A stretch of DNA of 44,069 bases from Clostridia bacterium (GTDB lineage: Bacteria; Bacillota; Clostridia; Christensenellales; Borkfalkiaceae): the NCBI GenBank assembly GCA_017466825.1, contig JAFTTJ010000007.1:1-44069 (forward strand), written 5' to 3'. Made by a program: the position numbers and the translations under genes. Shown here in pieces: positions 1 to 44,069 of this stretch (position 1 is its first letter; every line of letters starts with the position of its first letter). The notes under the pieces are model-generated. The model was not told the origin of the DNA. It saw nothing but the letters and a program-made list of their open reading frames with translations, and did not search any database.

Positions 1-8
1 GACGGATG

Positions 9-115
9 GGATAGACCTTGTTGGTCATCCTTTACGAGTTGTTTTAAAGGCTTAGATACGAGCAAAAGAAGGCTCGCATTAAAGGATAAGACACGATAGA
101 CCTTTGTGGTCATCG
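9..115. repeat. Two copies of a short imperfect inverted repeat near the left edge
   Basis: Two similar inverted repeats lie at 9-30 and 94-115. Each has the form GATAGACC, a 5-base loop (TTGTT or TTTGT), then GGTCATC, so the arms pair around GACC/GGTC. A third small inverted repeat (CGAGC/GCTCG) sits between them at about 60-79. No coding frame of useful length was found in 1-169. The region follows the stop of the last permease of operon A, so it could be a 3' untranslated region or a leader for a gene beyond the left edge. No function is assigned. Confidence 0.45.
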
Positions 116-169
116 GGGTTTAGACTTTAATGCAGTAACGCACTTTTGCGAAGTATATAAGACTTTAAA

Positions 170-1072
170 TTAGCCTTTGAGACCACCCACCGACAAATTC
201 CCCATCAACCTTTGGCTAAAAATAGCGAATATAAGGACAACGGGAATCGTTACTATTAAAACGGTGGACATAACGTAAGTAACTTGCGCAATTTTGTTAA
301 TTCTTAATTCTTGCGCTTGAGATTGTTGATAAAGGGCAAGCGACAAGGTTTTATATGAAGGAAGGTATAAGTTGGGAATAAGGTAATCGTTCCAATATTC
401 GATAAATAAAATCAAGAATATTGAAAGGAAGGTGTATTTTACAAGGGGTAACGCAATTTTAATCATTACTTGCAAATCGCTTGCCCCGTCGATAGTTGCC
501 GCTTCGTAATAGCCCTTAGGCATTGACTTAAACACGGCGTAAAAGACGAGAAAGTACATACCTAAAAAGTTTGCTCTCATTATCCACATACCCCAAATTT
601 TGTCGTACAAAAGCAATTCTTTTGCCATTTGTATTTCCGCCGCCTGACTGCCGACGATAGGGATAATCATAGTTACTACTACGAGCACGTATACGATTTT
701 AGAGCACCAGTTTTCATACCTAGAACAAAGGTAAGCAACCAAACAAGTTACGATTACTTTTGAAAGCGAACAACCCAAAGAATACAAAACGGTATTAAGC
801 GCCATTTCGATAAGGGTAAATTTAGCAAAGCCGTTTGCCACTTCCGCAATGTTTGAAAACAGCATAAACTGTTTTGGCAAACCTATAATATTGCTCGCTA
901 CCCCGTCTTTTAAGGACTTATAGTCGTTTATGTACGCCTTTGACGCAGTTATAAATACCCACCAAAGCATAACGAGCATTATGAGCACGTATAAAGCAAG
1001 CACGGTAAAGAGCGCTATGGTAAGGGGTGACCATTTGGACTTTTTTTCATTACTTTTAATATTATCTTCCAT
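170..1072 (-). CDS. ABC sugar transporter permease, MalG type (operon A)
   Basis: This is an inner-membrane permease of a CUT1-type carbohydrate ABC importer, pairing with the MalF-type permease just upstream. The 300-residue product has about six hydrophobic segments. It carries the cytoplasmic coupling (EAA-like) motif in the form EAATIDGASDLQVMIKIALP, which contacts the ATPase. It ends in GGLKG, a tail shared with the two other MalG-type proteins here. I chose the ATG at 1072 because AAGGGGGG precedes it and it lies 10 bases after the stop of the upstream permease; a GTG further upstream would overlap that gene. No ATPase gene is nearby, so a shared MsmX-type ATPase encoded elsewhere is likely (inference). 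Substrate unknown. Confidence 0.9.
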   Translation of the reverse strand: MEDNIKSNEKKSKWSPLTIALFTVLALYVLIMLVMLWWVFITASKAYINDYKSLKDGVASNIIGLPKQFMLFSNIAEVANGFAKFTLIEMALNTVLYSLGCSLSKVIVTCLVAYLCSRYENWCSKIVYVLVVVTMIIPIVGSQAAEIQMAKELLLYDKIWGMWIMRANFLGMYFLVFYAVFKSMPKGYYEAATIDGASDLQVMIKIALPLVKYTFLSIFLILFIEYWNDYLIPNLYLPSYKTLSLALYQQSQAQELRINKIAQVTYVMSTVLIVTIPVVLIFAIFSQRLMGNLSVGGLKG

Positions 1073-1082
1073 AATTCCCCCC

Positions 1083-2003
1083 TTATTCTTCAGTAGGACC
1101 AAACTTGTCCAAAGCCCACTTGACGATAAACGTAAGCGGAACGGCTACCGCGGTACAAATAATACCGAGCGCGGCCACGTTTGGTATGTCGCCTTCCTTA
1201 CCGATCGAAAAGCCCGCCAAGTTATAAAGATAATAACCGAGCGAGTCGAGTTCGGACGGAGAGTTGCCGAATATCAAGAACAAGTTGTACTGGTTTGTAA
1301 AGATAGTTGCAACGCCCGTAACCAAAAATACCGAGAGCGTGGGGAAAGTAAGCGGTAATACGATATGCCAAAATTCCTTAAAGCCCGTAGCCCCGTCCAA
1401 CTTGCCCGCTTCGATAACTTCAGGCGAGATGTCGAACATCTTGTTTACGTACATAAGAACGGACGTGCCGAAACTTACGTACAAGGTGTAAAACAAGACG
1501 TAAACTAGTTCGTTGCCGTCAAATCTAAAATCGTTAGTCCCGAAAATTACGGGGGTAACGTCGTTTAAAATGAGTTTAAAAGTCAACACGAAAGCCGCCG
1601 CAGGTATGATTGAAGGTATAAACAAGAATACCCTAAACATTTTTGAAAGCGGCATCTTTTTGAAAATATAGTATGAGAATAAAAGCCCCATAGGTATGCT
1701 TACGATAAGCGTAAACGCATAATAGAATAAGGACATTTTAGTTGCCGAAAGCAAGGTTGCGAGTTTACTAGGGTTGGTAAACCAACGAAGGATATTGTCA
1801 AACGTAAATTTCCAAACGATTTGCGTATCGCTGACTTTTATTTGCTCCATAAAAGCGTAGCCGAACGATTTAACGTTGACTACTACGTAAAAAAGAATAA
1901 ATTGGATTATGGGGAAAACCATGAGCAAACCGTAAAACCAGTTGCTACTAGCGTTTGCCCCTTTTAATCCTTTATTTTTTTCCGTCTTAACTGAATTAGT
2001 CAT
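1083..2003 (-). CDS. ABC sugar transporter permease, MalF type (operon A)
   Basis: A 306-residue membrane protein with about six hydrophobic segments, the first permease of a CUT1 carbohydrate importer. The coupling motif reads EAGKLDGATGFKEFWHIVLP, close to the EAA consensus of MalF/LplB-type subunits. It lies 13 bases after the binding-protein stop and 10 bases before the MalG-type permease, so the three are cotranscribed. A ribosome site (TAGGAAA) precedes the ATG. MalF-like permeases of Bacillota usually lack the large periplasmic loop of the E. coli protein, as here. Family assignment is firm; the sugar cannot be read from the sequence. Confidence 0.9.
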   Translation of the reverse strand: MTNSVKTEKNKGLKGANASSNWFYGLLMVFPIIQFILFYVVVNVKSFGYAFMEQIKVSDTQIVWKFTFDNILRWFTNPSKLATLLSATKMSLFYYAFTLIVSIPMGLLFSYYIFKKMPLSKMFRVFLFIPSIIPAAAFVLTFKLILNDVTPVIFGTNDFRFDGNELVYVLFYTLYVSFGTSVLMYVNKMFDISPEVIEAGKLDGATGFKEFWHIVLPLTFPTLSVFLVTGVATIFTNQYNLFLIFGNSPSELDSLGYYLYNLAGFSIGKEGDIPNVAALGIICTAVAVPLTFIVKWALDKFGPTEE

Positions 2004-2016
2004 AGATATTTCCTAA

Positions 2017-3714
2017 TTATTTTGCTTTTTTCCAGATATCGAGTTCCTTGAAATAGTTGTAAATGCCTTCAAAGTAGTTTGCAGCCGTTTCACCGCCTTC
2101 TACTGCGCTAATGAAGGTTATTTTGTGATCAGCGGACTTATAAAGGGGGCTACCGTCAGCGCCTACGATTTCGTTAAACTTGCTTTGGTTGTTTGCAAAG
2201 AGTAAGTTGTTGTCGTAGGGGAAAACCTTATCAGCGGCGATATAAGCGTCGTAATAGGTCTTGCCGTAGAAAGATAAAGCGTCGTATTGAGCCTTGTCTA
2301 ATTTGTAGTTAAGAGCCTTAGTTGCGCCCGTAATTTGGGTAAACTTAGCAAGTTGAGCGTTAGAGTTTGCAAATTGAATAAACTTGATTGCGTACTTGTA
2401 TTCCCAACTGTTGGTGTCTAAACCGTTTTTGAGCATAAGCAAGGGGTACATCAAGTCGAACATAGTCTGCTTACCGTCGTCCGCTTCGACCTTTGCGGTA
2501 TCGTATTTAGGAAGGGGCATATAGCCAACCTTTCTGTTTTGTCTGTTTTCGCTTGCGTCGTTTGCGGTAAGGTCGAACAATTCTTGAGATTGCGCTTCGG
2601 CGTTCCACCAACTTCCGTCTAAAAGCATAGCGTTAGACCTTTGATAGGTTGCCAAGAAGTCTTCTTGCGCGTTCCAATGCGAATAACTACTGCTATATAA
2701 AGTTTTCTCGTTCGCGTCGTTTGAAATATACGGTTGCGAATAGAGTTTTTGGTAGAATTCCATTGCGTAGTACTTGCCTGCTTGACGAGCAAGTTCCGCG
2801 CCGTTAGTGCCGTCGATAGTGGTAGGCTTAGCGTCCTTTACGAACTTGCCCGAAACGATTTTGCCAAGCGTTGTAGCGTCGCCGTCGAAAGTATAGTTAA
2901 GACGCATTTGGTCGTAACCTTCGTAATCGGTTGCCAAAGCGTTAACAAAGTGGGTTAAATACGCTTCTCTATGTTGACCGGACCAAACCAAAGGATTGTC
3001 GTTACCTATTTTATAGATATATTCGCAAAGTTTTAAAAACTCGCTATAAGTGGTGGGAAGACCGTCGTCTGCAGTACCTTCTTGTCCGTCAGGACCTGCG
3101 GTTTTATCGCAATCGTCTTCACCGAGAAACATCTTTTCAAGAGTGCCGTTGGGGTTGTATCCCTTTGCAAAATAATAGCCTTTTCTATCGAACAACTCAA
3201 CGTTGTAAGCAATGCCGAAACTAGTAAAGTAGTGCGGATATGCGTAATAACGGGTACTTCCGTTTTCCGCACGTCCGAGATAGGATTTTTGATCGGCAAA
3301 CATCTTGTCTTCAAGTGAAGAACCGTCCGTGTCGTAGGGGTTGGGGTTTACGACGGCGTCGGTAATATCAGCAAGGCATCTAGCAGCCAATAATTCGTAA
3401 TAGTCCTTTTGTTCAAGGAAGTAAACCACTTCATTATTGCTTGCCATTTGCGACGCAGAAACGTCCTGCTTTAAGGTGGTGGGCACTACGTGAATACCCG
3501 TTTTAGGAAAGCCTTCAATCACGTCGTTTGCGTGAGCCGCTTCAAAGTCGGCAATGAGCGAAGTGATCCATTCCGTACCGAAACCGCTAGTGAAACTGTA
3601 AACGTGAAGGGTTGCTTGATCGGTGTTTTCGTCATCTCCGCACGAAATCGCGGTAGAAAACGCCAAAACGAACAACATTAAAAAACATAAAATTCTCTTG
3701 GTTAATTTTCCCAT
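2017..3714 (-). CDS. Extracellular sugar-binding lipoprotein (operon A)
   Basis: Solute-binding protein of a CUT1 ABC importer, tethered to the outer face of the membrane. The 565-residue product has a type II signal peptide with the lipobox Cys in FSTAISCGDD, followed by a typical family 1 binding-protein fold. It is longer than the usual 400-450 residues, as are the two other binding proteins here. An insertion contains an acidic loop, AGPDGQEGTADDGLP (3055-3096), that recurs in the other two. I chose the ATG at 3714 because GGAGG lies five bases before it; an upstream in-frame ATG at 3741 overlaps the expected transcript start region. It heads the operon and is followed by both permeases. 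Control by the adjacent AraC regulator is likely. Confidence 0.9.
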   Translation of the reverse strand: MGKLTKRILCFLMLFVLAFSTAISCGDDENTDQATLHVYSFTSGFGTEWITSLIADFEAAHANDVIEGFPKTGIHVVPTTLKQDVSASQMASNNEVVYFLEQKDYYELLAARCLADITDAVVNPNPYDTDGSSLEDKMFADQKSYLGRAENGSTRYYAYPHYFTSFGIAYNVELFDRKGYYFAKGYNPNGTLEKMFLGEDDCDKTAGPDGQEGTADDGLPTTYSEFLKLCEYIYKIGNDNPLVWSGQHREAYLTHFVNALATDYEGYDQMRLNYTFDGDATTLGKIVSGKFVKDAKPTTIDGTNGAELARQAGKYYAMEFYQKLYSQPYISNDANEKTLYSSSYSHWNAQEDFLATYQRSNAMLLDGSWWNAEAQSQELFDLTANDASENRQNRKVGYMPLPKYDTAKVEADDGKQTMFDLMYPLLMLKNGLDTNSWEYKYAIKFIQFANSNAQLAKFTQITGATKALNYKLDKAQYDALSFYGKTYYDAYIAADKVFPYDNNLLFANNQSKFNEIVGADGSPLYKSADHKITFISAVEGGETAANYFEGIYNYFKELDIWKKAK

Positions 3715-3745
3715 AAAAACCTCCAATGGTCGTTTTATCATATCT

Positions 3746-3774
3746 ATTATAACAAAGTTATAAAATAAAGTAAA
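3746..3774 (-). promoter_or_regulatory. Promoter of transport operon A
   Basis: On the minus strand a -35 box TTTACT (3769-3774), a 17-base spacer and a perfect -10 box TATAAT (3746-3751) fit a housekeeping sigma promoter. Transcription would start near 3739, about 25 bases before the chosen ATG at 3714. The imperfect -35 box suits an activator-dependent promoter, and the AraC gene upstream is the obvious candidate (inference). Confidence 0.65.
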
Positions 3775-3873
3775 TTAGTTATTTTTACTTTTTGACGGGT
3801 TTTTAGTTTGGAATTTTACAAAATGCTTTTTTTTAGCGTTTAAAATCAACTTTTTTAAAGTTTTTATAAAGAA

Positions 3874-3907
3874 GCCCCCAAAGCGCAATCGTTCGCGCTT
3901 TGGGGGC
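3874..3907 (-). terminator. Intrinsic terminator after the AraC gene
   Basis: A perfect 13-base-pair stem, GCCCCCAAAGCGC (3874-3886) with GCGCTTTGGGGGC (3895-3907), closes an 8-base loop. On the minus strand it is followed by TTCTTTAT, a modest T-rich tract. It lies 72 bases past the AraC stop and separates that gene from the operon A promoter. Confidence 0.75.
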
Positions 3908-3978
3908 GTTAAATTTATATTAAATTTAATTTTACGTTTTTTCTTAACTTTTTCCTTTACTTTTCGTGGGCTACGCTT

Positions 3979-4824
3979 TTATTTACCACGGTATTCGCTA
4001 GGCGTACAACCAAATTTGTTTTTAAAGCGCTCGTAAAAGGTGTTTCTGTCTGAAAAACCGCACTCTTCAATGATTTTATCTATGGTGTAATCGCTGTTTT
4101 TCAAAAGTTCCGAGCAACGCTTTAACCTTAGGTCCATAATGTAGTCGGTAAAACTCATATTAAATGTCTTTTTGAAAAGTCGACTAAAATACGCGGGATT
4201 GTAAAAGCACCTTTGCGAAAGGTCTGCAAGGGATATCTTTTCGTTAAAATGAGATGCGATATAGTCCAAAATATCCTGTGGAATAAGTAGGTCTTTATTG
4301 CTGTCTTTTACGAAAATCTTGCGGAAAACCTTACATAAAATAACGTTGATATACGAGTCTAAAATAAGCGATTTGCCGAGTTCGTTTTTGGAAAGTTCGC
4401 ATTCGATATTTTTAAACAAACCGAGTATGTCGTCCCTTTCGCTGTAATCGAAATGAACTAGGGGCGTCTTGTCGTTTAACTCGTGTTGAATCTTTTCAAA
4501 AGAAGTGAGCGCAAGCACGTAAAATAAGTTGTCGTTTTTAATCATATTTTTGGTAAAATAATCGACTTTTACCATTAAATTGTAGGCGACGAATTTATCG
4601 TCGACAAAAAATGCGTGCGTACAACCGTAGTTTACGAAGAGTAAATCGCCCGCTTTTACAGCAAACTCTTCACCGTTTACGAGTTGACGACCAGAGCCTT
4701 GTATAACGTAAACGATTTCAACGAAGTCGTGATTATGTATCTGCTCGTCGCGGTTGTCGTTTATCGTTTTTATGTCAACCATCTCGTTGCTTTGAAATTC
4801 TTCTTCTGCTTTATAGTGTAGCAT
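3979..4824 (-). CDS. AraC-family transcriptional regulator with cupin sensor domain
   Basis: A 281-residue regulator. The N-terminal half is an AraC-type cupin (around residues 15-90, including HNHDFVEIVYVIQGSG), which binds a small sugar in this family. The C-terminal 100 residues hold two helix-turn-helix motifs, the second in IIEECGFSDRNTFYERFKNK, ending in GCTPSEYRGK. The frame stays open upstream, but I start at 4824: AAAGGGG precedes that ATG, the cupin domain begins right after it, and a good promoter lies at 4924-4952, inside the longer version. It probably activates operon A, whose promoter is 205 bases further on. The inducer is unknown. Confidence 0.88.
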   Translation of the reverse strand: MLHYKAEEEFQSNEMVDIKTINDNRDEQIHNHDFVEIVYVIQGSGRQLVNGEEFAVKAGDLLFVNYGCTHAFFVDDKFVAYNLMVKVDYFTKNMIKNDNLFYVLALTSFEKIQHELNDKTPLVHFDYSERDDILGLFKNIECELSKNELGKSLILDSYINVILCKVFRKIFVKDSNKDLLIPQDILDYIASHFNEKISLADLSQRCFYNPAYFSRLFKKTFNMSFTDYIMDLRLKRCSELLKNSDYTIDKIIEECGFSDRNTFYERFKNKFGCTPSEYRGK

Positions 4825-4923
4825 TTTCGACAACCCCTTTTCATTTTTTAATACGCCTGCGTTAAGTCCGTGCGCAAGCGCATACGCATTTCGCAACTTT
4901 TTACTTTCGTCGCTCGCATTTAT

Positions 4924-4952
4924 ATAATAACACAAATTCAAAAAAAAAGCAA
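4924..4952 (-). promoter_or_regulatory. Promoter of the AraC gene
   Basis: On the minus strand TTGCTT (4947-4952), a 17-base spacer and TATTAT (4924-4929) form a sigma-A-like promoter. Transcription would begin near 4917, leaving a leader of about 93 bases. This position supports the shorter coding start at 4824, because the longer frame would begin upstream of the promoter. Confidence 0.55.
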
Positions 4953-5130
4953 GTCGTAATTTTTTACATTTTGGGGTTTTTGTATAGTAATTTTTACAAA
5001 TTTTAGCCACGCCGTAAAATTTTTAATTTTTTATAAAACAAGAAAAAAGCCTGCAGAATTTGCTTTAAAAGACAAAATCAAGTGGCTTTTGAACTTAAAT
5101 TTTTCGTTGTTACATCATAAAAGTCGGGCT

Positions 5131-5143
5131 ATAAGTCGATTAT
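5131..5143 (+). repeat. Intergenic repeat ATAAGTCGATTAT, copy 1
   Basis: Exact 13-base copy of a repeat found at five exact and two degenerate intergenic sites in this window. It lies 89 bases beyond the serine hydrolase stop. The outer bases ATAA/TTAT are an inverted repeat around GTCGA. It is flanked by GGGCT on the left, as in other copies (GGCT or GCCT). Confidence 0.7.
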
Positions 5144-5231
5144 TAAAAGTTTTTATTTTACTTAAACTTATCAAATATCACAGGCACTTATTTTAATAAA
5201 ATCGACAATTAGATAAATTTGCAGTAAAAAT

Positions 5232-6341
5232 TTAGATTTTATCTTGGTTAGATAAAATATATTTTTGATAAATAGCCTTTACAATCTCTAAATGTTTGCC
5301 CGCAAATACGACAGGCCAATTCCTTACGTGCATACCAATAAATACCGAAACGTGGCGCTCGGGGTCGATTAACACGTACGCGCCTGCCGCGCCGTCCCAA
5401 CCGAATTCACCTTTATTAAGCCCCCAATCGGTGGACTTTTGCCTTACTCTAACACCTAGTCCGTATCCGTAATCATCACCTTGAACGCAAGTGTAACCGT
5501 TGTTGACGGAAGCCCTTTCAAACTGCGCGGTTGTCAAAAGTTTAATAGTTTGGGGTTTTAAAAGGCAGTAATCCTTATCGCTCCTTCCTTCGCACGCCAA
5601 CGCGTCGGCAAATCTAATATAGTCTTCAACCGTAGTAACGAGCCCTGCTCCACCGCTTTCATAACTTGGCGTAGGCAATAAAATCTTGCCTTCGTCAATC
5701 TTTTTTATCTCGCCGTTTTCGTGAGCGAAATACACGTCTAAAACCCCCTTTTCACTATTGTCGAAAAAGGAATTATTCATGCCGAGCGGATCAAAAATTG
5801 TCTGCTTTACGTAACGTGAAAATTTCATGCCCGAAACCACTTCGACAACCCCTGCTAGAACGTCGTGGCAAAGGCTGTAATTAAAACGCTCGCCCGGGAT
5901 AAAAGCGAGTGGCGTTTCAAAAAATTTGGGGATAAAATCTTGTAAAATCGCCTTACCGCCCGACTTGTTGACTAAATCCAAAATCGGCTTAGTCGTCAAA
6001 TCGTAGGTAAGACCTGCCGACATTGTAAACAGGTGTCGCAAGGTGATTTTATCGCCGACCACAACCCTTTCGCCCTTATCGTTTATTATAAAGGCGTTTT
6101 TGGCGGACGGCAGGTAATCGCATACCCTATCGCTTAGCTCCATCTTGCCGTCTTCAATCAGTTTTAAAGCCGAAACGACGGTTATAACCTTACCGCACGA
6201 ATAGGCGTAAAATTTCTCTTTGCCCACTATCCCGTCGCCCAAAACGAAACGACAAACCTTTTCGTGCGAGCGATAACACGCAACGTCAAGATAAGGAATT
6301 TTTAATTCGTCTATTAAATTTTGTAAATAATCGTTAAGCAT
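5232..6341 (-). CDS. Serine hydrolase of the beta-lactamase/penicillin-binding-like family
   Basis: A 369-residue protein of the class C beta-lactamase-like superfamily (Pfam beta-lactamase), a group rich in esterases and D-amino-acid hydrolases. The catalytic SxxK motif is S48-C-G-K51, the Tyr motif is Y155-S-L in NYSLCHDVLAG, and the third box is GWDGAAGAYVLIDP. The Tyr-Ser-Leu-x-His form is common in the esterase branch, so resistance to beta-lactams is not implied. There is no signal peptide, so it is probably cytoplasmic and may deacylate imported glycans or glycosides (inference). It is transcribed alone from a promoter at 6361-6389, and GGAG precedes the ATG. Confidence 0.85.
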   Translation of the reverse strand: MLNDYLQNLIDELKIPYLDVACYRSHEKVCRFVLGDGIVGKEKFYAYSCGKVITVVSALKLIEDGKMELSDRVCDYLPSAKNAFIINDKGERVVVGDKITLRHLFTMSAGLTYDLTTKPILDLVNKSGGKAILQDFIPKFFETPLAFIPGERFNYSLCHDVLAGVVEVVSGMKFSRYVKQTIFDPLGMNNSFFDNSEKGVLDVYFAHENGEIKKIDEGKILLPTPSYESGGAGLVTTVEDYIRFADALACEGRSDKDYCLLKPQTIKLLTTAQFERASVNNGYTCVQGDDYGYGLGVRVRQKSTDWGLNKGEFGWDGAAGAYVLIDPERHVSVFIGMHVRNWPVVFAGKHLEIVKAIYQKYILSNQDKI

Positions 6342-6360
6342 AAGTTTTCTCCACGATTAA

Positions 6361-6389
6361 AGTTTATACTTTTTGCGGGCGTTTGTCAA
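6361..6389 (-). promoter_or_regulatory. Promoter of the serine hydrolase gene
   Basis: A perfect -35 box TTGACA lies on the minus strand at 6384-6389. The -10 is either TAAACT (6361-6366, 17-base spacer) or TATAAA (6363-6368, 15-base spacer). The -35 box overlaps the loop and one arm of a perfect inverted repeat (6375-6401). The ATG follows about 20 bases later. Confidence 0.55.
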
Positions 6390-6401
6390 TCAAACGCCCG
6401 C
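6375..6401. promoter_or_regulatory. Perfect inverted repeat overlapping the -35 box (possible operator)
   Basis: Two perfect 11-base arms, GCGGGCGTTTG (6375-6385) and CAAACGCCCGC (6391-6401), surround 5 bases. Neither strand shows the T-tract expected of a terminator. Because the -35 box TTGACA sits across the loop, a repressor bound here would block the serine hydrolase promoter. This is an inference from position only. Confidence 0.45.
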
Positions 6402-6403
6402 CT

Positions 6404-6416
6404 ATAAGTCGATTAT
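6404..6416 (+). repeat. Intergenic repeat ATAAGTCGATTAT, copy 2
   Basis: Exact copy, preceded by CCT, two bases from the inverted repeat at 6375-6401 and 120 bases beyond the GH13 stop codon. Same plus-strand orientation as the other main copies. Confidence 0.7.
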
Positions 6417-6536
6417 TTAATGTTTTATTTAAATAACTGAAATTGTTTTCCAATTTAAAAAGGTTAAAAAACGAAAACCACTAGCACCGCAAAATATATA
6501 AACCTTTGATTATTAGTAGCAAAGCGAAAGATATGC

Positions 6537-8123
6537 TTATTTTAAAAGTATAGCAAAACTCTGCGCGTTTAAAGTTATTTCGCCGTCGGATATCTCTGCA
6601 TTTTGCATTTTTATAACGTTTGAATAACTTACCTTTTTCTTTAGAGTTTGGTTAGACGGATTTACAATCACTATAACCGTTTGCTCTCCGTTTGACCTTT
6701 CAAAAACGGCAGGATAACCCTTTTCGATAAAGGTTTGATTGCTACTAGCGTTTAAAGCAGGGTACTGCTTTCTTATTTTTATGAGTTCTCTAACCGTGTT
6801 GAGAATAGAATTTGCGTCTTGTTCTTGACTCTCTACCGACTGCTCTTTTTTGTAAGAAGTGGGCAAATAGGTCAATTTACGGGCAGAAAAGCCCCTGTTT
6901 TTCCCATCCGTCCATTGCATAGGAGTCCTTGCGCCCGTCCTTACTCCACCGCCGTCTTTTGACAGCGTGAAGTCGTGCTCTAAACCGATTTCGTCGCCGT
7001 AATAAATAAACGGAACTTGCTTAACTGTTAACAAAAACGCAAAAATAGTCTTTATCATATCGGGCGATTTACCCGTTGGCATTCGCACTTCGTCGTGAGT
7101 GCCCGTGGGAGCGATAAAAAGACCTTTATCCCCCAACGCTTTATATAGATATTCCGCGTAAGACACGAAGTCTTCTAAACTACCCTTTCCGTTAGGACTA
7201 AAGTAGTTATCCCCCCTTACGAAATAATCGGTATCTTCTAAATTAGTACCTTTTTCATAGCGGTATAAAGAATTAAACGGGGGTGTATCGTGAGTTAAAA
7301 AGTCTAAGTCGAAACCACAGGTTTTAACAGAACGCTGTGGCATTACCCACTCGGCGATAAAAACTTTGTCTTTATACTCTTTTCGCAAAGCGCCTAAAAT
7401 CTCGTTCCAAACCCATTTAACGCCTTGTAAACCGTCTTCGGCGTCGTTGCAAAGGTTAGACCCGTCAAAGCCCCATCCTTCCTTTACGATAGAGCCTGCC
7501 ATATCCACTCTAAACCCGTCAACGCCCAAGTCTAAATAATAACGCATAATATTTATAAATTCTTGGCGTAAGGGCTTTAAACGCTCGTCGGTATAATGCA
7601 TTTTCCACGGGCAATTTTCGTCGACATTTTCAAAGCCGAAATTGAGAGCGGGTTGGCTTGCGTAATAGTTTGGCAAATAACTGCCGTCCCTATAATATAG
7701 CCCACGGACGATACCGGGGTAATTTTCAAAGACGCTGTTAGTCCACACGTAATAGTCGGAATACTCGTTTCTCTTAGCCTTTGCCGACTTTTTAAACCAC
7801 TCGTGTTTATCCGACGTATGCCCGATTACGAGATCTAAAACGACTTTAATTCCACGCGCCTTAAAAGCCTTTATAAGCGAAACTAAATCGTCCATTGAGC
7901 CAAATCTCTTATCGATAGCAAGGTAGTCGCTGACGTCGTAACCGCCGTCTTTAAAAGGCGATTTAAATATTGGGTTTAACCAAACGGCGTTAACCCCAAG
8001 ACTTTTAATATAGTCCGCCTTTAATTCTATGCCTTTTAAATCACCCATTCCGTCGCCGTTAGAGTCGAAAAAGGATATGGGATAAATTTGATAAAAAACA
8101 GCGCTGTCTAACCAGTTCAGCAT
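6537..8123 (-). CDS. GH13 alpha-glucosidase (oligo-1,6-glucosidase-like)
   Basis: A 528-residue cytoplasmic alpha-amylase-superfamily enzyme, the usual length for oligo-1,6-glucosidases and alpha-glucosidases that release glucose from imported alpha-gluco-oligosaccharides. The catalytic nucleophile is D207 in GFRVDMA, the acid/base is E258 in FIAEW, and the third Asp is D344 in GTHDEVR. The family region I reads DLVIGHTS, with Gly where Asn is common (DLVINHTS), and region IV reads GTHDE rather than the usual NHDQ, so this may belong to a less studied subfamily. There is no signal peptide. It is transcribed alone, and AAGGAG precedes the ATG. The substrate linkage cannot be decided from sequence. 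Confidence 0.92.
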   Translation of the reverse strand: MLNWLDSAVFYQIYPISFFDSNGDGMGDLKGIELKADYIKSLGVNAVWLNPIFKSPFKDGGYDVSDYLAIDKRFGSMDDLVSLIKAFKARGIKVVLDLVIGHTSDKHEWFKKSAKAKRNEYSDYYVWTNSVFENYPGIVRGLYYRDGSYLPNYYASQPALNFGFENVDENCPWKMHYTDERLKPLRQEFINIMRYYLDLGVDGFRVDMAGSIVKEGWGFDGSNLCNDAEDGLQGVKWVWNEILGALRKEYKDKVFIAEWVMPQRSVKTCGFDLDFLTHDTPPFNSLYRYEKGTNLEDTDYFVRGDNYFSPNGKGSLEDFVSYAEYLYKALGDKGLFIAPTGTHDEVRMPTGKSPDMIKTIFAFLLTVKQVPFIYYGDEIGLEHDFTLSKDGGGVRTGARTPMQWTDGKNRGFSARKLTYLPTSYKKEQSVESQEQDANSILNTVRELIKIRKQYPALNASSNQTFIEKGYPAVFERSNGEQTVIVIVNPSNQTLKKKVSYSNVIKMQNAEISDGEITLNAQSFAILLK

Positions 8124-8186
8124 AATTTCTCCTTAAAAAATTATGGCGCTTCTTGATAAGAAACGCCGTGCTTTTTGTATAACGCT

Positions 8187-8214
8187 ATTATAAGCAAACG
8201 TTACCCAAATTAAA
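8187..8214 (-). promoter_or_regulatory. Promoter of the GH13 gene with a cre-like palindrome
   Basis: On the minus strand TTTAAT (8209-8214), a 16-base spacer and TATAAT (8187-8192) form a promoter about 64 bases before the ATG. The spacer contains AGCAAACGTTACCC (8193-8206, plus strand), centred on the palindrome AACGTT. It differs from the catabolite-control consensus TGNAANCGNNNNCA at the first and last bases. LacI/CcpA-type repression is possible but unproven. Confidence 0.5.
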
Positions 8215-8237
8215 TATTAACTTGTATAAACTTGCCT

Positions 8238-8250
8238 ATAAGTCGATTAA
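8238..8250 (+). repeat. Intergenic repeat ATAAGTCGATTAA, copy 3 (one mismatch)
   Basis: Twelve of 13 bases match the repeat; the last T is A. It is preceded by GCCT like other copies and lies 125 bases past the stop of the 928-residue lipoprotein gene, 24 bases upstream of the GH13 -35 box. Confidence 0.6.
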
Positions 8251-8291
8251 CCCTTGATTTGCGTCCACATCAAAGGTAAGCATAAAGTTTT

Positions 8292-8327
8292 TAGAGAGGC
8301 CGCAAGGAAATCCCTGCGGCTCCTCTA
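8292..8327 (-). ncRNA. 3' hairpin after the 928-aa lipoprotein gene
   Basis: A stem of about 16 pairs (TAGAGAGGCCGCA against TGCGGCTCCTCTA) lies 49 bases after the stop codon. A related stem at 13286-13320 follows the paralogous gene, and the surrounding sequence (ACTTAATTAAACTTTAG) is shared. On the minus strand it is followed by TAAAAAC and not by a T-tract, so a classical terminator is doubtful. An mRNA-stabilising or processing hairpin is an alternative. It marks the likely end of operon B. Confidence 0.5.
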
Positions 8328-8375
8328 CTTAATTAAACTTTAGTTTTCGGTTTAACCCGAAAGGTTATTAAACTA

Positions 8376-11162
8376 TTAGATAATAGCGATATTGTTGTTT
8401 ACCATGCCAACGATTGAAAGCGAATCAATATAGAATTCGCTAATGCCATCAGCAAAGAGACCTACTTGGAAACCTACGAATTTACCTTGCGAGTTAACGA
8501 AAGCAGGTAAATTAGAAGGACTAATTAAAAGGTCAACCCATTCGTTGGTAACTATGTTTTCCGCTACATGATCACGATGATCACCACCAGCACCAGCATA
8601 TTCGATATTATAGAACCATAAAGCAGCAGAAAGTTGAGCCGAGCCAATATAAATTCTAAAGTTTAACATATAATCTGCTTGCATTGCGCCGGTATATTCG
8701 GGGAACGAAAGGGCGAATCCACCATATAGTGCGGTATAAGCAAGTTTTAAAGCGCTTCCATTTACACCAGCAGGCGCGTCGTTTACGGTAGTAACTTCTT
8801 CAACGGTGTTATTACGAATTCCTGTAACTACTGCAGTAGTGGGTGCTATTTCGTATTCGTGTACGGTAGTTAAAGTAGCGGGTTGAGGAATAGCAAAGTC
8901 TTTAACTAAGAAATCTCCAGTACAGTTGAGAAGTATTAAAGTTAAAGACGTATCAGCGTTAAAGGTAGTAGTTACGTCTACCCAAGTATTTTCTTGCCAG
9001 CCAACACCCATGTGGTTGCCCCACCATTTGTTAGCATTTGTTTCACCGTAGCTTACGTATAAAGACCTGTCGTCGCCACCGTGGGGGTTAGAGTTGTTTA
9101 AGAATTTAACTTTGAAAGTTAATTTATCGGTAACCTCTCTTAACTTAGCCATAAATTTGGGATTTAAGATGATTGCGCGAGAATCGTCCCCAGCAGTTGC
9201 TGCGTTTATGAATCTGAAAGCGCCTTCGGTTTCATCCCAAACTACTGAACTACCTGCTGCTAAACCGGTAAACATTTTAGCAAAGTTTTCGTGAGTGAGT
9301 TCGTCGACTTCAGGAATAAATTCGGGAGCGATAAACGCAATGTCTTTAACGTAGAAACTACCGCTCGTGCAAAGGAGCGCTATTCTATAAAGGTCTTCGG
9401 TGATAGGCATTACAACGTCTACCCAACCACTTTCAGCGTAACCTACTAGTTGAGCAGAACCCCAGTTAAACCATATAGGTTCCTCCGGGTTAATAACGCC
9501 GTTAATTACGTACAACGAATTGTCAGCGCCGACAACGGCTCTTTCGCCTACGAATTTAACTTTGAAAGTAATGCTTGCAGCGCGTGCTTTTATAGCGTCG
9601 GTGAAATCTTTCTTCATCCAGAAGCCACGCTTGTTGTCTTGATCAGTAACGTTGTTAGTGAATAAAATTGCACCTTCAGTTTCGTCCCAAGAAACTTTAT
9701 TAGTGCTTGCTAAGTGATGAACTTCAAAACCATTTACAAAATCTCTATCGGTAAGGTTGTCGAAATCAGGATCGTAAAGTTCAACGTTTCTAACCCATAA
9801 ACCGCTACCGTGGTCACCAAGCATGAAAATGGTCTTTAAAGCGCCGTCATCTGCTACGGGAACCTTAGCAAAATCTACGTTGATCTTTATCCAATCTTGA
9901 GCGCCACTATGTGCCCAGAAATCTACGCCCCAGTTAGTAGTCCACCAACCGGGATAGAAGCCTCTATAAAGGATTTCGCCTGCAACGTTAGCGTCGAGTT
10001 TAACTTCGAAAGAAATACCCATAAGGCCGAGTTCAGCAAGCTTATTGATATAATTTCTATCAAAAGTAAGCGCTCTATTGTCATCTACTTGATTATTGTT
10101 TACAAAGTGATAAGCTTTTTCAGTTTCGTCCCAAGCAATAGAGTTAGCGTCGCTGATAGGAGCGAATACTCTTACCATTTCTGCGCCAACGACGTCACGA
10201 GTGTAATAATCTCTTTCAGTCATTTCCCAGTAAGTAATGGTAACGGTAGCGTTTATAGCGTCGAGAACGGGTTCTTCCCAACCGGTTACGTAACCGTCTT
10301 TAACGGGCGCTGCAGGGATATTGTTAACGTCTAATTGAGACTCGGGAACAACGATATCGTCATAGCCTTCAACGCCTACGAATTTAATAGTGAAGAGTCT
10401 TTCTTCAACTACCGTAACGGTAACGTCTTCTAAACCTAAGTCTTCTTCAGAAATGCTCCAAGTAACTTGATAACCGTCTTTTTCAGGCGCTGCGGGGAAT
10501 TCAACTTGACCGATAGTTTCAACGGTAAAGGTGATATCTTCTACGCCGTCAACGTCAAAGTGAACGGTGTAAACGATAGCCGTGTAAACTGCGTTTACGG
10601 TAACGTCTGCTAAGGTTAAAGCGTCTTCAGTAATATCCCAAGCGGCGGTGTAACCGTCTTTTGCAGGAACTGCGGGGAATTCAACTTGACCGATTGTTTC
10701 AACGGTAAAGGTGATATCTTCTACGCCGTCAACGTCAAAGTGAACGGTATAAACGATAGCCGTGTAAACTGCGTTTACGGTGATATCTGAACCGAGTACG
10801 TATTCTTCCCAAGCGCCGGTATAACCGTCTTTTGCAGGAACTGCAGGTTCGGTGATTTCGGTGTCAGTTTCTAAATAAGTAACCTTTTCAACTTCAACGC
10901 CGTCCGCCATGAAAGTAGCGGTATAAGTTACGGGATCGGGAGTAGGTTCACTTTCGGGTTCACTCGAAGGTTCACTTTCGGGTTCAGTCGAAGGTTCACT
11001 TTCGGGTTCAGTCGAAGGTTCACTTTCGGGTGTGCTTACAATCTCGCTTTCGGGCGTGCTTTCAGGATCGGTACTAGGCTTAACAGTAGTACAAGCCATA
11101 GCAAATGCTGAAAGAACGAACACTAAGCAAGCAAGTAATGCAAAAAGTTTTACTTTTTTCAT
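8376..11162 (-). CDS. Large surface lipoprotein: InlB-type B-repeats plus tandem unknown modules
   Basis: A 928-residue lipoprotein with lipobox LSAFAMAC (Cys24). Residues 27-78 form a Ser/Pro/Glu linker with 8-residue repeats (TEPESEPS). Residues 78-312 hold four InlB-type B-repeats (beta-grasp repeats of about 60 residues, each with KDGY and a Trp). Residues 325-760 hold three copies of a module of about 145 residues, each opening with a WDETE signature and an aromatic-Phe-x-Asn strand. A distinct C-terminal domain spans 761-928. The modules look like glycan-binding beta-sandwiches, but I recognise no family. The ATG at 11162 follows AAGGAG; an earlier ATG lies inside that ribosome site. 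It is a tandem paralogue of the 13369 gene and the last gene of operon B. Confidence 0.85.
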   Translation of the reverse strand: MKKVKLFALLACLVFVLSAFAMACTTVKPSTDPESTPESEIVSTPESEPSTEPESEPSTEPESEPSSEPESEPTPDPVTYTATFMADGVEVEKVTYLETDTEITEPAVPAKDGYTGAWEEYVLGSDITVNAVYTAIVYTVHFDVDGVEDITFTVETIGQVEFPAVPAKDGYTAAWDITEDALTLADVTVNAVYTAIVYTVHFDVDGVEDITFTVETIGQVEFPAAPEKDGYQVTWSISEEDLGLEDVTVTVVEERLFTIKFVGVEGYDDIVVPESQLDVNNIPAAPVKDGYVTGWEEPVLDAINATVTITYWEMTERDYYTRDVVGAEMVRVFAPISDANSIAWDETEKAYHFVNNNQVDDNRALTFDRNYINKLAELGLMGISFEVKLDANVAGEILYRGFYPGWWTTNWGVDFWAHSGAQDWIKINVDFAKVPVADDGALKTIFMLGDHGSGLWVRNVELYDPDFDNLTDRDFVNGFEVHHLASTNKVSWDETEGAILFTNNVTDQDNKRGFWMKKDFTDAIKARAASITFKVKFVGERAVVGADNSLYVINGVINPEEPIWFNWGSAQLVGYAESGWVDVVMPITEDLYRIALLCTSGSFYVKDIAFIAPEFIPEVDELTHENFAKMFTGLAAGSSVVWDETEGAFRFINAATAGDDSRAIILNPKFMAKLREVTDKLTFKVKFLNNSNPHGGDDRSLYVSYGETNANKWWGNHMGVGWQENTWVDVTTTFNADTSLTLILLNCTGDFLVKDFAIPQPATLTTVHEYEIAPTTAVVTGIRNNTVEEVTTVNDAPAGVNGSALKLAYTALYGGFALSFPEYTGAMQADYMLNFRIYIGSAQLSAALWFYNIEYAGAGGDHRDHVAENIVTNEWVDLLISPSNLPAFVNSQGKFVGFQVGLFADGISEFYIDSLSIVGMVNNNIAII
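10395..10754 (-). repeat. Two tandem 180-bp B-repeat units, nearly identical at DNA level
   Basis: B-repeats 2 and 3 of the 928-residue lipoprotein (10575-10754 and 10395-10574) are in register with a 180-base period. They encode an identical stretch of about 29 residues beginning IVYTVHFDVDGVEDI, with very few silent differences. The paralogue has only one unit at this point, so the extra unit looks like a recent in-frame duplication. Confidence 0.75.
10945..11031 (-). repeat. 24-bp tandem repeat encoding the Ser/Pro/Glu linker
   Basis: Three full 24-base units (10945-10968, 10969-10992, 10993-11016) and a partial one (11017-11031) encode SEPESEPS/TEPESEPS. Units differ at one base. The paralogue carries two such units at 15317-15364 plus a partial one, so copy number varies. 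Such repeats are prone to slippage and would change the length of the surface stalk. Confidence 0.75.
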
Positions 11163-11201
11163 AAATTGTGTTCTCCTTATCATTTTTATTTGTGGTTTAA
11201 A

Positions 11202-11288
11202 GGGGCTTTTATGGGACGCAAGCCCCCTATATACCATAGAACCATAATCAGTTTGCCACTTTTGTGGCAGTTTTGCCTTTATAAAGGC
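11202..11288 (-). ncRNA. Structured leader of the 928-aa lipoprotein gene (three hairpins)
   Basis: Three stems lie before the coding start at 11162. GGGGCTT/AAGCCCC (11202-11226) has a loop containing GGGACGC on the plus strand. TGCCAC/GTGGCA spans 11254-11269, and the palindrome GCCTTTATAAAGGC spans 11275-11288. All three recur in the same order before the paralogous gene (15550-15635), with paired base changes in the middle stem. No known riboswitch class was recognised. Confidence 0.55.
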
Positions 11289-11328
11289 TTTTTATCAAGG
11301 CTTATAATTAGCGTTGACAGATAATAAT

Positions 11329-11940
11329 TTACCCTTGAATTACTTCAATTTCAAAAGTAATAGTAAGGGTGTCCGTTTCAACGCCGTGCCACTTTGCGGT
11401 TACGGTAACCGTACCTAAACCTACGGAATAAGCCGTAATTACACCGCTAGTCGAAACAGAAATCGAGCCTTCTGCCGAGTAAACGTATTCAGCGTTGAAA
11501 TATTTTACGCCGTTGTATGCAACGTGGGGATTTAAAGTATAAGTGTCGCCCATGTTAAGCCTAAATTCATCTGGTAAATCCAACTCGAGCGTGGGAATAT
11601 AACCGCTATTTATTACGGTTACAGCGCAACTTACTTCCGTTTCGCCGTCAGACGCGTAAATGGTAACCGTGCCTGCCATCTTGCCGAAAACTACGCCGTT
11701 TTCAACCGTTACTCTCTCGGGGTTTGCCGAGCGCCAAGTTACGGTCTTACCCGTAGCGCCTTGCAAAGCGAGCGTAGCGCTTTCATAAAGTTCTACCGTA
11801 GCGCTCTTTTCAGCAAAGTCGAATACTTCGGCTACGCTTTCTTCCATTTCAGGCAAGGTCGTAGACTCGTCTTCTCCACACGAGAAAAGGCAGAGTGACA
11901 ATGATAAAATAATACTAAGGACTATCAATAATTTTTTCAT
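11329..11940 (-). CDS. Small surface lipoprotein with two BIG2-type Ig-like domains
   Basis: A 203-residue lipoprotein with a type II signal peptide (SLCLFSCGED). Residues 45-110 form a bacterial Ig-like domain of the BIG2 type, with the characteristic TWRSANPERVTVENG and AGTVTIYA segments. Residues 115-200 form a second related domain with the same GxVTVTA-type strand. BIG2 domains are structural spacers or adhesion modules on secreted proteins, so the product is probably a surface scaffold. It starts 18 bases after the stop of the 418-residue lipoprotein, with AGGAG before the ATG. No catalytic motif was seen. It belongs to operon B. Confidence 0.82.
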   Translation of the reverse strand: MKKLLIVLSIILSLSLCLFSCGEDESTTLPEMEESVAEVFDFAEKSATVELYESATLALQGATGKTVTWRSANPERVTVENGVVFGKMAGTVTIYASDGETEVSCAVTVINSGYIPTLELDLPDEFRLNMGDTYTLNPHVAYNGVKYFNAEYVYSAEGSISVSTSGVITAYSVGLGTVTVTAKWHGVETDTLTITFEIEVIQG

Positions 11941-11958
11941 TTTTTCAATACTCCTCTA

Positions 11959-13215
11959 TTAAAAATGGAATTGCATGTTTTTGATATAAAAACCGCCGTG
12001 AGTTGCAAGCAAGAATAAGGTTTTATACTTGTCGCCGTTTTTCTCAATTTTAGTAAGGTTTATGGTAACCGATTGATAATCGAAATCATGGAAATGCTGT
12101 TGCATCGTGTTTTTACCGTACCATTCGGGCATAAAACCGAGATAAAAACCTAAATCGTGGAAATCGTCGGGGTTTTCGACGTCAAGCAAAAATTCAAAAG
12201 TCATCGATTTAGCGTTAGCCTTTTCGATAGCGTTTGAAAAATAGTCAGCGTCCATCAAAAATCCACGATTGTCGTAAAGTTCAACTACGTTGTTTATAAA
12301 ATGAATTGCTTGTTCTTCTTCATCCCATATCACTTCGTTGCCGTATTCATCGCCATCGTCGTAGGGAGCAAAGAGCCAAAGCATATCTTCGCCTGCGATA
12401 GGTCTGCCGTAATATTCGGCAGGAGTTATTTGCATATCGACTACGACGTTAGAATAACCGCCTTCAAAAGTCAAACTAAACTCGTGCGAGCCTTTACCAA
12501 GGTCAACGACGTAATACGAAAGGTCGACTACGCCTTCTCTAATGGTATATGCGCCTGCAGGAACTTTTTCACCGTTGTAAACGATATAGGATAATTCCTT
12601 ATCTCCGATATCTATTTTCGTTTCGGGATTTTGAGCCGTGATAGTAAGGTTTGCAAAAGCGTAACCTTCGGGCTGTTTTACCGTATAAGTCCTATCCAAA
12701 TAAGCCGTATTACCAACCGAGTCGGTTACGTAATAACGGAAGAAATGTTCGCCGTAGAGAATTCTACCAAAACTATCAGTATTAAATTCGTGATTGGTAG
12801 TAACGTCGAGTTCTACGCCAAAAGAGTCTTTGCCGACAACTCCGGCAAAAACGTTTAAATCTTCTTGATAAAAGGCTTCAAAGTCGGCTAAGCCTTCGAT
12901 AGTGGGCGTGCCGTACACTTTTACGTTAGCCTTTTTGCTAACGTCGCCAAGGGTATAAATAATTTCGTAAGTGCCGACCGTACCGAATTTAACGGCAGAA
13001 GAATCGACGGTTACAGACGACATAGAACTACCCGTCCAACCAACTACACCCTTTAAAAAGTCATACTCCGTTTGAGATGACGAAATAGAAATATCCGTTA
13101 CGCCTTCGATAGCGTAATTACCTTCTTGCGGTTCGCTCGTTTCACCACATGAAACGAAAAGTCCAAAACTGACTATAAAAATCGCAATTAAAATCATTAA
13201 AAACCGTTTTTTCAT
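11959..13215 (-). CDS. Surface lipoprotein with Ig-like domains and one WDETE-type module
   Basis: A 418-residue lipoprotein (lipobox VSFGLFVSCGET). The N-terminal half has Ig-like beta-sandwich segments; the stretch around residues 110-185, ending in DSVGNTAYLDRTYTV, resembles the bacterial Ig-like domains in the giant protein of this operon. Residues 265-418 form one copy of the module seen three times in each of the 713- and 928-residue paralogues. It shows an equivalent WDEEEQAIHFINN signature, a Trp-containing middle (MPEWYGKNTMQ) and a final FYIKNMQF strand. It appears to be a shorter member of the same surface-binding set. Function unknown; glycan binding is an inference. Confidence 0.82.
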   Translation of the reverse strand: MKKRFLMILIAIFIVSFGLFVSCGETSEPQEGNYAIEGVTDISISSSQTEYDFLKGVVGWTGSSMSSVTVDSSAVKFGTVGTYEIIYTLGDVSKKANVKVYGTPTIEGLADFEAFYQEDLNVFAGVVGKDSFGVELDVTTNHEFNTDSFGRILYGEHFFRYYVTDSVGNTAYLDRTYTVKQPEGYAFANLTITAQNPETKIDIGDKELSYIVYNGEKVPAGAYTIREGVVDLSYYVVDLGKGSHEFSLTFEGGYSNVVVDMQITPAEYYGRPIAGEDMLWLFAPYDDGDEYGNEVIWDEEEQAIHFINNVVELYDNRGFLMDADYFSNAIEKANAKSMTFEFLLDVENPDDFHDLGFYLGFMPEWYGKNTMQQHFHDFDYQSVTINLTKIEKNGDKYKTLFLLATHGGFYIKNMQFHF

Positions 13216-13285
13216 AAAACACAGTCCTTTTTTTGGGGTATTTTGCTTAAAAAGTATTTAAACAAGAAAATATAATAAAGTTTTT

Positions 13286-13320
13286 TAGAGAAGTCGCAAA
13301 AAAGCCTTGCGACTTCTCTA
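13286..13320 (-). ncRNA. 3' hairpin after the 713-aa lipoprotein gene
   Basis: A perfect 14-base-pair stem (TAGAGAAGTCGCAA, 13286-13299, with 13307-13320) and a 7-base loop lie 49 bases after the stop. It matches the hairpin at 8292-8327 in position and flanks. One pair is C-G there and T-A here, a compensatory change. The minus strand continues AAAAAACTTTATTAT, so this is not a standard terminator. TTGCGA in its 3' arm, with TATTAT 16 bases on, could also act as a promoter for the 418-residue gene. Confidence 0.55.
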
Positions 13321-13368
13321 CTTAATTAAACTTTAGTTTTCGGTTTTAGCCAAAAGATTATCTAAAAA

Positions 13369-15510
13369 TTAGATAAGAGCGATATTCGAATCTGCGCATG
13401 TAAGAACGAAATCTTTAAGTAAGAAGTCGTCGGTACAGTTGAGCAACATTAAAGTTAAAGATTCGTCAGAATTGAAGGTAGTAGAAACGTCTACCCAAGA
13501 ATCTTCTTCCCAACCGACACCGGTGTGGTTGCCCCACCATTTGTTAGCGTTTGTTTCACTATAACTTACGTATAAAGATTTGTCGTCGTTGTTAGTTCCA
13601 TCTTGATTAAGAGAAGGGTTAACGCTGTTTAAGAATTTAACTTTGAAAGAAAGACCTACGCCTGCTTCTCTTAACTTAGCCATAAATTCGGGGTTTAAGA
13701 TAAACGCACGGCTGTTATCTCCGTTAAACGCTGCGGTGTCGTCAACGATAAATCTGAAAGCGCCTTCGGTTTCATCCCAAACTACCGAACTGCCTGCTGC
13801 TAAGGGGTTGAACATTTTAGCAAAGTTTTCGTGAGTGAGTTCGTCAAGTTCAGGAATAAATTCGGGAGCGATTAAAGTGATGTCTTTAACGTAGAAACTA
13901 CCACTAGTGCAAAGAAGGGCTATTCTATGAATATCTTCGGTGATAGGCACAAGAACGTCTACCCAACCACTTTCAGCGTAACCTACTTGTTGAGCAGAAC
14001 CCCAGTTAAACCATCCGTTGTCTGGACGAACAACACCGTTGATTACGTATAACGAATTATCTTTGCCAGTAACGGCTCTTTCGCCTACGAATTTAACTTT
14101 GAAGGTAATGCTTGCAGCGCGCGCTTTAATAGCGTCGGTGAAATCTTTACCCATCCAGAAGCCACGCTTATCGTCTTCATCAGTAACGTTGTTGGTAAAT
14201 AAAACTGCGTTTTCAGTTTCGTCCCAAGAAACTTTATTAGTAGACGCTAAATGGTGAATGCTAAATGCGTTTACAAAATCTCTATCGGTAAGGTTGTCGA
14301 AATCAGGATCGCAAATTTCAACGTTTCTTATCCATAAACCGCTACCTTTGTCACCAAGCATGAAAATGGTCTTTAAAGCGCCGTCGCTAGCCATAGGAAG
14401 ATCAGACATATTTACAATGATTTGTATCCAATCTTGAGCGTCGGAAATTTGCCATATATCTACGCCCCAGTTAGCAGTCCACCAATCGGGATAGAAGCCT
14501 CTGTAAAGGGTTTCGCCTTCAACGTAATCGTCGAGTTTAACTTCAAAAGAAATGCTCTTAACGCCGAGTTCAGCAAGTTTGATAATGTAATTTCTTTCAA
14601 AAGTAAGCGCTCTATTGTCATCTACTTGATCGTTGTTTACAAAGTGATAAGCTTTTTCAGTTTCATCCCAAGCAATAGAGTTAGCGTCGCTGGTAGGAGC
14701 GAATACGCTTACCATTTCTGCGCCGACGATATCACGAGTGTAATATTCTCTTTCGGTCATTTCCCAGTAAGTAACGGTAACGGTAGCGTTGTCTGCGTCG
14801 AGAACGGGTTCTTCCCAACCGGTAACGTAACCGTCTTTAACAGGCGCTGCAGGAAGGTTGTTTACGTCTAATTGAGACTCGGGAACAACGATATCTTCAA
14901 TGCCGTCAATACCTACGAATTTAACGGTATAAAGTCTTTCTTCAACTACCGTAACGGTAACGTCTTCTAAACCTAAGTCTTCTTCAGAAATGCTCCAAGT
15001 AACTTGATAACCGTCTTTTTCAGGCGCTGCGGGGAATTCAACTTGATCGATAGTTTCAATGGTAAAGGTGATATCTTCTACGCCTTCAACGTCAAAGTGA
15101 ATAGTATAAACGATAGCCGTGTAAACTGCGTTTACGGTATCGTCGCCACCGAGAGTATATTCTTCCCAAGCAGCAACGTAACCGTCCTTTGCAGGAACGT
15201 CGGGCTCGTCGATTTCAGTATCAGTTTCCAAATAGTAAACCTTTTCTACTTCTGCGCCGTCAGCCATGAAAGTAATACAATAAGTTACCGGATCGGGATC
15301 GGGTTGACTTTCTGTAGGTTGACTTTCGGGTTCAGTCGAAGGTTGACTTTCGGGTTCAGTCGAAGGTTCACTTTCGGGTGTGCTTACAAGTTCGCTTGAA
15401 GGTGTGCTTTCAGGATCAGAACTTGGCTCGGATGGAGTACAAGCCAAAGCAAATGCTGAGAAAGCGAACACTAAACAAGCAAGTATTGCAAAAAGTTTTA
15501 CATTTTTCAT
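13369..15510 (-). CDS. Surface lipoprotein, tandem paralogue of the 928-aa protein
   Basis: A 713-residue lipoprotein closely related along its length to the 8376-11162 product. It has a lipobox Cys24 (FSAFALAC), a Ser/Pro/Glu/Gln linker, three InlB-type B-repeats (one fewer than the paralogue) and three WDETE-type modules. It lacks the separate C-terminal domain (about 160 residues) yet keeps the same last residues (NIALI against NIAII). The two genes therefore differ by an internal in-frame gain or loss near the 3' end. The start at 15510 follows AAGGAG as in the paralogue. It follows the DUF4838 gene in operon B. Likely a cell-surface glycan-binding or adhesive protein (inference). Confidence 0.85.
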   Translation of the reverse strand: MKNVKLFAILACLVFAFSAFALACTPSEPSSDPESTPSSELVSTPESEPSTEPESQPSTEPESQPTESQPDPDPVTYCITFMADGAEVEKVYYLETDTEIDEPDVPAKDGYVAAWEEYTLGGDDTVNAVYTAIVYTIHFDVEGVEDITFTIETIDQVEFPAAPEKDGYQVTWSISEEDLGLEDVTVTVVEERLYTVKFVGIDGIEDIVVPESQLDVNNLPAAPVKDGYVTGWEEPVLDADNATVTVTYWEMTEREYYTRDIVGAEMVSVFAPTSDANSIAWDETEKAYHFVNNDQVDDNRALTFERNYIIKLAELGVKSISFEVKLDDYVEGETLYRGFYPDWWTANWGVDIWQISDAQDWIQIIVNMSDLPMASDGALKTIFMLGDKGSGLWIRNVEICDPDFDNLTDRDFVNAFSIHHLASTNKVSWDETENAVLFTNNVTDEDDKRGFWMGKDFTDAIKARAASITFKVKFVGERAVTGKDNSLYVINGVVRPDNGWFNWGSAQQVGYAESGWVDVLVPITEDIHRIALLCTSGSFYVKDITLIAPEFIPELDELTHENFAKMFNPLAAGSSVVWDETEGAFRFIVDDTAAFNGDNSRAFILNPEFMAKLREAGVGLSFKVKFLNSVNPSLNQDGTNNDDKSLYVSYSETNANKWWGNHTGVGWEEDSWVDVSTTFNSDESLTLMLLNCTDDFLLKDFVLTCADSNIALI

Positions 15511-15549
15511 AAAACGTGTTCTCCTTATCATTTTTATTTATGGTTTATT

Positions 15550-15635
15550 AAGGGGCTTTTTGGGACGCAAGCCCCTTTAATACCATAGAGCCGTAATTTA
15601 GTTACCGCCATTGCGGTAGTTTGCCTTTATAAGGC
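15550..15635 (-). ncRNA. Structured leader of the 713-aa lipoprotein gene (three hairpins)
   Basis: Same three-stem order as 11202-11288. AAGGGGCTT/AAGCCCCTT (15550-15577) keeps the GGGACGC loop, TACCGC/GCGGTA spans 15603-15618, and GCCTTTATAAGGC spans 15623-15635. In the middle stem two pairs differ from the other copy on both arms (A-T for G-C and G-C for A-T), so pairing is preserved. The leader starts at the stop codon of the DUF4838 gene. Confidence 0.55.
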
Positions 15636-15637
15636 TT

Positions 15638-17554
15638 TTACCAAGATTTATAGAAGTTTGTAATAGGACCGCTACTTTCAGATACGAGCATAGTACCGAG
15701 AGACTCTACGTCCGACTTAAATTGAGTTTTATAACTATCAATAACGTTTACGTCCGTATTATAGGTGTAAAGACTTACATAAAGGTAATATACTGAAAGT
15801 CTTTCGCCTGCAATGTGATTGTAATACTGTCTATAAACGGTGGGGTTAGAATTCTTTAAGGGCTCGATTTTTTCAAGAGCCGAATTCAAAAGGTCTATCC
15901 AATTTTTAAGTACGCCCTTAGGCCAGAATTTTTCATATACAACGCCTTGATAAATAGAACGAAGTCCACCAAGACGGTTGTAAACCTTATTATAGGTGGT
16001 AAGCGCTCTCATTTGAGAGAACATTTCTCTCATATCGTCTTCAGCAGGGCCAAAGTAAGTTGCGAAAAAGTCGTCGATTAAAACGTCTATATCTAAACTT
16101 GTATCCCAAGCGAGTTTAGCGTTGATATAAGATTTTAAGGTTGACCAACCAGTACTGAAACCGTATTCGTTCCATTGCGCTTGGTCAAAAATCCATCTCG
16201 TGTCGATTTCTTTTGCTACTTTGTAGTTTTCAGCAATGCCGTCGAAAGAATCGTAAGGAACAAGATAGTGCGCGAAGTTAGTGCTATAAATCCAAAGGTA
16301 AACATTTTTAGAAATATCGTGCCATTGTTTTGCGTTATTATAATAAAGGATATTCTCGCTTGCGGTTAAGCCGGTAGTAAAGTCTGCAGCGATAGGCGCG
16401 TACATTACCGAAATGCCGTCGTCAAGTTTTAAGCCGTTGATACCTTCGTATTTTTTGGTTTGTTCGTTGTATACGACGGGGGCTTCGGTAGTTGCGTTAT
16501 AAGCAAAGAATACTACGTCTAAATCTCTTGCGTAGGGCTTGCCTTCTTCGCTAGCAAACCACTCTTTAATCTTAGCGTTGAACTTGTTGAGATAAAGTAT
16601 AACGACTGAAGAGTTAAATCCGTTATATTCTGCGATAACTTTTTTACAAGAGTCGCAAGTACAGAAATCGGGGTTATCTTCAATAGTATAGGTAACGACG
16701 TTTCTGTCAGGATACTTTTGAAGGTGAACTTTTAAAGTTTCCAAAGACGCGTTAAGCATGTTTTCGAGTTCTTCTTCGTCACCGCCTGCGGTGTAGCAAA
16801 GTTGATTACCCGTAGAAGCAAACCAACTGCCGTCAACGTACGGACTGTCCTTTACCCAAGTGAGAGAGTTGTGGAAAACTACTCCGTTTACGGGAATAAA
16901 GAAATCGGGGTAAGGACGCATACGCATTCTGTTTGATTCGGTAGTAGAATTAGAAACCATACCGTAACCGGTTGCTCTGTATTCGATATCGGGAATTTCA
17001 ACAACGTCGAAATTAACCATGTTTAATTCGGTTACGCCCTTATTTAAGCGGTAGGTATCGACGTAAAAATACTCAAAATTAAAGAGATAGGATAAAAGTT
17101 CATATACGCCGTATAAAGTACCGTGATCGCTTGCGCCGATTATTAAAATATCGTCGCCAACGGTCTTAATTTTAAAGCCGTCGATTTTAATTTCTTTCAC
17201 GTCGTAAGTAATATCAGTAGACTCTAAAAGAGCCGTTTTTCCTATGGAAATATACTTTCCGTCGGCTTTCATTTTATTGTCGGGAGTAGTACGAAGACTA
17301 ATATTAGTCGCTTCTTTAAAGAAAGAAACTAATTCGTTTATCGCGCTGATAATGAGTTGACCACCGTCTGCGGGATATAAAACTTCGTAAGAAGTAGCGC
17401 CGTTTTTTACGATATATTCGTTTTCAATAACGGTTGCTACGTTGCCGACCGATTCGCTTTCGCCATTAGATTCGATTTCGCTCGTTTCACCACATCCGAT
17501 AAAGGAAAAAAGAAGGCTTAAAACGAGTAAAATTGTCAATAATTTGTTTTTCAT
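15638..17554 (-). CDS. DUF4838 lipoprotein (putative glycan-processing enzyme)
   Basis: A 638-residue secreted lipoprotein (lipobox Cys21 in SFIGCGET). It has the DUF4838 layout: an N-terminal domain resembling that of GH67 alpha-glucuronidases (around residues 50-165, with YISIGKTALL and GTLYGVYELLSY), then a barrel-like domain with the family's Cys cluster EDNPDFCTCDSC (Cys298, 300, 303). DUF4838 proteins occur in polysaccharide-use loci, but I know of no settled activity, so none is claimed. I prefer the ATG at 17554 to the GTG at 17560 because the GTG is too close to GGAG. It lies 14 bases after the giant Ig/LamG gene; operon C repeats this order with a second DUF4838 protein. Confidence 0.85.
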   Translation of the reverse strand: MKNKLLTILLVLSLLFSFIGCGETSEIESNGESESVGNVATVIENEYIVKNGATSYEVLYPADGGQLIISAINELVSFFKEATNISLRTTPDNKMKADGKYISIGKTALLESTDITYDVKEIKIDGFKIKTVGDDILIIGASDHGTLYGVYELLSYLFNFEYFYVDTYRLNKGVTELNMVNFDVVEIPDIEYRATGYGMVSNSTTESNRMRMRPYPDFFIPVNGVVFHNSLTWVKDSPYVDGSWFASTGNQLCYTAGGDEEELENMLNASLETLKVHLQKYPDRNVVTYTIEDNPDFCTCDSCKKVIAEYNGFNSSVVILYLNKFNAKIKEWFASEEGKPYARDLDVVFFAYNATTEAPVVYNEQTKKYEGINGLKLDDGISVMYAPIAADFTTGLTASENILYYNNAKQWHDISKNVYLWIYSTNFAHYLVPYDSFDGIAENYKVAKEIDTRWIFDQAQWNEYGFSTGWSTLKSYINAKLAWDTSLDIDVLIDDFFATYFGPAEDDMREMFSQMRALTTYNKVYNRLGGLRSIYQGVVYEKFWPKGVLKNWIDLLNSALEKIEPLKNSNPTVYRQYYNHIAGERLSVYYLYVSLYTYNTDVNVIDSYKTQFKSDVESLGTMLVSESSGPITNFYKSW

Positions 17555-17568
17555 TTTCACTTCTCTCC

Positions 17569-20556
17569 TTATTTAACGGTTACAGTATAAGACTTAAAGA
17601 CGTAGTTGCCAGCATCGTCCCATACCATATATTTTACAACGTATTCGCCTGCAATACTTGCAACGAATTGTCCGTCTTTAACTTGGACGTTTCTTCTATC
17701 AGGGGTTTCAACGCTAACGAAAACGTTTACCTTTTCGCTCACGTCATCAGTAGCGGTATGCTGAGCAATCGTAATCGTTTCGCCTACGCTCGCTTCGGTC
17801 GTAGCAACTGATAATTTAACTACGGGAGCGACGGTATCCTTTGCGGTTACGTAGTAAGAAACGATCTTTTCTTTACCGAATCTATCTATTGCTTTAAATT
17901 CGATATAATAGTCGCCGTAAGATGAAAGAACTACTTCGTAAGATGCGGTCGGGTTTGCCGTTCCGTCCAACTTAGTTCCGTCTTTTGCGGTTGCGAAATT
18001 GCCGTTAGGATCGTTTACTTTTAAAGTAAAATCAATTGCGTTAGATAAAACGTCTGCTGCAAAAGCGTTGGCAATAACAATAGAATCGTTTAAAGATCTG
18101 TCGCCGATTATTGCGTCCGCTAAAATTTGAGGAGCGGCTCTATCTCTATCAGCGTCGTTAAGACTTTGTCTATTTAAATTTTTAAGGTGAATTGCGCTCT
18201 TCGCCATAACGTTCATTTCAATCGAAAGGTACGCTAAGTCACCGTTAAAGCCTTCAAACGGTCTGCCGTCTAAATAGGTAGTTACGTTTGCGTATACCAT
18301 TGCGCTACCGTATAATACGCCGTTTGAATAGGTAATCATAAAGTTTTTGCTGTCGCTGATAAACGACGCGTCTACGCTTACGTATTCGCCGTCGTTTAAA
18401 GCAAACGCCGCGCTACCATCCGGATTTCGACGGTAAGAAGCCTTTATTTGTTTAGTAGAATCTGCTACGTCGGTAAAGTATACGTCAATAGTATTTACTG
18501 CGTTTAGATCCTCGTCAACGACGAAAGTCATATAGAAATCTCTAACTTGAACGCGGTTTACAAATTCTACTTTAGATCTCTTAGATGCGGTTAAGATTAC
18601 CGCATTGTCGTTTGCGCTAACTTCTACGTCGCCTGAAATAGGCTTGAAGAACTTTTCAATATGCAAATCGTCGCCGTCAAATACGGAAATAACGGGTACT
18701 TTTACAGACTTTTGATTAGTTCTACCGCTTACGTCAACGCGATATATAATTTCGGTCGTGCCTACTTGAGAAGGCGCGTATTTGTTGCTCGTTAATTCTA
18801 CTTCTGCTCCGCCGTTTTCCTTAACGTAAATCTTGGTTTGTTTCTCTTTTACGCTACCGCTTGAAAAATCGTGACCATAGATTGTGGGAAGAGTTATTTC
18901 TTCGCCTTGAATTAAGTACTTGGGCAATACGACGTCTTCAAAAATTTGCGGAGTCATATTGCGAGTAGAAGTATATTCAAAAGATATAGTTTCAGTCTTT
19001 ACGTAGTCGCTAACGGTTACTACTACTTGGTGAGCGCCGTCAGTTAAAGGCATATAAGAATATACGCCGTCTTCGGGTAAAATTTCTTGTCCGTCTACGG
19101 TAACCGCTACTTTGATCTCACCTGAAACGTTATCGCAAACGATTTCGCTGAACAAGGCTTCCGCTTTACCTGTTTTACCCTTTTCGGCTTGACCTACGAG
19201 TTCAACGGAAAGACCGCTTCCGTTTACCGCTTCGACTTCAATATTCTTTACGGAACGTTTACCCATTCTGTCGACTGCCGAATACACGATAGTATAAACG
19301 CCTGCCTTACGGGGAATAAACTTACCGTCGATTATTCCGCAAACGGTTTGATTTTCCTTACCGTAATTATAGTAAACGTGAACCGCTACGTCTTTTGCTC
19401 CTTCGTGAGCGTCGAAAGCGCTTGCGTTAAACACTTTAAATTCTTTGTCTACTAAAGCGTGAGGAAGGTTATTTTCGTCTACGTCAACGCTGATTATGGG
19501 CGCAACGTCCGTGCTAACCGATTGCTTGGGTTTAGCGCCGTCGATTTCAGTAATAACAACGCCCATGGTTTGCGATTTAAAATCTACGCCGGTAATACTC
19601 ATGCGCACTTTGCCAGACTCGAAACCTTTCCAAGGATTGAAGAATGTGTCTGAGTCGTCAAATTGAGCAATCATATTGCTACCCGAATAAATCTGATCGG
19701 TAGTATACGCTGCAAGCGTTGCATAATCGTAAGAAAGGGTTAAAACGTCGTAACCTAACGCAATATCAGCGGGAGAACCTGCCATGGTGAATAATACGGG
19801 GAAACCGTACACGTTGTTGACGTGGAAGTTAGAACCGCTGGGAGCGTTTTCCCATCCGCCGGGGATTTGATCAGTCGCGCCTGCGGTAAGATACGATTGT
19901 CTTAAAGCCCAGTCGCCGTATTCGGCAACGTTTTTAACGTATATGCTAAAATAATTATTATCGTCGTAAATATCCGTAAAAGTAACGACCATTTCGGACA
20001 CGTCGGCAGCGCCCTTGCTTGCAGTAAACATAGAGAAAGTTACCAAGGCGTCGTTTTTAGTATTGTCCGAAATATCGATAATTTCGTCATAGATAAACTT
20101 ATCGCCGTTTGCAAGGTTTAAAACTACGCCTTCAAGCGCGGGGAGCGCGGCGTGGCTACCGTAGTAAACGGACGATTTTTCGCCGCTTACTTTGTAAACT
20201 TGCTTACTTACCGTAAATGTTTTTACGGCTTTAATCTTGTTACCGCCGACGGTTGCAGTATATACGAGTTCGTAAACGCCTTCTTCGTTTAAAACGACGG
20301 GCGATTTATCCATCGCTTTACCGCTTGGGAAAACGAGATACGCGTATTCGCTATCAACGACCGTTTCACCAACTTTAATTTGCGCTTTGGGGAAGGTGAA
20401 AACTTTGTTTATAGAATACTCTTCTTGTATATAAACGTTTTCGACGGTAGCGGCGCTGGCGTTGCCAATATTAGCAAGACCTATTCCGCCTGCTAAAAAG
20501 ATGCAAAATGCAAGCGTAAGCGACGCTATAATGCCTAATTTTTTAGTACTTTTCAT
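17569..20556 (-). CDS. Giant secreted Ig-like/LamG-like protein coupled to the transporter (operon B)
   Basis: A 995-residue exported protein with an Ala-rich signal peptide ending near NASAA. The visible order is an N-terminal Ig-like domain (about 36-115), a LamG-like beta-sandwich (about 120-340), several Ig-like domains, a second LamG-like sandwich (about 640-820) and two C-terminal Ig-like domains. The last of these reads DTVAPVVKLSV...TDDVSEKV, typical of DUF5011/cadherin-like repeats. No catalytic motif, lipobox or LPxTG sorting signal is seen. Its ribosome site AAAGGAG overlaps the stop region of the MalG-type permease, only 4 bases before it. The 1016-residue gene in operon C has the same architecture and position. 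Likely a surface or secreted binding partner of the importer (inference). Confidence 0.82.
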   Translation of the reverse strand: MKSTKKLGIIASLTLAFCIFLAGGIGLANIGNASAATVENVYIQEEYSINKVFTFPKAQIKVGETVVDSEYAYLVFPSGKAMDKSPVVLNEEGVYELVYTATVGGNKIKAVKTFTVSKQVYKVSGEKSSVYYGSHAALPALEGVVLNLANGDKFIYDEIIDISDNTKNDALVTFSMFTASKGAADVSEMVVTFTDIYDDNNYFSIYVKNVAEYGDWALRQSYLTAGATDQIPGGWENAPSGSNFHVNNVYGFPVLFTMAGSPADIALGYDVLTLSYDYATLAAYTTDQIYSGSNMIAQFDDSDTFFNPWKGFESGKVRMSITGVDFKSQTMGVVITEIDGAKPKQSVSTDVAPIISVDVDENNLPHALVDKEFKVFNASAFDAHEGAKDVAVHVYYNYGKENQTVCGIIDGKFIPRKAGVYTIVYSAVDRMGKRSVKNIEVEAVNGSGLSVELVGQAEKGKTGKAEALFSEIVCDNVSGEIKVAVTVDGQEILPEDGVYSYMPLTDGAHQVVVTVSDYVKTETISFEYTSTRNMTPQIFEDVVLPKYLIQGEEITLPTIYGHDFSSGSVKEKQTKIYVKENGGAEVELTSNKYAPSQVGTTEIIYRVDVSGRTNQKSVKVPVISVFDGDDLHIEKFFKPISGDVEVSANDNAVILTASKRSKVEFVNRVQVRDFYMTFVVDEDLNAVNTIDVYFTDVADSTKQIKASYRRNPDGSAAFALNDGEYVSVDASFISDSKNFMITYSNGVLYGSAMVYANVTTYLDGRPFEGFNGDLAYLSIEMNVMAKSAIHLKNLNRQSLNDADRDRAAPQILADAIIGDRSLNDSIVIANAFAADVLSNAIDFTLKVNDPNGNFATAKDGTKLDGTANPTASYEVVLSSYGDYYIEFKAIDRFGKEKIVSYYVTAKDTVAPVVKLSVATTEASVGETITIAQHTATDDVSEKVNVFVSVETPDRRNVQVKDGQFVASIAGEYVVKYMVWDDAGNYVFKSYTVTVK

Positions 20557-20560
20557 AAAA

Positions 20561-21454
20561 TTACTCCTTTAATCCGCCCATCGAGATATTCGACATAAGA
20601 CGTTCCGAGAAAATTATAAACAATATTAAAATGGGTATTACCACTATAATACAACTCGTCATTCTAAGCGGTACGGTTTCAAGACCGTGCATGTAAAGTT
20701 GCGACATATAGAACGAGCCGTAAGCAATGGTAGGATATGCAGGGAAATAAAGGTGTGGGGTTTGATAATCGTTCCAAAATTGGATAAAGTATATCAAAAA
20801 TACCGTAAAGAAGATATTGCTGACGAGCGGAAGAATTATTTTAAACATTACCGTGAACTCGTTTGCTCCGTCGAGTTCAGCAGCTTCGGAATAATCGCCC
20901 GAAAGCCTTTCAAACGTTGCGTGGAAAACTAGGAAATACATTCCTAAAAAGTTTGCCTTTTGTATCCAAGCCCCATACATAGTATTGTAAAGCCCCAAAT
21001 TTTTAAGCATTACTATTTCGGACGGGTACGAACCTACGATTGGAATCATCATGGCAACGAGTACCGTGCCGTATATAATTTTACTGAAAACGTTGGGAAA
21101 TTTTGCAACGACGTAAGCCGTTAAACAAGGAGTTACCGTTGCAATGAGCGAACATCCTATTACGTACATCAAGGTGTTTATAAGCATACCCCAAAGGTCT
21201 ACGGTGAACGCTCTGCCTTCATAAACGGCGTCGGCGTGGAATAGATTTAATACGTAAGGATAGTTATCGAAAGCCCAACCGAATTCAAAACTCGGCAAGC
21301 CTAAAACGTTGTTTCTAAAATCGTCTATATTTTTGACCGAAGTCATCATACCCCAAATAATGGGTATTAAAATACAAGCGCAATAAACTATAAGTATTAT
21401 TATAGACGCAATGGCTAAACTGTTTATTTGTATCTTTTTCTTAGTCTGTACCAT
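20561..21454 (-). CDS. ABC sugar transporter permease, MalG type (operon B)
   Basis: A 297-residue CUT1-type permease with about six hydrophobic segments. The ATPase-coupling motif reads EAAELDGANEFTVMFKIILP and the C-terminus is GGLKE. It begins 12 bases after the stop of the MalF-type permease, with a strong GGGGGG ribosome site. The giant Ig/LamG protein follows after 4 bases, so the two are likely translated together. No ATPase gene is present. The substrate is not evident from sequence. Confidence 0.9.
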   Translation of the reverse strand: MVQTKKKIQINSLAIASIIILIVYCACILIPIIWGMMTSVKNIDDFRNNVLGLPSFEFGWAFDNYPYVLNLFHADAVYEGRAFTVDLWGMLINTLMYVIGCSLIATVTPCLTAYVVAKFPNVFSKIIYGTVLVAMMIPIVGSYPSEIVMLKNLGLYNTMYGAWIQKANFLGMYFLVFHATFERLSGDYSEAAELDGANEFTVMFKIILPLVSNIFFTVFLIYFIQFWNDYQTPHLYFPAYPTIAYGSFYMSQLYMHGLETVPLRMTSCIIVVIPILILFIIFSERLMSNISMGGLKE

Positions 21455-21466
21455 ATTGCACCCCCC

Positions 21467-22366
21467 TTAATCAACGCTCGGGCCACACTTGTCGAGCAAG
21501 TATTTAGCCAAGAACGCAACGGGTATAGTTATGAACGTAAGCACGAGACCGAACGCCGAATAATAGGGGTACTCGGTTGAGAGCGCGCCTAAAACGTTGG
21601 TATACATCCAATAACCTATCGTGTAGATATTGATATCGGGTGCGCCTGCGCCGTACATGTTGAACACGTTCATTTGATTTAAGAATATTTGAGCGATACT
21701 CGAAACGATAAATACCGAAATGGTGGGGAATATCATGGGAATATCAATCAAAATCAACTCTTTTATAGGGGTTATGCCGTCTAAAACCGCGGCTTCGGTA
21801 ATAGACTCTGAAATACCGCTCATTGCGCCGCTAAAAATAAGCGTTTGAACGCCGAATGAAAGCATTACCGACATAAAGATAAAGGTCGGTAATTTCGTTG
21901 CGGGATTTGTCAATAACTCTATGCCTATAATCGCCTTTGACGCTTCAGTCGTAAAGTAACGAAGCATAATTGCGAGAGTTACCGCCGAAACGACGTTGGG
22001 TATAAAGAGTACTACCTTGAAAAAGCCGTAGCCGAAATGTTTCTTATATATATAATAAGAAAAGAGCAAAGCCAAAGTCGAACCGACCGCTACGCCGACT
22101 ACGAACAAAATTAGAGAGTTCTTCATTGAAACGATAAGTTTAGGGTCGGTAAACAAATCGGTAACTACTTTTACAAAGTTGCCAAACCCAAACTCGTACG
22201 TTTCCGTAAGTCCATCCCAATTTTGAAATGCAAGTATTATTGAGTTTATGTTGACGCCAACGTAAAAAATAGCAAACTGAACGACGGGTATTGCTACGAT
22301 ACAAGCGTAAAACAACACCTTACTCCATGCTATTTTCGTTTTTGCGCCCGTTTTTGCTAAAGACAT
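21467..22366 (-). CDS. ABC sugar transporter permease, MalF type (operon B)
   Basis: A 299-residue CUT1-type permease with about six hydrophobic segments. Its coupling motif reads EAAVLDGITPIKELILIDIP, and it ends in CGPSVD, like the CGP/YGP-type ends of the MalF-type proteins in operons A and C. A 106-base gap with a strong hairpin (22394-22415) separates it from the binding-protein gene. This arrangement often allows more binding protein than permease. GGAG precedes the ATG. Confidence 0.9.
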   Translation of the reverse strand: MSLAKTGAKTKIAWSKVLFYACIVAIPVVQFAIFYVGVNINSIILAFQNWDGLTETYEFGFGNFVKVVTDLFTDPKLIVSMKNSLILFVVGVAVGSTLALLFSYYIYKKHFGYGFFKVVLFIPNVVSAVTLAIMLRYFTTEASKAIIGIELLTNPATKLPTFIFMSVMLSFGVQTLIFSGAMSGISESITEAAVLDGITPIKELILIDIPMIFPTISVFIVSSIAQIFLNQMNVFNMYGAGAPDINIYTIGYWMYTNVLGALSTEYPYYSAFGLVLTFITIPVAFLAKYLLDKCGPSVD

Positions 22367-22393
22367 TAGTTTTCTCCAAAAAATTCTTCCGAC

Positions 22394-22415
22394 GCGACGG
22401 TTATAAAACCGTCGC
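22394..22415 (-). terminator. Hairpin between binding-protein and permease genes (attenuating or stabilising)
   Basis: A perfect 9-base-pair stem, GCGACGGTT (22394-22402) with AACCGTCGC (22407-22415), and a 4-base loop. On the minus strand a T-run follows only after 11 bases (GTCGGAAGAATTTTTT), so it is at best a weak terminator. It could protect the 3' end of a short binding-protein mRNA, as hairpins do between malE and malF. Confidence 0.5.
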
Positions 22416-22472
22416 GCGGTATAATAACGTGGTTTGCAATAAACGATAGTTTACGGTTATCGTTTTATAAAA

Positions 22473-24134
22473 TTATTTGAAATATTTTGAATATTTCATT
22501 ACCCAATCGCTTTGAGAAATAGTCGTTCCTAAGAAATACTGTTTCGCGCTTACACCGTTATCTTTAAACGCAAGGTATGCAACGAGATGACTGTTTGTTT
22601 CCCAAATCTTACTACCTTGGTCGTAGTCGAATACCGATTGATGGTTTACGAAAATGGGGTTGTTTGAATAAGGATAGATGATATCCGAAACAGCCTTGAG
22701 TTCCATAAGACTTCTTTGATAAGGAGGAAGTTGATTCAACTCGTCTTTCGTCATAGTGTATTTTACACCCTTGGGAGTACCCGATTTAAGGGTGAAGTCT
22801 ACGAGCGCTTTGTTAGTATAACAATATTTAAGGAAGGTCTTTGCGCAGTTTACTAAACCTGCGTTATCTTTAATGCTTGCGTTGATTACCGCAAAAGAAG
22901 ACAAGGTTTCCAAAAGGGTGTTTTTCTTTCCGTTACCTTCGGTAACAGTACCCTTATATTGTCTGGGAAGGGGCATCCATGCGAGATTTCTATTCTTTGC
23001 TCTGTCTTTATAAGTATTTTCAGAACGGTTGATATAGTCTCTCGCTTCGTTATACCAGTAACTACCTTCGATCAGCATTGCGATAGGAGCGGTTTTACCT
23101 TCTAAGTTGCTGTAAATAAATTGTTCTTGCGCGCCGGTATGAGAGAGCGAGCCGGTAACCTTTTCAGAACGGTAGTCGCCGTTGGTAGCAATCTTTTCAA
23201 GGAAGTCAAAAGCGTAATATTTACCAGATTGCTGGCTCATACGGTAGCCGTTAGACATATCGATAGATACTTCCTTTTCAACGAGATTACCGCCTTCTTC
23301 AACCATAATTCTAGCCTTGGTGTTAGTGCCTTCGCTATCGAAGTTTACGTTTAAAAGGAATTCGTCTTTACCCGAGTACGCAGCCCACAAACCTGCTAAA
23401 AGGTCGTTGGTGTATCTAGGAAGTTGTTCGGTAAAAACGAAAGGAGCAACCGTTTCATCTACCATTTTCTTCATTAACGTATAAAATTCTTCATAAGAAG
23501 AAGGTAAGCCGTTGTCGTATTCGGTAGCAAAATCGCCGTCAGGACCGCAAGTCTTTTCGCTAGGATCGTCAGTCCAACCGCCGTCTTTTGCAAAATACAA
23601 AGCCTTTTCTTTAAATAAATCTGCGTCGTACGCAAGACCGGTGTAAACTTCGTAGTGCGGAAGAGCGTAATAGTTACCACCCTTTGCAGTTAAAGCCTTT
23701 ACTTGCGATTCGTCCAATTTATCTTGGATAGTACCCGGTTCAGCGCCGTTAGAAACGTCTGAAAGCGACGAAGTAACGACGTCGGTTATATCTAAAATTT
23801 TGTTTTGCGCGATAAGGTCGTTGAAAGGTATTTCTTCGTTGAATATAACGTGATAACCTTGCGCTAAAACCGAAGATATGTCCGATTTATTAGGAACGAT
23901 ATCAATCGTAACGCCCATTTTGCCTTCTTCAAAAGAAACGTGTTCATATTGCGCTTCAAATAAAGGCTTAAGATCGTAAAGCCAAGTAGTACCTATACCA
24001 CCGTCAAAGTTGAAAACTGATAAAACGGTAGTTCCGTCTCTGTCGGATTCGGGCTCGGAAAGTCCCGGTGGGGTACATGCGGTAAGCGAAAATAAAACGC
24101 CCAACGCCAAAATTAAACTAAGAATTCTTTTCAT
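22473..24134 (-). CDS. Extracellular sugar-binding lipoprotein (operon B)
   Basis: A 553-residue family 1 solute-binding protein of a CUT1 importer, with lipobox FSLTAC (Cys20). It resembles the operon A binding protein in layout (YALPHYEVYTGLAYD against YAYPHYFTSFGIAYN). It carries the acidic loop CGPDGDFATEYDNGLP at residues 196-211, related to the loops in the other two. It is the first gene of operon B, about 105 bases downstream of a strong promoter, with AGGAG before the ATG. Expression is probably controlled by the divergent AraC gene. Ligand unknown; the length suggests an oligosaccharide more than a monosaccharide (inference). Confidence 0.9.
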   Translation of the reverse strand: MKRILSLILALGVLFSLTACTPPGLSEPESDRDGTTVLSVFNFDGGIGTTWLYDLKPLFEAQYEHVSFEEGKMGVTIDIVPNKSDISSVLAQGYHVIFNEEIPFNDLIAQNKILDITDVVTSSLSDVSNGAEPGTIQDKLDESQVKALTAKGGNYYALPHYEVYTGLAYDADLFKEKALYFAKDGGWTDDPSEKTCGPDGDFATEYDNGLPSSYEEFYTLMKKMVDETVAPFVFTEQLPRYTNDLLAGLWAAYSGKDEFLLNVNFDSEGTNTKARIMVEEGGNLVEKEVSIDMSNGYRMSQQSGKYYAFDFLEKIATNGDYRSEKVTGSLSHTGAQEQFIYSNLEGKTAPIAMLIEGSYWYNEARDYINRSENTYKDRAKNRNLAWMPLPRQYKGTVTEGNGKKNTLLETLSSFAVINASIKDNAGLVNCAKTFLKYCYTNKALVDFTLKSGTPKGVKYTMTKDELNQLPPYQRSLMELKAVSDIIYPYSNNPIFVNHQSVFDYDQGSKIWETNSHLVAYLAFKDNGVSAKQYFLGTTISQSDWVMKYSKYFK

Positions 24135-24246
24135 AACAATTTTACTCCTAATTTAGTAACTTTTTTTATGATGTTTGCTAGATTTTAATTTGCTCTTTTT
24201 GAAAAAAAGGGCGCAAAAAACCAAGCGTAAACCATTATCATCTAGT

Positions 24247-24275
24247 ATTATATATTTCTTTTGGCAGTTTTTCAA
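24247..24275 (-). promoter_or_regulatory. Promoter of operon B
   Basis: On the minus strand TTGAAA (24270-24275), a 17-base spacer and TATAAT (24247-24252) form a strong sigma-A-like promoter. Transcription would start near 24240, giving a leader of about 105 bases. It faces away from the AraC promoter 41 bases to the right, so an AraC dimer between them could control both. Confidence 0.7.
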
Positions 24276-24316
24276 CCACTATATATTCAAAATATTGCAC
24301 TAAATAATTATTTTTG

Positions 24317-24345
24317 TTGACTTTTGGTAAAATAAGTGATATTAT
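24317..24345 (+). promoter_or_regulatory. Promoter of the divergent AraC gene
   Basis: TTGACT (24317-24322), a 17-base spacer and TATTAT (24340-24345) lie 23 bases before the AraC start codon on the plus strand. The short leader carries a GGGGGT ribosome site. Confidence 0.7.
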
Positions 24346-24368
24346 AAGCATATAAATGGGGGTGTACT

Positions 24369-25334
24369 ATGACCATTATTGACAAGAAAAATAAACTTGA
24401 CGGAAAAGTTGGTAAAGACATAAATATCTACGAGTTTTACGACAGTCAAAACAAACGTTTTAACGGCACGGCGGAATGCGGTTACGAGTTTTACGACAGC
24501 AAAACTTCGACGGTTAAAATGCACACGCACGACTACTACGAGTTCTTTTTGGTTACCGAAGGGGATTTAGATCACGAAGTAAACGGTAAAATTCAAAAAC
24601 TGCAAAAAGGCGACTTGGTTTTCGTTAGGGATTTCGATATTCACAGGCTTGTACCGTCGCCTAAAAGGTTTACTTGGATAAACGTAAACTTTTCAATGCG
24701 CACCTTTAACGATATTTTGCAGTTTTTAGACTTCCCCGAACTTAAAAAGACTCTTCTTTCCCCCGAATTGCCACCCGTAGTCAGACTCTCGCCCGTACAG
24801 GCGGAGCGCTGTATTAAAAAGACGAAGGTCATGGAAAATATTGCAAAAAAGAACAACAGCTTTTTCAAGTTGGAAGTGCGCAAACAATTATTGCACATAT
24901 TTTCGACTTTCTTCTTAAAAAACGACAAGCGAAACTTCTTACCCGAGTGGCTCGACACCCTTTGCGTTAAGATGCGCGACTTTGAAAACTTCTCGGTCGG
25001 CGCTAGCAGAATGTACGAATTAAACCCAAAGAGCAAGTCGCACCTAATTAAGAGTATGCAACAATATTTAAATACTACCGTTTCGGACTTTATAAACGAA
25101 CAACGAGTAAACTTTGCGACCGAACAACTCATAAACACCAACCTGCCCGTAATTGACATTGCGCTAGACTGCGGTTTTAATAACGTAAACTACTTTTATA
25201 GATTGTTTAAAAAAGTGCACGGAGATACGCCTCATTCCTACCGTAAAAAGTATTCCGTAATAGCCAACCTTTCTTACTCGCTCGGCACTAACAAAAACGA
25301 GCATGAAAAAAACCGCGACGACAAAAAAATATAA
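24369..25334 (+). CDS. AraC-family transcriptional regulator (divergent from operon B)
   Basis: A 321-residue regulator, the only plus-strand gene. An N-terminal cupin-like sensor domain (about residues 50-100) contains HTHDYYEFFLVTEGD and LQKGDLVFV. The C-terminal region holds two helix-turn-helix motifs, the second in IALDCGFNNVNYFYRLFKKV, followed by GDTPHSYRKKY. About 23 charged residues trail after the usual family end. Its gene is back-to-back with operon B, the classic position for a local activator responding to the imported sugar. It ends before a strong bidirectional terminator at 25450-25484. The ligand is unknown. Confidence 0.9.
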   Translation: MTIIDKKNKLDGKVGKDINIYEFYDSQNKRFNGTAECGYEFYDSKTSTVKMHTHDYYEFFLVTEGDLDHEVNGKIQKLQKGDLVFVRDFDIHRLVPSPKRFTWINVNFSMRTFNDILQFLDFPELKKTLLSPELPPVVRLSPVQAERCIKKTKVMENIAKKNNSFFKLEVRKQLLHIFSTFFLKNDKRNFLPEWLDTLCVKMRDFENFSVGASRMYELNPKSKSHLIKSMQQYLNTTVSDFINEQRVNFATEQLINTNLPVIDIALDCGFNNVNYFYRLFKKVHGDTPHSYRKKYSVIANLSYSLGTNKNEHEKNRDDKKI

Positions 25335-25449
25335 AATTTTATCTATTATATAATTATTATTTTTGCTACGGCAAAAATTATTAAAAAGGCTATATCCCAG
25401 CCTATAACTGATTAAATTTAAAGGGGATTAGACGTGAAAGAGCAATTAA

Positions 25450-25484
25450 AAAAAGGCTATGCCACTCGTTGGCATAGCCTTTTT
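25450..25484. terminator. Bidirectional intrinsic terminator between converging genes
   Basis: A perfect 15-base-pair stem, AAAAAGGCTATGCCA (25450-25464) with TGGCATAGCCTTTTT (25470-25484), around CTCGT. T-rich tracts follow on both strands, so it can stop the AraC transcript from the left and the hydrolase operon from the right. A smaller stem with a TACG tetraloop (TTTTTGC/GCAAAAA, about 25367-25384) lies upstream. Confidence 0.85.
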
Positions 25485-25501
25485 GTTTTAAAAGTACGCT
25501 T

Positions 25502-25514
25502 ATAAGTCGATTAT
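25502..25514 (+). repeat. Intergenic repeat ATAAGTCGATTAT, copy 4
   Basis: Exact copy, 35 bases past the alpha/beta hydrolase stop and 17 bases from the bidirectional terminator. No minus-strand promoter can lie downstream here because transcription ends, so this copy argues against a purely promoter-linked role. A degenerate relative (CCTATAACTGATTAA) occurs near 25391-25405. Confidence 0.7.
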
Positions 25515-25549
25515 CAAGCGTTTTTACGCTAGATTAACGACTATTTATA

Positions 25550-26572
25550 TCATTTGTTTCTGGTTATTTTACCAAAGACGATATCGTTGCAAAAATAATG
25601 CTCACGCTCGGTTTCAATCAATTCGCAAGCATCCGCTGCTCCCGCTTTTTCATACACCTTTTTGATGACCGAATAGACTTCACGCGTGCCTTCAATAGGG
25701 AAAATTGGGTCTATTTTACCGTTCACGAGCATGAGTTTTCTCGGCGCGATAAGGCAAGATAATTCACCCATATCAAAATATTTTGCCATATTAGGCACGT
25801 AATTACAAGTACAATGCCACATATCGCCGATACTGCTTTTGTAAGTAGAAATAGCGCAACTTGGAATTGCGAGTTTAATTCTCTTATCGTAGCACGCCGA
25901 ATAGTAGGTTGCCGTACCACCGCCCGAGTGACCGACGCAGGTAATATCGTCAAGGTCTAATCGGTCAAAATGGGCGAGAGAGTCTATGCCCTTTGAAACG
26001 TCCCAAACCCTTTCGCCAAGCAGAGTTCTACCCGTTAAAAGAGCGGTCATTGCGGTATATAAACAAGGACAACCTTCTCCGTCTACCCTACCCCTTACTT
26101 GGGTAAAAGGTTGACGCTCGCCAAGACCGCGTTGCTCAATGCAAAGAGCGGCGTAGCCGTGTTTTACCGCGTCCAAAGCAAAGGTGCTAGACTCCAAAGA
26201 ACGCTCGTCGCCGGGGAATTTATACTTGCCGATTGAAATATGGAAACCCGCGCTATGACCTTGCAAACAAATTAAAACGGGATATTTTTCCTTGCCCGTA
26301 TCGGGGATGAGAAGATAGCAAGGAACTACGCAACCCTTTTCGCTTTCAAAAGTATAGCGATAGCGAGTATATCCGTCCATTTTAACTTCTTCTTCAATTT
26401 CCACCTTTATTTCGCAAGCGTTTGAAGATATTTCGTCCATACGTAATAATTCGAGAAACTTCTCTCTCACTTCATCCGTCCACGCGTTAAAATCCGCCTT
26501 TTCGTCAAATTTTAAAAGTGGTTGTCTTTGCAATAGGTTTTCGTGCAAAATATCGTTATTGATTACTTTCAT
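25550..26572 (-). CDS. Alpha/beta hydrolase (Abhydrolase_7-like; putative acyl or acetyl esterase)
   Basis: A 340-residue cytoplasmic hydrolase related to the Abhydrolase_7/acetyl-xylan-esterase group. The nucleophile elbow is GHSGGG (S216), the acid is D288 in NGKIDPIFP, and the His is H325 in REHYF. The segment GRTLLGERVWDVSKGIDSL is characteristic of that group. No signal peptide was seen. The open frame continues upstream into the preceding gene, but I start at 26572, where AAGGAAAAG precedes the ATG and the conserved region begins. It is the last gene of operon D, 56 bases after the SGNH gene. Removal of acyl groups from imported sugars is the probable role (inference). Confidence 0.83.
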   Translation of the reverse strand: MKVINNDILHENLLQRQPLLKFDEKADFNAWTDEVREKFLELLRMDEISSNACEIKVEIEEEVKMDGYTRYRYTFESEKGCVVPCYLLIPDTGKEKYPVLICLQGHSAGFHISIGKYKFPGDERSLESSTFALDAVKHGYAALCIEQRGLGERQPFTQVRGRVDGEGCPCLYTAMTALLTGRTLLGERVWDVSKGIDSLAHFDRLDLDDITCVGHSGGGTATYYSACYDKRIKLAIPSCAISTYKSSIGDMWHCTCNYVPNMAKYFDMGELSCLIAPRKLMLVNGKIDPIFPIEGTREVYSVIKKVYEKAGAADACELIETEREHYFCNDIVFGKITRNK

Positions 26573-26628
26573 TTTCTTTTCCTTATTTATTTTTGACTCT
26601 ATCACGTCTCGTGACTGAGCCTTATTTT

Positions 26629-27351
26629 TTATTTTCTTAAAGCCAGCGTAACTGCTTTTATTACCTTTTTTCTTTCTTCTTTTGATACGGGCTCGTCGAA
26701 ATCGCCGAACTCGTCTATTGAAACGTCCTTTCCCGTCAAAAAACCGTACCAAGTGAGCCCCAACAAATATCTGCCAAGTCCCAACGAAGCGTGGAAAGTG
26801 TCACGATGGACTTTTAAACCTTCCGTCGTGGCGATATACATTGCCCTTCCGCAAGGGATAATGCCGTCGGCGTTAATTTCTTCTCTCGCCATTAAATAAG
26901 AGCGTTCAACTTTTTCAAACATCTCTTTCGAAGTTTGAAATCCCGCCATGACGAGCAGTCTTTCAGAGCCGTCTTCATACGCCCAAGTTTGGTGAATTAC
27001 AACCCTTGCTTTTGGCAAAACTTTTCTTACCAAAGTGGCAATAACGGACATATAGGGCGAGTAAGTGTTAAAATCGGCGCTAAAATGACTTGCTTGTTGC
27101 AGGGTTACCACGTCCCAATCATCCATTTGCAAAGCGCAACTTATCGAAACTAACCTTCCTGTACTTTTACCGTTTATTTCCAATTCGTATAAAGGCTCGT
27201 CGCTAATCAAATTTTCACAATGGGTTTGCAAAGAACAACCGCCGATATCCAAATTTACAGTTTGCATATCGTCACCGCGCGCCTTTGCGATCTCGTGCAG
27301 ATATCTTTGCGCGTCGCAAGAAAAACTGTTGCCTATTGATAAAATCTTCAT
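26629..27351 (-). CDS. SGNH/GDSL-type hydrolase (DUF4886-like)
   Basis: A 240-residue SGNH-superfamily hydrolase. The block I motif is ILSIGNSFSCD with Ser9 as nucleophile, and the C-terminal block is HRDTFHASLGLGRYL with Asp184 and His187. The layout fits the DUF4886 branch, often found with glycan enzymes and acting as carbohydrate esterases. No signal peptide was seen, so it is probably cytoplasmic. I start at 27351 because AAAGGAG lies nine bases before it; a TTG codon further upstream lacks a ribosome site. It sits in operon D between an amidohydrolase and a second esterase-like enzyme. Confidence 0.83.
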   Translation of the reverse strand: MKILSIGNSFSCDAQRYLHEIAKARGDDMQTVNLDIGGCSLQTHCENLISDEPLYELEINGKSTGRLVSISCALQMDDWDVVTLQQASHFSADFNTYSPYMSVIATLVRKVLPKARVVIHQTWAYEDGSERLLVMAGFQTSKEMFEKVERSYLMAREEINADGIIPCGRAMYIATTEGLKVHRDTFHASLGLGRYLLGLTWYGFLTGKDVSIDEFGDFDEPVSKEERKKVIKAVTLALRK

Positions 27352-27402
27352 ACCTATTACTCCTTTCCACTTTTTGTGCAAAATTTTTATAAAAACCTGC
27401 CT

Positions 27403-27415
27403 ATAAGTCGATTAT
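27403..27415 (+). repeat. Intergenic repeat ATAAGTCGATTAT, copy 5
   Basis: Exact copy, preceded by GCCT, 22 bases past the amidohydrolase stop and about 50 bases before the SGNH start codon. It lies inside operon D, not at a transcript boundary as far as I can see. Confidence 0.7.
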
Positions 27416-27437
27416 CGGACAATTTTAACGCAAGCGG

Positions 27438-28535
27438 CTATTTATTGCAACCGACTGTTTGTATAATATATCGTAAATCACAGTCAGCAAACTCCGCTCT
27501 TTTGCCGTCGATTTTTAATAAATCTTCGGCTTTTTGCAGTAGATAATTTTCGTCTATTCGCTTGGGGTTGCCAAGTCTTTTAATTGCGTTTTCCCAATAA
27601 ATTTTAGCGAGAATTTTCCTATCCATATTTACCCCGTGAAACTTTTTACCAAGGTAGGTATGCTCTTTATCCGTTTCAAAAAACTCTCTCAAAAATTTCG
27701 GTCGGCGCAAAAAGTTCTCTTCCCAACTTTCGTCCATAGGAAAGGCGTAGTAGTCCGAGCCGTAAATAATCTTATCTTGATAACTCTCGAAAACCTTTTG
27801 CCACTCGTCCCAATCGCTCAGCATATTTATTAACTGCTCTCCACCGGGGGTAGTGTCGAAAGCCGTGTTTTCATAATCTAAAAACGCCCTTGCCCGCTCT
27901 ATATCGTAACTCAAAAACCCAAAATGGGCGAGCGTAAGTTTTAGTTTAGGAAATTTTTTCATTATCCCGTCAACTTCGTCTAAAAGGGCTAATCTAGTGG
28001 GATAACTGCCGTCGTAAACTCGCCCCGCACTTATTGCGTGAGCGTCGGCTTTAGTTATATCCCAATTTTCTTCGGGGTTGGCTACGTGCATGGTTATAGG
28101 AATACCGTTTTCCTGCAAAAAGGCGTAATACCTATCGTAAACCCTATCGCAAAGGGGGCGTTTCATAGCCTTGCGCATAGAAGGATAACCTTCGAGCATC
28201 TTCATACCGTCGTAGCCTGCCAAAGCGTATTCGCTTGCTTGTCGAAGATAGTTTTTAGAAAGTTTTTCACCGTCTTCTTGCCAAACGTTTAAGGGATGCT
28301 CTAACCCCGCAAAAGCGTACGCCGTAGGCGAAAAGGAATATTTTAAGAAAAGCATTCTTATATTTTGCATTTCGTCAAAATAAAACTCTCCACTACTTGA
28401 AACTTCGTTTGGCAAACTCATAAACGCTTGTCTTTCAGTTTTTGTAAGGGGAAATTCCTTTTTAAAAATGCTTATAGCATCTTCAATCGGCATCTCGAAA
28501 AGATGATGAACGTGCGCGTCGAAAATCTTACACAT
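27438..28535 (-). CDS. Amidohydrolase-family metal-dependent hydrolase
   Basis: A 365-residue protein of the amidohydrolase-2 (TIM-barrel metal hydrolase) family. The metal-binding HxH motif is at the N-terminus (FDAHVHH, His8 and His10). Further family landmarks are AHFGFLSYDIE around residues 212-222 and the Asp-containing YGSDYYAFP around residue 260. Members include decarboxylases, lactonases and deacetylases, so the exact reaction is open. The start codon lies one base after the stop of the GH63-type gene and has no clear ribosome site, so translation is probably coupled. Acting on a sugar lactone or acylated product of the glycosidases is one possibility (inference). Confidence 0.82.
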   Translation of the reverse strand: MCKIFDAHVHHLFEMPIEDAISIFKKEFPLTKTERQAFMSLPNEVSSSGEFYFDEMQNIRMLFLKYSFSPTAYAFAGLEHPLNVWQEDGEKLSKNYLRQASEYALAGYDGMKMLEGYPSMRKAMKRPLCDRVYDRYYAFLQENGIPITMHVANPEENWDITKADAHAISAGRVYDGSYPTRLALLDEVDGIMKKFPKLKLTLAHFGFLSYDIERARAFLDYENTAFDTTPGGEQLINMLSDWDEWQKVFESYQDKIIYGSDYYAFPMDESWEENFLRRPKFLREFFETDKEHTYLGKKFHGVNMDRKILAKIYWENAIKRLGNPKRIDENYLLQKAEDLLKIDGKRAEFADCDLRYIIQTVGCNK

Positions 28536-28536
28536 A

Positions 28537-30237
28537 TTAATCTAAATATAATTCGTCTTGAATAAAGAGCAAGGTAAAGCAAGACGTCCAGTTGAAATCG
28601 CTAATAGCGTGAACGTGTTTACGCCAATCGGGCGGAGTCGTGGGCTTGCCCTTTCTCTCACACTCGTAGGGGTAAATTTTATCCCGCGAGTCGTAAAACT
28701 CGTATACTACACCCGTCTTTTTATACCATTTGTAAACTGCTTGCAATGTCTTTTGCTTCAACTCTTGAGCAAGTTCGTCGTAGCCGTATTTATATAACCC
28801 TTTAATGACGAAATAATTTAAGTTGAGCCACGCGCCGCCACGCCACATATCCGTGCCGTACATAGGATGGGTTTTAGCAACCGTCGCCAAAGGAAGTTCA
28901 GTCCAAAGCAAATCGGGATTAGTGAGCGCTTTTACCATCTTTTGGGCTTGTTCTTTACTAGGAACGCCAACCATCAAAGGAATAAAACTCGACGGCGTTA
29001 AAACTTTTGTAAATTGACCGCTAAAAAGTCTATCGTAATAAACCCCGTCTTCTTCGTCCCACAAGTTGGCGTTAATTTGAGCCTTTAAGTAGTCGCTATA
29101 CTCCTTCCACTCTCCACTCTTTTTATGGTCGCCGAGTTCTGCGTAAATTTTAGCCAGATACTCGCTGTCTTGCGCTTGGAAAGCAGAAAAGTCCATTGCG
29201 TCCATATTTTCATCAAACTCAAATCGGGGGGAATTGTCTTGACCGGACTCGCCCGACTTGCAGTTAGTGTACTCAGATTCAACTAGCCACTCTAAAAGAC
29301 CGTTGCCATTTTTATCTCGGTTTAACCTATCCCAAGTCAAATAGGCGTCGAGTTTTTTAACGCATTCTTTTAAAAACTCTTTATCGCCCGTCTTTTTGTA
29401 AACTTCCCACGTGCCCCACGCTAAAACTTGGGGCTGTGTTTCGTCGGTGTGGGCGTAAGGGTTGACCATTGACGAAATAAAGCCGTTGTCGTCGGCGCGA
29501 GAAAGCACCGAGCGAATACAGTCTTTAGCCATATCTTTATCGTAAGTAGCAAAGGCAAGGGCGTGGAAAACGCTATCCCAAAGCCACATTTGTCTGTGCG
29601 GAACTCTATCGGGCGTTGTCCACCTACAAGTGAATTTACCTTCGGCAGTATGAACGTTCACCTTTTGAACGGAAAGGGCTTTATAATACAATCTTTCATA
29701 TTTTTTATTTTTGCACTTGGGCTTATTTTTAAAATACGCGTATCTTTCAGCCTTTAAACTTTCCACGTCAGCGTCTATCCAACTCTTCGCCGAGCATCTT
29801 GCAAACCCGTACGAAGCCATCGAGTGAGAAATAGCAAACTTAAATAGCCCGTTTTCCATTTGACGGTAAACGACAGAAATGGCGTCGTCTAAATTAGTGT
29901 AAACGTCCGCGCCCAAAGTCTTTTGATATTTTAACTTTTTTTGCCCGATTATTTTAGGCAATACGGGGGAATAACCAACGAGAGTATCCATATCCGCAAA
30001 GGTCATAAAAAAGTCGCCGTCTGGCGTCGTTGCGTCTATCATATCGCCCGAGATCGCGTTAAAACGGACTCTGCCTTTTACGGGGAAATACACCTTAATC
30101 CACTCTCTAAGTTCAAAGCGAACTTCAATTTTACGCCTTGTGAGAGTGCCTACAAAATCGTTGTAGTAACGGTTTTTTCCGTCTAACCCGGAAAACCCGA
30201 AGAGTTGTCCGTAACCCCAAACGTTGTGAAGTTTCAT
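28537..30237 (-). CDS. GH63-type glycosidase with an (alpha/alpha)6 barrel
   Basis: A 566-residue cytoplasmic enzyme of the GH63/mannosylglycerate-hydrolase-like group. The predicted general acid is D221 in RQMWLWDSVFHALA, and the likely base is E513 in GVVYEFYD. Between them lies the conserved MWRGGAWLNLNYFVIKGL. An N-terminal beta-sandwich of about 160 residues precedes the barrel. Known members cleave alpha-glucosidic or alpha-mannosidic links, including 2-O-alpha-mannosyl and glucosyl glycerate. A strong promoter at 30283-30311 starts operon D here, and AGGAG precedes the ATG. Proximity to a GH38 alpha-mannosidase favours an alpha-mannose- or glucose-containing substrate (inference). Confidence 0.85.
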   Translation of the reverse strand: MKLHNVWGYGQLFGFSGLDGKNRYYNDFVGTLTRRKIEVRFELREWIKVYFPVKGRVRFNAISGDMIDATTPDGDFFMTFADMDTLVGYSPVLPKIIGQKKLKYQKTLGADVYTNLDDAISVVYRQMENGLFKFAISHSMASYGFARCSAKSWIDADVESLKAERYAYFKNKPKCKNKKYERLYYKALSVQKVNVHTAEGKFTCRWTTPDRVPHRQMWLWDSVFHALAFATYDKDMAKDCIRSVLSRADDNGFISSMVNPYAHTDETQPQVLAWGTWEVYKKTGDKEFLKECVKKLDAYLTWDRLNRDKNGNGLLEWLVESEYTNCKSGESGQDNSPRFEFDENMDAMDFSAFQAQDSEYLAKIYAELGDHKKSGEWKEYSDYLKAQINANLWDEEDGVYYDRLFSGQFTKVLTPSSFIPLMVGVPSKEQAQKMVKALTNPDLLWTELPLATVAKTHPMYGTDMWRGGAWLNLNYFVIKGLYKYGYDELAQELKQKTLQAVYKWYKKTGVVYEFYDSRDKIYPYECERKGKPTTPPDWRKHVHAISDFNWTSCFTLLFIQDELYLD

Positions 30238-30282
30238 AGTCTATTTCCACTCCTAAAAAACTCTAGTTTTTTTATAAGCAAA

Positions 30283-30311
30283 ATTATAACACAATCGTTA
30301 CGGCGTTTCAA
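30283..30311 (-). promoter_or_regulatory. Promoter of operon D
   Basis: On the minus strand TTGAAA (30306-30311), a 17-base spacer and TATAAT (30283-30288) form a strong promoter. The start would be near 30276, about 40 bases before the GH63-type ATG. With the terminator just upstream it separates operon D from operon C. Confidence 0.72.
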
Positions 30312-30419
30312 CTGCTTTTCAAAATTTTATTAAAAAACTTTTGTAAGTTTTTTTACTAACGCCTAATCAAAACCATGTTTTTTATCAATTTAAAAAATAT
30401 TTTATGTGAAAGTTAGGCT

Positions 30420-30432
30420 ATAAGTCGATTAT
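30420..30432 (+). repeat. Intergenic repeat ATAAGTCGATTAT, copy 6
   Basis: Exact copy preceded by GGCT, 32 bases past the GH38 terminator and 109 bases upstream of the operon D -35 box. A partial inverted copy sits at the GH38 stop codon (30547-30557), 115 bases away. Confidence 0.7.
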
Positions 30433-30463
30433 CAACCGTTTTAATCAATTCAAACAGTATAAA

Positions 30464-30487
30464 AGGGCGTGAATTTTATCACGCCCT
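30464..30487 (-). terminator. Intrinsic terminator after the GH38 gene
   Basis: A 9-base-pair stem, AGGGCGTGA (30464-30472) with TCACGCCCT (30479-30487), and a 6-base loop. On the minus strand it is followed by TTTTATACTG. It lies 66 bases past the GH38 stop and probably ends operon C. Confidence 0.75.
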
Positions 30488-30546
30488 AAAATTTTGTGTT
30501 TTTTAAACGTCGCATTTTGATGATATCTTGCCCTAAAACAGCGTTT

Positions 30547-30557
30547 TATCGACTTAT
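30547..30557 (-). repeat. Partial inverted copy of the intergenic repeat at the GH38 stop codon
   Basis: On the minus strand the last codons and stop of the GH38 gene read GCCTGTATAAGTCGATAAAA, matching the repeat consensus GCCTATAAGTCGATTAT except for an extra G and the final bases. It faces opposite to all other copies and includes the TAA stop codon. Confidence 0.4.
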
Positions 30558-32953
30558 ACAGGCATTTTATCATGAACAACTTTTGCTACACCGTCTTTGA
30601 CGACGACTGTTACGACTTCGCCCGCGCCCGCCGCTGCACAAGTTGCAGCCTTGCCGACCGTAAGCGTAAATTCTTCTTCGGTTTGGGCTGGGTTGTAGAT
30701 GCGGACGACGTATTCGCCGTTTTCGTTATGGTGACAGTTGGTCATAGTAACTTTTCCGTCTAAGCATACGTTTAAATATTTTTGATTTTCTTTTCCCGTT
30801 GGGAAAACGTTTACTGCGTACGGCTTTTGGTTAAATACTTCGGCTTCTTTATAAATTTCGTCAACACTACCGCGCATAACCCTAAAATTAAAAGTGTATC
30901 TACCGCAGTCAATTCTAGGCAAATATCTATCTTCCGGGTAAAGCGGAAGCCCTGCTATCGGATGGAAACAATATCCTGCGCCACGCAAGAGAGTAAGATG
31001 AATATAACCATCTTCTACCTTGCCTGCGTAAACGCCGTCGTTTATTACCGAGAATATCTCACCGCTTGCGTTTTGCACGCCAAACCACTTTTGGAATACG
31101 CACTCGCAGTTGGGTTTTTGCTCGAAAACGAAAGGTCCGTCGCCAACAACTTTTCCGCCGATAAATTCTTTAGGAAGGGGGATTTTTACCCTTATCAATT
31201 TATTCTTTTCGGCAAACTCAACCGTAGCCTTTAAGTCTACGTACGAGTGATTTTTATATTTTTTAATCTGCATTACGGCGTTCGACTTACCGTTGGTATA
31301 CAACCCTTCGCAAGCCGTTAAAATCTCGCCGTCTTCAATTATTCTCTCTGCCGAAAATCCGCTACTTAAAGCGCAAAAATCCGCAGTTTCTTCTCTCGTC
31401 ATTTGTCTTAAAGCAACGGGGTTTTCACCCATTGCAATAAGTTCTTTTTCGCTCATACCCCACGGGTCTGCGGTGTCGTCGTACACTTCAAAAATAGGCT
31501 TTTTAAGCCCCATAAATTCTTCAAGGTCACACTCTCTCGCAGGCGTAAACATGGGTGTTCTGGGAACTTTACTAACTTTAATTTCAAATCTCATCATTGA
31601 CGTGGGGGCAAGTTTACCTTCGAAAACGACCTTTTTACGCCAATCGAGATTGAGAGTCGACTCTTCCTTAATAGTTTGACAAGGAATTTCTACGCCGTCG
31701 GAGTACACGTGTGGAATATAGCGAATTTCTTCGTCCCAGTTTTGATTTTCAAGCATAAACTCGACTTCTATCGGCGCAGTTACTTCGTAGGGCGCATAGT
31801 TGAATACGAATATAGGGAATTCGCCCGCTTCGGCGTGTTTTTGCCCCATTGCCATACGCAAAAACACCTTAGTGCGATAATCACGTGCAATTTTTTCGGC
31901 AAGAGAAATTGCGCAAAGCCCTTCTCTTTCCCCTTCTTCTACTACCGTGCCAGGCAAAACGTCGTGGAAGGTGGTAAACAAAATCTTCTTTTCCGCCGAT
32001 TTCATATCCGCCGTGTCGAAAGAAATGCCGTTGAGTTTTGCAACTGCCAACATTTTTTCGGTTGAATAGAAGATATTTTCAGCCCGCCTAAACCCTTGTT
32101 TTATCTTAGCCATTGACGAATAACACCCCGGCATACAAGTAATAAGCGAAGACTTAACTTCACCCGAAACCTTAATATCGTCCGCAAAAAGGGCTTCGGG
32201 GGTGCTATGCTTGATTTCAACGCCGTCGATTTTAAGTTCGGCAATATCTCTTAAATCCTTTCTTGAAGGACCACCGCCGTGGTTGCCGACGCCCCAAAGG
32301 GAATAGTCTACGTCTTCCATGCCGTAACGGTCTTTTTTGCCTGCGTCCGAGCCGAGCATCCACATGGGATTACCTTCAACTTCGCTTTTTATCTTTTTAA
32401 CGGCTTCGCCAAGCCAAGTTCCGTAAGACTCGCTATGAGTCACCACGATAGAACTTCCGTCGGGTGAAGTCCATTTGAAAAACCTACCCGGATAATTAAA
32501 CTGCCTAATATTAGGACGGCAAGCCATATATCCGACGTAGCCGTTTTTAACTAAAATTTGGGGTAAGCCTACGCTATGACCGAAAGCGTCGAAATTGTAA
32601 GCAACGGTAGGCTCTACGCCGAATTTTTCCTTAAAATAAGCCTTTCCTACACTAATTTGTCGCACCAGAGTTTCACCCGACGGCAAGTTGCAGTCAGGTT
32701 GAAGATACCATCCGCCTACGATTTTCCATTTGCCCCTTTTAACCAAGTCCTTTATTCTCTCGAACAGTTCGGGGGCGCTCTCTTCAATGGCTTCGTAAAG
32801 CATTGCTTCGTTATGGCAAAAGATATAATCGAACTCTTCAGCCAAATCCGCAGCCGACTTAAAGGTCGCTATCGCCGTGGAAACGCCTTCGTCCCAAGTC
32901 CATTGCCAAACGGGATCAATATGAGCGTTGCAAATTAAGTGTAATTTTTTCAT
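30554..32953 (-). CDS. GH38 alpha-mannosidase
   Basis: A 799-residue zinc-dependent retaining alpha-mannosidase of family GH38. Zinc ligands and catalytic residues are visible: His11 and Asp13 in NAHIDPVWQW, the nucleophile Asp122 in YNFDAFGHSVGLPQIL, and His330-Asp331 in FHDVLPGT. The central helical domain and C-terminal beta domains complete the usual length for bacterial members. There is no signal peptide, so it acts on imported mannosides or glycans in the cytoplasm. It is the last gene before a terminator, 120 bases after the TIM-barrel-like gene, and AAAGGAT precedes its ATG. Its last codons include a degenerate copy of the intergenic repeat. Confidence 0.93.
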   Translation of the reverse strand: MKKLHLICNAHIDPVWQWTWDEGVSTAIATFKSAADLAEEFDYIFCHNEAMLYEAIEESAPELFERIKDLVKRGKWKIVGGWYLQPDCNLPSGETLVRQISVGKAYFKEKFGVEPTVAYNFDAFGHSVGLPQILVKNGYVGYMACRPNIRQFNYPGRFFKWTSPDGSSIVVTHSESYGTWLGEAVKKIKSEVEGNPMWMLGSDAGKKDRYGMEDVDYSLWGVGNHGGGPSRKDLRDIAELKIDGVEIKHSTPEALFADDIKVSGEVKSSLITCMPGCYSSMAKIKQGFRRAENIFYSTEKMLAVAKLNGISFDTADMKSAEKKILFTTFHDVLPGTVVEEGEREGLCAISLAEKIARDYRTKVFLRMAMGQKHAEAGEFPIFVFNYAPYEVTAPIEVEFMLENQNWDEEIRYIPHVYSDGVEIPCQTIKEESTLNLDWRKKVVFEGKLAPTSMMRFEIKVSKVPRTPMFTPARECDLEEFMGLKKPIFEVYDDTADPWGMSEKELIAMGENPVALRQMTREETADFCALSSGFSAERIIEDGEILTACEGLYTNGKSNAVMQIKKYKNHSYVDLKATVEFAEKNKLIRVKIPLPKEFIGGKVVGDGPFVFEQKPNCECVFQKWFGVQNASGEIFSVINDGVYAGKVEDGYIHLTLLRGAGYCFHPIAGLPLYPEDRYLPRIDCGRYTFNFRVMRGSVDEIYKEAEVFNQKPYAVNVFPTGKENQKYLNVCLDGKVTMTNCHHNENGEYVVRIYNPAQTEEEFTLTVGKAATCAAAGAGEVVTVVVKDGVAKVVHDKMPV

Positions 32954-33073
32954 AATAATTATCCTTTAGCCTTCGCCTAGCGTACGAGTAATAAGTTTTG
33001 AAAGACTAGTTTTGCAAAGCATATAAGGCTTTTAATATCCGTACGAGTTGGCGCGTAGCCATCCTTTATATAA

Positions 33074-34468
33074 CTAATAAATAAGCATGCTTTCGCCTGC
33101 GGGAATAACCACGGAAACGTCGCCTTGCATAAAAGATTTCTTTCCGTTTTGAATAACCGTGTTTTCGCCTTGAACGCTAACGGTTGCGCGGGCTTTAATA
33201 AGCGTAGAATTGTTGACGATAAAGTATGCTTTTTTGCCGTTTTCTTGCTTGAAAACGCCTATAAAAAGTTGAGTGTTCGTAGTAATTTTGGGTAACCTTT
33301 CGCCGTACTGACACCAATCGGGAAGCCATCCCGTATAAAGGGCGTCGTTGTCGGGCAAAACGCTTACGTCTACGCCGTCGAAACCGTTGTGGTAATCACC
33401 GATGGTGGCAACGCCCAAAAACTCGCTATTGAGCAATATGGGAGCAAAGGCTTGCATATCCGCTAAAAGTTCCTTTGCGTAATCGGCGTACATAGTAGGC
33501 TTGCCGTAGGCGTCGACGAGTCCGCAAATACCGCCCTTGCCGTATTCCCATTGCGACGGCGGATTATCCAAAAAGTCGTTGGGAAAAACGCCGGGGAAAA
33601 AGGTGAAACCTTCGTGCCCGTAGGCAAGCGTTATATTCATTTGCAACGCCATTTCGGCGCGGGTATTTAACCTAACTTCGTCGTCCCAATAGCCGACTTG
33701 AATATACTGATAGGACTTCATGCCCCTGTTTTTCTTTTTATAATCGGCAAAAATTGAGTTTAATTCGTATACACCGCGGTGCACGGAAGTGGGAATATGA
33801 CGCCACGCCCAACCAAAGGGATAGAAATCGGTAGTCAAATATTGCGGATGAACTAAATCGATGTATTTATCGATCAATAAGCGGTATCTGTTGAAACGGT
33901 TTTCCGACTTACACTCTAAATCGCCCGTCAAAACGCGGTAACCTTCGGCTTTTTCTCCGCCGAAAAGATGAGCGTCGCTAAAACAATAGTTTAAGTTGTT
34001 ATAATGAAATTCCTTATCGGGGTATTTTTCTAAAAAGAGTTTTTGAGCGTCGGCAATGCCTTCGATTGCGCCGTAGGCGCTTTCGTCCCCAAAATAAATA
34101 CCGCCGAAACTATCGTGTTTGCTAAGACTTGCAACCTGCCTTAAAAATTCTTCGCCGATAGCCTTTTTTTCTTCGTCCGTTCGACTAGCATAAGTAACGC
34201 CGTCTTTTACGTGATAACCGCCCGTTATAGCCAAATACTGCTCGTAAATACGTAGGCGCGGAAAGTAGTTTAAGCCCAATTCGTCGCAGATATTAAGGGC
34301 GTCTACTACGTAATTCCAACCGTAACTATCTTCAAAATGCCCAAAGACGTTATCTACGCCAACGTCTTTTAAAATTTGGTAAACCTCCTTAGTCAAACGA
34401 TTTTTATATTCGCCCTTTGGGGGATACGGCGGACAATATACCGCAGTAAAAAATCTATCTTTTTTCAT
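33074..34468 (-). CDS. Unidentified TIM-barrel-like protein, possible glycoside hydrolase
   Basis: A 464-residue protein without a signal peptide. I do not recognise its family. The first 350 residues look like a (beta/alpha)8 barrel, with repeated strand-end motifs: VDNVFGHFEDSYGW, GGIYFGDESAYG (a candidate acid/base Glu after a beta-strand), LTTDFYPFGW, QYIQVGYWDDE and EGFTFFPGVFP. The last 90 residues form a beta-sandwich typical of glycosidase C-termini (AYFIVNNSTLIKARATVSV). Its place between a DUF4838 lipoprotein and a GH38 alpha-mannosidase suggests a cytoplasmic glycosidase. It follows a strong hairpin, and AAGGAAT precedes its ATG. Function is inferred from context only. Confidence 0.7.
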   Translation of the reverse strand: MKKDRFFTAVYCPPYPPKGEYKNRLTKEVYQILKDVGVDNVFGHFEDSYGWNYVVDALNICDELGLNYFPRLRIYEQYLAITGGYHVKDGVTYASRTDEEKKAIGEEFLRQVASLSKHDSFGGIYFGDESAYGAIEGIADAQKLFLEKYPDKEFHYNNLNYCFSDAHLFGGEKAEGYRVLTGDLECKSENRFNRYRLLIDKYIDLVHPQYLTTDFYPFGWAWRHIPTSVHRGVYELNSIFADYKKKNRGMKSYQYIQVGYWDDEVRLNTRAEMALQMNITLAYGHEGFTFFPGVFPNDFLDNPPSQWEYGKGGICGLVDAYGKPTMYADYAKELLADMQAFAPILLNSEFLGVATIGDYHNGFDGVDVSVLPDNDALYTGWLPDWCQYGERLPKITTNTQLFIGVFKQENGKKAYFIVNNSTLIKARATVSVQGENTVIQNGKKSFMQGDVSVVIPAGESMLIY

Positions 34469-34520
34469 ATCTTATTCCTTATTCTAGCAAATTTTTTATA
34501 TAAAAGCAATAATAATTTTA

Positions 34521-34560
34521 AAACTTTTACGCCTTACTTTAAGGTAAGGCGTAAAAGTTT
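34521..34560 (-). terminator. Long hairpin overlapping the DUF4838 stop codon (terminator or attenuator)
   Basis: A perfect 17-base-pair stem, AAACTTTTACGCCTTAC (34521-34537) with 34544-34560, and a 6-base loop. Its 5' arm on the minus strand overlaps the first two bases of the TAA stop of the DUF4838 gene. The minus strand continues TTTAAAATTATTATT from within the stem end. It may end or reduce transcription of operon C before the two cytoplasmic enzyme genes. Confidence 0.7.
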
Positions 34561-36592
34561 AAATTAAATTGTACTTTTTCTTAATTTCGACAATAAGACG
34601 ATTTGCGCCTTCGCCGTAATGAGTTACACCGTACTTTTCAGCTTGAGAAATCCAGTCTTTTGCCATTGCAACGACGTCTTCTTTGGTCAATTCGACGTAA
34701 GAATTAGCGTTGTATAAGCGCATATAGGTAGGCGTAAGTTTAGCCTTTTCTAAACTTTGAACGTAAGTTTGGCGATCCGCTAGGCTTAAACTTTGGTTAG
34801 CCAAAGTCTTTTCGATAGCCTTATCGAACAAATCGCAAAGCCCGTTCATAAACGAATATTGCCAATAATTTGAACTGAAAATATCTAAAGAGTCCATAAT
34901 AACGCTCTTATCGGTAGACATTAAGGTGTATCTATCTTCAATTCTCTCGTGGAATTCCACCATATATTCGTAGGCGTCTTCACCGAAATAATAATACAAA
35001 AACTCGTTTCTTAAATCTTCAACGTCGGCAGTAATATCCCAACACAATTTTGAAAAGACGTAAGATTCTATCCATTGCTCGTAAATGCCGTTATCTTCAT
35101 AACAACCTTGCGCAAACTCGTATTCCGTGCCAACTTCCTTTAACAAAATTAAAGTATCTTTCATGGCTTGAATAGTTGGCAAATACCAAAAATATTCGGC
35201 GTAGTAAGCGTGATACGTCCACACCATCAAATTGTCGGTAAGTTTACCCCAATCGCTATAAACGCCACGGGTTTCTTCGTCTTGACGGTCGTCGTTGAGC
35301 GAATAGTACTGAATACCGTGTATGGGGGCGTAACGGATATATACGTTGTTTCTAGGAACGACGGTAGGACTGAGCGGATTGCCTTCTTTATCGATAGGCG
35401 CGAATTCGTTGTAAGAATACGCAAATATAACGAAGTTTATATTGCGGTTGATTTTTTCGGCTTTAAGCCACTCGTTTATTCCGTCCGAAACGCAATTGAT
35501 AAAGCGAATCATAAGACCGCTAGCCTTATACGTTTCGTTTGCATTTCTGCATGTTTCGCACGAGCACCCGTAAGTGCGGTCTTGCTGGCCGAACATAAAA
35601 AACTCGGCTTCTTCGTCCTGCAAAATCTTTTCCTTTAAGCCTTCGATAGCGAGTTTAACCGCCGAAATTGGGGCGGTAGACGCGCTTCCGTCTTCATTTA
35701 CTCCCGACGAGTAACAAAGGTCTAAAACTTCGTATCTTCCACCTACGTCGATATACATAGTAGCAGGATTATCGTCCGTACCCGTATGGGCGAAAACGGA
35801 CTTATAGGCATCCTTTATTACTATACTGCCCGGCTTATCGGGAAGGGTTTCGCCCGTTGCATAGTCGTTAGGATTTACGATATTAAACGACGTGTGCGAG
35901 GGCCCTAAATTAGCCCATTGCGTAGAACCGCCCATATAGTCGGGCATTTCGCAATAGTCGGTGTTGTATCGCATGTGAGCGGTATACTCTACGTCGTCGT
36001 GATCAACCGCCGTATTTAAGTAAGTCCTTTGCCTAAATAAGGGAACGTACGACTTGTCGTATTCCTTTAAAATGATAGAACTCGACTTAGGAACGTGAGT
36101 ATAATCGTAAGTTAAAAACTTAACGCCGAGAGTTTGCTCGATAAACTCAAACGCGCCGTACATAATACCGCGGTCGTTATAAGAATTTATAAATACTGAT
36201 TTACCATAGGTAAAGACGTAAAATCCGTCGGCGTTTAAGGTCTGTTCGCTCAAATCTATTTTTCCGTGCTCTTTTTCGGCAATTTCAAAAATAGACGTGT
36301 CGCCTAACGAAATATAAGTGCTTTCTTCGGTCAACTGCATTTGCGAATCTACGATATAATTTATAGTCTTGCCCGTAATTTGAGCAAAATAAGAACAAAT
36401 TTGCTTTGCAGAATATTCTTCCGTCTTGGTGTAGTTAGACGGAATTACTACTTCGTAAGGGGTTTGTTGAGCGAGCATATCGCAAATAACGGCAGGCTCT
36501 TTAAGGGTCTCTTCTTCGCCACAGCCGATAAATGCAAGGCATTGGCAAACGAGCAATAGGGATAAAATCAATGCAAAAATCTTTTTCTTCAT
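34559..36592 (-). CDS. DUF4838 lipoprotein, second paralogue (operon C)
   Basis: A 677-residue secreted lipoprotein (lipobox Cys24 in AFIGCGEE) of the DUF4838 family. The N-terminal domain (about 45-160) resembles that of GH67 alpha-glucuronidases, with SAKQICSYFAQITGK and a YISLGDTSIF strand. The family Cys cluster is Cys343-Ser-Cys345...Cys348 in DRTYGCSCETCRN. It occupies the same operon position as the first DUF4838 gene, 12 bases after the giant Ig/LamG-like gene. The two paralogues are clearly diverged; this one is about 40 residues longer, with an insertion around residues 240-300. Probably acts on glycan outside the cell; activity is not claimed. Confidence 0.85.
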   Translation of the reverse strand: MKKKIFALILSLLLVCQCLAFIGCGEEETLKEPAVICDMLAQQTPYEVVIPSNYTKTEEYSAKQICSYFAQITGKTINYIVDSQMQLTEESTYISLGDTSIFEIAEKEHGKIDLSEQTLNADGFYVFTYGKSVFINSYNDRGIMYGAFEFIEQTLGVKFLTYDYTHVPKSSSIILKEYDKSYVPLFRQRTYLNTAVDHDDVEYTAHMRYNTDYCEMPDYMGGSTQWANLGPSHTSFNIVNPNDYATGETLPDKPGSIVIKDAYKSVFAHTGTDDNPATMYIDVGGRYEVLDLCYSSGVNEDGSASTAPISAVKLAIEGLKEKILQDEEAEFFMFGQQDRTYGCSCETCRNANETYKASGLMIRFINCVSDGINEWLKAEKINRNINFVIFAYSYNEFAPIDKEGNPLSPTVVPRNNVYIRYAPIHGIQYYSLNDDRQDEETRGVYSDWGKLTDNLMVWTYHAYYAEYFWYLPTIQAMKDTLILLKEVGTEYEFAQGCYEDNGIYEQWIESYVFSKLCWDITADVEDLRNEFLYYYFGEDAYEYMVEFHERIEDRYTLMSTDKSVIMDSLDIFSSNYWQYSFMNGLCDLFDKAIEKTLANQSLSLADRQTYVQSLEKAKLTPTYMRLYNANSYVELTKEDVVAMAKDWISQAEKYGVTHYGEGANRLIVEIKKKYNLI

Positions 36593-36604
36593 TTTTCTAC
36601 CCCC

Positions 36605-39600
36605 TTATTTAACCTTAATTTTAAAGCGCTTGACGGCAAAGTTGCCGTTTTTGTCCATAGCGTAATAAGTTATGACGTATTCACCTTTTTCAAGAGTAAC
36701 CGTTTGCTCCATTCCCACTTCACGAGTGGTCATATCCGACTTTTCAATCCAAACTTTAACGGTGAGTTCGCCGTCTACGTTGTCGGTTGCGGTAGCCGAA
36801 AGAACTTTAACACTACCCCTATATTCTTCTTCGTATTCGCCGTTTACCTTAACGGTAGGCGCTACGTCGTCTGTTACGACTATTAAGTAGTTGGTATTGC
36901 TCTTGTTGCCCTTACTGTCTTTTACTTCGTAAGTAACGCGATAAATTCCGTATTCGTTCGCCGTAAACTCGAAGGCGTTAGCAGAAAGGTCTTTTGCTAA
37001 GAATTCGCCGTTTGGCGCAACTATAGACATGTTTACGTAAGCCTTTGAATCAAAGACGTCGTACGCGTACGCCTTAGGCACTTTAACTATGCTATCTTTT
37101 TGAGCCGAGCCTGCACCGAAAGCCGAGTCAAACGCAATCATAGGCGCTATTCTCTCGCCTTTTCCAAGGTGTATCGAAGTAAAGCCTTGATTTGAAACTC
37201 TGTTTAATACGAAATGCGCGCCGTTTACGCCCTTTACGTCAAAGCAAAGTTTAACCTTGCCCTTTTCAAAACCTTGGTATATAAGCCCGTTATTCCACAT
37301 GTCGATATCACCTATTTTTAAGGATTCACCGTTATATAGGCAGGCTTTTGCGCCTTCTACCACGAAGGAATAAGTATAGTATTCTCTACCGAAAAACTCA
37401 CCTACGTCAGTTTCGGAATAAACGTTTTTACTAGCCGTTACTTTGGCGTAGGTTTGCTTGCCGTTTATCCAAAGAGTGGGGCTAAGCCCAAGGTGTTTTA
37501 AGGTATAAACGAGTTCTTTGCCCATAACGTCGGTAAGAGTTGCGGTTATTTCACCGCTCGCAGTCATATCGGCAAAAACCGAAAACTGCATAAATAAATT
37601 AGTCGAAGAAATAACGTAAGGCATTTCAATTTTAGCCGTTTCTCCGCTCATGCGGAATGCCGTACCTATCTTGCTGGTAAAGATTTGATTTACGCCTTGC
37701 GAAGATTTAAATTGATTTGCAACGGGCTTTCCTTCAATAAATTCTTCAAGACAACGTATGGTAAAGGTCTTTACCAAAGTACTGCCTGCGTAATAACTTA
37801 TAACGCTATCCGCTTTTACTTCTATTTGTTGCCCTGCTTGTAAAACCTTAGTTTTACCTTGTCTTATAGTAATATCTACGTTGTTTATTGAAACGTCTTC
37901 CTTTGAATAATCGATAGCGACGTAGTTAGGCACGGTCACATAAGAGCCTGCGCAAACGCTGACGGTATCGTAAGTATCGACGAGTTCAAAATGCATAAAA
38001 TTGCAATCTACTTCTACGGGGAAATCAAAGGTTTGACTATAACCCATAGCGTCGGTAGCAATTACCGAAAGTCTGATTTCTTCACCCTTTTCGTCAATTT
38101 CAAAAGCGTCGCCGGGGTTAACTAAAATTTCGCTATCGCCCTTTTTGAACTTATACTCTAACGAAATATCCCCTATACCGCCGCCAAAAGACAGGTCGGG
38201 AACTTTCCACACGTCTAAAAGTTTAGCCGTTAACGTGGCGGAGGGCGAAGTTATTGCCACGGGCGATTGCAAAACGGTAAAATAACCTTTTACTTGCGCC
38301 GAGTAGCCGTAAGAATTGGTCGACGAACAAACGATAGCGTACTCGCCCGCTTGACTTGGAACGAAACTTCCGTCAAAGGCAATTTCGTCTTCCGAATCAC
38401 CGTTTATTTTATAAATTTTAGTTTGTACTGCATCCCCCATCAAAGCCTTGGGCAACGGATAAGCGTATCCGACTATTCCGTCTAACGCATTGTCAAAATC
38501 GTAACCGCTTAAAAGCAAGTTATCGTTTGCCGTTTTATAACTGTCTAGTCCTATTTTATCAAATTCGTAATTGCCGATTTTAGTAATAACTATATCACCG
38601 CTAGTACCCGTACTTTCAATACTTACGTATACTTCACCCGTGGTAAAGCCCTTAAAGTCGGCAAAACTGTCGGCAGGGTTATCTAAATCATAAACTAACT
38701 GTCCTTTTGCCGTAGTAACGGTATTTTCAGCGTTATTAAAATATACCGTCATTGGATCAAATACTAGCGTATGTGATGCCGTAAGGTGAAGTTGGGGATA
38801 GAACGAACAACCAAAGGGATAGGTCTTACCCGGCTCTGCGGTGTAATTGGACGAATCGCCTATGGCGTAACCGTTCCACTCCGCCTTTAACGCGGGTACT
38901 GACGCCGTGCCTTCTTCAATGGCGGCGGGCCTTTCTAAATAGAAGATTGACTCGCTCATAGTAAAGGAAACGGCTACTTTATTAGTACTGTCGTAAACGT
39001 CAGTCAAAACTACCCTAAGTCCGCGAAGGTCTGGTAAATACTCTGAATTTGCGTTCGTCGTAAACTCTATAATCGAAGACAAACTACCGTCCGCTAAATC
39101 GTTTAAGTTGATTACGGGTTTAAACGATACGGTAGAATTGTTTGCTTCCAACAAAAATTGTACGCCCGTACGAATATCCGTAGTCAAGTTTTCGGCAACG
39201 GGCTTACAGTCTTGTAAAAAACTTGCGTTTGACATGGTAAACAATGCTTGAGCCGAGTAGCCCGACGCTAAAACGCTAACAGTTTTTTCAACCTTTTCGC
39301 CACCGATTAAGGACGTGAGCTTTACCGTATACTCGCCTTCTTCGGTAGCGGTATAAGTCGAATCTACCGCCTTGACCTGTCCGCTAGGCGTGGTTATTTC
39401 CGCCTTGCAGGCGAATTTATAACCGTTACATATACCGTAACATTTATTGACGTCTATCGTAGAATAAACGCCTATATTATCGTTTAACGGGCTTACTATA
39501 CTCTTTTCACCCGTCAAGTCCATTTCACTATTTTCTTCTTGTGGCGGAGCGCTTTCTTCACCCGAGTTTCCGCTAAGTCCTACGATTAAGCAAACGCCCG

Positions 39601-39655
39601 CCGTTAAGACCGCAACAACCGCTATGATAACGAAAATAAGAATTTTCTTTTTCAT
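36605..39655 (-). CDS. Giant Ig-like/LamG-like exoprotein coupled to the transporter (operon C)
   Basis: A 1016-residue protein with an N-terminal hydrophobic segment (about residues 5-28) that could be a signal peptide or a membrane anchor, then an acidic linker. The rest follows the plan of the 995-residue protein of operon B: Ig-like, LamG-like sandwich, several Ig-like domains, second LamG-like sandwich (about 670-850) and two terminal Ig-like domains. The last reads DDVAPTVKV...TATDNVDGELTV. No catalytic motif, lipobox or sorting signal was recognised. Its ATG overlaps the stop of the MalG-type permease by one base (TAATG), so translation is directly coupled. Likely a surface glycan-binding partner of this importer (inference). 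Confidence 0.82.
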   Translation of the reverse strand: MKKKILIFVIIAVVAVLTAGVCLIVGLSGNSGEESAPPQEENSEMDLTGEKSIVSPLNDNIGVYSTIDVNKCYGICNGYKFACKAEITTPSGQVKAVDSTYTATEEGEYTVKLTSLIGGEKVEKTVSVLASGYSAQALFTMSNASFLQDCKPVAENLTTDIRTGVQFLLEANNSTVSFKPVINLNDLADGSLSSIIEFTTNANSEYLPDLRGLRVVLTDVYDSTNKVAVSFTMSESIFYLERPAAIEEGTASVPALKAEWNGYAIGDSSNYTAEPGKTYPFGCSFYPQLHLTASHTLVFDPMTVYFNNAENTVTTAKGQLVYDLDNPADSFADFKGFTTGEVYVSIESTGTSGDIVITKIGNYEFDKIGLDSYKTANDNLLLSGYDFDNALDGIVGYAYPLPKALMGDAVQTKIYKINGDSEDEIAFDGSFVPSQAGEYAIVCSSTNSYGYSAQVKGYFTVLQSPVAITSPSATLTAKLLDVWKVPDLSFGGGIGDISLEYKFKKGDSEILVNPGDAFEIDEKGEEIRLSVIATDAMGYSQTFDFPVEVDCNFMHFELVDTYDTVSVCAGSYVTVPNYVAIDYSKEDVSINNVDITIRQGKTKVLQAGQQIEVKADSVISYYAGSTLVKTFTIRCLEEFIEGKPVANQFKSSQGVNQIFTSKIGTAFRMSGETAKIEMPYVISSTNLFMQFSVFADMTASGEITATLTDVMGKELVYTLKHLGLSPTLWINGKQTYAKVTASKNVYSETDVGEFFGREYYTYSFVVEGAKACLYNGESLKIGDIDMWNNGLIYQGFEKGKVKLCFDVKGVNGAHFVLNRVSNQGFTSIHLGKGERIAPMIAFDSAFGAGSAQKDSIVKVPKAYAYDVFDSKAYVNMSIVAPNGEFLAKDLSANAFEFTANEYGIYRVTYEVKDSKGNKSNTNYLIVVTDDVAPTVKVNGEYEEEYRGSVKVLSATATDNVDGELTVKVWIEKSDMTTREVGMEQTVTLEKGEYVITYYAMDKNGNFAVKRFKIKVK

Positions 39656-40563
39656 TAACCTTTTAATCCTCCTACCGTAAATTTGGAAAGGATAAGTCCT
39701 TGCGACGCGCTATATAAAACTACGGTAGGGATAATAACCAAACTAAATCCCGCCATAATTTCGCCTATGGTCGCCTTATAAAGTTGCCTTGAAACACCTT
39801 GGAATTGATATAATCCGTAGGCAAGGTTGGGGGTATCGGGAAGCCAAATCATAAAGGTTTGGTAATCGTTCCACGATCCCAAGAAAGAGAGTACGAAAAT
39901 AACCGTTGCCGTAGGTAAAATCATAGGCAAAAACATTTTGAAAAACGCCGTAAAATCATTTCCGCCGTCTATAAACACGGCTTCGGCGTAGTCCCAAGGA
40001 AGGCTTTTAAACGCCCCGTAAAGCAATAGGAAGTTAGTACCCGAAAAACAGGTGGACGGGGACGTTATTATATGTAAAAACATATTATTGTAAACCCCGA
40101 GCGCATCCCTTACCATCATTGCCGACGGCAACGAGCCGATAATGGGAACTATCATTACGACTATACCGAGATTGTAGATAAAATTACTGCCAAAGAACTT
40201 ATATTTTGACAAGACGTACGCCATACAAGTAGTAAAAAATACGTTTATGAGCGACGAGCCGAGAGAATACAGCGTGCTAAACCCAAGCATATGGAAGACG
40301 TTGTAAATTACAAAATCGGTAATTCGTATTTGAAGTTTTTCAAACACACCCGAATAGTTTAAAAAGTAGAAATTTTCCGGCCAACCGAAGGAGTTGTTTA
40401 CGTATTCGATAGAGTTTTTAAACGACGTCAATATCATCCAGACGGGCAAGATTAAAAGGCTTATGCAGTAGACTATTAACACCACCAACATAATTGCGAT
40501 TAAAACTTTACTCACCACGTCTAAAACCCTAGGTTTTTGCTTTATTTTAATAGACTTTTCCAT
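39655..40563 (-). CDS. ABC sugar transporter permease, MalG type (operon C)
   Basis: A 302-residue CUT1-type permease with about six hydrophobic segments and a coupling motif of the form EAVFIDGGNDFTAFFKMFLP. It ends in VGGLKG. Both ends are coupled: its ATG overlaps the stop of the MalF-type gene and its stop overlaps the ATG of the giant exoprotein, each as TAATG. This ties membrane subunits and exoprotein to similar synthesis rates. No ATPase gene lies nearby. Confidence 0.9.
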   Translation of the reverse strand: MEKSIKIKQKPRVLDVVSKVLIAIMLVVLIVYCISLLILPVWMILTSFKNSIEYVNNSFGWPENFYFLNYSGVFEKLQIRITDFVIYNVFHMLGFSTLYSLGSSLINVFFTTCMAYVLSKYKFFGSNFIYNLGIVVMIVPIIGSLPSAMMVRDALGVYNNMFLHIITSPSTCFSGTNFLLLYGAFKSLPWDYAEAVFIDGGNDFTAFFKMFLPMILPTATVIFVLSFLGSWNDYQTFMIWLPDTPNLAYGLYQFQGVSRQLYKATIGEIMAGFSLVIIPTVVLYSASQGLILSKFTVGGLKG

Positions 40564-41510
40564 TATTGCACCTCCGTAGACGGTCCGTATTTTTCAAGTA
40601 AATGACGGACTAAAATTACGACGGGCGCAACGATTAGCGTCATGAGCAAACCGCCCGCAGCAAGCATGGGATAAGTCGTTTCGTTGGCATTTTTAACCAA
40701 TTTTGCATAATAATAACCCATATTATGTACGTAGTCTGGGGCGTTTGTTTCGTAAAAGGCAAGTATAGTACCCGCTTCGGTAAATATACCTGCAAGCCCC
40801 GTTATAAGGAAGGTTGAAAGGGTGGGGAAAATAAGAGGTAAAATTATATAAAACATTTCCTGAAACATATTGGAAACGCCGTCTAATTGAGCGCTTTCGA
40901 TAACTTCTGACGAAATTTCCTTCATGGCGTTGGGATAGACTATCAAACTCGTGCCGAAAGATATCCAAATGCCGTAAAATATAGTCGTCGCAAAGGCGGT
41001 TTTTTCGTTATAAAGTAAATCTATAGGCATACCGCTTTTATCGTCTATAAATATTTTCAGATGCGAAAAAAGCATTGAAAGGGGGGCGTCCGGACCGGAA
41101 ATAAAGTTGACGAAGAGCATACAGATAACGAACCCCGAAATGATTTGGGGCAGCATTACCACTATTCTAATAGCCTTGTGCATAAAGCATTGTTTAAAGA
41201 GCATGTACGAAAAAATCAGATAAAGTGGCATACAAATGACCAAATTGATCAAGTACATTCTGATTGAATTATACATACTCATACCGATAACGTTTCCCGT
41301 TTCAGTCAAGCCTTTTATGAAGGTTATAAAGTTGTCGAAATAGGCAAATTCCCACGTTCCGTCAAGTTTCACGTTAAAAAACGCCATACGGATTGAGTTT
41401 AAATTTACGAAGACGTAAAATATTAAAAACAATATGAGCGGATAGGAAATAAGGCTCAATATGAACAAAGTTCTAACTTTGTTGTGTGAAGACGCTTTCT
41501 TTCGTTGCAT
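40563..41510 (-). CDS. ABC sugar transporter permease, MalF type (operon C)
   Basis: A 315-residue CUT1-type permease with about six hydrophobic segments. The coupling motif is ESAQLDGVSNMFQEMFYIILP, and the C-terminus EKYGPSTE matches other MalF-type ends here. It lies 11 bases after the binding-protein stop with AAGGTGG before the ATG, so there is no hairpin between them, unlike in operon B. The substrate is not evident. Confidence 0.9.
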   Translation of the reverse strand: MQRKKASSHNKVRTLFILSLISYPLILFLIFYVFVNLNSIRMAFFNVKLDGTWEFAYFDNFITFIKGLTETGNVIGMSMYNSIRMYLINLVICMPLYLIFSYMLFKQCFMHKAIRIVVMLPQIISGFVICMLFVNFISGPDAPLSMLFSHLKIFIDDKSGMPIDLLYNEKTAFATTIFYGIWISFGTSLIVYPNAMKEISSEVIESAQLDGVSNMFQEMFYIILPLIFPTLSTFLITGLAGIFTEAGTILAFYETNAPDYVHNMGYYYAKLVKNANETTYPMLAAGGLLMTLIVAPVVILVRHLLEKYGPSTEVQ

Positions 41511-41521
41511 AGGTTACCACC

Positions 41522-43258
41522 TTATAAACTGTTTTTGATTGATGCTAAAAATTCTTTCCAAGTTGATTGACTATAATTACCTGCAACGCCGTTTACGACG
41601 GAAGTTACGTCGCCGTTACTCTTTAACGAGTTTAAAAGCGACTTAACACCCTTACAGGGAAGGAAGCCAACGTCCGCCATATAGCCTACCGCAGCGTACG
41701 GGAAAGGCGAACGGAGAAGGTCGGTAGCAGACGTCAAAACTTTGACGTTTGCGGTGTCTTGATACGCCAGATAACAGTTCCTTACAAACGGTGTCATTGC
41801 CGAGAGTTGGGCAGGCGTTAAGGAATATTTATAACCGCGGATAAGCCCCGTGTTTACGGTAGTGGTAGACAAGGCTTTTTCGGTTAAAGTAAAGGCGATA
41901 AAATCTTTAATTGCGGCGAGTTTTTCGGCGTCTGCTTGCTTTCTGACTGTGATTGCACCCGCTTCGGAAGACGCTATAACAGAACCGTGTCCGTTGCCAT
42001 CGATACCCTTTTGCCCTTCAATATTAGGCAAAAGCATCATTCTATAATCTACTTGACCGTAACCCTTACCGAAAGGCTCTGCCGACTTTAAAGTTTCCAT
42101 TGCTTCAAGTTCAAACCAGTTACCTTCGGCAATCATTGCAACGTAATCGGCTTGACCGATACCGCCTGCTATAAATCTAGCCTGCGCGTTTTGAACATAG
42201 TTGCCGTAAGTGTAGTAAGTTGGATCTTTATAGAAATACTCGTTTAAAAACTCGACTGCTCCCCTTACGCCCTTAACGCTGTGCGCAAGGTAGCCGTTAT
42301 TCCAGTCGATAACGACTTTAGAGCCGTCGTCTAAGGTGATTTCTTTGCCGTTGCTGTCGTATTTTGTCAAAGCGTCGTATGCGTCTAAACCGGCGTACTG
42401 AACGACGTATGCGTTGACGAGTTCGGAAACGTACTCGTCTTTAGTTGCATAGACGAACGCTTTGTTAGCAGCGTCCATTGCAACGATATTCTTTACCATT
42501 TCGTCAAAGTCTGCCATAGTTTGGGGCTGTCCGTCGTCGTAAGTACCGTATTTGCCGTCTTTACCGGCGATTAAAATTCTATCGCCCGATTTATAGTTAG
42601 TAGATCCCGTTGAAGACGAGAAAATTAAACTGCTACCCGAAACGTCGAAAGTAATTCCTTGAGCGGACAACTGACCTTTAACTTCCGCCGTATTGGGCGC
42701 GTAAGTTAAAAGCCCGAGTTCTAAAAATTTATCGTGGTCGTAAACAAGCCCCGTCATAGTGATACTATGGGGAAGCATATAACAACCGCTATACGAAAAC
42801 TTATCGGTAGCCGAATCGTATGAAACTTTTGACGCAACCTTTTGCCAATTGTCAAAATCCATAATTTTTTCACGAATAGTCAAGCCGTTTTCACCGTCGG
42901 GTTTAACGGATAACATATCGGTTAAATCTTCAAAATAACCTTTGTAAATGCCGGGCGAATAGTTGGGATCGCTACCGTAATAAACGTCGGTTATAGTAGT
43001 TCCCGCCGCAATTTGAGAAAGTTGATCGCCTGCCATATAGGTAGAACTTTCCTTTACCTTGACGGTATAATCGGGGTTGTCTTTCATCCAATCGGTCGCT
43101 AAATCTTTAAGCCATTGATAGCCGAAACCACTACCCGAAAAGGGTTCTACTACGATTTCGTATTTATTGCCCGTTTGGTCTTCACCACAACTCGCCACGG
43201 TTGAACCGAAAAGGGTAAGCGTAAGAATTATTGCTAAAATTTTAAAAAATCTTTTCAT
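41522..43258 (-). CDS. Extracellular sugar-binding lipoprotein (operon C)
   Basis: A 578-residue family 1 solute-binding protein with lipobox STVASCGED (Cys24). It is more diverged from the other two binding proteins but shares their unusual length and an acidic loop, GKDGKYGTYDDGQP (residues 232-245). The mature region starts with a typical EIVVEPFSGSGFGYQWLKDL segment. AAGGAG precedes the ATG, and a strong hairpin lies just before that site (43281-43308). It is preceded by a truncated surface-protein gene, so it may not be the first gene of its transcript. Ligand unknown; downstream GH38 and DUF4838 genes suggest a mannose-containing oligosaccharide (inference). Confidence 0.9.
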   Translation of the reverse strand: MKRFFKILAIILTLTLFGSTVASCGEDQTGNKYEIVVEPFSGSGFGYQWLKDLATDWMKDNPDYTVKVKESSTYMAGDQLSQIAAGTTITDVYYGSDPNYSPGIYKGYFEDLTDMLSVKPDGENGLTIREKIMDFDNWQKVASKVSYDSATDKFSYSGCYMLPHSITMTGLVYDHDKFLELGLLTYAPNTAEVKGQLSAQGITFDVSGSSLIFSSSTGSTNYKSGDRILIAGKDGKYGTYDDGQPQTMADFDEMVKNIVAMDAANKAFVYATKDEYVSELVNAYVVQYAGLDAYDALTKYDSNGKEITLDDGSKVVIDWNNGYLAHSVKGVRGAVEFLNEYFYKDPTYYTYGNYVQNAQARFIAGGIGQADYVAMIAEGNWFELEAMETLKSAEPFGKGYGQVDYRMMLLPNIEGQKGIDGNGHGSVIASSEAGAITVRKQADAEKLAAIKDFIAFTLTEKALSTTTVNTGLIRGYKYSLTPAQLSAMTPFVRNCYLAYQDTANVKVLTSATDLLRSPFPYAAVGYMADVGFLPCKGVKSLLNSLKSNGDVTSVVNGVAGNYSQSTWKEFLASIKNSL

Positions 43259-43280
43259 TGATATTTCACTCCTTACGGCG

Positions 43281-43308
43281 CGGATAGGCAGGGCTAACCG
43301 CCTATCCG
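43281..43308 (-). other. Leader hairpin before the operon C binding-protein gene
   Basis: A perfect 9-base-pair stem, CGGATAGGC (43281-43289) with GCCTATCCG (43300-43308), and a 10-base loop. It ends about five bases before the AAGGAG ribosome site of the binding-protein gene. No T-tract follows, so termination is unlikely; a 5' mRNA-protecting hairpin or processing site is plausible. Confidence 0.5.
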
Positions 43309-43335
43309 TCCTTTATCTAGTGCTTTTAATGGGTT

Positions 43336-44069
43336 TTATTTACTAAATACGTAAGTGATTTCAACGTCAGTCATTGCAGCGTTGAAGAATAGACAGAGTT
43401 TATCCATTTTACTCATATCCAACTCGATAGAATTTCCGCTTGCGAGCGAGTGCATATAACCGTTTTCACCCCAAACGTCGTTACCTACCCAGAAATCACC
43501 GCTTGCGTAAGTTGCGCTAACGGTTACTTTGGTATAACCTGCCGCCAACTTTTCAGCGAAAGTGGTAAGGACGAGTTTTTGATCGTTTAACGCAGTCACT
43601 TTTATCGTGTCTCCGTCAATTTTTTCAATCGCAGTTCCGCTCCACTCGTTGTGGGTGCTTTGCCACTCGAAAATTTCAAACTCGAACACACTTTCTTTAT
43701 CCGCCGAAATGAAGAAGGTGTCGCCTTCGGTATAAGATAAATCGTTATTCCAACCCCAACCTGCGGACAAGCCGTTGCCGTGAATAGGGTTGACGGGCGC
43801 GCCGTTTTTACCCCAAAGGGGCGCTCTGCTATTATCTCCTGCTTTTATATAATTTGCATACATTTTGATTGCGGGGACTGCAGTAACAGGACATACTGCG
43901 TATTTTTTCCACCACTCGGTAGTTGTGCTTATGCCCGAATCTCCGCCTGCGCTTACCGTATCTAAAACGAGTATTCCGTCTTCGTATGCGGCGTAAACGC
44001 TATTATTCGTCTTAGTCCAAGAAGCGGTTTCTTGGCTTGCGAAGAATTCGATATCGGTTACGGTTACGC
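43336..44069 (-). CDS. C-terminal part of a secreted surface protein, cut by the window edge
   Basis: The reading frame is open to the right edge; the first ATG inside (43863) is internal, because the frame runs on upstream with protein-like sequence (VYAAYEDGILVLDTV). At least 244 residues are visible. They are rich in beta-strand, Trp, Gly and Thr, and look like two extracellular beta-sandwich domains (TTTEWWKKYAVCP, GWGWNNDLSYTEGDTF, VTVSATYASGDFWVGNDVW). No family is recognised. The position before an ABC operon and the Trp-rich surface fit a glycan-binding role (inference). The N-terminus and any signal peptide lie outside the window. Confidence 0.75.
   Translation of the reverse strand, partial: VTVTDIEFFASQETASWTKTNNSVYAAYEDGILVLDTVSAGGDSGISTTTEWWKKYAVCPVTAVPAIKMYANYIKAGDNSRAPLWGKNGAPVNPIHGNGLSAGWGWNNDLSYTEGDTFFISADKESVFEFEIFEWQSTHNEWSGTAIEKIDGDTIKVTALNDQKLVLTTFAEKLAAGYTKVTVSATYASGDFWVGNDVWGENGYMHSLASGNSIELDMSKMDKLCLFFNAAMTDVEITYVFSK

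Follow-up and report, generated by a model that had tools for sequence, protein, structure and literature searches.

A recurrent importer, exoprotein and DUF4838 gene block in an uncultured lineage of gut Clostridia

The window analysed here, a stretch of 44,069 nucleotides from an uncultured gut Clostridia bacterium, contains two operons (B and C) with a common gene order, encoding a solute-binding lipoprotein (BP), a MalF-type permease (PF), a MalG-type permease (PG), a secreted protein of about 1000 residues (the exoprotein, EXO) and a DUF4838 lipoprotein (Table 1). An earlier note had described this five-gene order, and the open reading frames were recovered at the positions it gave; the span it assigned to the block starts at 17569 and omits the operon B DUF4838 gene that its own text had named. 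The junction between the PG and exoprotein genes is likewise as reported, with a TAATG overlap in operon C and a 4-base gap in operon B. Export-signal-like starts are present in the sequences of the exported proteins. The B and C proteins have diverged, as had been claimed, with best-segment identities of 24% for BP, 32% for PF, 33% for PG, 25% for the exoprotein and 22% for DUF4838, and with E-values of 8e-18 or lower for all five pairs. Identities this low indicate that the block is old.

Table 1. Genes and domains of the three operons and of their surroundings in the window
Feature	Position	Strand	Evidence
Operon A PG permease	170-1102	minus	392 bits, in six-member clade; 67-72% to loci L092-L095, L097
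Operon A PF permease	1083-2003	minus	59-72% to loci L092-L095, L097
Operon A solute-binding protein	2017-3741	minus	30% to B copy, E 2e-61; 56-60% to loci L092-L095, L097
Big_2 lipoprotein (component X), of a type often found after DUF4838	11329-11940	minus	Big_2 E 1e-6
Operon B DUF4838 (GH163-like) lipoprotein, 640 aa	15638-17560	minus	PF16126 E 5e-30; GH67 N-terminal domain E 5e-8; D295 conserved
Operon B exoprotein (EXO), secreted, 995 aa	17569-20556	minus	1137 bits to EXO profile (itself a profile row)
Exoprotein B, LG2 (second domain copy)	18121-18693	minus	aa 622-812, E 8e-49 (itself a profile row)
Exoprotein B, LG1 (first ~200-aa domain copy)	19441-20142	minus	aa 139-372, E 1.2e-66 (itself a profile row)
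Operon B PG, CUT1 permease, MalG-type	20561-21454	minus	PF00528 E 5e-12
Operon B PF, CUT1 permease, MalF-type	21467-22366	minus	PF00528 E 8e-6, just under cut-off
Operon B BP, solute-binding lipoprotein, 553 aa	22473-24134	minus	Lipobox-like start with C20
AraC-type regulator, divergent from operon B	24369-25334	plus	HTH_18 E 1e-18, AraC_binding E 1e-10
GH63/MGH1-like glycosidase (accessory)	28537-30237	minus	PF22422 E 8e-52
GH38 alpha-mannosidase, between B and C, downstream of C (accessory)	30554-32953	minus	Glyco_hydro_38N E 3e-47
Operon C DUF4838 (GH163-like) lipoprotein, 677 aa	34559-36592	minus	PF16126 E 1.5e-32
Operon C exoprotein, 1016 aa	36605-39655	minus	1060 bits to EXO profile (itself a profile row)
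Operon C PG permease	39655-40563	minus	PF00528 E 6e-9; stop overlaps EXO start
Operon C PF permease	40563-41510	minus	PF00528 E 8e-9
Operon C BP, solute-binding lipoprotein, 578 aa	41522-43258	minus	Homologue of B copy, E 8e-18

A third copy lies at the edge of the window. Operon A (170-3741) comprises BP, PF and a PG of the same clade, and is cut by the contig end, 169 bases beyond its PG gene; its exoprotein and DUF4838 genes most likely begin contig C17 of the same genome. At least six exoproteins were detected in this genome, and the permease comparison outlined a PG clade of six members (381-429 bits), five of which are followed downstream by both an exoprotein and a DUF4838 gene; the sixth is truncated downstream by the end of its contig. 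The block is present as several old, diverged copies in one uncultured gut bacterium.

The components of a CUT1 importer were all identified: a permease pair and a sugar-binding lipoprotein in operons A, B and C, and a MalK-type ATPase, for which the 84% complete genome gave a single OB_MalK match. The best NCBIfam matches of the operon B permeases were MalG/GlcU and GlcT/UgpA, all below cut-off. The operon B BP had no Pfam match at E<=0.001, and its NCBIfam matches, CPR_0540 (E 9e-11) and NgcE (E 1.5e-5), were both far below the curated cut-offs; NgcE-type matches were found in 6 of 9 binding-protein members, and the BP matches were confined to the first ~180 residues. Among solved structures, the best match of the BP profile was 9h0n (E 7e-22), an entry deposited with a paper on Blon_0883, described there as a lacto-/galacto-N-biose binder of B. 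infantis.

The 995- and 1016-residue exoproteins follow a common domain plan, as previously noted, with two domains of about 200 residues in the same order in both. Profiles built without exoprotein C detected the first of these (LG1) at residues 160-398 of that protein (E 3e-27) and the second (LG2) at residues 643-841 (E 3.5e-17). The LG1 and LG2 profiles are themselves homologous (hhalign E 8e-15), revealing a duplicated domain. The operon B exoprotein matched no Pfam family at E<=0.001, the duplicated domain matches none, and searches of both domains against PDB sequences returned chance-level hits only. The LamG label that these proteins had been given finds no support in Pfam, in the PDB sequence search or in profile comparison, where hhalign assigned a probability of 0.1-0.2% to a match with a LamG profile that is thin (3 rows); PF13385 was absent from the families matched by 11 exoproteins and had no match in the genome. 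The domains may still adopt a distant jelly-roll fold. In the favored reading, the exoprotein consists of Ig-like domains together with the two copies of this undescribed domain of about 200 residues.

Both DUF4838 lipoproteins matched PF16126 well above its cut-off of 26.6 bits (105 and 114 bits). PMC9870897 lists a DUF4838 protein under GH163, and the GH163 enzyme of B. thetaiotaomicron is described as a cell-surface protein that cuts GlcNAc-beta-1,2-Man in complex N-glycans. In view of this annotation the lipoprotein, which the earlier note had correctly placed in the block, may well be an enzyme, and its proposed role was amended accordingly. The likeness to CAZy GH163 consists of the PF16126 domain, the lipobox and the predicted surface lipoprotein. 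All 115 aligned DUF4838 rows carry Asp295, Tyr354 and Pro361. Asp295 recurs in two relatives from other phyla, one of Parabacteroides (23% alignment identity to the block proteins) and one of Burkholderia (18%). On a Parabacteroides plasmid, the DUF4838 gene lies between GH3 and GH20 genes. No second invariant acid was found besides D295 in the 115 rows; with one invariant acid only, catalysis is not assured.

Comparative analysis of related genomes firmly establishes the block as a unit, conserved within a single order of uncultured gut Clostridia. Of 96 relative loci from 54 other genomes, 86 keep the exact five-gene order, and in 94 the exoprotein has DUF4838 as the core gene that comes next. 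Among 121 genomes from the family, 56 gave an exoprotein match, as did 21 of 396 from the order, three of these being weak and without the unit; beyond the order, scoring of the top two candidates in each genome gave no match in 397 other genomes of the phylum, the own genome being the only one among 398. No plasmid matched the operon B exoprotein. DUF4838 is present in 55 of the 56 exoprotein genomes, versus 8 of 65 genomes without an exoprotein. In the 22 exoprotein genomes chosen for the permease comparison, an exoprotein match lay at most 4 kb downstream of 48 of 51 permease relatives scoring at least 265 bits, versus 2 of 29 scoring below 250 bits, so that an exoprotein gene almost invariably comes after the permeases of one particular clade. 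Exceptions comprise three loci (L124, L171 and L173) with exoprotein and DUF4838 genes and no importer found within about 6.4 kb, and one (L229) with a strong importer and no exoprotein in 10 kb.

The trees of the five parts point to common inheritance: all ten pairs correlate (r 0.64-0.82), and none of 1000 within-genome label shuffles attained any of these correlations. Any stable operon would show such agreement, which gives no indication of contact. Together with the conserved order and the linked permease clade, it bears out the unit postulated in the earlier note, and the tabulation of neighbours suggested there showed that exoprotein homologues mostly adjoin transporters, contrary to one of the two refuting conditions that the note had set. 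A recent local duplication without wider conservation, the other such condition, is ruled out by the 22-33% identity between operons, by the tree data and by the nearest exoprotein relative, which lies in the same genome in 1 of 93 cases. Chance gene order is likewise ruled out by the order kept in 86 loci and by the permease linkage.

Around the constant core, the enzyme genes vary. An open reading frame matching the AraC genes of the window occurs in 30 of 96 neighbourhoods (one checked with Pfam), the contig ending too soon for operon C. In 68 of the 96 loci the block is followed by secreted Big_2-linked proteins, and component X matches the gene after DUF4838 in contigs C34 (locus L018) and C24 and in loci L030-L032. 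GH13, GH38 and GH63-like genes lie close to the blocks in the window, and no signal peptide is visible in the sequence of the GH38 alpha-mannosidase. Block neighbours include GH38, GH130, GH112, GH20C, SIS and DHDPS-family genes, as well as GH1, GH3, GH31, GH36/melibiase and GH94 among the families listed (the best 25 of 134 and of 97). GH38 is commoner in genomes with an exoprotein (36 of 56, versus 11 of 65), in genome-wide counts uncorrected for kinship. The substrates are perhaps HexNAc-containing glycans; since the neighbouring enzymes are very mixed, this does not cover all copies, and for the same reason a wholly N-glycan reading for every copy was dropped.

On balance, we favor the interpretation of the block as a conserved glycan capture-and-import unit. 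The exoprotein would sit on or near the membrane and hold the glycan. The GH163-like lipoprotein would trim or cut this glycan extracellularly, with a beta-linked N-acetylhexosamine as the probable site, judging from the DUF4838 family. The freed oligosaccharide would pass to the solute-binding lipoprotein and enter by the dedicated permease pair, with energy from the shared MalK-type ATPase, for which one gene was found elsewhere, and changeable enzymes (GH38, GH130, GH112, GH20 or GH2) would complete its breakdown inside the cell. A stronger version, which we advance tentatively, makes the exoprotein an obligate partner that docks on an enlarged outer loop of PG and hands the glycan cut by the GH163-like protein to BP, which would give these Gram-positive bacteria a capture machine based on a novel glycan-binding domain. 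This is favored by a size difference in PG: between membrane segments 1 and 2, permeases linked to an exoprotein have a loop of median length 49 residues (n=94), against 40 (n=35) in unlinked relatives, whereas the remainder of the protein is not longer (252 versus 255 residues). The two ranges of loop length overlap (42-107 versus 33-53), and the comparison is uncorrected for kinship.

Alternatively, the block could be a generic surface-capture and import module, in which DUF4838 is a non-catalytic, glycan-binding GH163 relative and specificity differs between copies, with neighbouring enzymes revealing plant and host glycans as substrates. A constant core amid changing enzymes, the single invariant acid and the lower mean pairwise identity of DUF4838 (27%) and the exoprotein (24%) relative to the permeases (36%) are in keeping with this possibility, but we consider it rather unlikely, because the three residues invariant across the alignment, one of them retained in other phyla, seem more than a drifting binder needs, and because the characterised GH163, as far as described, is an enzyme. 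It is improbable that the exoprotein is itself a lyase, hydrolase or protease of an undescribed class: domains without a family match leave room for novel activity, but 49 columns reach 80% conservation, and their residues are all G, D, Y, F, P, V, T or N, with glutamate, histidine, lysine, arginine, cysteine and tryptophan absent. Within the limits of that observation, the description of the exoprotein as non-catalytic was retained. Similarly improbable is that the exoprotein and DUF4838 are cell-envelope or adhesion proteins sharing the importer's promoter without a role in uptake, for although the three importer-less loci and the Big_2-linked followers would fit, a specific permease clade accompanies both genes in a near-invariant order with agreeing trees, including five of the six clade members of this genome.

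In the SusCDEF-type systems of the Bacteroidota, one or more surface capture proteins are encoded beside the transporter, in many diverged copies per genome. The block would resemble them in role only, which is the sense in which an exoprotein and DUF4838 protein serving the importer may be called Sus-like in spirit; its importer is an ABC transporter, and no Pfam match to SusC (TonB-dependent) or SusD was found among the ten block proteins. EndoD of pneumococcus belongs to GH85, a family other than GH163. Together with the NgtS-P1-P2 importer it forms a comparable arrangement, in which an extracellular endo-enzyme frees N-glycan fragments that the ABC importer takes up (PMC5215778), paralleling the binding protein, two permeases and predicted glycan-cutting enzyme of the block; the EndoD gene lies apart from those of its importer, and the passages on this system mention no giant exoprotein. 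Gram-positive polysaccharide utilization loci (gpPULs; Sheridan 2016, PMC5320581) offer another analogy: operon B also joins an ABC importer, glycan-enzyme relatives and an AraC-type regulator in one locus. The transport system (with PF just under the Pfam cut-off) and the regulator are both present, and candidates for the polysaccharide-degrading enzyme of such a locus are the GH163-like protein within the unit and the products of the GH13, GH38 and GH63-like genes nearby. PMC10318527 describes gpPULs as having no surface glycan binders like those of Bacteroides, for which carbohydrate-binding modules on enzymes often substitute. Here, in contrast, a protein of about 1000 residues from a single family is fixed between a permease and a GH163-like gene. 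The best reading is a variant gpPUL in which the importer is linked to a GH163-like lipoprotein and to a conserved surface protein particular to the system. Searches of openly licensed literature listed no title on a unit of this composition.

These results reveal a lineage in which one importer after another, six of them in this genome, is fitted with a fixed, closely spaced pair of exoprotein and GH163-like genes. Should the exoprotein prove to act in capture, the block would constitute a Gram-positive counterpart of Sus-type capture and supply a candidate new family of carbohydrate-binding domains, and it would provide a handle on the diet of uncultured gut Clostridia, which perhaps includes host N-glycans and mucin.

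Both five-gene blocks described in the earlier note, each encoding a solute-binding lipoprotein (BP), two CUT1 permeases (PF and PG), an exoprotein (EXO) and a GH163-like DUF4838 lipoprotein, were found where that note placed them, in operons B and C, and the sequence bears out its reading of the PG/EXO junction, with TAATG in C and a 4-base gap in B. Each of the five proteins matches its counterpart in the other operon at 22-33% identity. Pfam searches assigned both permeases of B and C to the BPD_transp_1 kind and the DUF4838 lipoproteins to GH67N+DUF4838; a Bact_surface_Ig-like match was obtained for the C exoprotein, and no Pfam family matched the ~1000-aa exoprotein of B. Operon A codes for BP, PF and PG related to their B and C counterparts.

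Operons and adjoining features of the window
Feature	Position	Strand	Remark
Operon A	170-3741	-	cut by contig end
Operon B	15638-24134	-	
Operon C	34559-43258	-	
464-aa protein	33074-34468	-	next to C; kept beside C's relative in locus L028 (9148-10542), phmmer 8e-282
Gene upstream of C's BP	43336-44069	-	open to contig end
Two secreted proteins downstream of B, and a third protein	8376-11237, 13369-15531, 11959-13215	-	all three have a ~150-aa module

Downstream of C, the 464-aa protein, a GH38 and a GH63/MGH1-like enzyme form an arrangement partly common to L028; the first of these, without a Pfam or NCBIfam match, is possibly an undescribed glycosidase. Over 173 of its listed 175 aa, the product of the gene upstream of C's BP has 90% identity with a segment of a 975-aa DUF4838 ORF on contig C15 of the same genome. 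The two secreted proteins downstream of B are 67% identical and have a ~150-aa module in common with the third protein; they are a recent local duplication adjoining the ancient block.

The genome itself (1.65 Mb, 39 contigs, 84% complete) contains six permeases of the PG clade, at 381-429 bits, the next match down scoring 201 bits. An exoprotein and a DUF4838 gene follow five of the six (B, C and contigs C24, C29 and C34); the sixth is that of operon A, where the contig ends 169 bases past PG. On contig C17, a sixth exoprotein begins at base 208 and is followed by two DUF4838 genes, giving at least six exoproteins with six of 23 candidates scored. Because the same five loci among the 95 sets compared (L092-L095 and L097) hold the best relatives of both A's three proteins and C17's exoprotein and DUF4838, and the counterparts are contiguous there, operon A and the start of C17 probably belong to a single operon split between the two contigs. 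Besides the ~650-aa DUF4838 proteins of the block, giant ones of about 1300-1960 aa occur in this genome (C29:146938, C24:8610, C17:10079, C27:291) and in L093-L095 and L097.

Exoprotein matches (E<=1e-20) were detected in at least 56 of 121 genomes and nine of 18 genera in the family survey, with six candidates scored per genome. With two scored per genome, so that counts are again lower bounds, the order survey returned at least 21 of 396 genomes, three of them weak and without the unit (L186-L188), and among 398 genomes of the phylum survey the own genome was the sole match. Six relatives come from MAGs bearing the name 'Clostridia bacterium'; the titles of five place them in the gut of deer, goat, sheep or yak.

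Gene order was compared in 100 fetched neighbourhoods: 80 long family-survey matches (short or contig-edge ones lie outside this set), 16 from the order survey, the three weak ones and one with DUF4838 only (L189). The last four, with no exoprotein above 200 bits, stand outside the order count, which covers 96 loci from 54 genomes, own genome excluded; L029 and L090, and L030 and L170, are duplicate loci. The order BP-PF-PG-EXO-DUF4838 on one strand is present in 86 of the 96, tolerating other ORFs between core genes (e.g. L155, L164), and DUF4838 is the next core gene after the exoprotein in 94. Among the ten non-matching loci, L107 and L161 lie at a contig start and L168 at a contig end; L150 and L151 retain the order with exoprotein matches spread over two ORFs. 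L113 (G112:C11), with a stop in the exoprotein, a short PG and neither PF nor BP found, is a decayed block copy. No importer was found within about 6.4 kb upstream in L124, L171 and L173; in L145 it lies about 3 kb off, with no DUF4838 after it (L232 has a DUF4838 gene ahead of its BP).

DUF4838 is encoded in 55 of the 56 exoprotein genomes versus eight of 65 others (Fisher p 3e-24, ignoring kinship). Phylogenies of the five proteins, built on 93 sets drawn from 53 sources (each of two named MAGs treated as a separate genome), agree in all ten pairs (r 0.64-0.82), each value being reached by none of 1000 within-genome label shuffles; exoprotein and DUF4838 (r 0.80) agree as well as PF and PG (0.78). 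The closest exoprotein came from the same genome in one of 93 sets. Starting from the permeases of 22 chosen exoprotein genomes, an exoprotein match was sought up to 4 kb downstream; among relatives scoring 265 bits or more it was present for 48 of 51 (44 within 800 bases), at 250-265 bits for four of seven and below 250 bits for two of 29. The L229 permease (366 bits) is an exception, with no exoprotein in 10 kb. In PG (e.g. 20561-21454), the loop that joins membrane segments one and two is longer in exoprotein-linked permeases (median 49, n=94) than in unlinked ones (median 40, n=35).

By crude patterns, a signal- or lipobox-like start is present in all 95 exoprotein sets (two being duplicates) and an LPXTG-like end in none; BP and DUF4838 present a lipobox in 84 and 76 of the 95. 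The exoprotein contains Ig-like stretches and two mutually homologous ~200-aa domains (hhalign probability 98.4%, E 8e-15), for which no Pfam family and no PDB chain above chance was found. All 49 alignment columns with 80% conservation hold G, D, Y, F, P, V, T or N, a composition that argues against a catalytic role for the exoprotein. In the DUF4838 alignment (115 rows, taken from the block proteins and from further DUF4838 ORFs in the loci), no substitution occurs at Asp295, Pro190, Tyr354 or Pro361, and four Cys are 93-96% conserved; Asp295 recurs in one Parabacteroides and one Burkholderia relative, the latter not keeping the Cys cluster. In PMC9870897 one entry reads 'DUF4838 domain-containing protein (GH163)', and GH163 is termed an endo-beta-N-acetylglucosaminidase; a B. 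thetaiotaomicron GH163, as described in PMC10154615, is located at the cell surface and takes LacNAc antennae off complex N-glycans by cleaving GlcNAc-beta-1,2-Man.

A Big_2-linked secreted protein follows DUF4838 in 68 of the 96 loci; its group (82 members, 185-2628 aa) stems from single linkage on BLAST, may join unlike proteins and has few Pfam-checked members. An exoprotein-like gene precedes BP in 14 of the 96 (L101, L127, L131, L138, L142, L143, L144, L146, L147, L149, L153, L154, L182 and L183). Where both sides were readable, the Big_2-linked protein follows DUF4838 in none of these 14 versus 58 of 68 others (p 9e-10).

On the importer side, OB_MalK has one match in the own genome, NgcE-type matches were obtained for six of nine binding proteins, and the solved structure closest to the BP profile is 9h0n (E 7e-22, over the first ~180 residues). 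This is deposited, with 9h0o and 9h0p, from the work on the B. infantis binding protein Blon_0883, reported in PMC12345172 to bind lacto-/galacto-N-biose. A scan of 205 of 207 chosen neighbouring ORFs (two exoprotein-like ones dropped) gave a mixed picture: GH38, GH130, GH112, GH20, SIS and DHDPS fit HexNAc or N-glycan use, and GH1, GH31, melibiase and GH94 point elsewhere. GH38 is found in 36 of 56 exoprotein genomes versus 11 of 65 others.

The five-gene block is a real, old unit. It is likely to serve glycan capture and import, with HexNAc a probable substrate for some copies. The block shows two of the three parts in the definition of Gram-positive polysaccharide utilization loci (gpPULs) given in PMC5320581, the third, a polysaccharide-degrading enzyme, being putative, and differs from them in its fixed surface protein, which gpPULs are said to lack (PMC10318527).
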